A stretch of DNA of 64,000 nucleotides, taken from NCBI RefSeq assembly GCF_007954365.1, contig NZ_VOLO01000001.1:1116001-1180000 (forward strand). Direction: 5' to 3'. This stretch comes from Frigoribacterium sp. ACAM 257. Its GTDB lineage: Bacteria; Actinomycetota; Actinomycetes; Actinomycetales; Microbacteriaceae. The position numbers were made by a program, and so were the translations under genes. The notes under the pieces are model-generated. The model was not told where the DNA came from. It did not search any database and saw nothing but the letters and a program-made list of their open reading frames with translations. Positions 1 to 64,000 of the stretch are shown piece after piece. Each line of letters begins with the position of its first letter. The first letter of the stretch is position 1.

Positions 1-314
1 GTGACCGTCACTCCGGAGGCGCGGACCAGCCGGGCGAGGAGGGCCCAGTGGGTGCGGAGGGCCGGGTACACGTAGGCCCCGCCGCACGTCCAGATCAGAT
101 GCGCCCCGGTCGCGCCCCTGCGCGGGGTGATGCGGACGACGCGCTGCCCCTCGACGGTCGTCTCCGTCACGACGGCGACGCGGTGCAGCCCGCGGGGGTA
201 GGGCGCCGCAGCCTGGCCGCGCTTCACCATCTCGCGCCGCACGCTCTGCTCGCTGCGCGTCGTGCGGGGGAACAGGTACAGCAGCGAGCGCGTGGCGGCC
301 ATGAGGAGCGACAT
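1..314 (-). CDS. Alpha/beta hydrolase, N-terminal fragment cut by the window edge
   Basis: About 104 residues read from an ATG at 314 down to base 1, where the frame stays open, so only the N-terminus is present. The visible part has a basic leader, then a beta-strand segment ending in GATGAHLIWTCGGAYVYP, which resembles the HGG oxyanion-hole loop of the HSL/alpha-beta-hydrolase-3 esterases, here with TCGGAY in place of HGGGY. That assignment is inference from this one motif; the nucleophile and the other triad residues lie outside the window. A second ATG four codons in (302) is an alternative start. The gene is read away from the neighbouring tRNA-Leu; a strong hairpin at 351-376 separates the two. 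Confidence 0.6.
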   Translation of the reverse strand, partial: MSLLMAATRSLLYLFPRTTRSEQSVRREMVKRGQAAAPYPRGLHRVAVVTETTVEGQRVVRITPRRGATGAHLIWTCGGAYVYPALRTHWALLARLVRASGVTV

Positions 315-350
315 GAGCCGACCCTACGGCGCGTCGGCGGCGGCAAGAAG

Positions 351-376
351 AAAGGCCCCGCCGAAGCGGGGCCTTT
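351..376. terminator. Rho-independent terminator hairpin
   Basis: A perfect 11-bp inverted repeat, aaaggccccgc and gcggggccttt, with a 4-base loop. It lies between the minus-strand tRNA-Leu (419-503) and the minus-strand hydrolase, so it most likely ends the tRNA transcript; the T-run is short. Confidence 0.75.
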
Positions 377-418
377 GTTCTGACACTGTCTCAACCAATG
401 TCTCGATCTTGCGATCGG

Positions 419-503
419 TGTCCGAGGGGGGACTTGAACCCCCACGCCCTATACGGGCACTAGCACCTCAAGCTAGCGCGTCTGCCATTTCCGCCACCCG
501 GAC
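419..503 (-). tRNA. tRNA-Leu (anticodon GAG)
   Basis: An 85-nt class II tRNA read on the minus strand. The acceptor stem GTCCGGG pairs with CTCGGAC with one G-U pair. The anticodon arm CTAGC-TTGAGGT-GCTAG gives anticodon GAG. A long variable arm (TGCCCGTATAGGGCG) marks a leucine tRNA, and the T arm carries GTTCAAG. The discriminator base is A, and CCA is not encoded. It decodes CUC/CUU; CUC is very common in this GC-rich sequence. Confidence 0.93.
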
Positions 504-601
504 TGGATGGTGCCTGCCGAAGCCGACCACGAAACACTAGCACGGCGTCGGACGCACTTCTGACCACGGGCAGGAGGCGGTCGCCGGGTACCGTGGACGG
601 C

Positions 602-1942
602 ATGACGACGAGCGCATCGCAGCCGGCCCCCGACGATCGCGACGAGAGGGTCGACCTCGACGAGACGGCCGTCATCGCCCGCGACCTGATCCGCTTCGAC
701 ACCTCCAACTACGGCGGCGGCCGGTCCGAGGGCGAGGCCGATGCGGCCGAGTACGTCGCCGAGGCCCTCCGGGCGCTCGACCTCGAGCCGCAGCTGTTCG
801 AGTCCGAGCCGGGCCGCGTCAGCGTGGTCGCCCGGGTCGAGGGCGCCGACCGCGCCAAGCCGGGCCTCGTGGTCCACGGCCACCTCGACGTCGTCCCCGC
901 CGACCCGGCGAACTGGTCGGTCGACCCGTTCGCGGGCGTGGTGAAGGACGACATGCTCTGGGGCCGCGGCGCCGTGGACATGAAGAACATGGACGCGATG
1001 ATGCTGACGTCGCTCGGCGACATCGTCCGCTCCGGCGAGCGCCCCGCCCGCGACCTGGTCGTCGGCTTCTTCGCCGACGAGGAGGCCGGGGGAGTGCTCG
1101 GCTCGCACTTCCTCGTGAAGGAGCACCCCGAGCTCTTCGCCGGGGCGACCGAGGCCATCAGCGAGGTGGGCGGCTACTCGACCTACATCGACGGGCGTCG
1201 CTCGTACCTGCTGCAGACGGGCGAGAAGGCCCTCATCTGGATCACGCTCCGCACGCGCGGCACCGCGGGCCACGGCTCGCAGATGATCCGCGCGAACGCG
1301 GTGACCCGGCTCGCGGAGGCGGTCGCCGCGCTGGGCCGCCAGGAGTGGCCGATCGCGCTGACGGAGACGACGACTGCCCTGCTCCGCGAGGTGGCCCGCA
1401 TCCTCGACGTCGACGTGACGCAGACGGCGCCCGACGAGCTCGTGCTGCACACGGGCACGGCCCAGGGCTTCATCCGCGGCTCGCTCCGCACCACGACGAA
1501 CCCGACGATGCTGACGGCGGGCTACAAGCACAACGTCGTCCCCGACACGGCGGAGGCGCGGGTCGACATCCGCTGCATGCCCGGCCAGGAGGAGGCGGTC
1601 CTCGCCCAGGTGCGCGAGCTCGTCGGCGACGACGTCGAGATCGAGACGGTGCACACGGACATCGGGCTGGAGACGCCGTTCTCGGGCGACCTCGTCGAGG
1701 CGATCACGGCGACCCTTCAGCAGCACGACCCCGGCGCGCCCGTGCTGCCGTACCTGCTGTCGGGCGGCACCGACAACAAGGCGCTGAGCCTGCTGGGGAT
1801 CGCCGGCTACGGCTTCGCCCCGCTGCGCCTGGGGGAGGACATGGACTTCCCGGCCATGTTCCACGGGGTCGACGAGCGGGTCCCGCTCGACGCACTAGCC
1901 TTTGGCAGTCGCGTCCTCCGGGACCTCCTGGCGACCTACTGA
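602..1942 (+). CDS. M20/M25/M40 family metallopeptidase
   Basis: A 446-residue cytoplasmic zinc metallohydrolase of the ArgE/DapE/CPG2 type. The first metal-binding motif is HGHLDVVP, followed by GRGAVDMKN (bridging Asp) and the catalytic pair in FFADEEAGG. The central lid segment TRGTAGHGSQM and a C-terminal HGVDE complete the family pattern. Length is normal for the family. Substrate (N-acyl amino acid or dipeptide) cannot be read from sequence. I chose the ATG at 602 rather than the in-frame GTG at 593: TACCGT at 589-594 looks like a -10 box, which would put the transcript start at or next to this ATG (leaderless). uppP follows after 25 bp. Confidence 0.9.
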   Translation: MTTSASQPAPDDRDERVDLDETAVIARDLIRFDTSNYGGGRSEGEADAAEYVAEALRALDLEPQLFESEPGRVSVVARVEGADRAKPGLVVHGHLDVVPADPANWSVDPFAGVVKDDMLWGRGAVDMKNMDAMMLTSLGDIVRSGERPARDLVVGFFADEEAGGVLGSHFLVKEHPELFAGATEAISEVGGYSTYIDGRRSYLLQTGEKALIWITLRTRGTAGHGSQMIRANAVTRLAEAVAALGRQEWPIALTETTTALLREVARILDVDVTQTAPDELVLHTGTAQGFIRGSLRTTTNPTMLTAGYKHNVVPDTAEARVDIRCMPGQEEAVLAQVRELVGDDVEIETVHTDIGLETPFSGDLVEAITATLQQHDPGAPVLPYLLSGGTDNKALSLLGIAGYGFAPLRLGEDMDFPAMFHGVDERVPLDALAFGSRVLRDLLATY

Positions 1943-1967
1943 CACCCCCACCAGAAGGGCACCCCGC

Positions 1968-2810
1968 GTGGAGCATCTCCTCCAGGCACTCCTGCTCGGC
2001 CTCGTCCAGGGCCTGACGGAGTTCCTCCCCATCTCGTCGAGCGCGCACCTGCGCCTCGTCGGTCTCTTCTTCTCCGATCCCGACGCCGCCGCGGCCTTCG
2101 ACCCGGGGGCGACGTTCACCGCCATCACGCAGCTCGGCACCGAGCTGGCCGTCGTCATCTACTTCTGGGGCGACATCAAGCGGATCGTCACGCGCTGGTT
2201 CCAGGGCGTCACCGGGAAGATCCCCCGCACCGACCCCGACGTCCGGATGGGCTGGCTCGTCATCATCGGCACGGTCCCGATCGTCTTGGTGGGCTACTTC
2301 GCGCAGGAGTACATCCGCACCGTCTTCCGCTCGCTCTGGATCGTCGCGATCGTGCTGATCGTCTTCGGCGTGCTGCTCGGCCTCGCCGACCGGCTGGGCA
2401 AGAAGACGGCCCGCTTCGACGAGATGACCTACGGCCACGGCATCGCCGTCGGCGTCGCCCAGGTCCTCGCCCTGTTCCCCGGCGTCTCCCGCTCGGGCGC
2501 GACGACGACCGCCGCGCTCAGCCTCGGCTACACGCGACCCGCGGCGGCCCGGTTCTCGTTCCTCCTCGCCGTGCCCGCGGTCTTCGGCAGCGGTCTCTTC
2601 GAGCTGGTCCAGAGCTTCAGCGAGCCGGGGCCCTACTCGCTCGGCGAGACGCTGGCCGCGACGGTCGTGGCGTTCGTCGTCGGGTTCGTCGTCATCGCCT
2701 TCTTCATGAACTACATCTCGAAGCGCAGCTTCCTGCCCTTCGTCGTGTACCGCATCCTGCTCGGCGGCGTCCTGCTGGTCCTGCTCGGGACGGGCGTGGT
2801 GGCGGCGTGA
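1968..2810 (+). CDS. uppP: Undecaprenyl-diphosphatase UppP (BacA)
   Basis: A 280-residue integral membrane phosphatase that converts C55-PP to C55-P, recycling the lipid carrier for peptidoglycan precursors. Family signatures are EFLPISSSAHL near residue 20 and PGVSRSGATTTAA near residue 170, with several hydrophobic segments between them and a conserved basic patch near the second motif. The GTG start at 1968 gives VEHLLQALLLG, the normal N-terminus for the family; the frame extends further upstream but would overlap the previous gene. It shares GTGA with mshC. The uppP-mshC neighbourhood also occurs in mycobacteria, and uppP functionally matches the mur genes at the other end of the window. 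Confidence 0.95.
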   Translation: MEHLLQALLLGLVQGLTEFLPISSSAHLRLVGLFFSDPDAAAAFDPGATFTAITQLGTELAVVIYFWGDIKRIVTRWFQGVTGKIPRTDPDVRMGWLVIIGTVPIVLVGYFAQEYIRTVFRSLWIVAIVLIVFGVLLGLADRLGKKTARFDEMTYGHGIAVGVAQVLALFPGVSRSGATTTAALSLGYTRPAAARFSFLLAVPAVFGSGLFELVQSFSEPGPYSLGETLAATVVAFVVGFVVIAFFMNYISKRSFLPFVVYRILLGGVLLVLLGTGVVAA

Positions 2811-4066
2811 GGTCCTGGAACGCCCCCACCGTCCCCGTCCTGCCGGGCGACGCGCCGCTGCCGTCCCTCTGGGACACGGCCACCGCCTCCTTCGTGACGA
2901 CCCTCCCCGTCGACGGCGCGGCGACGCTGTACGTCTGCGGCATCACGCCCTACGACGCGACGCACCTCGGCCACGCGAGCACCTACCTCGCCTTCGACTC
3001 GCTCGTGCGCGTCTGGCGCGACGCGGGCCTCCGGGTGACCTACGCGCAGAACACGACCGACGTCGACGACCCGCTGCTCGAGCGCGCCACGGCGACCGGC
3101 GTCGACTGGCGCACCCTCGCGGCCTCGCAGACCGACCTGTTCCGCTCGGACATGGAGCACCTCGCGGTGGTCCCGCCCGAGCACTACGTCGCGGTGACCG
3201 ACGTCGTGGGCGACGTGGCAGACGCCGTCGCGGGCCTGATCGACTCGGGCGTCGCCTACCGGGTCGAGACCCCGGGCTCCGAGGCCGGCGACGACGTCTA
3301 CTTCGACGTCCGGGGCGCCGAGCGCGACACCTCCTGGCGCCTCGGCCTCGAGAGCCGCTACGACGCCGCCACGATGGCCCGCTTCTTCGCCGAGCGCGGG
3401 GGAGACCCCGACCGCGACGGCAAGCGCGACCCGCTCGACCCGCTGCTCTGGCGTGCCGCCCGTGCCGACGAGCCGTCCTGGCCGTCGTCGGTGGGCGCGG
3501 GCCGGCCCGGCTGGCACATCGAGTGCACGGTCATCGCCGAGCAGCACCTCGGCGCCGCCGCCACGGTCGCGGGCGGCGGCAGCGACCTGGTGTTCCCCCA
3601 CCACGAGATGAGCACGGCGCACGCGACGGCGATCACCGGCGAGCCGTCGGCCCGCCAGTGGGCGCACAGCGGGATGGTCGCCTACCAGGGCGAGAAGATG
3701 AGCAAGTCGCTCGGCAACCTCGTCAAGGTCAGCGAGCTCGTCTCCGCGGGTCACGACGCCCGTGCCGTCCGGCTCGCGATCACGGCGCACCACTGGCGGT
3801 CCGACTGGGAGTGGCTCGACGACGACCTCGTCGACGCCGAGCGCAGACTCGTCCGCTGGACGACGTGGGCGGACGGGGTCGGAGCACAGGAGGCGGGGGC
3901 CGGGACGACACCGCTGCTCGCGCTCCTTCGGGCAGCCCTCGCGGACGACCTCGACACGCCCAGGGCGATCCGGGCGGTGGACGACCACGTGGCCGCCGGG
4001 CGCACGGCGACCGCCGTCGACGTCGACGCGGTCGACGCGCTGCTCGGGATCGACCTCCGTCGCTGA
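2807..4066 (+). CDS. mshC: Cysteine--GlcN-Ins ligase MshC (mycothiol biosynthesis)
   Basis: A 419-residue ATP-dependent ligase joining cysteine to GlcN-inositol in mycothiol synthesis, the actinobacterial low-molecular-weight thiol pathway. It is a class I cysteinyl-tRNA-synthetase paralogue: the zinc Cys44 sits in LYVCGITPYD, the HIGH-like box is THLGHA (53-57), and GWHIECTVI carries further zinc ligands. KMSKS is intact in GEKMSKSLGN near residue 297. It lacks the tRNA anticodon-binding C-terminal part of CysS, and the length and the start of the protein match MshC rather than CysS. It starts with GTG inside the uppP stop codon (GTGA, 2807-2810), so translation is probably coupled. Confidence 0.95.
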   Translation: MRSWNAPTVPVLPGDAPLPSLWDTATASFVTTLPVDGAATLYVCGITPYDATHLGHASTYLAFDSLVRVWRDAGLRVTYAQNTTDVDDPLLERATATGVDWRTLAASQTDLFRSDMEHLAVVPPEHYVAVTDVVGDVADAVAGLIDSGVAYRVETPGSEAGDDVYFDVRGAERDTSWRLGLESRYDAATMARFFAERGGDPDRDGKRDPLDPLLWRAARADEPSWPSSVGAGRPGWHIECTVIAEQHLGAAATVAGGGSDLVFPHHEMSTAHATAITGEPSARQWAHSGMVAYQGEKMSKSLGNLVKVSELVSAGHDARAVRLAITAHHWRSDWEWLDDDLVDAERRLVRWTTWADGVGAQEAGAGTTPLLALLRAALADDLDTPRAIRAVDDHVAAGRTATAVDVDAVDALLGIDLRR

Positions 4067-4144
4067 CCCGTGCCGGGCGGCGCCCTCGTCGACGCCGTCC
4101 CTGACGGACCCTCACGACACACGGTCCCTGACATACTGAACGGG

Positions 4145-5476
4145 ATGTCTGCCCCCGACTGCCCCGCCGACGGGGACGAGACCGTCTGGCGGCGCGGCGC
4201 CCTGACCCGGCGACAGGCCAGGGGCGACGTCTGGCTGGCGGCAGGCCTCCTCGGCCTGGGTCTCGTCACCGTCTGGCTCGCCTCGGTCGCCGTCGAGGGC
4301 TCCGACGTCCAGGCCGCGGCTCCGCCCGAGGCGATGGCCTGGCTGGTCGCTCTCTGCGTCCCGACGGCGCTGCGGCGCCGCGCGCCCGTGACGGTGATGG
4401 CGGTCGTGAGCGCGGTCTTCATCCTCAGCCAGCTGCGCGGCTACCCCGACTCCATGGCCCCGTCGATCGTCGAGTTCCTGGTCATCTACACGGCGAACGC
4501 GTGGGCGCGGTGGCGGCGGGCGGCACTGGTCGGCAGCGCCGTCGTGACCGCCGCGATGCTCGTCTGGCTCGGCGTCGCCGTCCTCGGCCCGCTGCAGCAG
4601 GGCGGCCCGATGCTCAGCTCGACCGTCGCGGGCGTCGTGTACTCGTTCGTCCTCAACCTCCTGTTCTTCGTCTCCGCCGTCTGGTTCGGCCGGTCCTCCC
4701 GCGTCTCGGCCGCCCGCCTCCACGCCCTCGAGCGGGCCGGCGTCGACCTGCGTGCCGCCCAGGAGCTGGTGGCCGAGCAGGCCATCGGCGAGGAGCGCAC
4801 GCGCATCGCCCGCGAGCTGCACGACGTGGTCGCCCACCACGTCGCCGTCATCGCCATCCAGGCCGGCGCGGCGCGGCGCACGCTCGACCGCCCCGAGATC
4901 GCAAGCGGCGCGCTCAGCGCCGTCGAGTCGACGGCGCGCACCGCCATCGACGAGCTGGAGCGTCTGCTCACGGTGCTCCGCTCCCAGGACCGCGCCCCGC
5001 ACGAGGGCCCGACCGGGCTGGCCGCGCTCCCGCAGCTCGTGGCCGACACCCGTCGGCTCGGCCTCGACGTCCGGTTCAGCACCCACGGCGAACGCTTCGA
5101 GGTGCCGGAGAGCGTCGGCGTCACGCTGTTCAGGGTCGTCCAGGAGGCGCTGACCAACACCCTGAAGCACGCCTCGGCCGGCGTCGCGGACGTCCGCCTG
5201 CGGTTCCGCGACCGCGCGGTCGAGGTCGAGGTGACCGACGACGGAGTGGGCGGGGCGGGCTCCCGGCCGTCGCAGACGTCCGGCCCGGCCGGCTCGGGCC
5301 TCGGCCAGCGCGGGATGCGCGAGCGCGTCGACCTCCACGGGGGCGAGCTGCACGTCGGCCCGCACGCCAAGGGCGGCTACCGGGTGCGTGCCGTGCTGCC
5401 CGCGGTCCGCACCACCTCCCTCGCCGCCTCAGGACCCGCTGCACGGTCCGAACAGAGAGAAGGACGCACGACATGA
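4145..5476 (+). CDS. Sensor histidine kinase, NarL/HisKA_3 type
   Basis: A 443-residue membrane histidine kinase. Residues 1-190 hold about five hydrophobic segments, with no large extracellular domain, so it probably senses membrane-borne or intramembrane signals. A short coiled linker leads to the HisKA_3 box, with phospho-acceptor His226 in ARELHDVVAHH. The HATPase_c domain follows, with QEALTNTLKHA (N box), VTDDGVGG (G1) and SGLGQRGMRER (G2). The ATG at 4145 is preceded by CATACT at 4132-4137, which fits a leaderless transcript. The stop shares ATGA with the response regulator gene. An ABC exporter pair follows and may be its target (inference). Confidence 0.92.
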   Translation: MSAPDCPADGDETVWRRGALTRRQARGDVWLAAGLLGLGLVTVWLASVAVEGSDVQAAAPPEAMAWLVALCVPTALRRRAPVTVMAVVSAVFILSQLRGYPDSMAPSIVEFLVIYTANAWARWRRAALVGSAVVTAAMLVWLGVAVLGPLQQGGPMLSSTVAGVVYSFVLNLLFFVSAVWFGRSSRVSAARLHALERAGVDLRAAQELVAEQAIGEERTRIARELHDVVAHHVAVIAIQAGAARRTLDRPEIASGALSAVESTARTAIDELERLLTVLRSQDRAPHEGPTGLAALPQLVADTRRLGLDVRFSTHGERFEVPESVGVTLFRVVQEALTNTLKHASAGVADVRLRFRDRAVEVEVTDDGVGGAGSRPSQTSGPAGSGLGQRGMRERVDLHGGELHVGPHAKGGYRVRAVLPAVRTTSLAASGPAARSEQREGRTT

Positions 5477-6198
5477 CCGCCGACGCCCCCGAGCGCCTCG
5501 CTCACGTCCCGCAGGCGACGCACCCGGTCCGGGTCCTCCTCGCCGACGACCAGGACCTCGTCCGTGCCGGCTTCCGGATCATCCTCGAGACGACTCCCGA
5601 CGTCGTCGTCGTGGGCGAGGCCCGCGACGGACTCGAGGCCGTGGCGCTGGCCGCCTCGACGTCGCCGGACGTCGTCGTGATGGACGTCGAGATGCCCGGC
5701 ATCGACGGCCTCGAGGCGACACGGCGCCTCCTCGAGGCGTCGGCGCCCGGCGGCCCGGCCGTCCTCGTCCTCACGACCTTCGGCCGTGGCGAGTACCTGT
5801 TCCGGGCACTCAGGGCCGGCGCGAGCGGCTTCCTGCTCAAGACGTCCAGCCCGGAGGAGCTCATCGAGGCGATCGCCGTCGTGCACCGCGGCGACGCCCT
5901 GCTCGCTCCCGAGCTGACCCGTCGGGTCGTCGCGGCCGCCATCGCCGAGGCCGTCCCGCCGGTCATCGTGCCGAGCCCCCGGCTCGCCGCGCTCACCGAG
6001 CGTGAGCGCGAGGTGCTCGACCGGATGGCCACCGGGTGCTCGAACGCCGAGATGGCCAGGGACCTCTACCTCGGCGAGGCGACCGTGAAGACGCACGTGT
6101 CGAACGTCCTGACGAAGCTCGGTCTCCGCGACCGGACCGCCGCGGTCGTGTTCGCCTACGAGAACGGCGTCGTGGTCCCCGGCGACGCGCCCAGCTGA
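5473..6198 (+). CDS. Response regulator, NarL/LuxR family
   Basis: A 241-residue DNA-binding response regulator paired with the upstream kinase (ATGA overlap at 5473-5476). The receiver domain covers about residues 19-135: acidic pair ADDQD (25-26), phosphorylation site Asp71 in VVVMDVEMPG, the switch Thr in LTTFG and the Lys in FLLKTSS. A LuxR-type helix-turn-helix covers about 170-230 (LTEREREVLDRMA, then ATVKTHVSNVLTKLGL). It probably regulates its own operon and the ABC exporter starting at 6374; no operator is evident. Confidence 0.94.
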   Translation: MTADAPERLAHVPQATHPVRVLLADDQDLVRAGFRIILETTPDVVVVGEARDGLEAVALAASTSPDVVVMDVEMPGIDGLEATRRLLEASAPGGPAVLVLTTFGRGEYLFRALRAGASGFLLKTSSPEELIEAIAVVHRGDALLAPELTRRVVAAAIAEAVPPVIVPSPRLAALTEREREVLDRMATGCSNAEMARDLYLGEATVKTHVSNVLTKLGLRDRTAAVVFAYENGVVVPGDAPS

Positions 6199-6373
6199 CG
6201 CGTCCTCGCCTGCGTCGGCGTCGGCGTCGGGCACCGGCGCCTCCGCCCTGCGGGTGACGACCTGTGGGTCGCGCGCCGGACGCCGGACGTCCGAGTCGCC
6301 TCCTACGCTGGGGTCGTCGGCCGAGCTGCGCCGACGCCACGGGGCCGCCCGGCGCTGCCCGGAGGGAGGGCCA

Positions 6374-7258
6374 GTGCTCCAGCTCGACCACGTCCGACGG
6401 TCCTTCGGCGGCCGCACCGCGCTCGACGACGTCTCGTTCGACGTCCCCGACGGACGACTGACCGGCTTCGTCGGGGCGAACGGGGCCGGCAAGACCACGA
6501 CGATGCGCATCGTGCTGGGCGTGCTCGCGGCCGACTCGGGCGACGTCCGCTGGGATGGCGTCCCGCTCGGCGACGAGGTGCGCCGCAGCTTCGGGTACAT
6601 GCCGGAGGAACGGGGCCTGTACCCGAAGATGACCGTCGTCGACCAGCTCGTGTACCTCGCCCGTCTGCACGGCGTCGGCCGAGCGGCGGCGAGGCGACGC
6701 TCGCTCGAGGTGCTGGACCGGCTCGGCCTGGTCCAGAGGGCGGGGGACAAGCTCGACAGCCTCTCTCTCGGCAACCAGCAACGGGTCCAGATCGCCGCCG
6801 CACTCGTCCACGGGCCGCGGATGCTGGTGCTCGACGAGCCCTTCTCCGGCCTCGACCCGATCGCGGTCGACGTGGTCGTCACGGTGCTGCGCGAACAGGC
6901 CGCGGCAGGCGTCCCCGTGCTGTTCTCGAGCCACCAGCTCGACGTGGTGGAGCGCCTCTGCGACGACCTCGTCGTGATCGCGGAGGGCAGGGTCCGGGCG
7001 GCCGGCCCGAGGGACGAGCTGCAGGCACGGTTCGCCCGGGCGCGCTGGCGCATCGTCGTCGACGACGACGCGGGCTGGCTCCGCGACCAGCCAGGGGTCA
7101 CCGTCGTGGAGCTCGACGGGCCCGTGGCCCTCGTCGAGCTCGCTCAGGGCGTCGACGACCAGGCCGTCCTCGCGGCGGGGCTGCGGCACGGTCCCGTGCG
7201 CTCGTTCCACCCCGTCCTGCCCCGGCTGGCGGAGATCTTCGAGGAGGTCGTCCGATGA
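6374..7258 (+). CDS. ABC transporter ATP-binding protein
   Basis: A 294-residue ATPase of an ABC-2 type exporter. Walker A is GANGAGKTT, the Q-loop region is FGYMPEERGLYPK, the signature is a variant LSLGNQQRVQ in place of LSGGQ, Walker B is MLVLDEPFSGLDP, and the switch His is in FSSHQLD. The last 80 residues look like the DUF4162 extension found in NatA-like ATPases. The frame extends upstream to 6254, but GTG 6374 directly follows the ribosome-binding site GGAGGGAGGG (6361-6370) and gives a normal N-terminus (VLQLDHVRRSFGG). It overlaps the permease gene by ATGA. Confidence 0.92.
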   Translation: MLQLDHVRRSFGGRTALDDVSFDVPDGRLTGFVGANGAGKTTTMRIVLGVLAADSGDVRWDGVPLGDEVRRSFGYMPEERGLYPKMTVVDQLVYLARLHGVGRAAARRRSLEVLDRLGLVQRAGDKLDSLSLGNQQRVQIAAALVHGPRMLVLDEPFSGLDPIAVDVVVTVLREQAAAGVPVLFSSHQLDVVERLCDDLVVIAEGRVRAAGPRDELQARFARARWRIVVDDDAGWLRDQPGVTVVELDGPVALVELAQGVDDQAVLAAGLRHGPVRSFHPVLPRLAEIFEEVVR

Positions 7259-8385
7259 CGCCCGTCGACCGTGTCGGCGACCGAGCCGCCTTCCGCCCCG
7301 GAGGTCACGGCCTCCTCTGGGTCGTCGCCCGCCGCGAGATGGCGGTCAAGCTGCGCGACCGGGCGTTCATCGTGAGCGGCGTCGTGATGCTGGTGCTGAT
7401 CGCCGCCGCGCTCGTCGTGCCGGCGTTGCTCGCCGGCGGACCCGACCGCGTCGCCGTCCTCGACGCCCCGACCGCGGCCGTCGTCGAGGCGACCGGCGCG
7501 GACGCCGTCAGCACCCCGTCCGAGGCCGACGCGACGGAGGCGGTCCGCTCGGGCGACGTCGACGCCGCGGTGCTGCCGGACTCCTCGTCGCCCACCGGGC
7601 TCCGCGTCGTGGCCCTCGAGTCGGTCTCGTCCGTGCTGGTGCTCGGCGTCAGCGAGGCCTCGCCCGTCGAGCTGCTGGCGCCCGCCGACGCCGACCCGCT
7701 CGTCTCCGTGTTCGCGCCGCTCGCCTTCGGGATCCTCTTCATGACCACGTCGCTGCTCTTCGGGCTCAGCATCGCCCAGAGCGTGGTGGAGGAGAAGCAG
7801 ACCCGCGTCGTCGAGATCCTGGTCGCCGCCGTGCCGGTGCGGACGCTGCTCGCGGGCAAGGTGCTGGGGGCCGCCATCCTGGCGATCGCGCAGACCGCCG
7901 TCCTCGCGGCGGCGGCGCTGGGCGGCCTCTCGCTGACGGGCCGGGCCGACGCGCTGCCTGCCGAGCTCCTGCCCTCCCTCGCGGCGGCGGTCGGCTGGTA
8001 CGTGCCGTTCTTCGTCGCCGGGTTCTTGCTGCTGGCCGGCCTGTGGGCCGTGGCCGGCGCCCTGGTGTCGCGCATCGAGGACCTCGGCTCGACGACGACT
8101 CCCGTGCAGCTGCTGGTGATGCTCCCGTTCTTCGCGACGGTGTTCGTGAACACGCCGGGGCCGGCCCTGACGACGCTGTCGTTCGTCCCGTTCAGCGCGC
8201 CGGTCGCGATGCCGGTGCGGATGGTGCTGGAGGGCGGCGTCCCGGTGTGGCAGCCGGTCGTGGCCCTCGCGCTGCTCGTCGGGTGCGCCGCGGCCGTGGT
8301 GCTCGTCGCGGCACGCCTCTACGAGGGGTCGCTGCTCCGCACGGGCGGCACGACATCGGTCGGCCAGGCTTGGCGCCGCCGCTAG
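7255..8385 (+). CDS. ABC-2 type transporter permease
   Basis: A 376-residue permease, the membrane partner of the preceding ATPase. One hydrophobic segment lies near residue 45, then an extracytoplasmic loop of about 110 residues, then a group of about five membrane segments from residue 160 to the end. The loop VVEEKQTRVVEILVAAVP is the conserved ABC-2 coupling motif. The architecture matches NatB-like sodium or drug exporters; the substrate is not predictable. The gene converges on the PAC2 gene with only 9 bp between the stops. Confidence 0.88.
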   Translation: MTPVDRVGDRAAFRPGGHGLLWVVARREMAVKLRDRAFIVSGVVMLVLIAAALVVPALLAGGPDRVAVLDAPTAAVVEATGADAVSTPSEADATEAVRSGDVDAAVLPDSSSPTGLRVVALESVSSVLVLGVSEASPVELLAPADADPLVSVFAPLAFGILFMTTSLLFGLSIAQSVVEEKQTRVVEILVAAVPVRTLLAGKVLGAAILAIAQTAVLAAAALGGLSLTGRADALPAELLPSLAAAVGWYVPFFVAGFLLLAGLWAVAGALVSRIEDLGSTTTPVQLLVMLPFFATVFVNTPGPALTTLSFVPFSAPVAMPVRMVLEGGVPVWQPVVALALLVGCAAAVVLVAARLYEGSLLRTGGTTSVGQAWRRR

Positions 8386-8394
8386 CCGACGCGC

Positions 8395-9345
8395 CTAGGG
8401 AGCAGGGGGCAGCCGCGGGTCGTCGGGGCTCTTGCCGTCGTTGCGGCGCAGGTACCGCTCGAACTCCTCGGCGATGGCCTCGCCGCTCGCCTCGGGCGAG
8501 TCGACCGTGTCGCGCGCCTGCTCGAGCTGCTCGATGTAGCCGGCCATGTCGTCGTCGTCCGAGGCGAGTGCGTCGATGCCCTGCTCCCAGGCGGCCGACT
8601 CGGCCTCGAGGTCGCCGCGGGGGATGCTGACGCCCGCGACCTCGTCGAGCTTCTCGATGAGCGCGAGGGTGGCCTTGGGCGACGGCGAGGCGTGCACGTA
8701 GTGCGGCACCTGGGCCCAGATCGACAGAGTCGGCACGCCGGCGGACTCGACCGCGTCCCCGAGGACGGAGAGGATCCCGACGGGGCCCTCGTAGGTGCTG
8801 CGCTCCAGGCTCAGCTCGCCCCGCACCTCCTCGTTGTCGCTGCTGACGAAGACCGAGATCGGGCGCGTGTGCGGCACGTCGGCGAGCATGGCCCCGAGGA
8901 ACACCACGGCGGACACGTCGTGCACGTCGATCAGGTCGACGACCTCTGCCGCGAAGCCGCGCCAGCTGCGCGAGGGCTCGGCGCCGAGCAGCACGAGCAC
9001 GTCGGGGGCGTCGCCCGCGGTGCTGCCGTCGGGCGTCGAGGCCACCTCCGGGGAGGCGTGCAGCTGGATCCGGGGCCACACGAGCGCACGGACCCCGTCG
9101 TCGTCGTACCCGACCTGCGGACGGTTGAACTGGTAGTCGATGTACCGCTCTCCGTCGAGCTCGGCGACCGGCTCGAGCGCGAGGGTGTCGACGATGCTGC
9201 GGGCGACCCCGCTGGCCGCCTCGCCGGCGTCGTTCCAGCCCTCGAACGCCACGACCAGGAGGCGGCCCGTCGCGAACGACGGCGTGCCGCTCACCGCCGA
9301 CCCCTCGGTCGCCGTCTCGTCGGGCACTGCATCTTCACCGGGCAC
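8395..9345 (-). CDS. PAC2 family protein
   Basis: A 316-residue protein with a PAC2 (proteasome-assembly-chaperone-like) domain from about residue 25 to 260: LLVVAFEGWNDAGEAAS at the N-terminus, DYQFNRPQV, and a conserved core ending in VPTLSIWAQVPHYVHASPSP. In actinobacteria this family is widespread and its function is not established; a homologue lies near the proteasome locus in mycobacteria. The GTG at 9345 has GAGGATC just upstream. The C-terminus is acidic and probably flexible. It is transcribed against most genes on this side of the window. Confidence 0.88.
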   Translation of the reverse strand: MPGEDAVPDETATEGSAVSGTPSFATGRLLVVAFEGWNDAGEAASGVARSIVDTLALEPVAELDGERYIDYQFNRPQVGYDDDGVRALVWPRIQLHASPEVASTPDGSTAGDAPDVLVLLGAEPSRSWRGFAAEVVDLIDVHDVSAVVFLGAMLADVPHTRPISVFVSSDNEEVRGELSLERSTYEGPVGILSVLGDAVESAGVPTLSIWAQVPHYVHASPSPKATLALIEKLDEVAGVSIPRGDLEAESAAWEQGIDALASDDDDMAGYIEQLEQARDTVDSPEASGEAIAEEFERYLRRNDGKSPDDPRLPPAP

Positions 9346-9447
9346 GGGATCCTCACCGGCCGGGCACGGTCCCCGGCGTCTAGCCCTCCACGATAGCCGT
9401 CCGACACCGTCGAGGAGGCGGCAGCGCGGCGGCCCTGACCGCTCCCG

Positions 9448-9453
9448 TAGACT
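9448..9453 (+). promoter_or_regulatory. Candidate -10 box of the HAD gene
   Basis: TAGACT ends 8 bases before the GTG at 9462, so the transcript would begin at or very near the start codon. No clear -35 box. Confidence 0.4.
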
Positions 9454-9461
9454 CGTGCCCC

Positions 9462-11280
<1,819 letters not shown>

Positions 11281-11347
11281 GCTGTCCTCCGCATCACCAG
11301 CGACCCGCCAGTCGCGGCCCCCGGCCGCAGCCCAGGAAAGAGCCTCC

Positions 11348-12277
11348 GTGCGCAAGATCCCCGCCCTCGTCGTGACCGTCGGCCTGCTCGCCTCGCTGAC
11401 CGCGTGTGCGACGACCCCCGCGCCGGGCTCCGCCGGGTGCCCGCCCACGGGCGACGCCGCCTCCGTCGTCACCGCCACCGGCGCCTTCGGCGAGAAGCCG
11501 GACGCCCAGGTCCCGAGCCCGATCGTCACGACCGAGACCCAGGTCTCGACACTCATCGACGGAACCGGCGACCGCATCCTCGAGGGCACCCCGGTCATCA
11601 TCGACTACACCCTCTACGACGGCACCACGGGCGCCGAGGTCGAGGACTCGGGCTACGACGGCAGCCTCAGCGCGCCCATCACCGTCGGCGGGACCGCCCT
11701 CGCCCCGCTCGCGTCCGCGCTCGAGTGCTCGCGGGTGGGATCGCGCGTCGCGGTCGCCATCAAGGCCTCAGAGCTTTCGGCCTCGGTGAACGGCGGCGCG
11801 GGTGCCACGGACGACGCCCCCGACGCTGCCTACGTCGCGATCGTCGACATCCGCCAGTCGTTCCTCGCCAAGGCGAACGGCCGTCCCGTGCTCGCCGCCC
11901 AGGGCATGCCCGCCGTGGTCCGGGCCCCCGACGGCGCGCCCGGCGTCACCGTCCCCGCGGCGGCGGCGCCCACCTCGCCCGAGTCGCACCTCGTCCTGGA
12001 CGGCTCCGGCCGTGAGCTCGAGGCCGACGACACCGCCGTCGTGCAGTTCACCGCCGTCACCTGGGCCTCGCCCTCGACCGTCGCCACCTCGTCGTGGACG
12101 AACGGTGGCTCCGCGACGTCGCTGCCGCTGGCGGACGAGCAGATCCCCGCGTCGATCCGAGACGCGCTCGTCGGCACGGCGATCGGCTCGCAGGTCATGG
12201 TGGTCGTGCCCGCCGACGAGGCCGGGGCCGTTCCTCAGCCGCTCGTCTACGTCTTCGACGTCCTGGGTGCCCTCTGA
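11348..12277 (+). CDS. FKBP-like lipoprotein (degenerate peptidyl-prolyl isomerase)
   Basis: A 309-residue secreted lipoprotein. The signal peptide ends in the lipobox LTAC with Cys20. Two FKBP-like modules follow, at about 65-150 and 215-305. The first has the fold-defining start LIDGTGDRILEGTPVIIDYTLYDG and a VGSRVAVAI strand; the second has SGRELEADDTAVVQFTAV and IGSQVMVVVPADE. The catalytic-pocket residues usual in FKBP (the FDSS segment and the Trp in IxGWDxGL) are not recognisable, so isomerase activity is doubtful. FKBP-type genes are a usual companion of pafBC in actinobacterial proteasome loci. GTG start at 11348 after a weak GGAAAG. Confidence 0.82.
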   Translation: MRKIPALVVTVGLLASLTACATTPAPGSAGCPPTGDAASVVTATGAFGEKPDAQVPSPIVTTETQVSTLIDGTGDRILEGTPVIIDYTLYDGTTGAEVEDSGYDGSLSAPITVGGTALAPLASALECSRVGSRVAVAIKASELSASVNGGAGATDDAPDAAYVAIVDIRQSFLAKANGRPVLAAQGMPAVVRAPDGAPGVTVPAAAAPTSPESHLVLDGSGRELEADDTAVVQFTAVTWASPSTVATSSWTNGGSATSLPLADEQIPASIRDALVGTAIGSQVMVVVPADEAGAVPQPLVYVFDVLGAL

Positions 12278-12297
12278 GCCGCCGCGACGGCGTGTCC

Positions 12298-12303
12298 TAG
12301 GAT
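12298..12303 (+). promoter_or_regulatory. Candidate -10 box for pafB (leaderless)
   Basis: TAGGAT ends 6 bases before the GTG at 12310, placing the transcript start on the start codon. No Shine-Dalgarno is present and no convincing -35 is visible. Confidence 0.5.
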
Positions 12304-12309
12304 CAACCC

Positions 12310-13326
12310 GTGGCAGCCGTCCGCGCTCCGCGCATCCCCGTCGAGGAACGCCTCTTCAGCCTCGTCCTCGCCCTCCTCGCGACCGACGCCGGCCTGACGA
12401 AGACCGAAGTCCTCTCGACCGTCCAGGGCTACCGGCAGAAGTACCTCCCCGGCGGCGACAACGCGGCCCTCGAGCGACAGTTCGAGCGCGACAAAGACGA
12501 CATCCGCGAGCTCGGGGTGCCGCTCGAGACCGTCGACGACCCCTCCGCTGCCGGTGACAACCACCTCCTGCGCTATCGCATCCTCCGCGGCGACTACGAG
12601 CTCCCGCTCGACATCTCGTTCTCGCCGGAGGAGACGGCGCTACTCACGCTCGCCGGCATGGTCTGGCGCGAGGGCACGCTCTCGGCCGAGTCTCGCCGCG
12701 CGCTGCTCAAGCTGCGGTCCCTGGGAGGCGCGACGAACGTCCCCGAGCTCGCCTACGCCCCGCGCGTGCGCAGCCGCGACGCCGCGTTCGAGCCCCTGCG
12801 GACCGCACTCGACCGCGGCGTGGTGGTCCGCTTCGACTACCTGAAACCGGGCGAGGCGGCGCCCCGTCGACGCGAGGTCGCGCCGTTCGCCCTCGTCCAG
12901 CACCAGGGCCGCTGGATGGTGTCCGTCGTCGAGCCCGAGACGTCGTCCCGCAAGAACTTCCTCCTGTCCCGCATCGTCGGCCCGGTGACGGTCACCGCGA
13001 AGACGTTCCCGCGGCCCGCCGACGCCACCGCCGACTCGACGCTCGAGGGCCTCGACCGGCTCTGGGAGCAGAACACGGCCACCGTCCGCGCCGCCCCCGA
13101 CTCGGACGCCCGCACGCGCCTGAGCGCGCGACGCGGCACCGTCGCGGGCGACGACGACCTGCTGCTGGTGCACTACAGCGACCGTCAGGTCCTGGCCGAG
13201 GAGCTCACCTCGTTCGGGCCCGAGGTGGTCGTCCAGGCACCCGCCGAGCTGCGCGACCTGGTGGCCTCGCGCCTCCGTGACCTCGCCGCCGACCACGCCG
13301 CCACCGCAGGGGGAGCAGTCTCGTGA
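12310..13326 (+). CDS. pafB: PafB, WYL-domain transcriptional regulator
   Basis: A 338-residue HTH-WYL protein. It has an N-terminal winged helix (about 10-95), a central WYL domain (about 145-240) with VVRFDYLKPGEAAPRRREVAPFA and RWMVSV, and a C-terminal WCX extension. In mycobacteria PafB and PafC form a heterodimer that activates the LexA-independent DNA-damage regulon with RNA polymerase; the name comes from the pafA operon, not from pupylation activity. The stop overlaps the pafC start by GTGA, as in the classical operon. A -10-like TAGGAT just upstream suggests its own promoter. Confidence 0.93.
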   Translation: MAAVRAPRIPVEERLFSLVLALLATDAGLTKTEVLSTVQGYRQKYLPGGDNAALERQFERDKDDIRELGVPLETVDDPSAAGDNHLLRYRILRGDYELPLDISFSPEETALLTLAGMVWREGTLSAESRRALLKLRSLGGATNVPELAYAPRVRSRDAAFEPLRTALDRGVVVRFDYLKPGEAAPRRREVAPFALVQHQGRWMVSVVEPETSSRKNFLLSRIVGPVTVTAKTFPRPADATADSTLEGLDRLWEQNTATVRAAPDSDARTRLSARRGTVAGDDDLLLVHYSDRQVLAEELTSFGPEVVVQAPAELRDLVASRLRDLAADHAATAGGAVS

Positions 13327-14297
13327 CCGACCGACGACCCGCCCTGCACGCGACCGACAAGCTCGCGTTCCTGCTGTCGCTCGTGCCCTGGCTGATCGAC
13401 CACGAGCGGGTCAGCGTCGCGGAGGCCGCCTCCCACTTCGGCGTCGGCGTGGCCGACATCCGCCGCGCGGTCGAGCTGATCGCGGTCTCGGGCATCCCGG
13501 GCGACACGGCGCAGTACCAGCACGCCGACCTGTTCGACATCGCGTGGGACGACTTCGAGCAGAACGACGTCATCGTGCTCACGAACCTCGTCGCCATCGA
13601 CGACACGCCCCGTTTCTCGGCACGCGAGGCCGCCGCCCTGATCGCGGGCCTCCAGTACCTCTCGGCGCTGCCCGAGAACGCCGACAGGGGCGCCGTCGCC
13701 TCGCTCATGTCGAAGCTGTCGCGAGGCGCGTCGGGAGAGCCCAGCCAGGTCGCCGTGGCGCAGCAGGGGACGAGCGAGGTGCTGGCCCTCGTCCGTGACG
13801 CCGTCGAGCGCGGGGTGCAGCTCGAGTTCGACTACGCGGGGGTGCGCGGCCTCGTCGAGCGCCGCCGTGTCGACCCCCTCAGGGTCGAGTCCCTCGACGC
13901 CGACTGGTACCTGCGCGGCTGGGACCACCTGAGGGAGGCGCTCCGCACCTTCCGCCTCGACCGCATCGCCTCGCCTGCCCTCACCGACGCCCGCATCACG
14001 CACCGCGCCTCCGACCTCTCGCTGCCCGACACGCTCTTCGAGGGCTCTCCGGACGACCTCGACGTCGTCGTCGAGATCGACGAGGCCGCGGCGCCGCTGC
14101 TGGACGACTACCGGCCGGCCGACGTCGAGGACGCGGGGGAGGGTCGCACCCGCCTCACCCTCCGGGTAGGCCACGTGGGGACGGTCGCCCGTCTCGTCAG
14201 CGGGCTCCCCGGCCGCGCCCGCGTCGTCGCGCCGGACGAGGCACGTCGCGCCGTCGCCAGCTGGGCCGCCGAGGCCGCCGCCCGCTACGACGTCTGA
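13323..14297 (+). CDS. pafC: PafC, WYL-domain transcriptional regulator
   Basis: A 324-residue partner of PafB with the same order: helix-turn-helix (about 12-90, TDKLAFLLSLVPWLIDHE at the start), WYL domain (about 155-235, with VQLEFDYAGVRG and DADWYLRGWD) and C-terminal WCX domain. Starts with GTG inside the pafB stop (13323-13326), so the two are translated in coupled fashion, consistent with an obligate heterodimer. tatA and tatC follow, the same order as in Mycobacterium (pafB-pafC-tatA-tatC-helY). Confidence 0.93.
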   Translation: MTDRRPALHATDKLAFLLSLVPWLIDHERVSVAEAASHFGVGVADIRRAVELIAVSGIPGDTAQYQHADLFDIAWDDFEQNDVIVLTNLVAIDDTPRFSAREAAALIAGLQYLSALPENADRGAVASLMSKLSRGASGEPSQVAVAQQGTSEVLALVRDAVERGVQLEFDYAGVRGLVERRRVDPLRVESLDADWYLRGWDHLREALRTFRLDRIASPALTDARITHRASDLSLPDTLFEGSPDDLDVVVEIDEAAAPLLDDYRPADVEDAGEGRTRLTLRVGHVGTVARLVSGLPGRARVVAPDEARRAVASWAAEAAARYDV

Positions 14298-14371
14298 GAG
14301 GCCCGCCTGCAGCAGCCGCTCGGGTCGCTCGACATCGGTCCGGTCGCCAGGTCGCGTCACAGGCAGCGGGT

Positions 14372-14377
14372 TACACT
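14372..14377 (+). promoter_or_regulatory. Candidate -10 box upstream of tatA
   Basis: TACACT 33 bases before the tatA ATG, within the 113-bp pafC-tatA gap. A ribosome-binding site AGGAGA follows at 14397-14402. The -35 region is not recognisable. Confidence 0.4.
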
Positions 14378-14410
14378 GGGGACTCCCCTTCCCGCTAGGA
14401 GACACCCCTC

Positions 14411-14668
14411 ATGCTCGGAAACCTCACCGGCTGGCACCTGATCATCATCCTGGCGATCATCCTGCTGCTGTTCGGCGCCCCCAAGCTGCCCGCACTCGCG
14501 AAGAGCATCGCCCAGTCGATGCGCATCTTCAAGAACGAGATCGGCGACGACAAGAAGACCGGCGACGACGACGTCACCCGCAGCTCGACGACCGACGGCA
14601 CCCGTCGCCGCGACGCCGACGTCCCGACCGTCCGCCCCACCAGCGGCGACGACCACCTGAAGAACTGA
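14411..14668 (+). CDS. tatA: Sec-independent translocase subunit TatA
   Basis: An 85-residue TatA: an N-terminal membrane helix (about 6-22, GWHLIIILAIILLLFGAPKLP), the FGAPKLP hinge, an amphipathic helix to about residue 45, and a charged, disordered C-terminal tail. It oligomerises to form the pathway for folded proteins in the cytoplasmic membrane. tatC follows 3 bp downstream. Rieske-type proteins such as QcrA in this window are typical Tat substrates in actinobacteria. Confidence 0.95.
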   Translation: MLGNLTGWHLIIILAIILLLFGAPKLPALAKSIAQSMRIFKNEIGDDKKTGDDDVTRSSTTDGTRRRDADVPTVRPTSGDDHLKN

Positions 14669-14671
14669 CGC

Positions 14672-15508
14672 GTGGCCACGACGACGACTCGTGGCACCGA
14701 CGAGGGCGACCAGGCACCCCGAGGCTCGCGGAAGCGCTCGGCCGACGGGCGCATGTCCCTGGGCGCGCACCTCGTCGAGCTGCGCAAGCGCCTCTTCCGC
14801 TCCGCCCTGGCACTGATCCTCGCCAGTGTCGCGGGCTGGTTCGTCTCCCAGTTCGTCCTCGACTTCCTGCGGCAGCCGGTCCTCGTGCTGGCGGGCGGCA
14901 ACGCGAGCGAGGCCGTCCTCAACTACGGCCAGATCACGAGCAGCTTCGACCTGCGGATGCAGATCGCCGTCACCGTCGGCGTCATCCTCAGCAGCCCGGT
15001 CTGGCTGTACCAGGTCTGGGCGTTCATCGTCCCGGCCCTGGTCCGTCGAGAGAAGCTCTACGCCGTCGGCTTCATCGGCTCGGCCATCCCGCTCTTCCTG
15101 CTCGGCTGCCTGAGCGGCGTCTACGTCCTGCCGAACATCGTGAGGGTGCTCACGGGCTTCGTCTCGGAACAGGACGCGGCGATCATCGACGCCAAGCAGT
15201 ACTTCGACTTCGTGCTCAAGCTCGTCCTCGCCTGCGGGATCGCGTTCGTGCTGCCCGTGTTCCTCGTCCTCCTCAACTTCGTCGGCGTGATCAGCGCGAA
15301 GGCCATCATCAAGGGCTGGCGCGTCGCCATCCTGCTGATCGCGGTCTTCACCGCCATCGCGACGCCCGCGGCCGACGTCTTCTCGATGTTCCTGCTCGCG
15401 GTGCCCATGGTGTTCCTCTACTTCGTCGCCGCCGGCGTCGCCTGGATCCACGACCGGGGCGTCGCCAAGCGCGCCGCGGCACTCGACGCCGAACTCGCCG
15501 GAGGGTGA
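14672..15508 (+). CDS. tatC: Sec-independent translocase subunit TatC
   Basis: A 278-residue polytopic membrane protein with six predicted helices. It has the TatC N-terminal signature MSLGAHLVELRKRLF, which includes the conserved Glu that contacts the twin-arginine signal, then FIVPALVRREK and AIATPAADVFSMFLLAVPM. The basic N-terminal 25 residues are longer than usual. GTG start at 14672; the gene is followed after 4 bp by the helicase gene. Confidence 0.95.
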   Translation: MATTTTRGTDEGDQAPRGSRKRSADGRMSLGAHLVELRKRLFRSALALILASVAGWFVSQFVLDFLRQPVLVLAGGNASEAVLNYGQITSSFDLRMQIAVTVGVILSSPVWLYQVWAFIVPALVRREKLYAVGFIGSAIPLFLLGCLSGVYVLPNIVRVLTGFVSEQDAAIIDAKQYFDFVLKLVLACGIAFVLPVFLVLLNFVGVISAKAIIKGWRVAILLIAVFTAIATPAADVFSMFLLAVPMVFLYFVAAGVAWIHDRGVAKRAAALDAELAGG

Positions 15509-15512
15509 CCCC

Positions 15513-18035
15513 ATGACCAGCAGCGACCTCAGCCCGGCCGCCCGCTTCGCCGCGTCGAAGAACCGCGTCCGCACGCCGCAGCTGCAGTCGTTCCGGTCAC
15601 GTCTCGGCTTCTCACTCGACCCGTTCCAGGAGGCGGCCTGCGCCTCCGTCGAAGAAGGCTCGAGCGTCCTCGTCGCCGCGCCCACGGGTGCGGGCAAGAC
15701 GCTGGTCGCCGAGTTCGCCATCCACCTCGCGATGCAGCACCCCCGCGACAAGGTCTTCTACACCGCGCCCATGAAGGCGCTGAGCAACCAGAAGTTCCAA
15801 GAGCTCGTGGCCGAGTACGGGGCGTCCGAGGTCGGTCTCCTCACCGGCGACACCAACGTCAACTCGCGCGCCCGCATCGTCGTGATGACGACCGAGGTGC
15901 TCCGCAACATGATCTACGCCGGCTCCGAGATGCTCGACGACCTCCGCTACGTCGTCCTCGACGAGGTGCACTTCCTGGCCGACCGCTTCCGGGGCGCCGT
16001 CTGGGAAGAAGTGATCATCCACCTCCCGCTCGACGTCCGGCTCATCTCGCTCAGCGCCACCGTGTCGAACGCCGAGGAGTTCGGCGACTGGCTGCAGACC
16101 GTGCGCGGCGGCACCGACGTGATCGTCTCCGAAGATCGCCCGGTGCCCCTCGACCAGCACGTCCTCGTCGGGGGCAAGTTCCTCGACCTGTTCGACTCGA
16201 GCGGGCAGGCGGCGACCAACCGCGTCAACCCCGAGCTGCTGCGGGCCACGTCGCTGTCGAGACGAGGAGGCGGCAGCCGGCGCGAGCGCGGCGGTCGCGA
16301 CGGTTTCTCGGGCCGCGGCCCGCGCGGACACGTCGTGCCGCCGACGCAGCACGCCCAGGGTCGCCTCGACCGCTGGAAGATCGTCGAGATGCTCGACGAC
16401 CAGAACCTGCTCCCGGCCATCTTCTTCGTCTTCAGCCGGGTCGGCTGCGACCAGGCCGTGAAGCAGGTGCTGCGCTCGGGCATCCGCCTCACCACCGCCG
16501 ACCAGCGCCAGGAGATCCGCGAGATCGTCGAGGCCCGGTGCCGCACCCTGCGCGACGAAGACCTCGCGGTGCTCGGGTACTGGCAGTGGCTCGACGGGCT
16601 CGAGCGCGGGGTCGCGGCGCACCACGCCGGCCTGCTGCCCGCCTTCAAGGAGGTGGTGGAGGAGCTGTTCCAGAAGAAGCTCGTCAAGGTCGTCTTCGCC
16701 ACCGAGACCCTGGCGCTCGGCATCAACATGCCAGCGCGCACGGTCGTGCTCGAGAAGCTCGAGAAGTTCAACGGCGAGGCCCGTGTGCCGATCACGCCGG
16801 GGGAGTACACGCAGCTGACCGGCCGCGCCGGCCGCCGGGGCATCGACGTCGAGGGCCACTCGCTGATCCAGTGGCAGCAGGGCCTCGACCCGCAGGCGGT
16901 CGCGAGCCTCGCCTCCCGACGCACCTACCCGATGAACTCCAGCTTCCGCCCGACCTACAACATGGCGGTCAACCTGATCGAGCAGTTCGGCCGGTCACGC
17001 ACCCGCGAGGTGCTCGAGACGTCGTTCGCCCAGTTCCAGGCCGACCGCGCCGTCGTCGACCTCGCCCGCAAGGTCCGGACGCAGCAGGAGAGCCTCGACG
17101 GCTACGCCCGCAGCATGCAGTGCCACCTGGGCGACTTCGGCGAGTACACCACGATCCGTCGCGAGCTCGGCGACCTCGAGAAGCAGGGCGCGGCGAGAGC
17201 GGACGCGCAGTCGCGGGCCGAGCACGACAAGCGCCAGCGGCACCTCGCCGACCTTCGTCGTCGCCTGCGGCAGCACCCCTGCCACGCCTGCCCCGAGCGC
17301 GAGCAGCACGCCCGCTGGTCCGAGCGCTGGTGGAAGCTCAAGAAGCAGACCGACCAGCTCTCCGCCCAGATCCGCGGCCGCACCGGCGCCGTCGCCAAGG
17401 TCTTCGACCGCGTCACCGACGTCCTCCTCGACCGCGGATACCTCGAGCCGTCCGTGCCCCGTTCCTCCACGTCCGGAGCGGCAGCGCCCGGCTCCTCGCG
17501 ACGAGGCGGCGACCGCACGGCCGAGGTCGCCGTGACGGCGACCGGACGCACCCTCCGGCGCATCTACGGCGACCGGGACCTGCTCGTCGCCGAGAGCCTG
17601 CGACTCGGGCTCTGGGACGAGCTCGACGTGCCGTCGATGGCAGCCATGGCCGCCACGCTCGTCTACGAGCCCCGCCGCGACGAAGGGCAGCTCAGCGAGC
17701 GGTTCCTGCCCCGTGGCGCCTACCGCGAGGCGCTCGACGAGACGCAGAAGCTGTGGGCCGAGCTCGACGACCTCGAACAGGAGCACCGGCTGCCGGGCAG
17801 CAACCCGCCGGCCCCCGGACTCGCACTGGCCATGCACCGCTGGGCCAGGGGAGCAGATCTCGACTCGGTCCTCGAGGACGCAGAGCTCGCGGCGGGCGAC
17901 TTCGTCCGCTGGACCAAGCAGACCATCGACCTGCTCGACCAGTTGTCCGTCGTCGCCGACCTGCCTGTCGGTCCGGTCGCGCGCAGGGCCCTCGACGCCG
18001 TACGGCGCGGGATCGTCTCCTACTCGGCGGTCTGA
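15513..18035 (+). CDS. helY: HelY/Mtr4-like DEVH-box superfamily 2 RNA helicase
   Basis: An 840-residue ATP-dependent helicase of the Ski2/Mtr4 group. Walker A is APTGAGKT (56-63), motif Ia is TAPMKALSNQKF, motif II is DEVH (150-153), motif III is LSATVSN, and motif VI is YTQLTGRAGRRG. A long insertion with RGGGSRRERGGRDG (about 255) is Arg/Gly-rich and probably RNA-binding. The C-terminal part has CHACPEREQHARW and a DSHCT-like helical domain. The family acts in RNA turnover. Its place after tatAC matches mycobacterial helY. Length is a little short of the usual 900 residues. Confidence 0.92.
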   Translation: MTSSDLSPAARFAASKNRVRTPQLQSFRSRLGFSLDPFQEAACASVEEGSSVLVAAPTGAGKTLVAEFAIHLAMQHPRDKVFYTAPMKALSNQKFQELVAEYGASEVGLLTGDTNVNSRARIVVMTTEVLRNMIYAGSEMLDDLRYVVLDEVHFLADRFRGAVWEEVIIHLPLDVRLISLSATVSNAEEFGDWLQTVRGGTDVIVSEDRPVPLDQHVLVGGKFLDLFDSSGQAATNRVNPELLRATSLSRRGGGSRRERGGRDGFSGRGPRGHVVPPTQHAQGRLDRWKIVEMLDDQNLLPAIFFVFSRVGCDQAVKQVLRSGIRLTTADQRQEIREIVEARCRTLRDEDLAVLGYWQWLDGLERGVAAHHAGLLPAFKEVVEELFQKKLVKVVFATETLALGINMPARTVVLEKLEKFNGEARVPITPGEYTQLTGRAGRRGIDVEGHSLIQWQQGLDPQAVASLASRRTYPMNSSFRPTYNMAVNLIEQFGRSRTREVLETSFAQFQADRAVVDLARKVRTQQESLDGYARSMQCHLGDFGEYTTIRRELGDLEKQGAARADAQSRAEHDKRQRHLADLRRRLRQHPCHACPEREQHARWSERWWKLKKQTDQLSAQIRGRTGAVAKVFDRVTDVLLDRGYLEPSVPRSSTSGAAAPGSSRRGGDRTAEVAVTATGRTLRRIYGDRDLLVAESLRLGLWDELDVPSMAAMAATLVYEPRRDEGQLSERFLPRGAYREALDETQKLWAELDDLEQEHRLPGSNPPAPGLALAMHRWARGADLDSVLEDAELAAGDFVRWTKQTIDLLDQLSVVADLPVGPVARRALDAVRRGIVSYSAV

Positions 18036-18100
18036 GGCGGCGCTCGACAGGGCCGAACACACCCGCAGGAGGCGCGTCCCGCCTCCCAGCCTGACCCCCG

Positions 18101-18106
18101 TAGGAT
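18101..18106 (+). promoter_or_regulatory. Candidate -10 box for lnt (leaderless)
   Basis: TAGGAT ends 6 bases before the GTG at 18113, the same spacing as at pafB. No Shine-Dalgarno precedes the start. Confidence 0.5.
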
Positions 18107-18112
18107 CACACG

Positions 18113-19780
18113 GTGCCCCTCCGCGTGACCGACTTCCGCCTGCCGCTCTGGGTGGCCGTCCTCGTGGCGGCCGGGGCCGGGGTCGTCCTCGACGCGGGCT
18201 TCCCCGACGGCGACGTCTGGCCTCTCGCGTTCGTCGGGATCGCCCTCGTGCTCGTGTCGCTCCGCGGCCGTCGAGCCGGGGGAGCGTTCCTCGTGGGCCT
18301 CGTCGCCGGGCTGTCCTTCTACCTCGTCCACATCTTCTGGGCGACGCTCTACCTCGGCCTGCTCCCCTGGATCGCGCTCTCGACCCTCGAGGCGCTCTTC
18401 TTCGGCGGGGGAGCGGTGCTCATCACCCTCGCCTACCGCTGGGTGCCCCGTGTCTGGCCCGGACTCGTGGGCCAGGCCGTCGCCGTCCCGGTCGTCGTCG
18501 CCGGCCTCTGGACGCTCCGCGAGTTCGTCGCGGGCAACTGGCCCTACGGCGGCTTCGCCTGGGGCCGCATGGCCTTGAGCCAGTCGCAGAGCCCGTTCGC
18601 CGGGCTCGTCGCCTGGGTCGGCATCTCGGGCCTGACCTTCCTGATGGTCGCGCTCGTGGCGGCCCTCGTCCAGCTCGCGCTGATGGTGACGCTGCCCCGC
18701 GCGACGCGGCTGCTCGCGGCCGCGATCGCCGTGGTGGCCGTCCTCGCCGTCCCCGCCTGGCCGACGTCGTCGAGCGGCACCGCCCGGATCGCCGGCGTGC
18801 AGGGCAACGGGCCGGCCGGCTACTTCGACGAGCGCGAGCAGGGCGACCTGCTCAACTCGCAAGTGCTCGCGATGAGCGGCCTCCAGCCCGGCGACGACCT
18901 CGACCTCGTCGTCTGGCCTGAGGGCGGCAGCGACCGCGATCCCACCCGTGATGCCTACGGCCGCTACGTCTTCGACGCGATCACCACCGGCTACGACGCG
19001 CCGCTCCTCTCCGGCGTCATCACGCAGAGCGACGACGGCGAGACCGTCTGGAACTCCTCGATCCTCTGGGACGACGGCGAGGTGCAGGGCCAGTACGACA
19101 AGAAGCACCCGATCCCGTTCGGCGAGTACGTGCCCGATCGCTCCTTCTGGCGCCCGTTCGCGCCCGACCTCATTGACCTCATCGCCCGCGACTACACGCC
19201 GGGCACGCGACCCGAGGCGATGACGATCGGCGACTTCACCGCCGGCATCTCGATCTGCTTCGACATCGTCGACGACCAGCTCGTCACGAACATGATGCGT
19301 GACGGCGCCCAGGTGATCATCGCGCAGACCAACAACGCCGACTTCGGCGACACCGACGAGAACGCCCAGCAGCTCGCGATCGCCCGGCTGCGGGCCATCG
19401 AGACGGCGCGCCCGGTCGTCAACGTCTCGACCATCGCCTCCAGCCGGGTCATCGACGCTCGCGGAGAGATCGTCGCGGGCGTCCAGGACTTCACGGCCGG
19501 CACCATGGTGCACACGGTCGATCTCGGCACCGGGACGACGCCCGCGGTCGTCGACAGCCGGGCGATCGAGCTGTTCGTCTCGTTCCTCGGGCTCGCCCTG
19601 CTGGTCCTCTCTCGCGTGCTGATCGGCGGTCGTCGGAGCCGACGCCGCCGCCTCCTCACCTCGGCTCCGTGGGCCGAGCTCACCACGCCCCTGCTGGCCG
19701 CCGAGAAGCCCGTGGCCCTCGAGGACGAGCTGGACGACCCCGATCAGTTCGACTCGGTGCGGCGTGGCCGCCGCCGCTGA
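18113..19780 (+). CDS. lnt: Apolipoprotein N-acyltransferase Lnt
   Basis: A 555-residue membrane enzyme that adds the third acyl chain to lipoprotein N-terminal cysteines. Residues 1-225 hold about six membrane helices. The nitrilase domain (about 230-480) has the catalytic triad: Glu in VVWPEGGS, Lys in GQYDKKHPIPFGEY, and Cys in AGISICFDIVDD. A last membrane segment follows near 490-510 with a basic tail. Substrates in this window include CtaC and the FKBP-like lipoprotein; LspA, acting one step earlier, is encoded at 52501-53142. It converges on rbpA. Confidence 0.93.
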   Translation: MPLRVTDFRLPLWVAVLVAAGAGVVLDAGFPDGDVWPLAFVGIALVLVSLRGRRAGGAFLVGLVAGLSFYLVHIFWATLYLGLLPWIALSTLEALFFGGGAVLITLAYRWVPRVWPGLVGQAVAVPVVVAGLWTLREFVAGNWPYGGFAWGRMALSQSQSPFAGLVAWVGISGLTFLMVALVAALVQLALMVTLPRATRLLAAAIAVVAVLAVPAWPTSSSGTARIAGVQGNGPAGYFDEREQGDLLNSQVLAMSGLQPGDDLDLVVWPEGGSDRDPTRDAYGRYVFDAITTGYDAPLLSGVITQSDDGETVWNSSILWDDGEVQGQYDKKHPIPFGEYVPDRSFWRPFAPDLIDLIARDYTPGTRPEAMTIGDFTAGISICFDIVDDQLVTNMMRDGAQVIIAQTNNADFGDTDENAQQLAIARLRAIETARPVVNVSTIASSRVIDARGEIVAGVQDFTAGTMVHTVDLGTGTTPAVVDSRAIELFVSFLGLALLVLSRVLIGGRRSRRRRLLTSAPWAELTTPLLAAEKPVALEDELDDPDQFDSVRRGRRR

Positions 19781-19844
19781 CGAAGCCCCGCGGGACGCAC
19801 GGCGCCACGACCGGCAGGCTGCCACGGCGGTCACCCGGACGCAC

Positions 19845-19880
19845 ATCGGCCCCGGCGTCGTGACGACGACCGGGGCCGAT
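19845..19880. terminator. Convergent terminator between lnt and rbpA
   Basis: An inverted repeat atcggccccgg / ccggggccgat encloses a second stem cgtcg / cgacg. It is symmetrical and can serve both converging genes. It lacks a long T-run. Confidence 0.65.
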
Positions 19881-19915
19881 GGTGGGGGAGCGGGCCAGAA
19901 CTCGTGGGGCGAGCC

Positions 19916-20281
19916 TCAGGCTCCGATGGCCTGCTTGCCGCGACGCGCGCGGAGGAACGTCAGACGTTCCTCGAGGAGCTCCTCGAGCTCCTCACGGCTG
20001 CGTCGCTCGAGCAGCATGTCCCAGTGGCTCCTGGGCACCTTCACGTCTCCGGCCTCGATCTCGACGGGTTTGCCGTCCGCGGCGAGCAGACGACCTTCCT
20101 GGCCGCTCTTCGGCGACTGCCAGATGTCGGGGATCTCCGCGTCGGCCGCGAAGACCATGTCGAACTCCGTGCCGTCCGCCGTCTGGTACACGGCGCGCTT
20201 CCGGGGTGAGAACTCCACGCCCTCTTCGCTCTGCAGGCTCTGACTGCCGAGCCGCATGCCACGCAAACTGCGATCTGCCAT
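19916..20281 (-). CDS. rbpA: RNA polymerase-binding protein RbpA
   Basis: A 121-residue actinobacterial transcription factor that binds RNA polymerase and the housekeeping sigma factor and stabilises the open complex. It has the N-terminal tail MADRSLRGMRLG, a small beta core with RAVYQTADGTEFDMVFA and AEIPDIWQ, the basic linker VKVPRSHWDMLLERRS, and the sigma-interaction helix (EELEELLEERLTFLRARRG). The zinc-binding cysteines found in some RbpA proteins are absent. A strong site GAGAGGAGA precedes the ATG. Confidence 0.96.
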   Translation of the reverse strand: MADRSLRGMRLGSQSLQSEEGVEFSPRKRAVYQTADGTEFDMVFAADAEIPDIWQSPKSGQEGRLLAADGKPVEIEAGDVKVPRSHWDMLLERRSREELEELLEERLTFLRARRGKQAIGA

Positions 20282-20298
20282 TGTGTGGTCTCCTCTCG

Positions 20299-20321
20299 CG
20301 TTGCAATCTCCCGTTGTAACG
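20299..20321 (-). promoter_or_regulatory. Inverted repeat in the rbpA leader
   Basis: cgttgcaa and ttgtaacg form an 8-bp inverted repeat with one mismatch and a 7-base spacer, 18 bases upstream of the rbpA ATG. It could be an operator or a leader hairpin; I do not recognise the binding protein. Confidence 0.35.
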
Positions 20322-20367
20322 TCAGGTCGGGTCCGCCTGTTTCATCCGAGACGGATTCACAGTCCGC

Positions 20368-21159
20368 TCACAGTGCCCTGGCAGTGGCCGCCCGCACCTC
20401 CGCGAGGGCGAGATCGGCCCTGTCGGACACGAGTCCGTGCACGCCGAGGGCGAGCAGACGGCGCATGGCGACGGGGTCGTTGACGGTCCAGACGTGGGTC
20501 TCGACGCCGATCGCCTCGAGGTCGCGGACCCGGCGACGGGTGACGACGCGGAGCGGGCCCTGCTGCTCGGGCACCTGGACGGCCCCGCAGCCACGGAGCG
20601 CGCGGGCCATCAGCCGTCGCCTGATCGGCGTGACGGGCACGGCGCCGAGGGCGACGACGGCGATCACGCCCCAGGAGGACGCCGAGGTGACGACACCGGG
20701 CAGCCCCGCCAGCACGCGTCGTCGGATGCGCTGGTCGAACGAGGTGAGCAGGACGCGGTGCTCGGCCCGTGCCCGCCGCACCGCGTCGATCGTCGGGCCG
20801 ACGGCCTCGGCGACCTTGACGTCGATGTTGAAGCGGGTCTCGGGGAACGCTGCCAGAGCCTCCTCGAGGGTGGGCATCTCGTAGCCGCCGTCGAGCTGGA
20901 CCAGTCGGACCTCGGCGATCGTCAGGTCGCGGACGGACACGTCACGACCCGCGACCCGCGAGAGGTCAGGGTCATGGCTCACCACGGCCACGCCGTCGCT
21001 CGTCGCGTGCACGTCGGTCTCGACGTAGAGCGAGCCCGCGGCGATCGCCTGGAGGAACGCCGCCGTCGTGTTCTCCGGCACCCCGATCGCGAGACCCCGG
21101 TGCGCGAGCACGCGCGGCGTCGGCCCCTCGAACCAGACGGAGGCGCGGGCCCGGCCCAC
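20368..21159 (-). CDS. Glycerophosphodiester phosphodiesterase
   Basis: A 263-residue GDPD-family TIM-barrel enzyme. The catalytic start LAHRGLAIGVPENTTAAF carries the acid/base His and metal-binding Glu; ETDVHATSDGVAVVSHDPD carries the remaining metal ligands and the second His. FNIDVK and HVWTVND are later family motifs. It hydrolyses glycerophosphodiesters to glycerol-3-phosphate and an alcohol. No signal peptide is seen, so it acts in the cytoplasm. GTG at 21159 shares its first base with the stop of the SPFH gene (TAGTG). Confidence 0.92.
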   Translation of the reverse strand: MGRARASVWFEGPTPRVLAHRGLAIGVPENTTAAFLQAIAAGSLYVETDVHATSDGVAVVSHDPDLSRVAGRDVSVRDLTIAEVRLVQLDGGYEMPTLEEALAAFPETRFNIDVKVAEAVGPTIDAVRRARAEHRVLLTSFDQRIRRRVLAGLPGVVTSASSWGVIAVVALGAVPVTPIRRRLMARALRGCGAVQVPEQQGPLRVVTRRRVRDLEAIGVETHVWTVNDPVAMRRLLALGVHGLVSDRADLALAEVRAATARAL

Positions 21160-22277
21160 TAGGGAGCTGCCGGGGGAGCGGTGGGCGGCACGTCCGTGCT
21201 GCCGTCCGACGACGTCGTGTCGGCGGCCCCCTGCGCGCCTGCCCCCGGGAGGTCGCCGGCTCCGGGGCGCGTGACCGTGGGAAAGCCGAGGTCGGGCTCG
21301 CTGCCGAGGTCGACCGTGGTCGCGAGGTCGGGCGTCTGCTCGGTCTCGGACACCTTCGTCGTGCCGCGATCGACCCAGCCGGGCGCCGACGGGTCCTTCG
21401 GGGCGAAGAACCCCGAGCCGATGCCCTTGAGCGCCTCGGTGAGCTCGCTCGGGATGATCCAGAGCTTGTTCGCCGAGCCCTCGGCCAGCTTCGGCAGGGT
21501 CTGGAGGTACTGGTAGGCGAGCAGCTTGGGGTCGGGGTCGCCCAGGTGGATCGCGTTGAAGACGGTGTCGATGGCCTCGGCCTCGCCCTGCGCACGCAGG
21601 ACCTGGGCCCGAGCCTCGCCCTCGGCGCGGAGGATGGCGGACTGGCGCGACCCCTCGGCCTCCAGGATCTGCGACTGCTTCGTGCCCTCGGCGGTGAGGA
21701 TCGCGGCACGACGGTTGCGCTCGGCACGCATCTGCTGCTCCATCGAGTCCTGGATGGAGAGGGGCGGGTCGATGGCCTTGAGCTCGACTCGCCCGACGCG
21801 GATGCCCCACTTGCCGGTGGCCTCGTCGAGGACGATGCGGAGCTGGCCGTTGATGTTGTCGCGGCTCGTCAGGGCCTCTTCGAGGTTGAGCCCGCCGACG
21901 ACGTTGCGGAGGGTCGTCGTGGTCAGCTGCTCGACCGCACCGAGGTAGTTGGCGATCTCGTAGGTGGCCGCACGGGCGTCCGTCACCTGGAAGTAGACGA
22001 CCGTGTCGATCGACACCACCAGGTTGTCCTCCGTGATGACCGGCTGCGGCGGGAACGAGACGACCTGCTCGCGCATGTCGATCAGCGGTCGGACCCGATC
22101 GATGAACGGGACGAGCAGGTTGAGCCCCGGCAGGAGGGTCTTGTGGTACTTGCCGAGCCGCTCGACGACGCCGGCGCTGGCCTGCGGGATGATCCGCACG
22201 GCTCGGAACAGCACGACGAGCACGAAGACGACGACGACTGCGACGACGACGACGGTCACGATGGTGGTGGGGTCCAT
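21159..22277 (-). CDS. SPFH/Band 7 membrane protein (stomatin/QmcA-like)
   Basis: A 372-residue protein anchored by one N-terminal helix (about 5-25), followed by the SPFH domain (about 28-190, ASAGVVERLGKYHKTLLPG, then VISIDTVVYFQVTD-type strands) and an Ala/Glu-rich coiled coil (RAEGEARAQVLRAQGEAEA). The C-terminal 70 residues are Pro/Gly/Ala-rich and disordered. Such proteins form membrane-associated rings in lipid microdomains; a partner NfeD protein is encoded 11 bp upstream, the usual arrangement. ATG 22277 is preceded by GGGAC at a reasonable distance. Confidence 0.92.
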   Translation of the reverse strand: MDPTTIVTVVVVAVVVVFVLVVLFRAVRIIPQASAGVVERLGKYHKTLLPGLNLLVPFIDRVRPLIDMREQVVSFPPQPVITEDNLVVSIDTVVYFQVTDARAATYEIANYLGAVEQLTTTTLRNVVGGLNLEEALTSRDNINGQLRIVLDEATGKWGIRVGRVELKAIDPPLSIQDSMEQQMRAERNRRAAILTAEGTKQSQILEAEGSRQSAILRAEGEARAQVLRAQGEAEAIDTVFNAIHLGDPDPKLLAYQYLQTLPKLAEGSANKLWIIPSELTEALKGIGSGFFAPKDPSAPGWVDRGTTKVSETEQTPDLATTVDLGSEPDLGFPTVTRPGAGDLPGAGAQGAADTTSSDGSTDVPPTAPPAAP

Positions 22278-22288
22278 GGTCAGTCCCT

Positions 22289-22753
22289 TCAGGCGGGGAC
22301 GACCAGGGCGGTCGACCCCTCGATGGCGGTGACGACGACCGGCGCACCGGTGTCGAGGACGATCCCGGCCGACGCCGGGGGAGAGGGGAGGAGGCGGGCG
22401 GTCCACGTCTCGCCGTTGGCGAGCTTCACCTGGCCCCCGTCCACCCCGATCGGCACGACGACGGTGCCGCGGATGCCCATGAGGGCCGCGAGGTTGCTCG
22501 GCGTGGGATCGCCGCCCTTGCCGAGGGCGCGCAACAAGGGGGGACGGACGGTGAAGAGCAACAGCACGGCGATGAGCCCCGCGACGATCACCTGGAGCCA
22601 CCACGGCGCCCCGAAGAGGCCGGCGAGCAGGCCGCCCACGCTGCCGATGGCGAGCATGAGGAACGTGAGCTCGAGCGTCGTCACCTCGATCACGACGAAG
22701 ACGAGGAGCAGCCCGATCCAGATCAGCCACGCCCACTGGGTGACGACGTCCAC
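22289..22753 (-). CDS. NfeD-like membrane protein
   Basis: A 154-residue short NfeD without the ClpP-like protease domain. It has about three or four membrane helices (8-75) followed by a small OB-fold domain (about 90-150: LMGIRGTVVVPIG, GQVKLANGETWTARL, PVVVTAIEGSTALVV). Short NfeD proteins partner SPFH proteins, as here. The GTG at 22753 has GGAGG five bases upstream. The operon NfeD-SPFH-GDPD runs leftward, divergent from the SDR gene. Confidence 0.9.
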   Translation of the reverse strand: MDVVTQWAWLIWIGLLLVFVVIEVTTLELTFLMLAIGSVGGLLAGLFGAPWWLQVIVAGLIAVLLLFTVRPPLLRALGKGGDPTPSNLAALMGIRGTVVVPIGVDGGQVKLANGETWTARLLPSPPASAGIVLDTGAPVVVTAIEGSTALVVPA

Positions 22754-22912
22754 GTCGGCCTCCTTCGCCTCGTGTGCAGCCGACCCGCTTCGTGGTCGAT
22801 GCACCGTGTCCTCGACGGTATCAGGGGCGACCGACAGCCGGACGGGGACCGATAGTCTCGAGGCGGTCCACCGCGACCCGCCGCACGCCACCACGACAGT
22901 CTGGAGCCCACC

Positions 22913-23680
22913 GTGTCCAACCCCCTCGCCGCAGGATCCCTCGCCGGCAAGCGCGCCCTCGTCACCGGCTCGTCCCGGGGCATCGGCGCCGACACGGTCG
23001 GCTACCTCGCCGAGGCCGGTGCCCGGGTGGTCGTCAACTACCGCAACAAGGAGAAGCGCGCGCTCCAGCTGGTCGGCAAGATCGAGGCCGCGGGCGGCGG
23101 GGCGATCGCCGTCGGCGCCGACCTCACCGACGCCGAGAGCCTGGACGCCATGTTCGCGCAGGTGCGCGACGCGTTCGGCGGCCTCGACGTGCTGGTCATG
23201 AACGCCTCGGGCGGCATGGAGACCGGCATGGCCGAGGACTACGCGCTCACGCTGAACCGCGACGCGCAGGTCGCCCTGCTCACGGCCGCCCTGCCGCTGA
23301 TGGCGCCCGGCTCCCGCGTCGTGTTCGTCACGAGCCACCAGGCGCACTTCATCCGCACCACGGAGACCATGCCCGAGTACCTGCCCGTCGCCCTGAGCAA
23401 GCGCGCGGGGGAGGACGCCCTGCGCGAGATGCTGCCGCAGCTCGAGGCAGCGGGCGTCGAGTTCGTCGTCGTGTCGGGCGACATGATCGAGGGCACGATC
23501 ACCGCGACGCTGCTCGAGCGCTCGAACCCGGGTGCGATCTCGTCGCGCAAGGAGAGCGCCGGCAAGCTCTACAACGTCGCCGAGTTCGCCGCCGAGGTCG
23601 CCTCGGCCGTGGTCGACCCGATCCCGGCCGACCACACGCGCTACGTCGGCGACACGAGCGACTTCGCCCCGCTGGTCTGA
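22913..23680 (+). CDS. SDR-family oxidoreductase lacking the catalytic Tyr
   Basis: A 255-residue Rossmann-fold protein. The cofactor motif TGSSRGIGADT is intact, NASGG replaces NNAG, and the catalytic Ser is probably in FVTSHQAHF. At the usual YxxxK site the sequence reads VALSKRAGED, so the Lys is kept but the Tyr is replaced by Val. Activity may therefore be altered or use a different residue (Tyr in MPEYLP is seven residues before the Lys). GTG start at 22913, about 55 bases after a TAGTCT -10-like box. Confidence 0.85.
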   Translation: MSNPLAAGSLAGKRALVTGSSRGIGADTVGYLAEAGARVVVNYRNKEKRALQLVGKIEAAGGGAIAVGADLTDAESLDAMFAQVRDAFGGLDVLVMNASGGMETGMAEDYALTLNRDAQVALLTAALPLMAPGSRVVFVTSHQAHFIRTTETMPEYLPVALSKRAGEDALREMLPQLEAAGVEFVVVSGDMIEGTITATLLERSNPGAISSRKESAGKLYNVAEFAAEVASAVVDPIPADHTRYVGDTSDFAPLV

Positions 23681-23694
23681 GACGCGGGCACCTC

Positions 23695-24150
23695 GTGACC
23701 GAGCGCGTCGTCCGTCCGACCTCCCGCCTCCTCGTGCTCGACGAGGCGGACCGCCTGCTGCTGATGATGACGACGGCGCCCGACACGAGCGGGCACTCCC
23801 GCTGGATCACGCCCGGCGGGGGAGTCGATCCGGGCGAGGACCACCCGCAGGCCGCGGTCCGAGAGCTGCTCGAGGAGACCGGGCAGGTGGTCGCCGACGT
23901 CGGCCCCGTCGTCCGCGTCGACGACTTCGAGGTGCCGTGGGACGACGCCGACCACACGCACGGCCACGCCGAGTTCTTCGTGGTGCGCCTGCCTCACTTC
24001 GACGTCGTCGAGGACGGCTGGACCGACGACGAGCGCGTCGACATCCTCGAGTCGCGCTGGTGGACGCTGGCCGAGCTGGAGGCGACGACCGAGCCGGTCG
24101 AGCCGGTCGACCTGACGACGCTGCTGCGGAACGTGCTCGCACACAGCTGA
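23695..24150 (+). CDS. NUDIX hydrolase
   Basis: A 151-residue NUDIX protein. The Nudix box is GGGVDPGEDHPQAAVRELLE, continuing ETGQ, which fits GX5EX7REUXEEXGU. VTERVVRPTSRLLVLDE forms the first strand and RWWTLAEL the last family motif. The substrate cannot be assigned; members clean up nucleoside diphosphate derivatives. GTG start at 23695, 14 bp after the SDR gene, so probably co-transcribed. The putative dif site begins 27 bp after its stop. Confidence 0.9.
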   Translation: MTERVVRPTSRLLVLDEADRLLLMMTTAPDTSGHSRWITPGGGVDPGEDHPQAAVRELLEETGQVVADVGPVVRVDDFEVPWDDADHTHGHAEFFVVRLPHFDVVEDGWTDDERVDILESRWWTLAELEATTEPVEPVDLTTLLRNVLAHS

Positions 24151-24176
24151 TCGGCCCCTCTCGAGCAGCCCGACTC

Positions 24177-24204
24177 GGCGCTGATAATGCACATTATGTC
24201 AGGT
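24177..24204 (+). other. Putative chromosome-dimer resolution site dif (XerC/XerD)
   Basis: A 28-bp site with two 11-bp arms around a 6-bp spacer: left arm GGCGCTGATAA, spacer TGCACA, right arm TTATGTCAGGT. The inner arms (ATAA and TTAT) form the expected inverted repeat. The E. coli dif arms GGTGCGCATAA and TTATGTTAAAT match at the key inner positions. It is AT-rich in very GC-rich DNA, lies in a 113-bp gap, and coincides with the switch of gene orientation and motif polarity in the window. No xerC or xerD gene is in view. An operator is the alternative. Confidence 0.78.
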
Positions 24205-24263
24205 TTCTTGTCCGTACCCCCTCCTCCCGGGCGTCCGACAGGCCACCGGTGTTCAGTCGGCGC

Positions 24264-24734
24264 ATGACCGACCACGAGACACCGGACGACGCCCACCTGC
24301 GCCCCGAGGGCGTCGACGACGCGACCGTCGCCGCACTGGGCAAGCTCTCCGAGGCGCTCGAGGTCGTCGAGCACGCCCGCGGCCTGCTCTACGGCTTCCA
24401 CAGGCTCACGGGCAAGGCCGACCTCGCCCTCGGCGAGGCGGTCGAGCTGCTTCGCGAGGCAGGCCACGACGAGCACGCCGACGCGCTCGAGCGGGACCTG
24501 GTCGGTCGCAACGTCGTCGAGGGCCGCTGGACGTTCCAGCTCGTCGAGGACTACGACGACACGTACTGGTCGGAGTTCCGGCGCAGCGAGAAGACCGTCC
24601 GCGACGCACTCGCCGGCGGCAGGCGGCACGTCTTCGAGTCCGAGATGAAGGAGGAGCGGCGCAGCCCAGGTCGACGACACCACGAGGCGCGCCCCGCCGA
24701 GCAGCACGGCTCCCCCGGCGACGACTCCCGCTGA
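24264..24734 (+). CDS. Hypothetical protein next to dif
   Basis: A 156-residue soluble protein I cannot assign. Residues 25-125 look mostly helical and well conserved in style: LSEALEVVEHARGLLYGFHRLTGKAD (amphipathic helices), then EAVELLREAGHDEHADALERDLVGRNVVEGRW and VEDYDDTYWSEFRR. The last 30 residues are basic and low in complexity. No signal peptide or membrane helix. ATG at 24264 is a reasonable start; no strong Shine-Dalgarno. Short proteins of this type occur across Actinobacteria, as far as I recall, without a known role. Confidence 0.75.
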   Translation: MTDHETPDDAHLRPEGVDDATVAALGKLSEALEVVEHARGLLYGFHRLTGKADLALGEAVELLREAGHDEHADALERDLVGRNVVEGRWTFQLVEDYDDTYWSEFRRSEKTVRDALAGGRRHVFESEMKEERRSPGRRHHEARPAEQHGSPGDDSR

Positions 24735-24793
24735 CATCCCCCAGGCCTCCTGAGAACTGCCTCCGGCGGGCCGAGGCCGGACGGGCCACCTGG

Positions 24794-24799
24794 CAGGAT
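24794..24799 (+). promoter_or_regulatory. Candidate -10 box for folE (leaderless)
   Basis: CAGGAT ends 6 bases before the ATG at 24806, the same spacing as at pafB and lnt. No Shine-Dalgarno is visible. Confidence 0.4.
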
Positions 24800-24805
24800 G
24801 GCACG

Positions 24806-25399
24806 ATGACCCCGCCCCCCGTCGACCGCCCTCGCATCGAGGCGGCGGTCGCCGAGATCCTCGCGGCCATCGGCGAGGACGGCACCCGCGAGGGCCTCCT
24901 GTCGACGCCACGACGCGTCGCCGAGGCGTACGCCGAGTTCTTCGCCGGCCTCGAGGTCGACGCCGCCGAGCTCGTCCGCTCCTCGGCCGTCGCCTCCGAT
25001 CCCGAGAAGCTCGGCGAGCTGGTGGTGGTCCGCGGCATCGCGCTCCGGTCGGTCTGCGAGCACCACCTCCTGCCCTTCGTCGGCCAGGCCCACGTCGCCT
25101 ACGTGCCTGGTGAGCGGATCGTCGGCCTCGGCACCGTCCCCCGGGTCGTCGACGCGCTGGCGTCGCGGCCCCAGCTGCAGGAGCGCCTCGGCGAGGAGAT
25201 CGCCGACGCCTTCGTCGAGGGCCTCTCCCCCACGGGCGTGCTCGTCGTCCTCGAGGCGGTGCACGGCTGCGTCACGACGCGCGGCCCGCGACAGGTCGAC
25301 AGCTCGACGATCACCGTCGCGAGTCGTGGTGCACTGGCCGAGCCTGCCGCCAGGGCCGAGGCGATCGCCCTGATCACCGCGGGAGACGGCCGTGGCTGA
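24806..25399 (+). CDS. folE: GTP cyclohydrolase I FolE
   Basis: A 197-residue type IA enzyme making 7,8-dihydroneopterin triphosphate from GTP, the first step of folate synthesis. Zinc ligands are the Cys and His of SVCEHHLLPF and the Cys of HGCVTTRG. GLGTVPRVVDALASRPQLQE and EAVHGCV are the family signatures. Length is typical. The stop overlaps folP by 8 bp, so the two are translated together. Confidence 0.95.
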   Translation: MTPPPVDRPRIEAAVAEILAAIGEDGTREGLLSTPRRVAEAYAEFFAGLEVDAAELVRSSAVASDPEKLGELVVVRGIALRSVCEHHLLPFVGQAHVAYVPGERIVGLGTVPRVVDALASRPQLQERLGEEIADAFVEGLSPTGVLVVLEAVHGCVTTRGPRQVDSSTITVASRGALAEPAARAEAIALITAGDGRG

Positions 25400-26348
25400 G
25401 CCGGGCCGTCCGCAGGCCGATCCCGCAGCCGCTGCCGCTGCCGCGACACCGTCCGTCCCGGTCTTCATCGCTCCCCCGCTGCGGATCCCCGTGCGCTCCG
25501 TCGGCCGCCGCACGTACGACTTCTCCCGGCAGGTGGCCGTGATGGCCGTCGTCAACCGCACCCCCGACTCCTTCTTCGACCAGGGCCGCACGTTCGCGCT
25601 CGACGCGGCCGTGCAGGCGGCCGTCGACGCGGCCGAGGCCGGCGCGGACTGGGTCGACATCGGCGGCGTCCCCTTCGCGCCGGGCCCCGAGCTGTCGGCC
25701 GCCGACGAGCTCGACCGGGTGCTGCCGGTCGTCCAGGCACTCGCTGCCGTGTCGGACGTCGTCATCTCGGTCGACACCTTCAGGCCCGAGGTCGCCGCCG
25801 CGGTGATCGAGGCCGGAGCAGGCGTCGTCAACGACACGACCGGGCTGCACGACCCGCGGCTCGCCGACGTCGTGGCCGACAGCGGTGCGACCCTCGTCGT
25901 GACGCACAGCCTCGCCGCCCCCCGCCGTCCGCACCCGCGGCCGCACTACGACGACGTCGCCCGCGAGGTGGTCGAGCTGCTCGCCCGGCGCGTCGACGTC
26001 GCGCTCGCCCACGGCGTCCGAGAGGAACAGATCATCGTCGACCCCGGCCACGACCTCAACAAGACGACCGTGCACACCCTCGAGCTGACCCGCCGTCTCG
26101 GCGAGGTGGCCGCGCTCGGGCACCCCGTGCTCGCGGCCGTCTCGAACAAGGACTTCGTGGGCGAGTCCCTCGACCGCGAGAAGCCCGACCGCCTCGCCGG
26201 CTCGCTGGCGGCCGCCGTCGCCAGCGTGTTCCTCGGCGCCCGCATCGTCCGGATGCACGACGCCCCCGCGGCCGTCGACGCCGCCCGCATGGTCGAGGCC
26301 ATCCTCGGCTGGCGACGACCCGTGCACGCCGTGCACAACGTCTCGTGA
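25392..26348 (+). CDS. folP: Dihydropteroate synthase FolP
   Basis: A 318-residue TIM-barrel enzyme that joins p-aminobenzoate to dihydropterin pyrophosphate. It has VAVMAVVNRTPDSFFDQG (pterin-site loop 1), GADWVDIGGVPFAPG (usual GGESTRPG loop, altered to GGVPFAPG), VSVDTF-like VISVDTFRP, and INDTTG-like VVNDTTGLHD. The altered loop 2 (no GGESTRPG) and an about 35-residue N-terminal extension resemble the DHPS2 branch seen in actinobacteria, whose DHPS activity has been questioned; true folP activity here is therefore likely but not certain. GTG start overlaps folE, and the stop overlaps the next gene by GTGA. Confidence 0.83.
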   Translation: MAEPGRPQADPAAAAAAATPSVPVFIAPPLRIPVRSVGRRTYDFSRQVAVMAVVNRTPDSFFDQGRTFALDAAVQAAVDAAEAGADWVDIGGVPFAPGPELSAADELDRVLPVVQALAAVSDVVISVDTFRPEVAAAVIEAGAGVVNDTTGLHDPRLADVVADSGATLVVTHSLAAPRRPHPRPHYDDVAREVVELLARRVDVALAHGVREEQIIVDPGHDLNKTTVHTLELTRRLGEVAALGHPVLAAVSNKDFVGESLDREKPDRLAGSLAAAVASVFLGARIVRMHDAPAAVDAARMVEAILGWRRPVHAVHNVS

Positions 26349-27115
26349 CCGGCTCGCGCGTGGTCCGAGTGGTCCCCGGAGGCCACGAGGAGGCGCCCCT
26401 CACCGACGCGGACCTGCTGGCGACGCTCTCCCCCCACGACCGCAGCCGCCCGTGCCTCAGGGTCAACTTCGTGACCACCCTGGACGGCGCCTCGACCTCT
26501 GTCGGCGTCTCCGGCTCGCTCGGCGGTCCGGCCGACGGCCGGGTCTTCGACCTGCTGAGGCGCGTGACCGACGTGGTCGTCGTCGGTGCAGGCACCGTCC
26601 GCGACGAGGGCTACGGCGCGATGCGGCTCGGCGACGACGCGGCGACCTGGCGAGAACAGGCCGGTCTCGCCCCCCAGCCCGCCTTCGCGCTCGTGTCCGG
26701 GTCCCTCCGGCTCGACCCCGAGTCGACCGTGTTCACCGAGGCGCCGGTGCGGCCGCTCGTCCTGACTACCGACCGAGCCGACCCGGGAGCGCGTCGGGCG
26801 CTCGAGCGCGTCGCCGACGTCGTGGCCTGCGGCGACGAGCGGGTCGACCCGCACCTCCTGCGCGACGCCCTGATCGAGCGCGGCCTCACGCAGATGCACT
26901 GCGAGGGCGGACCCCGCCTCTTCGGCGACCTGGTGCGGGCCGACGCCGTCGACGAGCTGTTCCTCACCCTCGCGCCGATGCTCGAGGGCGGCCACGGGCT
27001 GCGCGTCAGCCAGGGGGCCGAGGGCGACGACTCGAGCCCGCTGAGGCGCATGCGCCTCGCCCACGTCCTGCAGGACGCGGACGAGCTGCTCACCTGGTAC
27101 GTGCGCGACCGCTAG
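26345..27115 (+). CDS. RibD C-terminal-like reductase (pyrimidine reductase family)
   Basis: A 256-residue protein of the RibD_C/dihydrofolate-reductase-like fold. NADPH-site features are VNFVTTLDGASTSV, VVVGAGTVRDEGYG and CEGGPRLFGDLV. It lacks the deaminase half of RibD. The family includes riboflavin-pathway reductases and unassigned relatives. Being translationally coupled to folP (GTGA at 26345-26348), it may reduce a pterin or folate intermediate instead, but that is inference. Its stop TAG and the DhaM stop on the opposite strand share the CTAG at 27112-27115. Confidence 0.85.
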   Translation: MTGSRVVRVVPGGHEEAPLTDADLLATLSPHDRSRPCLRVNFVTTLDGASTSVGVSGSLGGPADGRVFDLLRRVTDVVVVGAGTVRDEGYGAMRLGDDAATWREQAGLAPQPAFALVSGSLRLDPESTVFTEAPVRPLVLTTDRADPGARRALERVADVVACGDERVDPHLLRDALIERGLTQMHCEGGPRLFGDLVRADAVDELFLTLAPMLEGGHGLRVSQGAEGDDSSPLRRMRLAHVLQDADELLTWYVRDR

Positions 27116-27807
27116 CCGGCAGCCCCCTCGCCGAACCCGCCCTCGATCAGCTCGACGAGGTCGTCGACGGCCTGCTGGGCGTCCGGTCCGGTGGCCATCA
27201 GCGACACGGTCGACCCGATGCCGAGCCCGAGCCCCATGATGCGGAGGAGGCTCTTCGCGTCGACGCCGTTGACGGTGACGTCGGCCTGGAACCGGGAGGC
27301 GTGGGTCACGAGCTCGGCAGCGGGCCGGGCGTGCAGGCCCGACGCGTTGACGAGCACGGCCGACCGCTCGACGGCGTCGCCGCCGCGCAGCTCGCGCTCG
27401 TCGGCGTGCGGATCGGCTACGCCCGTCGCGCTGCGGGCTGCCTCGGCGACCTGGGCCAGCGAGCCGCCGGTCTCGGCCGCGACGGCCGCGGCCACCGCTC
27501 CCTCGACGATCGGCGCGTCGACGATGACGACGCGCTCCTTCTCGGCGTCGTCGAGGAAGTCGACCGCCGTCTCCGACGTGAGCAAGGCGGAGCCGAGGTC
27601 GCAGAGCACGACGACTCCCCCGCCTCCGTCGGCGGTGCCCAGAGCTGCGGAGACGGCGTCGAAGCTGGTGCCGATGCCGCCCTCGTCGGTGCCGCCGGCG
27701 GCGACGAGGGTCGTGGTGGGCGCCATCTGACGAGCGAGCTCGACCGTGCCCTCGGCGATCTTGGAGCTGTGCGAGACGACGACGATGCCGACGGAGGCCA
27801 TGGTCAC
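27112..27807 (-). CDS. dhaM: DhaM, phosphotransferase subunit of PTS-dependent dihydroxyacetone kinase
   Basis: A 231-residue phospho-carrier. The N-terminal EIIA-Man-like domain (about 1-130) starts SVGIVVVSHSSKIAEG with the phospho-His and has VVVLCDLGSALLTSE. A HPr-like domain (about 145-228) has the phospho-His in NASGLHARPAAEL and the SLLRIMGLGLGIG helix. The truncated EI domain fused to E. coli DhaM is missing, so cytoplasmic EI must phosphorylate it. It passes phosphate to DhaL-bound ADP. GTG at 27807 overlaps the dhaL stop; ATG 27801 is an alternative start. Confidence 0.93.
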   Translation of the reverse strand: MTMASVGIVVVSHSSKIAEGTVELARQMAPTTTLVAAGGTDEGGIGTSFDAVSAALGTADGGGGVVVLCDLGSALLTSETAVDFLDDAEKERVVIVDAPIVEGAVAAAVAAETGGSLAQVAEAARSATGVADPHADERELRGGDAVERSAVLVNASGLHARPAAELVTHASRFQADVTVNGVDAKSLLRIMGLGLGIGSTVSLMATGPDAQQAVDDLVELIEGGFGEGAAG

Positions 27808-28475
27808 GCCTCCCCGGAGGTCGTCGCCGCGGCCGCCGCGACGTCGTCGGCGGCATCCGCGGCGGCCGCCAGGATGAGCGCGGACGACTGCGCGCCCGGG
27901 TCCCGGTGCCCCACCGCGCGTTCGCCCAGGTAGCTGGCGCGTCCCTTGCGGGCGACGAGCGGCTCGGTCGACGCGGCTCCGTCCGCAGCCGCGTCGGCAG
28001 CTGCTCGCAGCACCGACGTGGGGTCGCCACCGGCGTCCGCGGCTGCCTTCGCGGCATCCGACGCGGGCGTCCAGGCATCGATCATGGTCTTGTCCCCGAC
28101 CTCGGCCTTGCCGCGCAGCACGGCGCCGTCGCGCGCCGCGGCCACGAAGGCCGCGACGGCGGCGGAGTCGATCTCCGTCGCGTCGCCGATCGCGCCGGCC
28201 CCCTTGAGGAACGCGGTGCCGAGGAGGGGCCCCGAGGCGCCTCCCACGGTCGAGATCAGGGTCGTCGCGACCATCTTGAGCAGGGCGCCGGGCGTGGCGT
28301 CGTCGGGCTGCGAGGCGAGCTTGGCGCGCACGGCCGAGAAGCCGCGCTCGAGGTTCTCGCCGTGGTCACCGTCGCCGATCTCGCGGTCGAGCTCGATCAG
28401 AGCGGCGCGGTTCTCGCTGACGGTGTCGGCCGCGCGCTCGACGAAGCGGCGGGCCCAGGTGGAGTCCAGTGTCAT
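27804..28475 (-). CDS. dhaL: DhaL, ADP-binding subunit of dihydroxyacetone kinase
   Basis: A 223-residue all-helical subunit that holds ADP and transfers phosphate from DhaM to dihydroxyacetone on DhaK. The Mg-binding motif is EIGDGDHGENLERGF (Asp pair and Asp-His), followed by GGASGPLLGTAF and GDKTMIDAWTPA. The C-terminal GRASYLGERAVGHRDPGAQS is a family signature. ATG at 28475 with GAAGGAC upstream (read on the minus strand). Middle gene of dhaK-dhaL-dhaM. Confidence 0.94.
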   Translation of the reverse strand: MTLDSTWARRFVERAADTVSENRAALIELDREIGDGDHGENLERGFSAVRAKLASQPDDATPGALLKMVATTLISTVGGASGPLLGTAFLKGAGAIGDATEIDSAAVAAFVAAARDGAVLRGKAEVGDKTMIDAWTPASDAAKAAADAGGDPTSVLRAAADAAADGAASTEPLVARKGRASYLGERAVGHRDPGAQSSALILAAAADAADDVAAAAATTSGEA

Positions 28476-28516
28476 GTCGTCCTTCTCTCGGGTGTCTGGT
28501 CTGGTGGGCGGCGGGG

Positions 28517-29518
<1,002 letters not shown>

Positions 29519-29745
29519 CGAAGTCCCTCCCTGGAACGGGCACGGTGCACGGGCGGCACCGTCGCGCCTCGAAGCTACTCCGGGCAGGGCCGGTGCAGGC
29601 GGGGCGCGCGACGGCTCCCGTGCACATATGTGCATCCGTGGTGATTCGGGTGGCGGCCGGGGTGTTCCCCGGGTCTATGGTGATGCCACACGCTCACCGC
29701 GGAGGTGCACAGTCGCCCTCCGCCCGACGACTAAGGAAGGTCGAC
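29519..29745. promoter_or_regulatory. Divergent dhaK/glpF control region
   Basis: A 227-bp gap with no gene. It holds a perfect 14-bp palindrome TGCACATATGTGCA at 29621-29634, a hairpin ccgggg-tgtt-ccccgg at 29657-29672 and a TCTATGGT -10-like element just after it, on the plus strand toward glpF. The glpF ribosome-binding site AAGGAAGG is at 29733-29740. Joint control of both operons from here is inference. Confidence 0.5.
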
Positions 29746-30483
29746 GTGGACCTGGGAACGATTTTTCTCTCTGAGCTGGTGGGCACTGCCATGCTCCTCA
29801 CCCTCGGTGGCGGCGTGGTCGCCAACGTGGCCCTCACGAAGTCGAAGGGCTTCAACGGCGGCACCCTGATGGTGAACTTCGGCTGGGGCCTCGCGGTCTT
29901 CGCCGGCATCGCGGTCTCGTACAAGTCGGGCGCTCACCTCAACCCCGCGGTCAGCATCGCGCAGCTGATCCTCGGCAACATCGACTTCCCGCAGTTCCTC
30001 GTCTACGTCGCGGCGCAGATGGTCGGAGCGATCATCGGTGCGGTCATCGTCTGGCTGGCCTACAAGAACCACTTCGACGAGGAGCCCGACCCGGCCTCGA
30101 AGCTCGGAGTGTTCTCGACCGGCCCGGCCATTCGCAACTACGGGTGGAACCTCGTGACCGAGATCATCGGCACCTTCGTGCTGGTGTTCGTCATCATCGC
30201 CTTCACCAACGGCAGCGCAGCGCCGGTCGACCTCGGCGGCCTCGGCGGCCTCGCCGTCGGCCTCCTGGTGGTCGGCATCGGCGCCTCCCTCGGCGGCCCG
30301 ACCGGCTACGCGATCAACCCGGCCCGTGACCTCGGCCCGCGCATCGCCCACGCCCTGCTTCCCATCAAGGGCAAGGGCTCGAGTGACTGGTCCTACGCCT
30401 GGGTGCCCGTCGTGGGCCCCCTGGTCGGCGGCTCGCTCGCGGCGCTCCTGTCCTACCCGCTCCTCCCCCTCATCAACGGCTAG
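29746..30483 (+). CDS. glpF: Glycerol facilitator / aquaporin (MIP family)
   Basis: A 245-residue membrane channel with six helices and two half-helices carrying the selectivity motifs: NPAVS (about residue 66) and NPARD (about residue 190). The Asp after the second NPA and the sequence [17 protein letters not shown] favour a glyceroporin. The GTG at 29746 lies 5 bases after AAGGAAGG; the longer open frame upstream is not coding. glpK follows 135 bp downstream, supporting glycerol as substrate. Confidence 0.94.
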
Positions 30484-30618
30484 CAGGCCCCCGGCAGGCA
30501 GCCGACGACCCCCCGTTCCACGACTGCACCGCGGGGACACCCGGGACACGCACCGGCCACGGCCGGGGCGTGTCCGCCCTGCTCGGTGCACACCATCAAC
30601 GACGAAGGAGAACCACAC

Positions 30619-32136
30619 GTGAGCGACGACTACATCCTGGCGATCGACCAGGGCACCACCAGCACCCGCGCCATCATCTTCGACCACTCCGGCTCGATCG
30701 TCTCGACCGGCCAGAAGGAGCACGAGCAGATCTTCCCGCGCGCCGGCTGGGTCGAGCACGACCCCGCCGAGATCTGGGAGAACACCCGCGAGGTCATCGG
30801 CCAGGCCCTGTCCCGCGCCGACATCACGCGCCACAACATCAAGGCCGTGGGCATCACCAACCAGCGCGAGACTGCCGTCGTCTGGGACAAGACGACCGGC
30901 AAGGCCGTCTACAACGCCATCGTCTGGCAGGACACCCGCACCCAGTCGATCGTCGACCGCCTCGCTGCCGACGGCGGCGTCGAGCGCTTCAAGCCCGTCG
31001 TGGGCCTGCCGCTCGCCACCTACTTCTCGGGCACGAAGGTCGTCTGGATCCTCGAGAACGTCGAGGGAGCCCGCGAGAAGGCCGAGGCCGGCGACCTGCT
31101 GTTCGGCACGACCGACACGTGGGTCCTCTGGAACCTCACCGGCGGCACCGACGGCGGCGTGCACGTCACCGACGTCACCAACGCCTCGCGCACCCTCTTC
31201 ATGGACCTGGAGACGCTCGAGTGGCGCGACGACATCCTCGAGGCCTTCGACGTGCCCCGTTCGATGCTCCCCGAGATCAAGAGCTCGTCCGAGGTCTACG
31301 GCACGGTCGAGGCCTCCAGCCTCCTCCGCGAGGTCCCGATCGCCGGCATCCTGGGCGACCAGCAGGCAGCGACCTTCGGCCAGGCCGCGTTCGACCAGGG
31401 CGAGTCGAAGAACACCTACGGCACCGGCAACTTCCTGATCTTCAACACGGGCGAGGAGATCGTCCACTCGAAGAACGGCCTCCTCACGACGCTGGGCTAC
31501 AAGCTCGGCGACGCGGCGCCGCACTACGCGCTCGAGGGCTCGATCGCCGTCACCGGCTCGCTGATCCAGTGGCTGCGCGACAACCTCGGCATCATCGGCT
31601 CCGCGCCCGAGGTCGAGGAGCTCGCCAAGAGCGTCGAGGACAACGGAGGCGTCTACTTCGTGCCCGCGTTCTCCGGTCTGTTCGCGCCCTACTGGCGCTC
31701 GGACGCCCGTGGCGCCCTGGTCGGCCTGACGCGCTACGTCAACAAGGGCCACATCGCCCGTGCCGCCCTCGAGGCGACGGCGTTCCAGACCCGCGAGGTG
31801 CTCGACGCGGTCAACGCCGACTCCGGCGTCGACCTCACCGAGCTCAAGGTCGACGGCGGCATGACCGGCAACGACGCGCTGATGCAGTTCCAGGCCGACA
31901 TCCTGAACGTGCCCGTGGTGCGTCCGGTCGTCGCCGAGACGACCGCGCTGGGCGCTGCCTACGCGGCCGGCCTCGCGGTCGGCTTCTGGGAGACGCTCGA
32001 CGACCTGCGCTCGAACTGGCAGGAGGACAAGCGCTGGACGCCGAACATCGAGGCAGACGAGCGCGACCGCACCCTCCGCCTCTGGAAGAAGGCCGTCACG
32101 AAGACCTTCGACTGGGTCGACGAGGACGTCAACTGA
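30619..32136 (+). CDS. glpK: Glycerol kinase GlpK
   Basis: A 505-residue FGGY kinase converting glycerol to glycerol-3-phosphate. ATP-site motif is [16 protein letters not shown]; substrate-site segments include [24 protein letters not shown] and [20 protein letters not shown] signature 2 is in [20 protein letters not shown]. Length is typical. GTG 30619 follows GAAGGAG at 30604-30610. With glpF it handles glycerol entry; no glpD is in view. Confidence 0.96.
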
Positions 32137-32163
32137 CGCCAGCGCCACCTGGCGTGACAGCAC

Positions 32164-32193
32164 GAGGGCCCGTTCCGTCAGGAACGGGCCCTC
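32164..32193. terminator. Terminator between glpK and trpD
   Basis: A perfect 13-bp stem, gagggcccgttcc and ggaacgggccctc, with loop gtca. It lies between converging genes and probably serves both. Confidence 0.85.
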
Positions 32194-32260
32194 CGTCGTG
32201 TCCGGGACGACCGCCTCCTCGTGTCCGCGCCAGGCGCGACGCAGGAGGCGGTCGGTCGAC

Positions 32261-33313
32261 TCAGCGCCGGGTGGCGGCCACCCAGTCAGCCAGCTTGCGG
32301 GAGGCGGCGCCCGAGTCGATGGCCTCGGCCGCGACGATGAGCTGCTCCCTGAAGCGGGCGAGGATCGGTCGGTCACGCTGGGCCGGGTCCTGGGCGAGGC
32401 GGTACGAGACGAGCCCGGCCGCGGCGTTGAGCAGGACGATGTCGCGGACCGGTCCGGTCTCGCCGTCGAGGACACGGCGAGCCACGCCAGCGTTGTGCTC
32501 GGCGTCGCCGCCCACCAGGTCGGCGATGGCCGCCCGCGGGATGCCCAGCTCGAGGGGGTCGAGGTCGTGCTCGGTCACCGAGCCTGCCGAGACCTCCCAG
32601 ATGTGGCTGTGTCCAGTCGTCGTGAGCTCGTCGAGCCCGTCGTCGCCCCGGAACACCAGCGCCGTCGCCCCGCGGGTCTGGAAGACGCCGACGATGAGCG
32701 CCACCTTCTCGGGCGACGCGACGCCGACCGCGCTGGCCTCGGGACGCGCGGGGTTGACGAGCGGGCCGAGGAAGTTGAACACCGTCGGCACGCCGATCTC
32801 ACGACGGACGGCCGCGGCGTGGCCGAACCCCGGGTGGAACGCGGCCGCGAAGGCGAAGGTCAGGCCTACCTCGCCGAGGACCTCGGCGACCCGGTCGGCA
32901 CCGAGCCCCAGGTCGATGCCGAGGGCCGCCAGCACGTCCGACGATCCCGACGACGAGCTGGCGGCGCGGTTGCCGTGCTTGATGACGGGGACGCCGGTCG
33001 ACGCGACGACGACGGACGCCATCGTCGACACGTTCACCGTGCCGAAGCGGTCGCCTCCCGTGCCCACGATGTCGACGGCCATGGAGTCGACGGGCAGGGG
33101 CACCGCGTGGGCCAGCACGGCGTCGCGGAAGCCGACGATCTCGTCGACGGTCTCGCCCTTGGCACGGAGGGCCACGAGGAACGCGCCGAGCTGGGCCGGG
33201 GTCGCCTCCCCCACCATGACGCGCTCCATCGCCCAGGTCGCCTCGCTGATCGAGAGGTCGTGCCCGGAGAGCAGCTGGTCGATGAGGAAGGGCCAGGTCA
33301 GGTCGTGGATCAT
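32261..33313 (-). CDS. trpD: Anthranilate phosphoribosyltransferase TrpD
   Basis: A 350-residue enzyme of tryptophan synthesis, transferring phosphoribose from PRPP to anthranilate. It has the glycine-rich PRPP loop [18 protein letters not shown], the anthranilate-site segment [17 protein letters not shown], and [21 protein letters not shown]. Length is typical. No other trp gene is in view. TAGCCT at 33321-33326, seven bases before the ATG, suggests a leaderless or nearly leaderless transcript. Confidence 0.96.
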
Positions 33314-33320
33314 GCCGTCA

Positions 33321-33326
33321 AGGCTA
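33321..33326 (-). promoter_or_regulatory. Candidate -10 box for trpD
   Basis: TAGCCT on the minus strand, 7 bases before the ATG at 33313. No Shine-Dalgarno lies between them. Confidence 0.4.
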
Positions 33327-33418
33327 TCGGCGCACAGGGTGGCCCATCACATAGCTCGTCGTCAACGCAAAATCCACCACCCGGGGTTTCCTGCGCAAAC
33401 CCTGGGCCGGTTACCAGG

Positions 33419-33424
33419 CATAAT
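33419..33424 (+). promoter_or_regulatory. Candidate -10 box for ctaE
   Basis: CATAAT, close to consensus TATAAT, 7 bases before the GTG at 33432. It overlaps the in-frame ATG at 33423, which argues that the GTG is the real start and that the mRNA is leaderless. Confidence 0.5.
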
Positions 33425-33431
33425 GGTCCTC

Positions 33432-34067
33432 GTGACAAGTACCTCTCTCTCGAGACCTTCTGCAGGACCGGTCGTGAACCGGCCGAGCACGGTTGCCGTG
33501 GGCACCATCGTGTGGCTCGGCAGCGAGGTCATGTTCTTCGCCGGCCTCTTCGCGATCTACTTCACGCTGCGCAGCACCTCCCCGGGGCTGTGGGCTGCCG
33601 AGACCGCCAAGCTCGACGTGCCGTTCGCGCTGACGAACACGATCATGCTCGTGCTCTCGTCGGTCACCTGCCAGTTCGGCGTCTTCGCCGCCGAGCGCAT
33701 GCAGGCTCGACGCACCGGCAAGCTCTTCCAGGTCGGCTCGTGGGGCATGGTCGAGTGGTTCTTCCTCACCTACTCGATGGGCGCCGCGTTCATCTGCCTC
33801 CAGGTCTTCGAGTACGCGCACCTCATCTCCGAGCACGTCACCCTGAGCTCCAGCGCCTACGGCTCGGCCTTCTACATGACGACGGGCTTCCACGGGGCCC
33901 ACGTCATCGGCGGGCTCATCGCGTTCCTGCTCACGATCGGCCGCGCCTTCGCCGTCAAGAACTTCGGTCACAAGGAGGCGACGACCGCCATCGTCGTCTC
34001 GTACTACTGGCACTTCGTCGACGTGGTGTGGATCGGCCTCTTCATGGTCGTCTACGTCCTCAAATAG
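33432..34067 (+). CDS. ctaE: Cytochrome c oxidase subunit III CtaE
   Basis: A 211-residue integral membrane subunit of the aa3 oxidase with five helices. Typical segments are [40 protein letters not shown] and [14 protein letters not shown]. It stabilises the CtaD core and lipid-linked proton uptake. GTG 33432 ([10 protein letters not shown]) is preferred over ATG 33423, which lies inside the presumed -10 box; the difference is three residues. First gene of ctaE-qcrC-qcrA-qcrB. Confidence 0.94.
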
Positions 34068-34088
34068 GCATTGGATCCCTCGCACAGC

Positions 34089-34934
34089 ATGTTCCTCAAA
34101 AGCTCAGCAGCCTCGTCCTCTCCCGAGGGCCGTACGCCCAAGCGCCGCCCGGCCAAGACCGGGCGCCGCAGCCCCCTGGCCACGGCCTCCCTCCTCCTGG
34201 TCGGCCTGCTGACCACAGGTGGTGCCTACGCTCTGTTCTCGTCCACGGCCACGGCCGACGAGAGCACCACCTCGGCCGCGTCGCAGCAGAGCATCGACGA
34301 GGGCCAGAAGCTCTTCGCCTCGAACTGCGCCACCTGCCACGGACTCGCGGCCGACGGCACGGGCGAGGGCCCCAGCCTCATCGGCGTGGGCGCTGCCTCG
34401 GTCGACTTCCAGGTCGGCACCGGCCGCATGCCCATGGCCGCGAACGGCCCGCAGGCCGAAGAGAAGCCCACGCAGTTCACCGACGACCAGGTCTACGACC
34501 TCGCCGCGTATGTCGCCTCGCTGGCCCCCGGCCCCGCGATCCCCGACGAGGAGTACCTGCAGGCCGACGGCGACACCACCAACGGCGCCGAGCTGTTCCG
34601 CATCAACTGCGCCATGTGCCACAACGTCGCCGGCGCAGGAGGTGCCCTCACCGAGGGCAAGTACGCTCCGGCCCTCGACGGCGTCAGCGGTGCCCACATC
34701 TACGAGGCCATGCTCACCGGCCCGCAGAACATGCCCGTCTTCAACGACCTCAACCTGTCCCCCCAGGACAAGGCCGACGTCATCACCTACCTCAAGTACC
34801 TGGAGAACAACCCGTCGCCCGGCGGGTTCGAGCTCGGGAGCCTCGGCCCCGTCGCCGAAGGCCTGTTCATCTGGATCTTCGGCCTCGGCGCGATCGTCGC
34901 GGTGACCATCTGGCTCACCGCCCGGTCCAACTGA
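34089..34934 (+). CDS. qcrC: Cytochrome bc1 complex diheme cytochrome c subunit QcrC
   Basis: A 281-residue diheme cytochrome c, which in actinobacteria links the bcc complex to the aa3 oxidase directly without a soluble cytochrome c. A membrane anchor (about 30-50) follows a basic N-terminus. Two heme c sites: CATCH (80-84) and CAMCH (about 178). Axial Met ligands are probably in GRMPMA and NMPVFND. A second membrane helix lies near the C-terminus (LFIWIFGLGAIVAVTIWL). The start is uncertain: TTG 34071 would add six residues, and neither has a clear ribosome-binding site. Confidence 0.94.
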   Translation: MFLKSSAASSSPEGRTPKRRPAKTGRRSPLATASLLLVGLLTTGGAYALFSSTATADESTTSAASQQSIDEGQKLFASNCATCHGLAADGTGEGPSLIGVGAASVDFQVGTGRMPMAANGPQAEEKPTQFTDDQVYDLAAYVASLAPGPAIPDEEYLQADGDTTNGAELFRINCAMCHNVAGAGGALTEGKYAPALDGVSGAHIYEAMLTGPQNMPVFNDLNLSPQDKADVITYLKYLENNPSPGGFELGSLGPVAEGLFIWIFGLGAIVAVTIWLTARSN

Positions 34935-34972
34935 CCCGCGACTCTCCCGCACTCCACGAAAGGCAAGAAACC

Positions 34973-36040
34973 ATGGCACAGCACGACGACGAGGCCCCGA
35001 CCGCGGGCTCGGCTGTCGAGAAGCATGAGCCTCGACAGGTGTCGGCCGGCACGGCCGTCGTCACGAAGGACGTCTTCGAGAACCCGGGTGAGCCGCCCCA
35101 CCGCGACCGTGTCACCGACATCGACCCTCGCGCCGAGAAGCGCGCGGAGCGTCAGATCAGCCTCTGGTTCTTCCTCTCGATCGTCGGCAGCATCGGTGCC
35201 ATCGGTGCCTACGTGGCCTTCCCGATCACGTCCGGCGACTCCGGCTCCGTTCGTCTGAACAACCTGTTCCTCGGTCTCGGCATCGCCCTCGGACTTCTGT
35301 CCGTGGGCATCGGGGCCGTGCACTGGTCGAAGACGCTGATGCCCGCCCGCGAGATCACCGAGATGCGGCACAGCACCCGCGGCACTGACGAGACCCGCGA
35401 GAAAGCCGTCGAGGTCTTCTCGCTGGGCAACGAGGAGTCCGGCTTCGGTCGGCGTGCCCTGATCCGCAACAGCATGATCGGTGCACTCGTCGCGACCCCG
35501 CTGCCCGCCGTCGTGATCTTCCGCGACCTGGCACCGGCAGAAGACCCCAACGCGGTCCTCCGTCACACCCTCTGGGAAGACGGCATGCACCTCACCCGTG
35601 ATCCTGACGGATCGCGCATCAGAGCGTCCGACGTGACCCTGGGCTCGGTGTTCCACGTGATCCCCGAGAACCTGAACGAGTCGGAGCACCTCCTCGAGGA
35701 GAAGGCGAAGGCAGCCGTGCTGCTCATGCGCCTGAAGCCCGAGGACCTCAACATCCCTGAAGGCCGCGAGGGATGGCAGTACGACGGCATCGTCGCGTAC
35801 TCCAAGATCTGCACGCACGTGGGGTGCCCTGTGGCGCTCTACGAGCAGCAGACACACCACCTGCTCTGCCCCTGCCACCAGTCGACCTTCGACGTGACGA
35901 ACAACTGCGAAGTGATCTTCGGACCGGCCAAGCGGCCTCTCCCGCAGCTGCCCATCGCCGTGGACTCCGACGGGTACCTCGTCGCGCAGAGCGATTTCCA
36001 CGAACCTGTGGGCCCTAGCTTCTGGGAGCGCGAAAAGTGA
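34973..36040 (+). CDS. qcrA: Cytochrome bc1 complex Rieske iron-sulfur subunit QcrA
   Basis: A 355-residue Rieske protein with three membrane helices (two at about 62-110, one near 170-190), as in other actinobacteria. The 2Fe-2S cluster is bound by CTHVGC and CPCHQS near residues 290 and 310. A long acidic N-terminus precedes the helices. GRRALIRNS before the third helix resembles the internal twin-arginine signal used for Tat-assisted insertion. AAAGGCAAG upstream of ATG 34973; the stop overlaps qcrB by GTGA. Confidence 0.95.
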   Translation: MAQHDDEAPTAGSAVEKHEPRQVSAGTAVVTKDVFENPGEPPHRDRVTDIDPRAEKRAERQISLWFFLSIVGSIGAIGAYVAFPITSGDSGSVRLNNLFLGLGIALGLLSVGIGAVHWSKTLMPAREITEMRHSTRGTDETREKAVEVFSLGNEESGFGRRALIRNSMIGALVATPLPAVVIFRDLAPAEDPNAVLRHTLWEDGMHLTRDPDGSRIRASDVTLGSVFHVIPENLNESEHLLEEKAKAAVLLMRLKPEDLNIPEGREGWQYDGIVAYSKICTHVGCPVALYEQQTHHLLCPCHQSTFDVTNNCEVIFGPAKRPLPQLPIAVDSDGYLVAQSDFHEPVGPSFWEREK

Positions 36041-37704
36041 TCACCACCACACCGGCACCGAGCACGGAGACGACCACGTCCGAGGGCTCCAACACCACCA
36101 CCACGGCACCGGCCTTCGCGCCGACCAAGACGAACAAGATCTTCGGCGCCGCGGCGAACTACGTCGACGAGCGCACCAGCATGTCGGGCCTCGTGCGCGA
36201 GGTGGGACGCAAGATCTTCCCCGACCACTGGTCGTTCATGCTCGGCGAGGTCGCGCTTTACTCCTTCGTCGTGATCCTGCTCTCGGGAACGTTCCTGACG
36301 TTCTTCTTCCAGCCGTCCATGGCCGAGGTGAACTACAACGGCTCGTACGTGCCGCTCAAGGGCCTCAACATGTCGGCCGCCATGGCGTCGACGTTGGACA
36401 TCTCGTTCGACGTGCGCGGCGGTCTGCTCTTCCGTCAGATCCACCACTGGGCCGCGCTGCTCTTCGTCGCCGCCATCATGCTGCACATGCTGCGCGTCTA
36501 CTTCACGGGTGCGTTCCGCAAGCCGCGTGAGATCAACTGGGTCGTCGGCTTCACCCTCTGGATCCTCGCCATGGCCGAGGGCTTCACCGGCTACTCGCTC
36601 CCCGACGACCTGCTCTCCGGCAACGGTGCGCGGATCATCGACGGCATGGTGAAGGGCATCCCCGTCATCGGCGTCTGGATCTCGTACCTCCTGTTCGGCG
36701 GTGAGTTCCCCGGCACCGACATGGTGGCGCGCTTCTACTCGCTGCACATCATGCTGCTGCCGGCGCTGCTGATCGCCCTCCTCGGCGTCCACCTGCTGCT
36801 GCTCATCATCAACAAGCACACCCAGTGGGCGGGGCCTGGCAAGACGAACGAGAACGTCGTCGGCGTCCCCGTGATGCCCGTCTTCGCGGCCAAGGCCGGT
36901 GGGTTCTTCTTCATCGTCTTCGGCGTCCTGGTGCTGATCGCCTCGCTCTTCACCATCAACCCGATCTGGAACTACGGGCCGTACGACCCGTCGCCCGTGT
37001 CGGCCGGAACGCAGCCGGACTGGTACATCGGGTTCGCGGACGGCGCTCTGCGTCTCGTCCCGCCGGGCTGGGAGTTCCTGTTCTTCGGCTACACCGTATC
37101 CATGAACATCCTGGCTCCCATCGCGCTGCTGACCTTGTTCATCCTGGCCGTGCTGCTGTACCCGTTCCTCGAGGCGTGGGTGACCGGTGACAAGCGTGAG
37201 CACCACATCCTCGACCGTCCCCGCAACGCTCCCACCAGGACGGCGATCGGCGCCGCAGGCATCGTGCTCTACGCGGCACTGTGGGCCGCGGCCAGCTCGG
37301 ACATCATGGCGACGCACTTCAAGCTCTCGCTGAACTTCGTCATCCACTCCGTCCAGGCCGTCCTGATCATCGGACCGTTCCTCGCCTTCTGGATCACCAA
37401 GCGCGTCTGCTTGGCGCTCATGAAGAAGGACCGCGAGATCGCGCTGCACGGCTACGAGTCGGGTCGCATCGTCCGCCTCCCCGGTGGCGAGTACGTCGAG
37501 GTCCACGAGCAGCTCGACGAGTACGAGCGCTGGCGTCTGCTGAACTTCAACGAGTACGAGCCGCTCATGATCCGTCCGAACGCGAACGGGCAGATCACTC
37601 CCCTGCAGCGCGTCAGGGCGTCGGTGTCGACCTTCTTCTTCGAGGACCGCATCGCGCCGGTCACGCGGTCGGAGATCGAGGCCTCGCACCACGACGAGCA
37701 CTGA
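36037..37704 (+). CDS. qcrB: Cytochrome bc1 complex cytochrome b subunit QcrB
   Basis: A 555-residue cytochrome b with about eight to nine membrane helices and the two b-heme pairs of His in helices B and D (IHHWAALLFVAAIMLHMLR and FYSLHIMLLP...GVHLLL). The quinol-oxidation motif is PDWYIGFADG (actinobacterial version of the PEWY region). An extended cytoplasmic C-terminus of about 150 residues is an actinobacterial trait. Thr/Pro-rich N-terminal 40 residues. Together with QcrC and QcrA it forms complex III of the bcc-aa3 supercomplex. Confidence 0.96.
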   Translation: MITTTPAPSTETTTSEGSNTTTTAPAFAPTKTNKIFGAAANYVDERTSMSGLVREVGRKIFPDHWSFMLGEVALYSFVVILLSGTFLTFFFQPSMAEVNYNGSYVPLKGLNMSAAMASTLDISFDVRGGLLFRQIHHWAALLFVAAIMLHMLRVYFTGAFRKPREINWVVGFTLWILAMAEGFTGYSLPDDLLSGNGARIIDGMVKGIPVIGVWISYLLFGGEFPGTDMVARFYSLHIMLLPALLIALLGVHLLLLIINKHTQWAGPGKTNENVVGVPVMPVFAAKAGGFFFIVFGVLVLIASLFTINPIWNYGPYDPSPVSAGTQPDWYIGFADGALRLVPPGWEFLFFGYTVSMNILAPIALLTLFILAVLLYPFLEAWVTGDKREHHILDRPRNAPTRTAIGAAGIVLYAALWAAASSDIMATHFKLSLNFVIHSVQAVLIIGPFLAFWITKRVCLALMKKDREIALHGYESGRIVRLPGGEYVEVHEQLDEYERWRLLNFNEYEPLMIRPNANGQITPLQRVRASVSTFFFEDRIAPVTRSEIEASHHDEH

Positions 37705-37720
37705 CCCACCTGCACCACCC

Positions 37721-37754
37721 GAAGGGCCCGACCGCACCAGCGGTCGGGCCCTTC
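37721..37754 (+). terminator. Terminator after qcrB
   Basis: A perfect 14-bp inverted repeat gaagggcccgaccg / cggtcgggcccttc, 16 bp after the qcrB stop, with a 6-base gap that can close by one more pair. Confidence 0.85.
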
Positions 37755-38434
37755 GCCGTCCGCCCGGCTCCACTGCTCCCCCGGGCCCCTTCTCATCTGC
37801 TTCCCGCACCCCCGGTCTCGTCTGCGCAAGACGGCGGCTCACCCGGCCGCCCCGGCCCGAGCACCCCCACGGCGGCTCCCCGTAGCCATCGACGGGGCCG
37901 GTAGCCCCCGCGGGCCCCAGAAGCCCGGTTCCCGTAGTCCTCCGCCGGCCCACCCGCCCTCGGGCAGGTTCCCGTAGCTCGCGGCGGATCGGTGTGCGCC
38001 CGCCGCCGACGACAGCAACCCGCTCGACCCTCTACCCCTGCCTCCGGACTCACGCACTCGCCAGCAGCCCCCCAGAGCGCCGCCGCACCCCGCTCCGCCC
38101 TCGGACGGGGCAGTGCGCCCCACGGCGGTTGTCGCTAGCCCGCGGCGGGTTCACGTGCCTCGCGGCGGGTTCCCATAGGCCGTGGCGGTCCGCACGGACC
38201 CGCCGGCGGCGACAGCCACCCGCCGACTCCGAACGATGAGCCGATGGAGCCGGTGGGGCCCACTGGGCTGACCCACGCACGTCGGATCCGGTGACCAGGG
38301 TGGAATGGGACAAGTCAACAGCGGGCCCCGGGTCGCCTCGTCGCCTTCGCGTCAGCAAGTACGAGTGTGCCCGAGCCTAAGGGACGGCAGCCACGTCGGC
38401 CGCGCAGACGCAGCCAGCCGCAGGCACCAACGAC
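37755..38434. other. Long intergenic region without a credible gene
   Basis: About 680 bp between the qcrB terminator and the ctaF terminator. Short open frames exist on both strands, but they have low-complexity Arg/Gly/Pro composition, no ribosome-binding sites and no recognisable domain. Most of the left two-thirds consists of degenerate 20-bp repeats (listed separately). The rest, 38225-38434, shows nothing I recognise. Confidence 0.7.
37869..38222. repeat. Degenerate 20-bp repeats with an imperfect 56-bp duplication
   Basis: Units of 20 bp lie head to tail at 38122, 38142, 38162 and 38182; the clearest are GCGGCGGGTTCACGTGCCTC and GCGGCGGGTTCCCATAGGCC. Similar, more decayed units run at 37921, 37941, 37961 and 37981 in the same 20-bp phase, with GGTTCCCGTAG at 37927 and 37967; another copy starts at 37869. 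A longer imperfect repeat, 37967-38022 and 38168-38222, has ends exactly 200 bp apart. On the minus strand the consensus is close to CTACGGGAACCCGCCGCGAG. Confidence 0.65.
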
Positions 38435-38468
38435 GGATGCCGCCCACCCGTGAGGGTGAGCGGCATCC
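38435..38468 (-). terminator. Terminator after ctaF
   Basis: ggatgccg and cggcatcc form an 8-bp outer stem; the inner cccaccc and gggtgag can extend it with mismatches. It lies 14 bp beyond the ctaF stop. Confidence 0.65.
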
Positions 38469-38482
38469 AGGGGACGGTGACG

Positions 38483-38899
38483 TCAGTGGGCGAAGTTGCC
38501 CCGGTAGTACTCGTAGACCCAGCCGACGAGGGCCACTGCCACGAGCGCGCCGCCGATGTAGATGATCCACATGCCGACCGCGAGGGCCAGGAAGATCAGG
38601 CCGCAGGCGAAGGCCAGGACGATGGGCCACCACGACCACGGGCTGAAGTGCCCGAGCTCAGGGTCGCCGTCGTCGATGTTGGCGTCCGGACGGTCCTCTG
38701 CGAGCTCGCCGCCCTGGGCTGCGTGCGAGCGTCCCATGTAGAAGGCGAGGAAGACCCCCAGAGCTCCGGCAAGGCCGATGCCCATCGTGCCGGCCCACTC
38801 CACCTTGCCCGTGTCGATGAGGCTCCAGATGACGTAGACGGCATCCACGAAGAAGAAGAAGATCGCCAGGATCCAGAACAGGGTCGCGTTGGTTCTCAT
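38483..38899 (-). CDS. ctaF: Cytochrome c oxidase subunit IV CtaF
   Basis: A 138-residue actinobacteria-specific small subunit of the aa3 oxidase with four membrane helices: two at the N-terminus (about 5-25 and 35-57) and two at the C-terminus (about 90-130). A hydrophilic loop with DPELGHFSPWSWWP is the family signature. It ends in VYEYYRGNFAH, also typical. The start follows the ctaD stop by 4 bp. Confidence 0.94.
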   Translation of the reverse strand: MRTNATLFWILAIFFFFVDAVYVIWSLIDTGKVEWAGTMGIGLAGALGVFLAFYMGRSHAAQGGELAEDRPDANIDDGDPELGHFSPWSWWPIVLAFACGLIFLALAVGMWIIYIGGALVAVALVGWVYEYYRGNFAH

Positions 38900-38903
38900 C
38901 GGA

Positions 38904-40646
38904 CTACTTCACCTCGTTGCTGGATGCGTCGTACGTGGGGGCCTCGGGCGCGTCCTTGACCGGACCGATGCCGACGGGGATGCCCGCCTCGGGGTGGTTC
39001 AGGTCGAACGCCGGCGACTCCGAGCGGATGCGCGGGATCGACGTGAAGTTGTGACGGGGCGGCGGGCACGACGTGGCCCACTCGAGCGACCGGGAGTAGC
39101 CCCAGGGGTCGTTGACCTCGACCTTGGGCGCCCGACGCGCGGTGATGTAGACGTTGTACAAGAACGGCAGGATCGAGACGCCGAGCAACATGGCACCGAT
39201 CGTCGAGAGCTGGTTCATCCACGTGAAGTGGTCCTCGGCCTGGTACGTGGCGTAGCGACGAGGCATGCCCATGACGCCGAGCCAGTGCTGGATGAGGAAC
39301 GTCGTGTGGAAGCCGATGAACAGCATCCAGAAGTGGATCTTGCCGAGACGCTCGTTGAGCATCTTGCCCGTCCACTTCGGCCACCAGAAGTAGAAGCCGG
39401 AGAACATCGCGAAGACGACCGTGCCGAACACCACGTAGTGGAAGTGCGCCACGACGAAGTACGTGTCGGAGACGTGGAAGTCGAGCGGCGGCGACGCCAG
39501 GATGACGCCGGTGAGCCCACCGAAGGTGAAGGTCACCAAGAAGCCGATCGCCCAGAGCATCGGGGTCTCGAACGTGACCGAGCCGCGCCACATCGTGCCG
39601 ATCCAGTTGAAGATCTTGACGCCGGTGGGAACCGCGATGAGCATCGTCATCAGAGAGAAGAACGGCAGGAGGACCGAGCCCGTGACGTACATGTGGTGCG
39701 CCCACACCGTGACCGACAGGGCCGCGATCGAGATCGTCGCGTACACGAGCGTCTTGTAGCCGAAGATCGGCTTGCGGCTGAAGACCGGGAAGACCTCGGA
39801 GACGATGCCGAAGAACGGCAGCGCGATGATGTACACCTCAGGGTGACCGAAGAACCAGAAGAGGTGCTGCCACAGGATGGCGCCTCCGTTGGCGGGGTTG
39901 AAGACCTGCGCGTCGAACACCCGGTCGAACCCGAGCCCGAACAGGGCGGCGGCCAGCACGGGGAACGCCATGATCACGAGGATCGAGGTGATCAGCGTGT
40001 TCCAGGTGAAGATCGGCATGCGCCACATCGTCATGCCGGGTGCGCGCATGGTCACGATCGTGGTGATGAAGTTGACCGAGCCGAGGATCGTGCTGAAGCC
40101 CGTCATGCCGAGCCCGAAGACCCACAAGTTGCCGCCGAGCCCTGGTGAGAACGTCGTGTCCGACAACGGTGCGTAGGCGAACCAGCCGAAGGAGGCGGCG
40201 CCCTGGGGGGTGAGGAAGCCGGCGACCGCGATGAGCGAGCCGAAGAGGTAGAGCCAGAACGCGAAGCCGTTCAGTCGCGGGAAGGCGACGTCAGGCGCAC
40301 CGATCTGCAGGGGCATGAGCGCGTTGGCGAAGCCCGAGAAGAGGGGCGTCGCGAACATGAGCAGCATGATCGTGCCGTGCATCGTGAACAGCTGGTTGTA
40401 CTGCTCCTTCGTCTGCACGATCTCGAGCCCGGGGGCGAAGAGCTGCGCGCGGATCAGCAGCGCCATGACGCCGCCGAGGCAGAAGAAGAGGAACGACGCG
40501 ATCAGGTACATGTACCCGATGGTCTTGTGGTCGGTCGACGTCAACCACGTGACGACGACGTTGCCCTTGCGGCCGACCTTCGACGCTCCGAAGTTCTGCC
40601 CTGAGGAGGTTCCGCCTGTGGTGGGGCGGGTGGCGGTGGCTGTCAT
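38904..40646 (-). CDS. ctaD: Cytochrome c oxidase subunit I CtaD
   Basis: A 580-residue catalytic heme-copper oxidase subunit with twelve helices. Heme a His lies in LFTMHGTIM; the CuB and cross-linked His-Tyr are in [14 protein letters not shown]; the two further CuB His are in [10 protein letters not shown]; the heme a/a3 His pair is in [12 protein letters not shown]-channel and D-channel regions look intact (NPANGG and [12 protein letters not shown]). It is the proton-pumping terminal oxidase core. It is followed by ctaF and preceded by ctaC. Confidence 0.97.
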
Positions 40647-40659
40647 CGAACCCGTGCCT

Positions 40660-41547
40660 TTACTTCTCGTCCGAACCGGCGGCGACGGGCGCCTCGTTGT
40701 TCGGCTGGTTGGTGTTGGTGTTGTACTGGTCGCCGAGGAGGCCGGTGTTGCCCTCGTCGGCGAGCGTCGCGAGGTAGTCCTCGTACTCGCCCTCGGAGAC
40801 GACCTTGACGTTGAACAGCATCAGGGAGTGGTACTCGCCGCAGAGCTCGGCGCACTTGCCCGTGAACGTGCCCTCTTTCTCAGGCGTGAAGTACATGAAG
40901 TTCGTCTTGCCGGGGATCGTGTCCTTCTTGTAGAGGAAGTCGACGATCCAGAACGAGTGGGCGACGTCGCGCGACTTGAGGTCGATCTGCACGGTCTTGT
41001 TCACGGGGAGGTACAGGACCGGGAGCTGGTCCTGGTCGACCTCGCCGCTCGGCAGTTCCTGGGCCTGGATGCCCTGGTAGTAGACGCTGTCGTCTTCCTG
41101 CTGCTGGTCGATGTAGTTGAAGTCCCACGCCCAGCGCTTGGCGTAGACGTCGATCTTGACGTCGGGGTTCGCGGTCGGCTCCTCGATGGCGGCCTGGTCG
41201 CGAGCGGTGAAGGCGAAGAAGCCCAGCACGAGGATGAGCGGCACGACCGTGTAGAAGATCTCGATCGGCATGTTGTAGCGGAGCTGGACGGGGAGGCCGG
41301 TCTGCCCCTTGCGGCGCCGGTAGGCGATGCAGGTCCAGATGATCAGGCCCCACACGATGAGCCCCACGATCAGCAGCACGATCCACGACGTGACCCAGAG
41401 GCCGATGATGCTGTCGACGTGGTTGGTCGTGCCCGCGGTGGTGGGGAGCCAGCCCTGGAGCTGTTCCGGCGTACATCCCGCGAGGACGAGGGCCATGACG
41501 GCGGCCACGGGGATGGCGGCCCAACGAAGACGGCGGTTAGAACGCAC
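40660..41547 (-). CDS. ctaC: Cytochrome c oxidase subunit II CtaC
   Basis: A 295-residue lipoprotein subunit II carrying the CuA centre. The signal peptide ends in the lipobox LAGC with Cys25. Two membrane helices follow (about 50-75 and 95-120). The CuA domain has CAELCGEYH plus an upstream His in DVAHSFWIV. The longer open frame begins upstream, but GTG 41547 directly follows GAGAGG and yields a normal signal peptide. First gene of ctaC-ctaD-ctaF. Confidence 0.95.
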
Positions 41548-41587
41548 TGTTACCTCTCGGATGACACGACAGCTTGGGGGTCTTCCC

Positions 41588-41593
41588 AGTCTA
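41588..41593 (-). promoter_or_regulatory. Candidate -10 box for ctaC
   Basis: TAGACT on the minus strand about 40 bases before the GTG start. The leader contains the GAGAGG ribosome-binding site. Confidence 0.4.
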
Positions 41594-41684
41594 GGACGGG
41601 ACTTCCCTAGCCTACTCGCAGGTTGACCGGGCCTCTGCACACGGCCCCGCCGAGTCGTTCGAGCACGAGCCACCTGGACGCACG

Positions 41685-41712
41685 AGAGGGACCGCCTCTC
41701 GGCGGTCCCTCT
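41685..41712 (-). terminator. Terminator after erpA
   Basis: A perfect 12-bp stem, agagggaccgcc and ggcggtccctct, with loop tctc, 44 bp beyond the erpA stop. Confidence 0.85.
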
Positions 41713-41755
41713 GGTGTGGTGACCGGTCAGGAGCGCCCGGGAGGCGCCTCCTGCG

Positions 41756-42136
41756 TCAGTGGAAGCTGTCGCCGCAGGCGCAGCTGCCCTGGGCGTTCGG
41801 GTTGTCGATGGTGAAGCCCTGCTTCTGGATCGTGTCCTCGAAGTCGATGGCCGCGCCGTCGAGATAGGGAACGCTCATCTTGTCGACGACGACCTCGACG
41901 CCGTCGAAGTCGACCGTGGCGTCGTTCTCGAGGAGGCGCTCGTCGAAGTAGAGCTGGTAGATGAGGCCGGAGCAGCCACCGGGCTGGACGGCAACGCGGA
42001 GGCGGAGGTCGTCACGCCCTTCCTGCGTCAGGAGGCTCTTCACCTTGTCGGCGGCGGTCGCGGTGATCGTGACGCCGTGGGCGGTCGTCGTGTCGCCGGC
42101 GGCCGTCTCGACGGCGGGGGTCGCGGTGTCGGTCAT
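41756..42136 (-). CDS. erpA: Iron-sulfur cluster insertion protein ErpA (A-type carrier)
   Basis: A 126-residue HesB/IscA-family carrier that delivers Fe-S clusters to target proteins. The three conserved cysteines are in PGGCSGLIYQL and GSCACGDSF. The N-terminal 20 residues are Thr/Ala-rich and variable. Its target in this neighbourhood could be the Rieske protein or other Fe-S enzymes, but that is inference. ATG 42136 with GAGGAGG upstream. Confidence 0.94.
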   Translation of the reverse strand: MTDTATPAVETAAGDTTTAHGVTITATAADKVKSLLTQEGRDDLRLRVAVQPGGCSGLIYQLYFDERLLENDATVDFDGVEVVVDKMSVPYLDGAAIDFEDTIQKQGFTIDNPNAQGSCACGDSFH

Positions 42137-42179
42137 GGAGCCTCCTCGGGTCGGTGCGCAGGGGCACTCGTCGTTGACC

Positions 42180-42185
42180 AGTGTA
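42180..42185 (-). promoter_or_regulatory. Candidate -10 box for erpA
   Basis: TACACT on the minus strand, 43 bases upstream of the ATG. Confidence 0.4.
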
Positions 42186-42267
42186 AGCAGCCCGTGCCGG
42201 GATTTGTTCCCGGCGACCAGGGCGGACGAGGCCGACGGTGCACAGGCGCCGTCGACCCCGCCGTGCC

Positions 42268-43683
42268 TCAGCTCCGGGCGTCGAGGCGGGCGATCAGCAC
42301 GGCCTCGCTGAGCACGGCACGGTGCAGCACGCCGAGGTGCTGCGACTCGTTCGGGCTGTGCGCACGCGTGTCGGGGTCCTCCACGCCGGTGACGAGGATC
42401 TGGGCCTCGGGGAACGTCCGGACGAGGTCGGCGATGAAGGGGATCGAGCCGCCGATGCCGATCTGCAGGGGCGCCTCCCCCCAGGCCTCTGTCATGGCCG
42501 CGGTGGCCTCGGCGAGGGCCCAGCCGCTCGTGTCGACGAGGAACGGGTCGCCCTCGTCGACGTCGTCGATCTCGACGTGCGCGCCGAAGGGCGCGTGCTC
42601 GCGGAGGTGCGCCTCGATGGCCGTGTAGGCCTCGGACGCGGCCTGCCCCGGAGCGATGCGCGCGCTGATCCGGACGGACACCTCGGGCGACAGCGTGTTC
42701 GACGCGTTGGCGACGCTCGGGGCGTCGATGCCCGTGACCGTGATCGACGGCTGCGACCAGACGCGGCTGAGGAGCGGGCCCGTGCCGATGGGCGTCACGC
42801 CCTCGAGCAGCCCGGCCTCCTCGCGCAGCTGCTGCTCGCTCTGCTCGGGGTGCTCGGCCTCGCGGCTGCGCAGCCCGGCGACGGCGACGCTGCCCGCGTC
42901 GTCGTGCAGGGTGGCGAGCAGCTTCACCATCGCGAGCATCGCGTCCGGGACCGCGCCGCCGACCATCCCCGAGTGGGACGCGTGCGCCAGGGTGCGGACG
43001 GTCAGGCGGAACGTCACGTTGCCGCGGAGTCCGACGGTGATCGCGGGGACGGTCGTGCTCCAGTTGCCCGAGTCGGCGACGACGATGACGTCGGCCGCGA
43101 GGTCGTCGCGGTGCTGGCGGAGGAAGTCGGCGAACGAGCGGGAGCCGAACTCCTCCTCCCCCTCGATGAACACCGCGACGCCGACGCCCAGGTCGTCGCC
43201 GAGCACCTCGCGGACGGCCCGCAGCGCCGCCACGTGGGTCATCACGCCGGCCTTGTCGTCGGAGGCGCCTCGCCCGTAGAGGCGATCGCCCTTGACGGTG
43301 GGCTCGAACGGAGGCGAGTCCCAGTCGGCGTCGTCGCCCTGCGGCTGCACGTCGTGGTGGGCGTAGAGGAGGACCGTCGGCTTGCCGTCGCGCGCGGGGC
43401 GCCGGGCGAGCACGGCCGGCTGGCCGAGGGCGCCGGTGTCGCCGATCGGGGCACGGCTCACCTGGACCGTCTCGAAGAGGCCCGTGCCCCGCACGAGCTC
43501 GGCGACGGCCTCGGCGCTGGCGGCGACGTGCGCGGGGTCGAAGGCGTCCCAGGAGACGGACGGGATGCGCACCAGGCCGCCGAGGTCGGCGACGGCGGCG
43601 GGGAAGCCGCCCTGCACCGCCTCCGCGAGTTCGCTGACAGTACGAGGATCGGTCGGGGTCACGGGGTGCTGCGAGTCGGTCAT
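42268..43683 (-). CDS. M20 family dipeptidase
   Basis: A 471-residue zinc peptidase of the carnosinase/PepV-like branch of M20. Metal-binding motif YAHHDVQPQGD, bridging residue in GRGASDDKAG, catalytic Glu in FIEGEEEFGS, metal Asp in VVADSGNW, and the lid segment LAHASHSGMVGGAVPD. C-terminal HSPNESQHL holds the last His. Length and motifs separate it from the shorter M20 peptidase at 602-1942. ATG 43683; divergent from the DUF3043 gene. Confidence 0.92.
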   Translation of the reverse strand: MTDSQHPVTPTDPRTVSELAEAVQGGFPAAVADLGGLVRIPSVSWDAFDPAHVAASAEAVAELVRGTGLFETVQVSRAPIGDTGALGQPAVLARRPARDGKPTVLLYAHHDVQPQGDDADWDSPPFEPTVKGDRLYGRGASDDKAGVMTHVAALRAVREVLGDDLGVGVAVFIEGEEEFGSRSFADFLRQHRDDLAADVIVVADSGNWSTTVPAITVGLRGNVTFRLTVRTLAHASHSGMVGGAVPDAMLAMVKLLATLHDDAGSVAVAGLRSREAEHPEQSEQQLREEAGLLEGVTPIGTGPLLSRVWSQPSITVTGIDAPSVANASNTLSPEVSVRISARIAPGQAASEAYTAIEAHLREHAPFGAHVEIDDVDEGDPFLVDTSGWALAEATAAMTEAWGEAPLQIGIGGSIPFIADLVRTFPEAQILVTGVEDPDTRAHSPNESQHLGVLHRAVLSEAVLIARLDARS

Positions 43684-43688
43684 GCAGG

Positions 43689-43694
43689 TAATCT
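43689..43694 (+). promoter_or_regulatory. Candidate -10 box for the DUF3043 gene
   Basis: TAATCT, 31 bases before the GTG at 43726, in the 42-bp gap between divergent genes; CGAGGA at 43715-43720 is the ribosome-binding site. Confidence 0.45.
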
Positions 43695-43725
43695 TAGGAA
43701 CTCGTTCAACCCCCGAGGACTCTCC

Positions 43726-44301
43726 GTGGCCAAGGCACCTGACAAGACCATCACGACGACCGTCGACGAGACAGAGTCGCCGACGACCGGCAAGGGACGG
43801 CCGACGCCGACCCGCCGCGAACGCGAGGCCGCCAACCAGCGCCCGCTCGTGGCCACCGGCAAGGAGGCGCAGAAGGCGCAGCGCGCCCGTCTCGCCGAGC
43901 AGCGCGAGCGCCAGCGCGTCGGGCTCGCGAACGGCGAGGAGAAGTTCCTCCCCGAGCGCGACAAGGGCGTGCAGCGAAAGTTCATCCGCGACTACGTCGA
44001 CGCTCGCTACAGCGTCGGCGAGGCGATGATCCCGGTCATGGTGCTCGTCATCGTCATGAGCATCGTCCAGAACGTCGCGGTCCAGACGACGACGCTCTTC
44101 GTCCTCTGGGGCTTCTTTATCCTCGCTGTCGCCGACTGCCTCCTCGCCGGCCAGCGCGTCTCCTCGCAGCTGCGCGCGAAGTTCGGCGACGACGGCCTGC
44201 AGAAGGGCAACCGCTGGTACACCGCCATGCGGGCCATGCAGATGAAGCCCATGCGGCTGCCGAAGCCGCAGGTCAAGCGCCGCGAGTTCCCCACGCTGTA
44301 G
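43726..44301 (+). CDS. DUF3043 family membrane protein
   Basis: A 191-residue protein of a conserved actinobacterial family of unknown function. The N-terminal 80 residues are strongly charged (GKGRPTPTRREREAANQRP is the family signature). KFIRDYVDARYSVGEAMIPVM leads into two membrane helices (about 105-145). The cytoplasmic C-terminus is basic (MKPMRLPKPQVKR). GTG start after CGAGGA. Confidence 0.88.
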   Translation: MAKAPDKTITTTVDETESPTTGKGRPTPTRREREAANQRPLVATGKEAQKAQRARLAEQRERQRVGLANGEEKFLPERDKGVQRKFIRDYVDARYSVGEAMIPVMVLVIVMSIVQNVAVQTTTLFVLWGFFILAVADCLLAGQRVSSQLRAKFGDDGLQKGNRWYTAMRAMQMKPMRLPKPQVKRREFPTL

Positions 44302-44314
44302 CCAGGCCACGACG

Positions 44315-44348
44315 AAGGAGCCCCCGACCACGCGGTCGGGGGCTCCTT
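44315..44348. terminator. Terminator between the DUF3043 gene and pyrD
   Basis: A perfect 15-bp stem, aaggagcccccgacc and ggtcgggggctcctt, with loop acgc. Symmetrical, so probably used by both converging genes. Confidence 0.9.
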
Positions 44349-44384
44349 CGTGTCAGGCGAGCCTCACGGGGCGGCCGAGACCGA

Positions 44385-45428
44385 TCAGGCTGTTCGGCGG
44401 AGGGCGCGCAGCCCTCGGTTGACCTTGCGGGCCCAGAGCGGCCCCTCGTAGAGGAAGGCCGTGTAGCCCTGCACGAGCGTGGCGCCGGCGTCGAGGCGCG
44501 CCTGCACGTCGGCCGCGCTCGTCACGCCCCCGACGGACACGACGCACGTCTCGTCGGGCAGCACCGAGCGCAGCACGCGCAGCACCTCGATCGACCGGGC
44601 CGCGAGCGGGGCGCCCGAGAGACCACCGGCGCCCGCGGCCTCGACGACGCCGGGCGGGGTCTGCAGCCCCGACCGGGAGAGGGTCGTGTTCGTCGCGATC
44701 ACTCCCCCGAGCCCGATCTCGGTGACGAGCTCGGCGATGTGGCGGATGCCGTCGTCGTCGAGGTCGGGAGCGATCTTGACGAGCACGGGGGTGTCGCCCG
44801 CGGCGGCGTGGACGGCGCGCAGCAACGGCGACAGCTTGTCAAGCTCTTGCAGGCCGCGGAGACCGGGCGTGTTGGGGGAGCTGACGTTGACGGCCAGGTA
44901 GTCGGCGAGCGGGGCGAGCAGTCGCGTGCTGTCGAGGTAGTCGTCGACCGCGTCGTCGACCTCGACCACACGGCTCTTGCCGATGTTGACGCCGATCACC
45001 GGCCTGCCCGAGGCACGTCGCGCGCTGGTGAGCTCGTCGGCCGCCTGAGCCGCGCCTCCGTTGTTGAAGCCCATGCGGTTGACGACCGCCAGGTCGGGCA
45101 CCAGGCGGAACAGCCTGGGTCGCTCGTTGCCGGGCTGGGCCCTGGCCGTGATCGTGCCGACCTCGACGTGGCCGAAGCCGAGCGCCCCGAGACCGGCGAT
45201 GCCCGTGGCGTCCTTGTCGAAGCCTGCGGCGACGCCGAACGGCGACGCGAACCGGAGTCCGAGGGCGTCGACGGCCAGCGACGAGTGCGGCGCCGTGAAG
45301 CGGCGCACCAGCGGCGCGAGGCCGACCCGAGGGACGGCGCGGATGACCCGGGAGGCGAGGTGGTGAGCGTCCTCGGGGTCCATCTTCGAGAGCACCAGGT
45401 CGAAGAGGACCCGGTAGGGGGTCCTCAC
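44385..45428 (-). CDS. pyrD: Dihydroorotate dehydrogenase (quinone) PyrD, class 2
   Basis: A 347-residue FMN enzyme of pyrimidine synthesis. The N-terminal helices ([20 protein letters not shown]) form the membrane-associated quinone tunnel of class 2. FMN-site motifs are [36 protein letters not shown] (catalytic Ser class) and [20 protein letters not shown]. The GTG at 45428 overlaps the nrdR stop by GTGA. Confidence 0.95.
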
Positions 45429-45907
45429 TCGTCGACCGATCGCGGCGTGCGCACGCGATCGCGGTGCTCGTCGCGCAGCTGGGTGATCGAGGCCTCGAAG
45501 TCCTCGAGGGAGTCGAAGGCCTGGTAGACGCTCGCGAAGCGCAGGTAGGCGACCTCGTCGAGTTCTCGCAGGGGAGGCAGGATCGCGAGGCCGATGTCGT
45601 TCGCCTCGATCTGCGACGTGCCCGACGCACGGACCGCCTCCTCGACTTTCTGCGCCAGGACGGCCAGGTCGCCGTCGGTGACGGGCCGGCCCTGGCAGGC
45701 CTTGCGCACGCCGGAGATGATCTTCTCCCGGCTGAAGGGCTCGAGCACGCCGTTGCGCTTGACGACGTTGAGGCTGGCCGTCTCGGTCGTGCTGAAGCGA
45801 CGACCGCAGTTCGGGCACTGGCGTCGCCGGCGGATCGAAGTGCCGTCGTCGCTGGTGCGGGAGTCGACGACGCGGGAATCGGGGTGGCGACAGAAAGGAC
45901 AGAACAT
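45425..45907 (-). CDS. nrdR: Transcriptional repressor NrdR
   Basis: A 160-residue repressor of ribonucleotide reductase genes. It has the N-terminal zinc ribbon ([17 protein letters not shown], then [12 protein letters not shown]) and the ATP-cone domain (about 47-137), which reads dATP/ATP. ATG 45907 gives the normal N-terminus; the frame extends upstream but is not supported. Coupled to pyrD. No nrd gene or NrdR box is visible in the window. Confidence 0.95.
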
Positions 45908-46006
45908 GGTGTCCTCAGCGTACCGGGGCCCCACGCCCCGCCCCCTCGACGCCACGGGCGGGAGACGGCCGGCCGCGCCCTGCACGGGCGCCGTCGGGAC
46001 GACCGG

Positions 46007-47317
46007 TCAGGGCTTGTGGAGACGCGCCGCGACGGCCTCGCCGTGGGCCGGCAGCAGCTCGGCACGCGAGAGGGCGACCAGGCGGTCCGCGACCTCGACC
46101 AGTGCGTCGTGCTCGTAGCGCACGATCTGCTGGGGTCGGAGGAACGTGTAGGCGCCGAGCCCGGACGAGAAGCGCGACTGGCCACCGGTCGGCAGCACGT
46201 GGTTCGAACCGGCCAGGTAGTCGCCCAGGCTCACGGGCGTGCTCGGGCCCACGAACACTGCGCCGGCGCTCGTGATGCCCGCGAGCACCGCGTCGTCGTC
46301 GTGCGTCTGGATCTCCAGGTGCTCGGGGCCGTACGCGTTGCTGAAGTCCACGGCGGCCGACAGGTCGTCGACGAGCACGAGGGCCGACTGGCGACCGTCG
46401 AGGGCGGTCTGCACACGGGTCGCGCTCAGCGTCCGCGGGACCAGCCGGACCAGCTCGTCACGGACGCGGTGGGCGAGTTCCTCGGACGTCGTCACGAGGA
46501 CGGCCGCTGCCTCCTCGTCGTGCTCGGCCTGGCTGATCAGGTCGACAGCCACCAGGGTCGGGTCGGCCGAGTCGTCGGCGATCACCAGGATCTCGGTGGC
46601 ACCGGCCACGGCGTCGATGCCGACGCGTCCGCGCACGAGCTGCTTGGCCGCGGCGACGTAGTTGTTGCCCGGACCGGTGATGACCTGGACCGGATCGAGC
46701 CCGATCTCGGGCACGCCGTAGGCGAGGGCCGCGATCGCGCCCGCGCCGCCCATGACGTAGACCTCGTCGATGCCGAGGAGCCCCGCGGCCCCGAGGATGA
46801 CGGGGTGGACGGCGCCGCCGAAGTCGCGCTGGCCCGGCGAGACGAGGGCCACGGAGCCGACGCCGGCGACGAGGGCCGGCACGACGTTCATGACGACGCT
46901 CGAGGGGTAGACGGCCTTGCCGCCGGGCACGTACACGCCCGCCCGGGCGACCGGCTGCCACCGCTGCTCGATCCGAGCCCCCGGCGCCGGGACGGTGACG
47001 GAGCCAGCGGGCACCTGGGCCCGGCTGGCCTCGGTGACGCGCGCGATCGACTCGACCAGCGCCTCCTTCACCAGGGGGTCGAGCTCGTCGACGGCTCGGG
47101 CGATCGCGGCGGCCTCGACGCGGAAGACCTCGGTGCGGACGCCGTCGAAGCGCTCCGCCTGGTCGCGGAGGGCGTCCGCTCCGCGCTCTCGCACTGCCTG
47201 GACGATCTGTGCGGCCGCGCCCGAGGCGGCGGCGACGTCGACGTGCGACCGGGGCACGAGGCCCAGCAGGTCGGCGTGGGTAGGCTTGAGGCCCCGGAGG
47301 TCTGTGGTCTGGATCAT
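46007..47317 (-). CDS. hisD: Histidinol dehydrogenase HisD
   Basis: A 436-residue NAD- and zinc-dependent enzyme that makes histidine from histidinol. Motifs are ARAGVYVPGGKAVYPSSVVM, ITGPGNNYVAAAKQLV, the zinc Gln/His in LISQAEHDEEA, the active Glu-His in YGPEHLEIQ, and the C-terminal zinc His in GSNHVLPTGGQSRF. Length is normal. Often first in the his operon; here it stands alone, with no other his gene nearby. AGCCTA at 47327-47332 (TAGGCT on the minus strand) may be its -10 box. Confidence 0.96.
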   Translation of the reverse strand: MIQTTDLRGLKPTHADLLGLVPRSHVDVAAASGAAAQIVQAVRERGADALRDQAERFDGVRTEVFRVEAAAIARAVDELDPLVKEALVESIARVTEASRAQVPAGSVTVPAPGARIEQRWQPVARAGVYVPGGKAVYPSSVVMNVVPALVAGVGSVALVSPGQRDFGGAVHPVILGAAGLLGIDEVYVMGGAGAIAALAYGVPEIGLDPVQVITGPGNNYVAAAKQLVRGRVGIDAVAGATEILVIADDSADPTLVAVDLISQAEHDEEAAAVLVTTSEELAHRVRDELVRLVPRTLSATRVQTALDGRQSALVLVDDLSAAVDFSNAYGPEHLEIQTHDDDAVLAGITSAGAVFVGPSTPVSLGDYLAGSNHVLPTGGQSRFSSGLGAYTFLRPQQIVRYEHDALVEVADRLVALSRAELLPAHGEAVAARLHKP

Positions 47318-47403
47318 GGCCCGTCGAGCCTAGCCCGAGCCGTCGCGGCGCGGGCGCGGCCGCTCCCCCGGCAGCAGCAGAGCACAGGAGGCGCCCACCC
47401 GTC

Positions 47404-47934
47404 ATGTCCGACACCACCGCACCAGCAGCCGCCGCTGCACAGCCCGACCCCGCCGACCTCGCCGCCTTCAAGGCGGGCTTCCGGCGCCATGCCGCCGGGG
47501 TCGCGATCGTCACCGCCAGGGACTTGGACGGCCGACCCGTCGGCTTCACGGCGACGTCCCTCGCCTCGCTCGCGGCGGTGCCGCCCCTGGCGACCTTCAA
47601 CATGGCGCGCACCGCCAGTTCATGGCGCGCGATCGAGGAGACCGACCGCGTCGTCGTGCACCTTCTCGGCCTCCGCAACCAGGGCCTCGCCCGACGCATG
47701 GCGGGGCCGGCGGCCGAGCGGTTCGAGGGCGACCACTGGAGCGAGGGGCCTCACGGCCTCCCGCTGCTGCACGACGTCACCGCCTGGATGACCGGTCGCA
47801 TCGTCGAGAGGGTGCACGTGCACGGCAACGCCGTCGTCGTCGTCCAGGTCGAGGACGGCGGCACAGGAGCCGACGACGACGCGTTGCTGTACCACGACCG
47901 CCGCTGGCTCCGACCCGTGGGCCTCGAGGCCTAG
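47404..47934 (+). CDS. Flavin reductase family protein
   Basis: A 176-residue FMN-binding split-barrel protein. FRRHAAGVAIVTARD, GFTATSLASLAAVPPLATFNMA and GLARRMAGPAAERF match the flavin reductase domain that supplies reduced flavin to monooxygenases. No partner oxygenase is in view. The N-terminal 20 residues are Ala-rich. AGGAGG lies 12 bases before the ATG. Divergent from hisD. Confidence 0.9.
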   Translation: MSDTTAPAAAAAQPDPADLAAFKAGFRRHAAGVAIVTARDLDGRPVGFTATSLASLAAVPPLATFNMARTASSWRAIEETDRVVVHLLGLRNQGLARRMAGPAAERFEGDHWSEGPHGLPLLHDVTAWMTGRIVERVHVHGNAVVVVQVEDGGTGADDDALLYHDRRWLRPVGLEA

Positions 47935-47956
47935 GCAGGCCCTGCGTCCGGACCAC

Positions 47957-47990
47957 GACGGCCCCGCGGACTCACGTCCGCGGGGCCGTC
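47957..47990. terminator. Terminator between the flavin reductase gene and dnaE
   Basis: A perfect 14-bp stem, gacggccccgcgga and tccgcggggccgtc, with a 6-base loop, between converging genes. Confidence 0.88.
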
Positions 47991-48015
47991 CTCCGCCACC
48001 GGAAGGGACAGGGGC

Positions 48016-51000
48016 CTAGACGAGGCAGCCTGGCCCGAGCAGGCTCTTGAGCTCGCCGTACAGGTCGGCGGTCACGTCGACCGGCATCGGGATCTCGAAC
48101 GACCGCGCGACGTCGCCCTTGACGAGCCGGAGCCGGACCTCGGTGCCGCCTGTGTGCCGGCCGAGCACCGCCGCGAGCTCGGTGACGGTGTCGGTCGTGG
48201 CGCGGTGCTCGGGGATCTGCAGCACGAGAGGCCCCTGCGACGCGCCGACGCCGAGGTCGGGCATGAACATGCTCGCGGCGTGCATGTTCATGCCGTCGTC
48301 CCGCACGCTCACCCGCCCCTTCAGCACGATGATCGAGTCGCCGACGAGCGACGGCCCGAACTCCTGGTACGTCTTGCCCAGGAACATCGCGGAGATCTCG
48401 CCGCCGAAGTCCTCGACCGTGACGATCCCGTAGGGGTTGCCCGAGTTCCGTGCGACCCTGTGCTGGACGCTGGTGATCAAGCCCGCGATCGTCACCGTCT
48501 CGCCGTCGATCGCTGTCGGCTCGCTCGACAGGATGTCGGTCACCGTCGTGCTCGCGTGCTTCGCCAGGGGCAGTTCGAGCCCGGCCAGCGGGTGGTCGCT
48601 GACGTAGAGCCCCAGCATGTCGCGCTCGAAGGCGAGCTTGTCGCGCTTCGACCACTCGGGCCGCTCCGGCACGTGCTGGACGTCCTGCGGCTCGTCCCAC
48701 AGGGAGTCGAAGTCGAAGCCCACCTGGCCGTTGGCCTCGGCCCGCTTCTCGTTGACGGCGGCCTCGACGGCGGACTCGTGGATCTCGACGAGGGCCCGGC
48801 GGGTCGAGCCCAGGCTGTCGAAGGCCCCGGCCTTGACCAGCGACTCGACCGTGCGCTTGTTCGCGACGGGGAGCGGGACCTTGCGCAAGAAGTCGTGGAA
48901 CGAGGCGAAGGCCCCCTCTTTCTGCCGGGCGGCGATCACCTGGTCGACGACGTTGAACCCCACGTTCCGGACCGCGCCCATGCCGAAGCGGATGTCGTCG
49001 CCGACGGCCGCGAAGAAGCCGATCGACTCGTTCACGTCCGGCGGGAGGACCGTGATGCCCATGCGTCGGCACTCGTTCAGGTAGAGCCCGAGCTTGTCGC
49101 GCGAGTCGCCGGTGCTGGTGAGCAGGGCGGCCATGTACTCGGCCGGGTAATGCGCCTTGAGGTAGGCGGTCCAGTACGAGACGACGCCGTAGGCGGCGGA
49201 GTGCGCCTTGTTGAAGGCGTAGTCCGAGAAGGGCAGCAGGATGTCCCACAGCATCTTGACGGCGTCGGGCGAGAAGCCGTTGTCGAACATGCCCTGCTCG
49301 AAGCCCGCGTACTGCTTGTCGAGCTCGGACTTCTTCTTCTTGCCCATCGCGCGGCGCAGGATGTCGGCCTGGCCGAGCGAGAACCCGGCGACCTTCTGCG
49401 CGATCGCCATCACCTGCTCCTGGTAGATGATCAGGCCGTAGCTCGTCGACAGGATCTCCTTCAGGGGCTCCTCGAGCTCGGGGTGGATCGGCGTGATCTC
49501 CTGGATGCCGTTCTTGCGCAGCGCGTAGTTCGTGTGCGAGTTCGCGCCCATGGGCCCTGGCCGGTACAGGGCGATGACGGCCGAGATGTCCTCGAAGTTG
49601 TCGGGCTTCATCAGCCGCAGCAGCCCGCGCATGGGCCCCCCGTCGAGCTGGAAGACGCCGAGCGTGTCACCGCGGCCGAGCAGCTCGTAGGCCGCTCGGT
49701 CGTCGAGCTCGAGGTCTTCGAGGACGAGGTCGAAGCCCCGGTTGGTGCGGATGTTGTCGAGGGCGTCGTTGATGATCGTCAGGTTGCGGAGACCCAGGAA
49801 GTCCATCTTGATCAGCCCGAGCGACTCGCAGGCGGGGTAGTCGAACTGCGTGACGATCTGGCCGTCCTGCTCGCGCTTCATGATCGGGATGATGTCGATC
49901 AGGGGGTCGCTCGACATGATGACGCCGGCCGCGTGCACGCCCCACTGGCGCTTGAGGCCCTCGAGGCCGAGGGCCGTGTCGAAGACCGTCCTGGCCTCGG
50001 GGTCGGTCTCGACGACCGTCCGGATGTCGCCGGCTTCTTTGTAGCGCTCGTGGGCCTTGTCGAAGATGCCCGTGAGCGGGATGTCCTTGCCCATGACCGC
50101 GGGCGGCATGGCCTTCGTGAGCTTCTCGCCCATCCCGAAGGGGAAGCCGAGCACGCGACTGCTGTCTTTCAGGGCCTGCTTGGCCTTGATGGTGCCGTAG
50201 GTGACGATCTGGGCGACGCGCTCGTCGCCGTACTTCTCGGTCACGTACTGGATGACCTCGCCGCGGCGACGGTCGTCGAAGTCGACGTCGAAGTCGGGCA
50301 TCGAGACACGGTCGGGGTTGAGGAACCGCTCGAAGATGAGGCCGTGGCGGAGCGGGTCGAGGTCGGTGATGCGCATCGCGTAGGCGGCCATGGACCCGGC
50401 GCCCGAGCCGCGTCCCGGACCGACGCGGATGCCGTTCTCCTTCGACCAGTTGATGAAGTCGGCGACGACGAGGAAGTAGCCGGGGAAGCCCATGCCGGTG
50501 ATGACGCCGATCTCGTACTCGGCCTGCTTGCGGACGTCGGAGGGGATGCCGTCCGGGTACCGGTAGACCAGGCCCTTCTCCACCTCCTTGATGAACCAGG
50601 TCTCTTCCGTCTCGCCTTCGGGCACCGGATAGCGCGGCATGTAGTTGGCCGAGGTGTTGAACTGGACGTCGCAGCGCTCGGCGATGAGCAGGGTGTTGTC
50701 GCAGGCCTCGGGGTGGTCGCGGAAGAGGTGCCGCATCTGCTGGGCGGACTTCAGGTAGAACTCGTCGGCGTCGAACTTGAACCTGTTCGGGTCGTTGAGG
50801 GTCGAGCCCGACTGGACGCAGAGCAGCGCCGCGTGGCTCGTGGCGTCGTGCTCGTGCGTGTAGTGCAGGTCGTTGGTGGCCACGAGGGGCAGCCCGAGGT
50901 CTTTCGCGAGGCGGAGGAGGTCGCCCATGATCTGGCGTTCGATGCCGAGGCCGTGGTCCATGATCTCGGCGAAGTAGTTCTCTGCGCCGAAGATGTCGCG

Positions 51001-51531
51001 GAAGTCGGCCGCCGCCTTGACCGCCTCGTCGTACTGGCCGAGACGGAGGCGCGTCTGCACCTCGCCGCTCGGGCAGCCCGTCGTGGCGATCAAGCCGTCC
51101 GAGTACTGCGACAGCAGCTCGCGGTCCATGCGTGGCTTGAAGTAGTAGCCCTCGAGGGACGCGCGCGAGGACAGCCGGAAGAGGTTGTGCATGCCCGCCG
51201 TGCTCTGCGACAACAGGGTCATGTGCGTGTAGGCACCGGCACCGGAGACGTCGTCGCGCCCGCCGTCGCCCCAGCGCACGCGGGTCTTGTCGCCCCGGTG
51301 CGTGCCCGGGGTGATGTAGGCCTCGGTGCCGATGATCGGCTTGACCCCGGCGTCGGTGGCCGTCTTCCAGAAGTCGTAGGCGCCGAACACGTTGCCGTGG
51401 TCGGTGACCGCGACCGCGGGCATGCCCTGGGCGGCTGCCTCCGCGATCAACGGCTTGACCCGGGCTGCCCCGTCGAGCATCGAGTACTCGCTGTGGACGT
51501 GCAGGTGGACGAAGGAATCTTTCGAGGCCAC
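48016..51531 (-). CDS. dnaE: DNA polymerase III subunit alpha DnaE
   Basis: An 1171-residue replicative polymerase. The PHP domain (about 1-280) keeps all the metal-ligand positions I could check: His11 and His13 in HLHVHSEYS, Asp20, His45 in TDHGN, Glu70, His103, Cys153 and the Asp/His of NDLHY. Polymerase residues are in GPGRGSGAGS and the catalytic PDFDVDFDDRRR. The C-terminal region has the helix-hairpin-helix and OB domains. The GTG start at 51531 follows GAGGAG. Chromosomal replicative polymerase; rluD and lspA lie upstream on the same strand. Confidence 0.96.
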   Translation of the reverse strand: MASKDSFVHLHVHSEYSMLDGAARVKPLIAEAAAQGMPAVAVTDHGNVFGAYDFWKTATDAGVKPIIGTEAYITPGTHRGDKTRVRWGDGGRDDVSGAGAYTHMTLLSQSTAGMHNLFRLSSRASLEGYYFKPRMDRELLSQYSDGLIATTGCPSGEVQTRLRLGQYDEAVKAAADFRDIFGAENYFAEIMDHGLGIERQIMGDLLRLAKDLGLPLVATNDLHYTHEHDATSHAALLCVQSGSTLNDPNRFKFDADEFYLKSAQQMRHLFRDHPEACDNTLLIAERCDVQFNTSANYMPRYPVPEGETEETWFIKEVEKGLVYRYPDGIPSDVRKQAEYEIGVITGMGFPGYFLVVADFINWSKENGIRVGPGRGSGAGSMAAYAMRITDLDPLRHGLIFERFLNPDRVSMPDFDVDFDDRRRGEVIQYVTEKYGDERVAQIVTYGTIKAKQALKDSSRVLGFPFGMGEKLTKAMPPAVMGKDIPLTGIFDKAHERYKEAGDIRTVVETDPEARTVFDTALGLEGLKRQWGVHAAGVIMSSDPLIDIIPIMKREQDGQIVTQFDYPACESLGLIKMDFLGLRNLTIINDALDNIRTNRGFDLVLEDLELDDRAAYELLGRGDTLGVFQLDGGPMRGLLRLMKPDNFEDISAVIALYRPGPMGANSHTNYALRKNGIQEITPIHPELEEPLKEILSTSYGLIIYQEQVMAIAQKVAGFSLGQADILRRAMGKKKKSELDKQYAGFEQGMFDNGFSPDAVKMLWDILLPFSDYAFNKAHSAAYGVVSYWTAYLKAHYPAEYMAALLTSTGDSRDKLGLYLNECRRMGITVLPPDVNESIGFFAAVGDDIRFGMGAVRNVGFNVVDQVIAARQKEGAFASFHDFLRKVPLPVANKRTVESLVKAGAFDSLGSTRRALVEIHESAVEAAVNEKRAEANGQVGFDFDSLWDEPQDVQHVPERPEWSKRDKLAFERDMLGLYVSDHPLAGLELPLAKHASTTVTDILSSEPTAIDGETVTIAGLITSVQHRVARNSGNPYGIVTVEDFGGEISAMFLGKTYQEFGPSLVGDSIIVLKGRVSVRDDGMNMHAASMFMPDLGVGASQGPLVLQIPEHRATTDTVTELAAVLGRHTGGTEVRLRLVKGDVARSFEIPMPVDVTADLYGELKSLLGPGCLV

Positions 51532-51580
51532 GCGGCTCCTCGTCTGTGGTGGTTCGGCTGTTCAGCGGTAGACGGACAGC

Positions 51581-52504
51581 CTAGGCGGCACGGAGGACAT
51601 CGAGAGCGTGCTGCAGGTCGTCGGGGTAGGTCGACCTGTAGACGACGGGCTCGCCGGTGCCCGGGTGCCGGAAGCCGAGCTGGACGGCGTGCAGCCACTG
51701 CCTCCCGAGGCCGAGGGCGGCCGAGAGCGTCGGATCGGCGCCGTAGGTCGCGTCGCCCACGCACGGGTGCCGCTGCGCCGCCATGTGGACGCGGATCTGG
51801 TGCGTGCGCCCGGTCTCGAGGTGGATCTCGAGCAGCGAGGCCGAGCGGAACGCCTCGACGGTCTCGTAGTGCGTCACCGAGGGCTTGCCGTCGACGACGA
51901 CGGCGAACTTCCAGTCCGACGAGGGATGCCGGCCGATCGGCGCGTCGATCGTGCCGGTGAGGGGGTCGGGGTGCCCCTGCACGACGGCGTTGTAGATCTT
52001 CTCCACGGTGCGCTCGCGGAAGGCGTCCTTGAGCTGCGCGTAGGCGCGCTCGGACTTCGCCACGACCATCAGGCCACTGGTGCCGACGTCGAGACGGTGC
52101 ACGATCCCCGCACGCTCGGCGGCGCCCGACGTCGCCACCTGGAACCCGGCCGCGGCGAGGCCGCCGAGCACGGTCGGCCCGGTCCAGCCGACGGAGGGGT
52201 GGGCGGCGACGCCGACCGGCTTGTCGACGACGACGATCTCGTCGTCGTCGTGCACGATGCCGAGGCCGGGCACGTCGAGCGGCACCACGGTGGGAGCTTC
52301 ACGCGGCGACCAGGTGACCTCGAGCCAGGCGCCGGCCTCGAGCCGGTCGGACTTGCCCACGGGGCGACCGTCGACGGCCACTCCCCCGGAGCTCGCCACC
52401 TCGGCGGCGAAGGTGCGGCTGAAGCCGAGGAGCTTCGCGAGGGCGGCGTCGACCCGCTCGCCTGCGAGGCCGTCGGGAACGGGGAGCTGGCGGGACTCGC
52501 TCAC
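51581..52504 (-). CDS. rluD: Pseudouridine synthase RluD family
   Basis: A 307-residue enzyme of the RluA/RluD family. An N-terminal S4 RNA-binding domain (about 12-70) precedes the catalytic domain; the catalytic Asp is in [13 protein letters not shown], with [12 protein letters not shown] as another signature. It probably makes pseudouridines in 23S rRNA helix 69; the exact site is inferred from family length and motifs. It overlaps the lspA stop by 4 bp. Confidence 0.92.
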
Positions 52505-53142
52505 GGGCGCTCCGTCGGTCGAGGCACAGGAGGCGCCGCATCGGCATCGGCACCAGTGCCGGACCGGGGCGAGGCCGTCCCGTCCACCGTCGCCTGGTCG
52601 GAGGCGTCACGGACGGCACCGGCCTTCGTGGTGCGGGTGCCGTCGAGGTTCACGCCCAGCAGCGTCAGCAGCAAGAGCAGGCCCATGCTGGACACGATGA
52701 AGATGTCGGCCACGTTGAAGATCGCCGGCAGCAGCGACGGGAAGTACAGGAAGTCGATCACGTGCCCCTGGCCGAAGGAGGGCTCACGCGTCAGGCGGTC
52801 GGTCAGGTTGCCGAGCGTCCCGCCCAGGAGCATCCCGAGCATGACTGCCCAGGAACGGGAGCGGATGCGCCGCGCGAAGACGACGATGGCCACCACCACG
52901 GCCGAGGCGGCGATCGAGAAGATCCACGTCGTGCCGCTCGCCAGGGAGAAAGCGGCCCCGGGGTTCCGGACGAAGTGCAACTGGAAGAACTCGCCGACGA
53001 CGTCGACGCTCTCGCCCTCGACGAGACGCGTCACCACGAGGTGCTTCGACACCTGGTCGAGCACGTAGGCCGTGACAGCGACGAAGGCCAGCGCCGCGAT
53101 GATGCGGACGCTGACCTTCGTCGGAGGAGTGCTCTGCGTCAA
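52501..53142 (-). CDS. lspA: Lipoprotein signal peptidase LspA
   Basis: A 213-residue membrane aspartyl peptidase cleaving lipoprotein signal peptides. Four helices; catalytic Asps in GNLTDRL and FNVADIFIV, with [10 protein letters not shown] and [11 protein letters not shown] as signatures. A variable hydrophilic tail of about 55 residues follows the last helix. The start is taken as TTG 53142, four bases after the wag31 stop, with AAGG just upstream; a longer reading would run back into wag31. It acts on CtaC and the FKBP-like lipoprotein of this window. Confidence 0.92.
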
Positions 53143-53146
53143 GACC

Positions 53147-53980
53147 TTAGTTGGAGCCGAAGCCCTGGGCGCTCGCCGGTGCGAAGCCGCTGGCGGGCTG
53201 CTGCTCGCCGGACTCGGCCTCGAGGTCGCGGAGCTGGCCCTCGATGTAGCCCTTGAGCTTCTGGCGGTAGTCGCGCTCGAAGGTGCGGAGGTCGTCGATG
53301 CGACGCTCCAGACCGGTCCGCTCGGTCGCCAGCTGCTCGAGCACCTCACGGCGCTTGGTCTCGGCCTCGGCCACGACCTCGCGGGAACGAGCCTCGGCCT
53401 CGGTCACGACGTCGCGCTGCTTGGCCTCCGCCTCGGCGACGAGGCGGGCAGAGGTCGACTGACCCTCGGCGATCAGCGCGTCGCGCTTCTCGACGCCCTC
53501 GCGGACGTGCTCCTCGTGGAGTCGACGTGCCAGCTGCAGGAGGCTGTTCGTGCTCTCCGTGTCGTCCTGGCTGGGCCCGGCGTAGGCCGGGACCGGCGCG
53601 ACAGCCGCGGCGGCGACCGGCTCGGGCGCTGCCACGGGCTCGGGTGCCACCTCGACCGGGGCCGGGACCGACGCGGGAGCCGGCTCGGAGACCGGAGCGG
53701 GCTCGGCCTCGGGGACCGGGGCCGAGGCGGGAGCCTGTGCGGAGACGGGGGCCTGAGCCGAGGCGGGTGCCCCGGCGGCGACCGGAGCAGGGACGGCGGA
53801 GCCGCCCGCCGACTCTGCGGCCGTCAGCCGCTGTCGCAGCTCGTCGTTCTCCTGGCCGAGTCGTCGCAGCTCTGCGACGACCTCGTCGAGGAAGTCGTCG
53901 ACCTCGTCCTGGTCGTAGCCCTCGCGGAACTTCGTCGGCTGGAACCGCTTGTTGACTACGTCTTCAGGCGTCAAAGCCAT
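53147..53980 (-). CDS. wag31: DivIVA/Wag31, polar growth scaffold
   Basis: A 277-residue coiled-coil protein that gathers at negatively curved membrane at poles and septum and directs polar wall growth. N-terminal membrane-binding domain MALTPEDVVNKRFQPTKF with DQDEVDDFLDEVVAELRRL coiled coil (about 1-55). Residues 62-135 form a Pro/Ala-rich linker of imperfect repeats (APASAQAPVSAQAPAS type). A second coiled coil spans about 145-250. The start at 53980 follows GAGGTG. Confidence 0.95.
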   Translation of the reverse strand: MALTPEDVVNKRFQPTKFREGYDQDEVDDFLDEVVAELRRLGQENDELRQRLTAAESAGGSAVPAPVAAGAPASAQAPVSAQAPASAPVPEAEPAPVSEPAPASVPAPVEVAPEPVAAPEPVAAAAVAPVPAYAGPSQDDTESTNSLLQLARRLHEEHVREGVEKRDALIAEGQSTSARLVAEAEAKQRDVVTEAEARSREVVAEAETKRREVLEQLATERTGLERRIDDLRTFERDYRQKLKGYIEGQLRDLEAESGEQQPASGFAPASAQGFGSN

Positions 53981-54139
53981 TGCCGTCACCTCGTGCATCT
54001 GTGGGATCACGTGATCGTGATCGTGGTCTGTGTCGTTCGACTACACCGTAGCGAACACTGGCCCTGGAGGGCAGCAAGGACGCGGACGCCCTCGCACCAG
54101 CCTACCCTCTCACCGCGCAGGGAGAGGCCAGGCCGGGCG

Positions 54140-54436
54140 TCATGCGTAGCGGAGCCCGCTTGCCACGCCCATGAGGATGACGACGGCGAGCATGATGAGG
54201 CTCCACCCGAAGTCGAGGGCCACCGAGCCGAGGCGCACCGGCGGCAGGACACGTCGGACCGCCTTGATCGGAGGATCGGTGACCGTGTAGGCGATCTCGG
54301 CCAGCACCAGCACGGGCCCCTTGGGACGCCATCCACGGCTGAACGACTGGGCGAGGTCGAGGACGAACCGCCCCCACATGAGGAGGAAGAACAAGAGGAG
54401 CGCGTAGTACGCGATCGAGGCGATCAGGAACGTCAT
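54140..54436 (-). CDS. YggT family membrane protein
   Basis: A 98-residue protein with two membrane helices (about 3-23 and 70-92) around the conserved stretch VTDPPIKAVRRVLPPVRLG. The family is found beside sepF and divIVA in many Gram-positive bacteria and is thought to act in cell division or osmotic response; a biochemical role is not established. Confidence 0.93.
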   Translation of the reverse strand: MTFLIASIAYYALLLFFLLMWGRFVLDLAQSFSRGWRPKGPVLVLAEIAYTVTDPPIKAVRRVLPPVRLGSVALDFGWSLIMLAVVILMGVASGLRYA

Positions 54437-54510
54437 CGGGGTGTCATCAGCTCACACTGGTCGGCGTGGTCGGGCCACGGAGAGGAGTCGGGGCGTCGTG
54501 ACGCCGCCGC

Positions 54511-55065
54511 TCAGGACTGCGCGAAGAAGGACGCCTCGATGTCGGACTCTACCTCGGCCTGCTCACCGCTCACCGCGATGTGGGCCGGCGACAGCAGGAA
54601 CACCTTGTTCGTGACGCGCTCGATCTTGCCGAAGAGACCCTGTGACAGGCCGCTGGCGAAGTCGACGAGGCGACGAGCGTCGGCCTCGGTCATCTGCGAC
54701 AGGTTGATGATGACGGGGATGCCGTCGCGGAAGCTCTCCGCGATCGCCTGGGCGTCCTTGTACTCGCGGGGGTGGACGGTGAGGATCTCGTTCATGTCGT
54801 GGGGCACCGTGTTCTTCGAGGTGGAGGTCGAGCTGCGACGCAGGGGCGTCACGGGGGCACGTGTCGCGGCGGGGGCGGGCGCCGGCGAGGGGACGGGGGC
54901 GACCGGGGAGGCGTGGGTCGCGGCCGAGGACTGGCGGGCGGCCGGCTGTGCAGCCGGCTGCGGCTGCTGCCGCTGCGGCTCCTGCCGCTGCTCCTGCTCG
55001 TCGTACTCGAGTTCTTCGTCGGCGAGGCCCAGGTAGACCATCGTCTTGCGCAGGGGGTTGGCCAT
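54511..55065 (-). CDS. sepF: Cell division protein SepF
   Basis: A 184-residue FtsZ membrane anchor. [18 protein letters not shown] is the amphipathic membrane-targeting helix; a Gln/Pro/Ala-rich linker (25-85) follows; the SepF domain (about 90-172) has [19 protein letters not shown] and [12 protein letters not shown]. It binds the FtsZ C-terminal tail, encoded two genes upstream. The gap to yggT (74 bp) has no recognised element. Confidence 0.95.
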
Positions 55066-55102
55066 GGGGTGTCCTCCGGGTCGTGGGGCGTTGTGTCCGA
55101 GG

Positions 55103-55801
55103 TTAACGAGCTTCGGGCCTGGAACCCGTGATTGCCGTGCCGATGCGCAGGTGTGTCGCCCCCTCGGCGATCGCGTCGGCGAAGTCGTGCGACATGCCGG
55201 CGGAGATCGCGTCGGCGCCGGGGGCCATCCGGCTGACCCTCTCGGACACCAGGCGGAGGCGCGCGAAGGCCTGCCGGGCCGGCACGCCGAGCGGAGCGAC
55301 GGCCATCAGCCCGCGCAGCCGCACGCCGGGTGCGGCGAGGAGACGCTCGACCAGCCGCTCGACGTCCGGCTCGGGGACGCCGCCCCGGCCCTGCTGCTCG
55401 TCCAGGGACACCTGGACGAAGCCGTCCACGACCCGGCCGTCGTCGACCCCGAGAGCGTCGACAACGCTGTCACGGTCGAGTGAGTGCACGGCTGAGACGT
55501 AGCGTCGGGCCTGCCGAGCCTTCTTCGACTGCAGCTGACCCACGAAGTGCCAGCGCAGGCCCTCGAGGTCGACGGTGTCCGCCGACTTGGCCTGCGCCTC
55601 CTGGTGCCTGTTCTCCGCCACGTCGCGAACGCCGAGGGCGTGGAGCTCGCGGACCAGCGAGGCCGGGTGGAACTTCGTGACGACGATGGTGGTGACCTCG
55701 TCGGCTCGTCGCCCGGCGGCCTTGACGGCGTCGTCGACGCCGGAGGCGACCCGGGCGAGACGTTCGCCCAGGTCGCCTCCGAGATCGAGACCGTCCGTCA
55801 C
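55103..55801 (-). CDS. YggS family PLP-binding protein
   Basis: A 232-residue single-domain PLP protein of the alanine-racemase N-terminal fold. The PLP Lys is in IVVTKFHP; other signatures are [30 protein letters not shown] and the C-terminal [20 protein letters not shown]. Members buffer PLP and have no confirmed catalytic reaction. In Gram-positives it sits between ftsZ and sepF, as here. GTG start; three bases after the ftsZ stop. Confidence 0.93.
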
Positions 55802-55804
55802 GTG

Positions 55805-56971
55805 CTACTTGAGGAAGTCGGGCACGTCGAGGTCGTCGTCGCCGCCGTCGAACGCGGGGTCGACGGCCTGCGTCGCCGTGTGGTCGTCAGGTCGGCGCCA
55901 CGAGGGCGTGTCGTGCGACGCCCCGCTGTCGGCGATGGCGGAGACGCCCGGCGTCGACGCCGCTGCCGGGGCCGCGTCGGACTCGACGAAGCTCGAGCGC
56001 CGGTCCTTCGTCTTCGCCGTGGGCTCGCCGCCGTCGAAGCCGGCGGCGATCACGGTCACCCGCACCTCGTCACCGAGGGTGTCGTCGATCACCGCGCCGA
56101 AGATGATGTTGGCCTCGGAGTGGACGGCCTCCTGCACGAGGCGAGCGGCGTCGTTGATCTCGAAGATGCCGAGGTTGGAGCCGCCCTGGATCGAGAGGAG
56201 CACGCCGTGGGCGCCGTCGATGCTCGCCTCGAGCAGGGGCGAGGCGACGGCGAGCTCGGCGGCCTTGATGGCCCGGTCTGCGCCTCGCGACGAGCCGATG
56301 CCCATCAGGGCCGAGCCCGCGCCCTGCATGACCGACTTGACGTCGGCGAAGTCGAGGTTGATGAGACCGGGCGTGGTGATCAGGTCGGTGATGCCCTGCA
56401 CGCCGGCGAGGAGCACCTGGTCGGCCGTGCCGAAGGCCTCGACCATCGAGATGCCGCGCTCGGAGATCTCGAGGAGGCGGTCGTTGGGGACCACGATGAG
56501 CGTGTCGACCTCGTCCTTCAGCTGGGCGACGCCCGCCTCGGCCTGGGCCTGGCGACGCTTGCCCTCGAAGCCGAAGGGCTTGGTGACGACACCGATGGTC
56601 AGGGCGCCGATCGACTTCGCGATGCGGGCCACGACGGGCGCGCCTCCCGTGCCGGTCCCGCCGCCCTCACCGGCGGTGACGAAGACCATGTCGGCACCGG
56701 CCAGCGCCTCCTCGATCTCCTCCGCGTGGTCCTCGGCGGCACGACGACCGACCTCCGGGTCCGCTCCGGCGCCGAGACCCCGCGTCAGCTCGCGACCCAC
56801 GTCGAGCTTGACGTCGGCGTCGCTGAGGAGCAGGGCCTGGGCGTCGGTGTTGATGGCGATGAACTCGACTCCGCGGAGACCGAGCTCGATCATGCGGTTG
56901 ACGGCGTTGACGCCACCGCCGCCGACACCGACGACCTTGATCACGGCTAGGTAGTTATGGTTCGTTGTCAC
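55805..56971 (-). CDS. ftsZ: Cell division protein FtsZ
   Basis: A 388-residue tubulin-like GTPase forming the Z ring. GTP-binding loop GGGTGTG (103-109), NTDAQAL, and the T7 synergy loop [12 protein letters not shown] variable linker (about 318-375) ends in the conserved C-terminal peptide [11 protein letters not shown], the SepF-binding tail in actinobacteria. GTG start at 56971 ([17 protein letters not shown]) with GGAGG 8 bases upstream. Confidence 0.98.
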
Positions 56972-57111
56972 GTCCGGGCCTCCGCTGGAACCTTAACTCT
57001 GAAGTTGAAGGTAAGGGTTGTACATGGTATGCAAGTGCTGCAGTCACAAGTTAGGTGCCGCTGCCTGACGCGCGGTCCAGCCGGACAGGCGTGTCGCGAA
57101 CGAACGGCGTG
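56972..57111 (-). promoter_or_regulatory. ftsQ-ftsZ intergenic region with leader hairpin
   Basis: A 140-bp gap, AT-richer than its neighbours. An imperfect inverted repeat at 56990-57012 (accttaact and agttgaaggt) lies just before the ftsZ ribosome-binding site; alternative pairing aaccttaac with gtaagggtt at 56989-57019 is also possible. The part upstream of it holds TTGCAT and TACCTT elements (minus strand) that could form an ftsZ promoter, but the spacing is uncertain. Confidence 0.45.
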
Positions 57112-58296
57112 TCACCGGGTCCGGATGATGCCGTTGTCCGGCGCGGACACGTCGAACTCGACGGACGCGGCCGGGTCGCGCCTCGCCTGGTCGGCGATGA
57201 GCCCGGCGAGCACCTGCGCCTTCTCCGCCGAGTCGTCCGCGCTCCCCCAGACCACGCGCTCACCGGTCGAGAGCGACAGCGTGACGTCGTCCGCGGTGGA
57301 GGCGGTCGCCGAGTCGACCGTCTGGCGCAGCGCCTGCGGCAGTGCCAGCAAGACCTCGGCGGTGGAGCGGAACGCCGTCCCGTCCAGGGGGGCGCCGCCC
57401 ACGTCGACGAGCGGGACTCCCTCCTGACGATCGTCGAGGCGCTGGACGACGACGCCGGCAGGGTCGACGAGGTCGAAGCCGTCGCCGGAGGACACCGTCG
57501 CGATCGGCTGACGCTCGGTCACCCGGATAACGAGGGTGTGCGGCGGCGCCGTCTCCGTGACGTAGCTCGCGATGAGGGGGAACTGCTCCAGCTCGGTCGT
57601 GATGCGCTCGAAGTCGATCCTCGCCAGCGGGGTGCCGAGCTGTCCGGACACCGCGGCCTGCACCTCCACGGCGTCCACACGGGCGGTCCCCTCGACCTCG
57701 ATCTGCTCGAGCGAGAGGAGCGGCGAGAACACGGCGACGGCGACCGACGACCCGAGCAGCACGGCGACGGCACCTGCCGTGACCCACGCGGCGCGCCTGT
57801 GACGCGACCGCCTGGTGAAGCGCCTGACCTCGATCCGCTCCGAGCGCCTGCGCTCGCCCGAGGCGCGGCGTGCGGCGCGACGCGCCTCTGCGGCGCGCCG
57901 ACGAGCGGCCTCGGCGCCTCCGGCGGGCTCGATGCGCGGAGTGTCGCCGGCGCTCGTCGCCCCCGGTCCGACGGGGACTTCGGGCCCGGCCTCGGACCGG
58001 TCAGTCGTCGGCGCCGCCCCGCGAGGGGCGAATCGGGAAGCGACCCCCGAGACGACGCGCGAGGCCGGACCCGGCGCGACGGACGACGGCAGCGGCACCG
58101 GCCCGGTCGGCGTGTCGTCACCAGGACCCGAGACGACGTGCTCGGAGGCAGGATCACGGCCCGGCTCGGCTCGCGACCGGCGGGGCCTCGCCGCGGCCAG
58201 CCGGTCGCGCAGGGACGACGGACGTGCCGCCTCCTCGTGCTGTCCGATGCCCTCGGAGCCCTCGGCGGACGGGTCGAAGCCCTCCGGGCGCCTCAC
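57112..58296 (-). CDS. ftsQ: Cell division protein FtsQ
   Basis: A 394-residue bitopic divisome protein. The N-terminal 168 residues are Ala/Arg/Pro-rich and probably disordered, with a basic cluster before one membrane helix (about 169-190). A POTRA domain follows (LSLEQIEVEGTARVDAVEV) and then the FtsQ beta domain (about 265-390). Long cytoplasmic regions are common in actinobacterial FtsQ. GTG start at 58296, 37 bp after the murC stop. Confidence 0.92.
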   Translation of the reverse strand: MRRPEGFDPSAEGSEGIGQHEEAARPSSLRDRLAAARPRRSRAEPGRDPASEHVVSGPGDDTPTGPVPLPSSVAPGPASRVVSGVASRFAPRGAAPTTDRSEAGPEVPVGPGATSAGDTPRIEPAGGAEAARRRAAEARRAARRASGERRRSERIEVRRFTRRSRHRRAAWVTAGAVAVLLGSSVAVAVFSPLLSLEQIEVEGTARVDAVEVQAAVSGQLGTPLARIDFERITTELEQFPLIASYVTETAPPHTLVIRVTERQPIATVSSGDGFDLVDPAGVVVQRLDDRQEGVPLVDVGGAPLDGTAFRSTAEVLLALPQALRQTVDSATASTADDVTLSLSTGERVVWGSADDSAEKAQVLAGLIADQARRDPAASVEFDVSAPDNGIIRTR

Positions 58297-58333
58297 GAGC
58301 GACCCCGGCCGGTCGACGCGGGTCGACTCGTGC

Positions 58334-59764
58334 TCACTCCCCGGACTCCTCCGCGGTCGAAGCGTCCGGCGCCGACGCGGCGTCGAGCGACCCGAGCAGC
58401 TGCGGCACGATGCGGTAGACGTCGCCGCAGCCGAGAGTGATGACGAAGTCGCCGTCGCGCGCGACGGCTGCGGTCCGGTCGGCGGCAGCCTGCCAGTCGG
58501 CGACGAAGTCGACCCGCGAGGCGTCGGCGAATCGATCGGAGACGAGAGCCCCGGTGACCCCGGGCTCGGGGTCCTCGCGAGCCCCGTAGACGTCGAGCAC
58601 GATCGTGTGGTCGGCCAGGCGCTCGTAGGTCTCGGCGAACTCGCCCGCCATCATGCGGGTCCGGCTGTACAGGTGGGGCTGGTGCACTGCGATGAGGCGC
58701 CCGCCGCCGACGACGGACCGCGCGGCCTGGAGAGCGGCGGCGACCTCGGTGGGGTGGTGGGCGTAGTCGTCGTAGACGCTCACGCCGCGGACCGTGCCGT
58801 GCAGCTCGAACCGCCGCTCGGTGCCCCCGAACGTCTCGAGCCCCGCGACGGCGGCCTCCGGGTCGACGCCGAGGCCGACGAGCACGGCGAAGGCCCCCGT
58901 CGCGTTGACGGCGTTGTGGTGTCCGGGAACGCGGAGCTGGACGGGCCAGCTGACGCCCGCGTGGTGCAGCGTGAACGACACCGGGCCCGACGGGGCGACG
59001 TCGGAGAGGCGGACGTCCGCAGACTCGTCCTCCCCGAAGGTGACGACGTGCGGGTGCGTGAGCGCTGCCGTGACGCGACGCGCGCCGGCGTCGTCGGACG
59101 ACACGACGACGAGCTCGCGGGCAGCGGAGGCGAAGTCGACGAAGGCGGCGTCGAAGGCCTCGTGCGAGCCGTAGTGGTCGAGGTGGTCGGCGTCCACGTT
59201 CGTGATGAGCGCCACCGACGTGTCGTAGAGCAGGAACGAGCCGTCCGACTCGTCTGCCTCGACCACGAAGAGGTCGTCCGAGCCGCCCTGCGCGCTGACG
59301 CCGAGCGACTGGATGACACCGCCGTTGACGAAGCTCGGGTCGTGGCCCGCCGCGAGGAGGGCCGTGACGACCATGCCGGTCGACGTCGTCTTGCCGTGCG
59401 CGCCGGCGACGGAGACCAGACGGTGCTGGCCGATCAGCCAGGCCAGCGCCTGCGACCGGTGGAGCACGGGCAGCCCGCGCTCGAGCGCGAGCTGGTACTC
59501 GGGGTTGTCCTGCCAGAGAGCACCCGTGACGACGAGGGTGTCCGCATCGCCCACGTTGGCCGCGTCGTGGCCGATGGCGATCTCGGCGCCGAGCTCGCGG
59601 AGGGCGGCGACCCCGGCCGTCTCCCGGATGTCGGAGCCGGTCACGGTGTGGCCGGCCGCGAGGAAGACGCGCGCGATGCCGCTCATCCCTGAGCCGCCGA
59701 TGCCGACGAAGTGCACTCGGCCGAGCTCGGCCGGGATCTGCTGCTGGAGGTCGGGCTTGATCAT
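58334..59764 (-). CDS. murC: UDP-N-acetylmuramate--L-alanine ligase MurC
   Basis: A 476-residue ATP-dependent Mur ligase. N-terminal UDP-binding [16 protein letters not shown]-loop [10 protein letters not shown], central [15 protein letters not shown], and C-terminal [10 protein letters not shown]. Adds the first peptide residue to UDP-MurNAc. The ATG at 59764 overlaps the murG stop by ATGA. Length is typical. Confidence 0.96.
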
Positions 59765-60969
59765 GAGCGCTCGGGGCTCGCCTTCTCGGTCTGGTCGTCG
59801 GTGCGGTCGGTGCTGTCCGTGCGGCGGGTGCTCGCGGTGCGGGACGAGGCATGCCGCTGGGTGCGCGCCGGCACGTCGCGGTCGGCACGGGAGCGCCCCT
59901 CTCGTACGGCCTCGCGGACCAGCTCGACGGTGCGGTCGGTCCCGTCCAGCACGCCGACGGTGCCCGCCCGGACAGCCATCTCGGCGATGGCGGCCCGGTC
60001 CTGCAGGAGACTCACGAGCGTGGAGCGCACCCAGTCGGGCGTGAAGTCGGCGTCCGCGACGAGCAGCGCTCCCCCGGCCGCCACGACGTCGGTGGCGTTG
60101 TGGCGCTGCTCGCCGTTGCCGACGGGGTACGGCACGAGGACGGAGGCCAGGCCGAGGGCCGTCAGCTCGCTGACGGTCGCCGAGCCGGCCCGCGAGACCA
60201 CGAGGTCGGCCGCGGAGAGCGCCAGGTCCATCCGGTCGCAGTACGGAAGGAGGTGGTGGTCGGCGAGGCCAGTCGAGCGCAGCTCGGACTTCTGGCCCGT
60301 CACGTGCAGGATCTGCCAGCCGGCGCCGAGCACGCTCGTCGCGGACCGGGCGATGGTCTCGTTCAGGCGCCGCGCACCCGACGAGCCTCCGGTGACCAGC
60401 AACGTCGGCTTGCGGGGGTCGAGGCCGAACTCGACCAGCGCCTCCTGCCGGCTCTCCCTGCGGTCGAGCTGCTCGATCTCGCGACGCAGCGGCATGCCGA
60501 CCTGACGGCCGTGTCGGAGCCGGGTCGACCGGTGGACGACGCCGACGTGACGTGTGAACCACGACCCGAGCACGTTCGCGATGCCCGGCTTGGCGTTCGC
60601 CTCGTGCACGACGAGCGGGACGTGCGAGCGCCAGGCCGCGACGTAGGCGGGCGCCGACGCGTAGCCGCCGAAGCCCACGACGACGTCGACGTCGTGCTGG
60701 TCGAGCAGCTCGCGCACGCCGGCGACGGCCCCGCGGAGCGCTGCGGGGAACGTGAGGGCGGCGCGGGAGGGGCGGCGAGGGAAAGGCAGGCGGGGCACGG
60801 TGAGCAGCTCGTAGCCGCGCAGGGGGACGAGGCGCGCCTCGAGTCCCTCGACCGTGCCGAGCACCAGGACGGTCGAGTCGGGCTCGGTGTCGCGGATCCG
60901 GTCGGCGACCGCGAGCAGGGGGTTCACGTGCCCGGCGGTGCCGCCGCCGGCGAGGAGGTACGTCGTCAC
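59761..60969 (-). CDS. murG: UDP-GlcNAc transferase MurG (lipid II synthesis)
   Basis: A 402-residue peripheral membrane glycosyltransferase. N-terminal glycine loop [18 protein letters not shown], acceptor-site [17 protein letters not shown] and [11 protein letters not shown], donor-site [13 protein letters not shown] and [33 protein letters not shown]. The C-terminal 45 residues are Arg/Thr/Ser-rich and variable. GTG 60969 overlaps the ftsW stop. Confidence 0.96.
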
Positions 60970-62261
60970 CGGAGAGACCCTACCCGCTGGCGCGGAGCAC
61001 CCCGTCCCGCCAGCGGCTCCTCTGCGCGTCGTGCGAACGAGAGCACCACGCCGATGGCCGCGAGCGTCACGATCAGCGCGGAACCGCCGGCGGAGATCAA
61101 CGGGAGGGGCACGCCGAGGACGGGCAGGAGGCCGAGCACGACGGCGATGTTGATGAGGGCCTGGCCGATGATCCAGGCGGTGACCGCACCGGTGACGACC
61201 CGCACGAACGGGTCGTTGGTGCGGCGGATGATCTTGACGAAGCCGACCGCGAGCACGACGAACAGCGCCAGCACGACGATCGCGCCGATGAGCCCCAGCT
61301 CCTCGCCGATGATGGCGAAGATGAAGTCGTTGTCGGCCTCGGGCAGCCAGGACCACTTCGACTTCGAGTTGCCGAGGCCGACCCCGAAAAGCCCGCCGGA
61401 GGCGAGGGCCCAGGTGCCGTGCAGGGTCTGCCAGCACGCGGCCTGGTAGTCGCTGGAGTCCGTGCAGCCGGACATCCAGGCCGCGATGCGCTCGTTCCGC
61501 GAGGCCGAGCCGGAGGCGATCAGGGGGATCGCCGCCGCCAGGAAGAGGACGGGCACCGCGAGGTACCGGAGGCGGACGCCGGCGAACCAGACGGCAGCGA
61601 AGACGAGGAGGAGCATGACCATCGTCGTGCCCAGGTCGCCGCCCAGCACGACGAGGCCGACCGCGACCCCGACGACGGGGACGAGCGGGATCGCGAGGTG
61701 CTTCCAGTCGTCGAGCAGGTCGCGCTTCACGGCGAGGATCATGCCGAGCCAGATGGCGAGGGCGAGCTTCACGGCCTCCGACGGCTGTGCGGAGAAGCCC
61801 TCGCCCAGCTGGATCCAGTTCCGGTTGCCGCCCACCTCGTAGCCGAGCGGGCTGAAGACCAGCAACTGGAGGAAGACCGCGGCGCCGAGGATGTGCCAGG
61901 CGTACCGGCGGTAGAAGGAGACGGGCAGCCGCGACGCGATCAACATGAGCGGGACGCCGATCGCGGCGTACATGCTCTGCCTCACGAACGCCCCGAAGAA
62001 GGACGTGTGCCTGGAGGCGATGTACTGCTCGACGGACGACGAGGACAAGACCATCACGAGCCCCAGCACGACCATGAACAGCGTCGTGCCGAGGATGAGG
62101 AAGAACGAGCCGGTCTCGGCCGCGAAGAGCTTCTTGACCGCGACGACGGCGGCGGCCTGACGAGCATCGTGGCCCGCAGACCGTGCGGCACCGTCATCGT
62201 CCCGCGGCCGGGTCGACTCAGTCGGCCGGCGACGCGGGAGGCTGGTGGGCTTCGTGGCCAT
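60966..62261 (-). CDS. ftsW: Peptidoglycan polymerase FtsW (SEDS family)
   Basis: A 431-residue polytopic membrane protein with about ten helices; SEDS proteins polymerise lipid II with a class B PBP. Motifs: [40 protein letters not shown] (catalytic Asp region), [13 protein letters not shown] and [16 protein letters not shown] 62261 is preferred because GGGAGG lies 8 bases before it; the GTG at 62270 directly abuts that site. The gene starts 44 bp inside murD. Confidence 0.95.
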
Positions 62262-63786
62262 CAGCGTCACCTCCCAGGTGGTGTGCGACCGCGGCGGCGA
62301 ATGCCCGGCCGCGTGCGGTGTAGTCGGTGAACTGGTCGAAGGACGCCGCCGCGGGGGCGAGGAGGACGGTGTCGCCCGGCCTAGCCGCGGCCGCCGCCAG
62401 GCGGACCGCCGTCGGCATCACCCGCTCAGTGTCGGTCTCGTCGACCTCGAAGACGGGCAGCTCGGGGGCGTGTCGTCGGAAGGCCTCGCGGAGGCCCTCC
62501 CGGTCGACGCCGATCAGGACGGCGGCGGCGAGGCCCTCAGCCGCGTCGCGGACGAGGGGCTCGGGGTCGACGCCCTTGAACGTGCCGCCCACGATCCACA
62601 CGACGGAGGGGAACGAGCCGAGCGACGCGTGTGCCGCGTGGGGGTTCGTGGCCTTCGAGTCGTCGACCCAGACGACGCCGCCCGACTCGGCCACCACCTC
62701 CGTCCGGTGGTGGTCGACCCGGAACGTGAGGAGGGCCTCACGGACGGCGGCCGGCTCGACGTCGACGGCCCGGACGAGCGCGGCGGCGGCCAGCACGTCC
62801 TCGACGAGGTGGTCGGCGGCGAGGCCGGCCGTCTCGAGCTCGGCCGTCGTCGCCAGCTCGAGGGCACGGTGGCGCCGCTCTGCCAGGAAGGCGCGGTCGA
62901 CGAGCACGCCGCCGTCCTCGCCGCTGACGACGCCGAAGTCGCTCGGGCCGGGCGCAGAGAGCCCGAAGCCGACGGCGCGGCAGCCCTCGGCCACGTCGGC
63001 CTGCTCGACCATGTGGACGGTGGCCGCGTCGGCCTTGTTGTAGACGCACGCGGTGACGGTGTTCTCGTACACGCGGGCCTTGGCATCACGGTAGGCCTCG
63101 GCCGAGCCGTGCCACTCGAGGTGGTCGGACTCCAGGTTGAGGCAGACCGACGCGCGGGGCCGCAGGGCACCCGGTCCCTCGACGGGCAGCCAGTGCAGCT
63201 GGTGGCTCGACAGCTCGACCACCAGGACGTCGAGGCCCACCGGGTCGCGGACGGCGTCGAGCACCGGGACGCCGATGTTGCCCACGGCGGCGGCGCGTCG
63301 TCCGCCGGCGAGTGCCATCGACGTCGCGAGCTGCGTCGTCGTCGTCTTGCCGTTCGTGCCCGTGACGAGCAGCCACTCGGCGATCGTCGCGGTCTTGTCG
63401 CGGAGGCGCCAGGCGAGCTCCACGTCGCCCCAGACGGCGGCGGCGGACTCGACCGCACGCACGGCGAGGGGGTGGTGCGGGGCGAACCCCGGCGACAGGA
63501 CGACGAGCTCGGGGTCGAACTCGACGACGCTCGGCGGGAGGTCGGCCATGGCGGGGTCGAGGACGAGCTCGGCCCCGATCAGGCCGAGCAGCTCGGCCCG
63601 GTCGTCGTCGACGCTCGGCGCGAGGACGACGACGCGGGCGCCGAGCTCGGTCAGCGTGTCGGCGACGGAGAAGCCGGTGACGCCGAGCCCGAGGACCAGC
63701 ACGCGGAGGCCCGACCAGTCGGCGTGCCAGCTCGTGAGGCCGTCGAGCCGCGCCGCGAGGACGGGGTCGGAGGCGGAGTTCGTCAT
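62218..63786 (-). CDS. murD: UDP-N-acetylmuramoylalanine--D-glutamate ligase MurD
   Basis: A 522-residue Mur ligase adding D-Glu. N-terminal [16 protein letters not shown]-loop [33 protein letters not shown], and the C-terminal [21 protein letters not shown] 63786 overlaps the mraY stop by ATGA; the longer upstream reading is mraY sequence in another frame. Confidence 0.96.
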
Positions 63787-64000
63787 GACGTGCGCGAGAT
63801 CCACTCGAGGTAGAAGACGCCGACGCCGGCGGCGACGAACAGCCCGGCGATGATCCAGAAGCGGACCACGACCGTCACCTCGGCCCAGCCCTTCAGCTCG
63901 AAGTGGTGGTGCAGCGGGCTCATCAGGAATATCCGTTTTCCGTGCGTGATCTTGAAGTACGCCCGTTGCAGGATGACCGAGCCGGTGACGACGATGAAGA
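63783..64000 (-). CDS. mraY: Phospho-MurNAc-pentapeptide transferase MraY, C-terminal fragment
   Basis: The last 72 residues of MraY; the rest is beyond the window. Visible are [24 protein letters not shown], the conserved MraY C-terminal segment with the HHH motif, then a last membrane helix ([20 protein letters not shown]) and the tail LEWISRTS. MraY transfers phospho-MurNAc-pentapeptide to undecaprenyl phosphate, the product of UppP activity. Order mraY-murD-ftsW-murG-murC-ftsQ-ftsZ is the standard dcw order (murF and murE expected upstream). Confidence 0.95.

Follow-up and report, generated by a model that had tools for sequence, protein, structure and literature searches.

The dif site is the place of final sister-chromosome separation, and KOPS-type words, which point towards it, give bacterial chromosomes their organisation and, near the terminus, restrict inversions and gene transfer. 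The Lactococcus FtsK word is GAAGAAG, and the E. coli KOPS consensus is GGGNAGGG. E. coli Chi is likewise a polar G-rich octamer with leading-strand bias, read in that case by RecBCD. For B. subtilis, the SRS word is given as GAGAAGGG. Passages in five Corynebacterium genome papers present the octamers (T/C)GGGGGAG and G(A/T/C)GGGGGA as architecture imparting sequences (AIMS); the C. aurimucosum passage credits Hendrickson & Lawrence 2006 for them and counts 856 on the leading versus 61 on the lagging strand. The motif described below is therefore not itself new, its octamers being already on record in those Corynebacterium passages. A literature search, within the portions of text available, turned up no word ascribed to the FtsK of Actinomycetota.

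Orientation of the motif in the 64-kb window

The window is the whole 64-kb stretch of DNA, from Frigoribacterium sp. ACAM 257, and ratios are given throughout as copies pointing towards dif:away from it. The dif site lies at 24177..24204 (+ strand; 28-mer GGCGCTGATAATGCACATTATGTCAGGT, core ATAATGCACATTATGTCA), within the interval in which the polarity of GGGGGAG switches. An initial annotation had listed 31 copies of this heptamer and proposed that they reverse at dif. A string count recovers every one of these coordinates exactly (15 GGGGGAG and 16 CTCCCCC, none missed), with a split of 14:0 to the left of dif and 16:1 to its right; the two-sided binomial chance of 30:1 among 31 sites is ~3e-8.

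Many of these copies belong to the octamer CGGGGGAG. On the + strand to the left of dif, this octamer occurs at 1087..1094, 3397..3404, 14134..14141, 16798..16805, 18277..18284, 18406..18413, 21171..21178, 22376..22383, 23406..23413 and 23817..23824, and the heptamer in other contexts at 1831..1837, 11124..11130, 13309..13315 and 19884..19890. To the right, now on the − strand and again directed towards dif, the octamer lies at 24710..24717, 25471..25478, 27615..27622, 29227..29234, 37776..37783, 44702..44709, 47363..47370, 52381..52388 and 60069..60076, and the heptamer at 25225..25231, 26428..26434, 30463..30469, 33206..33212, 42475..42481, 43156..43162 and 57242..57248. The single wrong-way heptamer, at 44874..44880 on the + strand, stands in the octamer context TGGGGGAG. 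The last site on the left (heptamer at 23818) and the first on the right (24710) bracket dif, which upholds the proposed flip at 24.2 kb.

Seven sites had been described as lying in genes transcribed against the replichore, and this stood for four of them. An ORF for GTP cyclohydrolase I on the + strand contains the site at 25225 within its matched part. The + strand ORF that holds 26428 matches RibD_C, the site preceding the match by a few codons, and 21172 likewise precedes the GDPD match of its own ORF (20368-22347, minus strand). The site at 25471 was assigned to a + gene by a crude ORF caller, which left 22377, 24710 and 30463 without a called ORF.

Word definition and controls in 560 kb

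We extended the counts to 560 kb of the dif-bearing contig, the window included. GGGGGAG (166:12) is first among 6,616 skewed heptamers and CGGGGGAG (121:1) first among 20,233 skewed octamers, with no other word near them in the skew ranking. The heptamer of the initial annotation is thus polar, but it is not the sharpest word: the octamer is sharper, with T the next best letter in front. A substitution scan gave near-equal counts once positions 3-7 were changed, abolishing the skew, while GGGGGA[ACT] retains a weaker skew (86:43). The word CAGGGGAG leans in the same direction (10:3 here and 16:1 in relatives); because it and GGGGGA[ACT] also lean towards dif, CGGGGGAG is only tentatively the exact word that a protein would read.

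Base composition does not account for the polarity. The strand running towards dif carries 199,250 G versus 203,510 C in the 560 kb, so that leading-strand G bias fails as a cause. Words of the same letters are without polarity: the mirror heptamer GAGGGGG, which has the same G5 run, stands at 64:58, and the 55 other orderings of the eight letters of CGGGGGAG sum to 1890:1936. Nor does gene direction explain it. As assigned by the crude ORF caller, octamer counts were 54:0 in co-directional, 30:1 in opposed and 37:0 in uncalled DNA, and the corresponding figures in the relatives described below were 72:0, 43:0 and 39:0. In the sampled DNA, then, copies point to dif from both sides, wrong-way copies are nearly absent, and the polarity is independent of base skew and gene direction. 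On these counts of composition, same-letter words and ORF direction, we reject G bias of the leading strand, mutation bias of G runs and the direction of genes as causes. Site density, which in AIMS rises towards the terminus, may do so modestly here (9.4 vs 5.5 sites per 20 kb, with p 0.01; for the trend along the left arm, rho 0.46 and p 0.05).

Relatives within and beyond Microbacteriaceae

The dif pattern ATAATNNNNATTATGTCA, allowing at most one mismatch, is present in 13/13 named Microbacteriaceae genomes searched. In ten of the 13, covering 400 kb around dif in total, GGGGGAG stands at 212:0 and CGGGGGAG at 154:0. The nearest sites on either side lie 215 to 1,830 bp from dif in each of the ten, which confines the switch to the 0.8-2.9 kb holding dif; it falls inside the dif-holding interval in 11/11 genomes of the family that were read (this one and the ten named). 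The 154:0 split of CGGGGGAG at up to 20 kb from dif in these ten genomes makes it a sharp and cheap means of locating dif and orienting the arms in Microbacteriaceae drafts.

Individual sites often differ among relatives while orientation is retained. VKM Ac-2836 and Leaf186 each share just one identical site of 13 aligned CGGGGGAG sites (control orderings 6/119 and 15/122, respectively) and carry 9 private sites each in this region; in neither does any site within 20 kb of dif point the wrong way. Identity is 7/12 in Leaf263 (controls 15/115), 7/11 in F. faeni (50/123), 1/8 in Frondihabitans (10/76), 2/9 in Curtobacterium (11/78), 2/5 in Amnibacterium (2/34), 2/4 in Clavibacter (1/10), 1/4 in Leifsonia (1/23) and 0/5 in Microbacterium (1/30). 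As a sign of selection, site-by-site conservation is therefore mixed and the numbers are small; orientation is kept in every genome.

Past Microbacteriaceae, the evidence for polarity is thinner. GGGGGAG is polar outside the family but not the top word, ranking 3 of 2,118 in genome G055, 40 of 2,758 in G069, 307 of 3,864 in G071 and 35 of 3,881 in G011, and in the last two GC skew runs parallel to the polarity (151:53 in G011). G022 gave no clear polarity outcome, and G216 has only 8 sites. Enrichment over the mirror word exceeds 1 in 98/98 genomes of the class, in 57/60 genomes of an order-level draw (the other three at 0.82-0.96) and in 117/132 genomes outside the class. This enrichment is a poor guide to polarity, because G069 and G071 have ratios of 0.83 and 0.63 and yet show some polarity.

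FtsK as the probable reader, and comparison with known systems

A profile search of the genome gave a single match to the FtsK gamma domain (PF09397, E 5.5e-23). Of two tyrosine recombinases, one passed the XerD cut-off and the other fell short of it. FtsK with its gamma winged helix, a Xer recombinase and dif are all present. On these and the preceding grounds we consider that the motif is probably an actinobacterial KOPS, read by FtsK gamma, with CGGGGGAG as its best word and T next best in front. The gamma domains would bind the G-rich strand of the motif; the motor would then load on one side and follow this strand in the 5' to 3' direction, pumping DNA until it reached dif; there FtsK would activate XerC/XerD, allowing dimers to be resolved and segregation to be completed. 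Selection would remove copies that direct FtsK away from dif. The initial proposal of a KOPS-like polar motif, unexplained by base composition or transcription, is borne out; its guiding of FtsK we infer as the best explanation.

The gamma domains retain most KOPS-reading residues. Across an alignment of 37 rows, the equivalents of S766 and Q769, together with R1300 and E1306, are invariant, the E1303 position is an invariant Asp, and N777 is replaced: Ala, Ser or Thr takes the place of an Asn present in both E. coli and Pseudomonas, in what is a single phylogenetic comparison of one phylum with two proteobacteria. The absence of this recognition-helix Asn from the lineage may account for the departure of its word from GGGNAGGG. 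A broader proposal extends CGGGGGAG as KOPS to all of the phylum Actinomycetota and attributes its divergence from GGGNAGGG to Asn versus Ala/Ser/Thr at this helix position; it is tentative, and we regard it as doubtful. Inside the phylum, helix type showed no correlation with the motif at one genome per type: FAKAGR (G055), FARAGR (G071) and YARAGR (G069) all lean alike, and G011 has YSRAGR. If the proposal were true, gamma residue and word would together form a readable DNA code. Viewed alongside the altered gamma domain, the word makes FtsK DNA reading here a testable question.

A selected polar motif might instead serve a factor other than FtsK, for example one acting in terminus-directed replication, in repair or in an SMC-related process. 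The Corynebacterium passages, which present the octamers only as AIMS, leave room for this, and FtsK is absent from the available text of the C. aurimucosum paper. We nevertheless think it unlikely, given that the switch lies in all 11 genomes within the short interval holding dif, the required end point of FtsK, and that the E. coli FtsK word is unpolarised here with no rival word close in the ranking. Less probable still is a leading-strand-oriented recombination hotspot read by a helicase-nuclease. The resemblance to E. coli Chi, both being polar G-rich octamers, speaks for it; against it, the genome has no RecC (PF04257) match, on which ground a RecBCD Chi is rejected, AdnAB being the other candidate reader, and the C. 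resistens passage describes corynebacteria as lacking the recBCD pathway, yet the same motif occurs there. That the motif arose merely through mutation specific to one strand, GC skew, codon use or the orientation of genes would fit the GC skew that follows polarity in G071 and G011, but has next to no probability given the lack of any G excess over C towards dif, the unpolarised same-letter words and the like polarity in co-directional, opposed and uncalled DNA.

For the motif as a probable KOPS, the closest match on record is the Corynebacterium AIMS, with the same octamers, leading-strand polarity and use in locating dif. Two hallmarks of AIMS, one-strand bias and reversal at dif, are found here: (T/C)GGGGGAG stands at 142:3 and G(A/T/C)GGGGGA at 91:13 in the 560 kb, and the two sets together, overlaps counted, at 233:16 there and 293:9 in the 400 kb of the ten relatives. 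The present case differs in family, and adds the substitution scan, the gene and same-letter controls and the FtsK gamma comparison. With E. coli KOPS it shares a G-rich, non-palindromic word of ~8 bp, directed 5' to 3' towards dif from both sides, whose polarity is independent of genes and base skew and switches at dif in a genome encoding FtsK with a gamma domain. The two differ in the word. The consensus GGGNAGGG, which is not common to all known KOPS, is unpolarised here (63:60 in 560 kb; 40:27 in relatives), whereas in a control of 100 kb around dif of E. coli K-12 it stands at 13:0 and GGGGGAG at 3:1. The B. subtilis SRS GAGAAGGG (17:9) and Lactococcus GAAGAAG (81:80) are likewise rejected, with the E. 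coli word, as the polar word here on the 560-kb counts. The B. subtilis and Lactococcus words illustrate that what FtsK/SpoIIIE recognises varies by lineage.

Polarity of GGGGGAG around dif

The polar word flanking the XerCD recombination site dif (24177-24204) is real, strong and ordinary in kind. An exact-match search of the window found 14 copies of GGGGGAG and none of CTCCCCC to the left of dif, and 16 copies of CTCCCCC and one of GGGGGAG to its right, bearing out the polarity flip described in the initial annotation together with all 31 of its motif coordinates. The nearest left-side site, at 23817-23824, falls in a NUDIX-domain ORF (22774-24150, plus strand), within its Gly-rich stretch, so the motif there can also come from protein coding. 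Between 34000 and 42000, where G+C is lower (0.65-0.67) and cytochrome c and COX1 oxidase genes are found, there is a single heptamer, at 37776, oriented to dif.

Our sample of the 3.33 Mb genome, which is in 14 contigs, came to 1.15 Mb including the window; within it, 560 kb of contig C6, which holds dif and has the window at 1116001-1180000, was cut and oriented at that site. In this 560 kb sample GGGGGAG is found 166:12 (here and below, copies pointing toward dif to copies pointing away), ranking first of 6,616 skewed heptamers, and its sharpest octamer form, CGGGGGAG, is found 121:1, ranking first of 20,233 skewed octamers; among heptamers that share no overlap with the motif, the best stands at 253:130. 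Across the whole genome, with contigs taken as they lie, there are 627 forward and 221 reverse copies of GGGGGAG, and 359 and 370 of the mirror heptamer GAGGGGG. CGGGGGAG is also nearly one-way in the sampled parts of two other contigs (26:2 in C7 and 17:0 in C8, one direction against the other within each contig). Right-way heptamers number 9.4 per 20 kb in the window versus 5.5 in the rest of the 560 kb sample (p 0.01), density and position along the 19 blocks of the left arm show a rank correlation of 0.46 (p 0.05), and the 20 kb block with dnaA has no copies of the motif. The density gradient toward dif is modest.

Leading-strand G bias is ruled out as the cause of this polarity, since GC skew in the 560 kb sample is about zero and runs slightly in the opposite direction. 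Gene direction is ruled out because wrong-way copies are all but missing from every gene class: CGGGGGAG is found 54:0 in genes that point toward dif, 30:1 in genes that point away and 37:0 elsewhere (right-way densities of 19.0, 19.3 and 30.7 per 100 kb, respectively), and the ten relatives considered below give 72:0, 43:0 and 39:0. These classes come from a crude ORF caller, which called 78% of the 560 kb sample, and are blurred because it errs (at 20.4-22.3 kb it picked plus-strand ORFs, although Pfam favours a GDPD gene on the minus strand). However the classes are drawn, wrong-way copies are nearly missing from each of them. A clean case of a site that follows the replichore despite opposed transcription, as originally claimed, is 25225, which lies in a plus-strand ORF, inside its GTP cyclohydrolase I domain.

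Conservation among relatives and the letters of the word

The dif pattern (with at most one mismatch) is present in all 13 named Microbacteriaceae genomes. In seven (G283, G285, G287, G288, G290, G291 and G293) there are two to four dif-like matches each, and the extra ones may be plasmid or integrated-element Xer sites, or chance. Where a genome had multiple matches we took the place with the window's core sequence, and we examined the 20 kb to the left and to the right of dif in ten genomes, omitting G287 (which has no usual-core match), G289 and G293. All ten are fully polar, with GGGGGAG at 212:0 and CGGGGGAG at 154:0. The nearest sites flanking dif in these ten and the window lie 215 to 1,830 bp away, which confines the polarity switch to 0.8-2.9 kb holding dif. 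In aligned DNA, identical sites number 1 of 13 for VKM Ac-2836, 1 of 13 for Leaf186, 7 of 12 for Leaf263 and 7 of 11 for F. faeni, with 9, 9, 7 and 7 relative-specific sites, respectively. Sites are thus often unshared and have been gained or lost over time, those present facing one way; such turnover with constant orientation, as read from the alignments, is the best evidence that direction may be under selection.

We defined the word by a scan of single substitutions in CGGGGGAG, counting both directions. Any change at positions 3-7, or C or T at position 2, leaves near-equal counts; A at position 2 (CAGGGGAG) leans to dif (10:3 in the 560 kb sample, 16:1 in the ten relatives) and could be a second, weaker variant of the polar word. 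C is preferred at position 1, then T and A (T 21:2, A 15:5, G 9:4), and G at position 8, where C (23:9), T (10:2) and A (6:0) nevertheless keep a lean. The base preceding GGGGGAG in the ten relatives is C 154:0, T 34:0, A 17:0 and G 7:0. As a same-letter control, the remaining 55 orderings of the letters of CGGGGGAG total 1890:1936. The E. coli KOPS word, GGGNAGGG, is unpolarised in our own-genome sample (63:60) and stands at 40:27 in the ten relatives; as a control of the method, up to 50 kb either side of dif in E. coli K-12 gave 13:0 for GGGNAGGG and 3:1 for GGGGGAG.

The FtsK gamma domain and breadth beyond the family

The genome encodes one FtsK gamma domain, one XerD above the cut-off and a second tyrosine recombinase match, below it, which is presumably XerC. 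Among the named genomes, the best segment matches to its FtsK are in F. faeni (93%) and VKM Ac-2836 (86%), and on this ground we regard the genome as Frigoribacterium-like within the Microbacteriaceae. Aligned to solved gamma domains, the recognition helix is FAKAGRLMDLME here, YNRAARIIEQME in E. coli and YNRAARMIEAME in 2j5o/2ve8, which we take to be from Pseudomonas aeruginosa. Excerpts from two papers give S766, Q769 and N777 as key residues for KOPS reading (PMC9764985), which we mapped onto 2ve8 because their spacing fits its sequence, and R1300, E1303 and E1306 for E. coli FtsK (PMC2680272). In an alignment of 37 rows (our genome, seven other Microbacteriaceae and 29 further genomes, out of 110 relatives' loci), the equivalents of S766, Q769, R1300 and E1306 are invariant, Asp invariably takes the place of E1303, and over 90% of rows have Ala at the N777 position. 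FAKAGR is found in 80 of 80 named Microbacteriaceae loci, and the 29 readable of 30 further genomes have Ala, Ser or Thr at the N777 position, Asn in none. This change in the gamma domain would fit an altered word, as one contrast between phyla, and the link between the two is the part most worth experimental follow-up.

CGGGGGAG is commoner than its mirror in all 98 genomes of a class-wide draw (median ratio 2.7), in 57 of 60 order-wide (2.5) and in 117 of 132 outside the class (1.55). Followed along single-contig genomes, with ratios flattered by arms that had been fitted to these data, GGGGGAG is found 35:5 in G055 (rank 3 of 2,118 heptamers, with a flip between stretches bracketing its dif), 32:6 in G069 (rank 40 of 2,758), 26:5 in G071 (rank 307 of 3,864) and 151:53 in G011 (rank 35 of 3,881, outranked by a repeat array), running with GC skew in the last two; G216 has 8 sites. 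Polarity outside Microbacteriaceae is therefore likely. Given that it is only likely, we consider it possible, if rather doubtful, that CGGGGGAG is the KOPS of all Actinomycetota and that its difference from GGGNAGGG is set by the Asn position of the recognition helix. Two repeats were seen in these genomes: G011:C1:1665001-1685000 holds several overlapping words in about 146 copies within 20 kb and resembles a repeat array of great length, perhaps a CRISPR array, and G117:C1:48679-48908 is a tandem repeat with the polar word, carrying CGGGGGAG seven times, mostly in 30-bp steps and on one strand.

Relation to published octamers

A literature search, mostly of material short of full text, found no assignment of this word to FtsK, and the parts seen of papers on mycobacterial (PMC13277299) and C. 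glutamicum (PMC11898615) FtsK mention KOPS without GGG-initial words. In excerpts from five Corynebacterium genome papers, the octamers G(A/T/C)GGGGGA and (T/C)GGGGGAG are termed architecture imparting sequences and serve to locate dif; one such excerpt labels them actinobacterial. That on C. aurimucosum counts 856 leading-strand versus 61 lagging-strand octamers and credits them to Hendrickson & Lawrence 2006. The observation in the initial annotation thus stands in full and its novelty is small: the polar word is a known actinobacterial octamer, already in print, and most likely the putative FtsK guide of this lineage.
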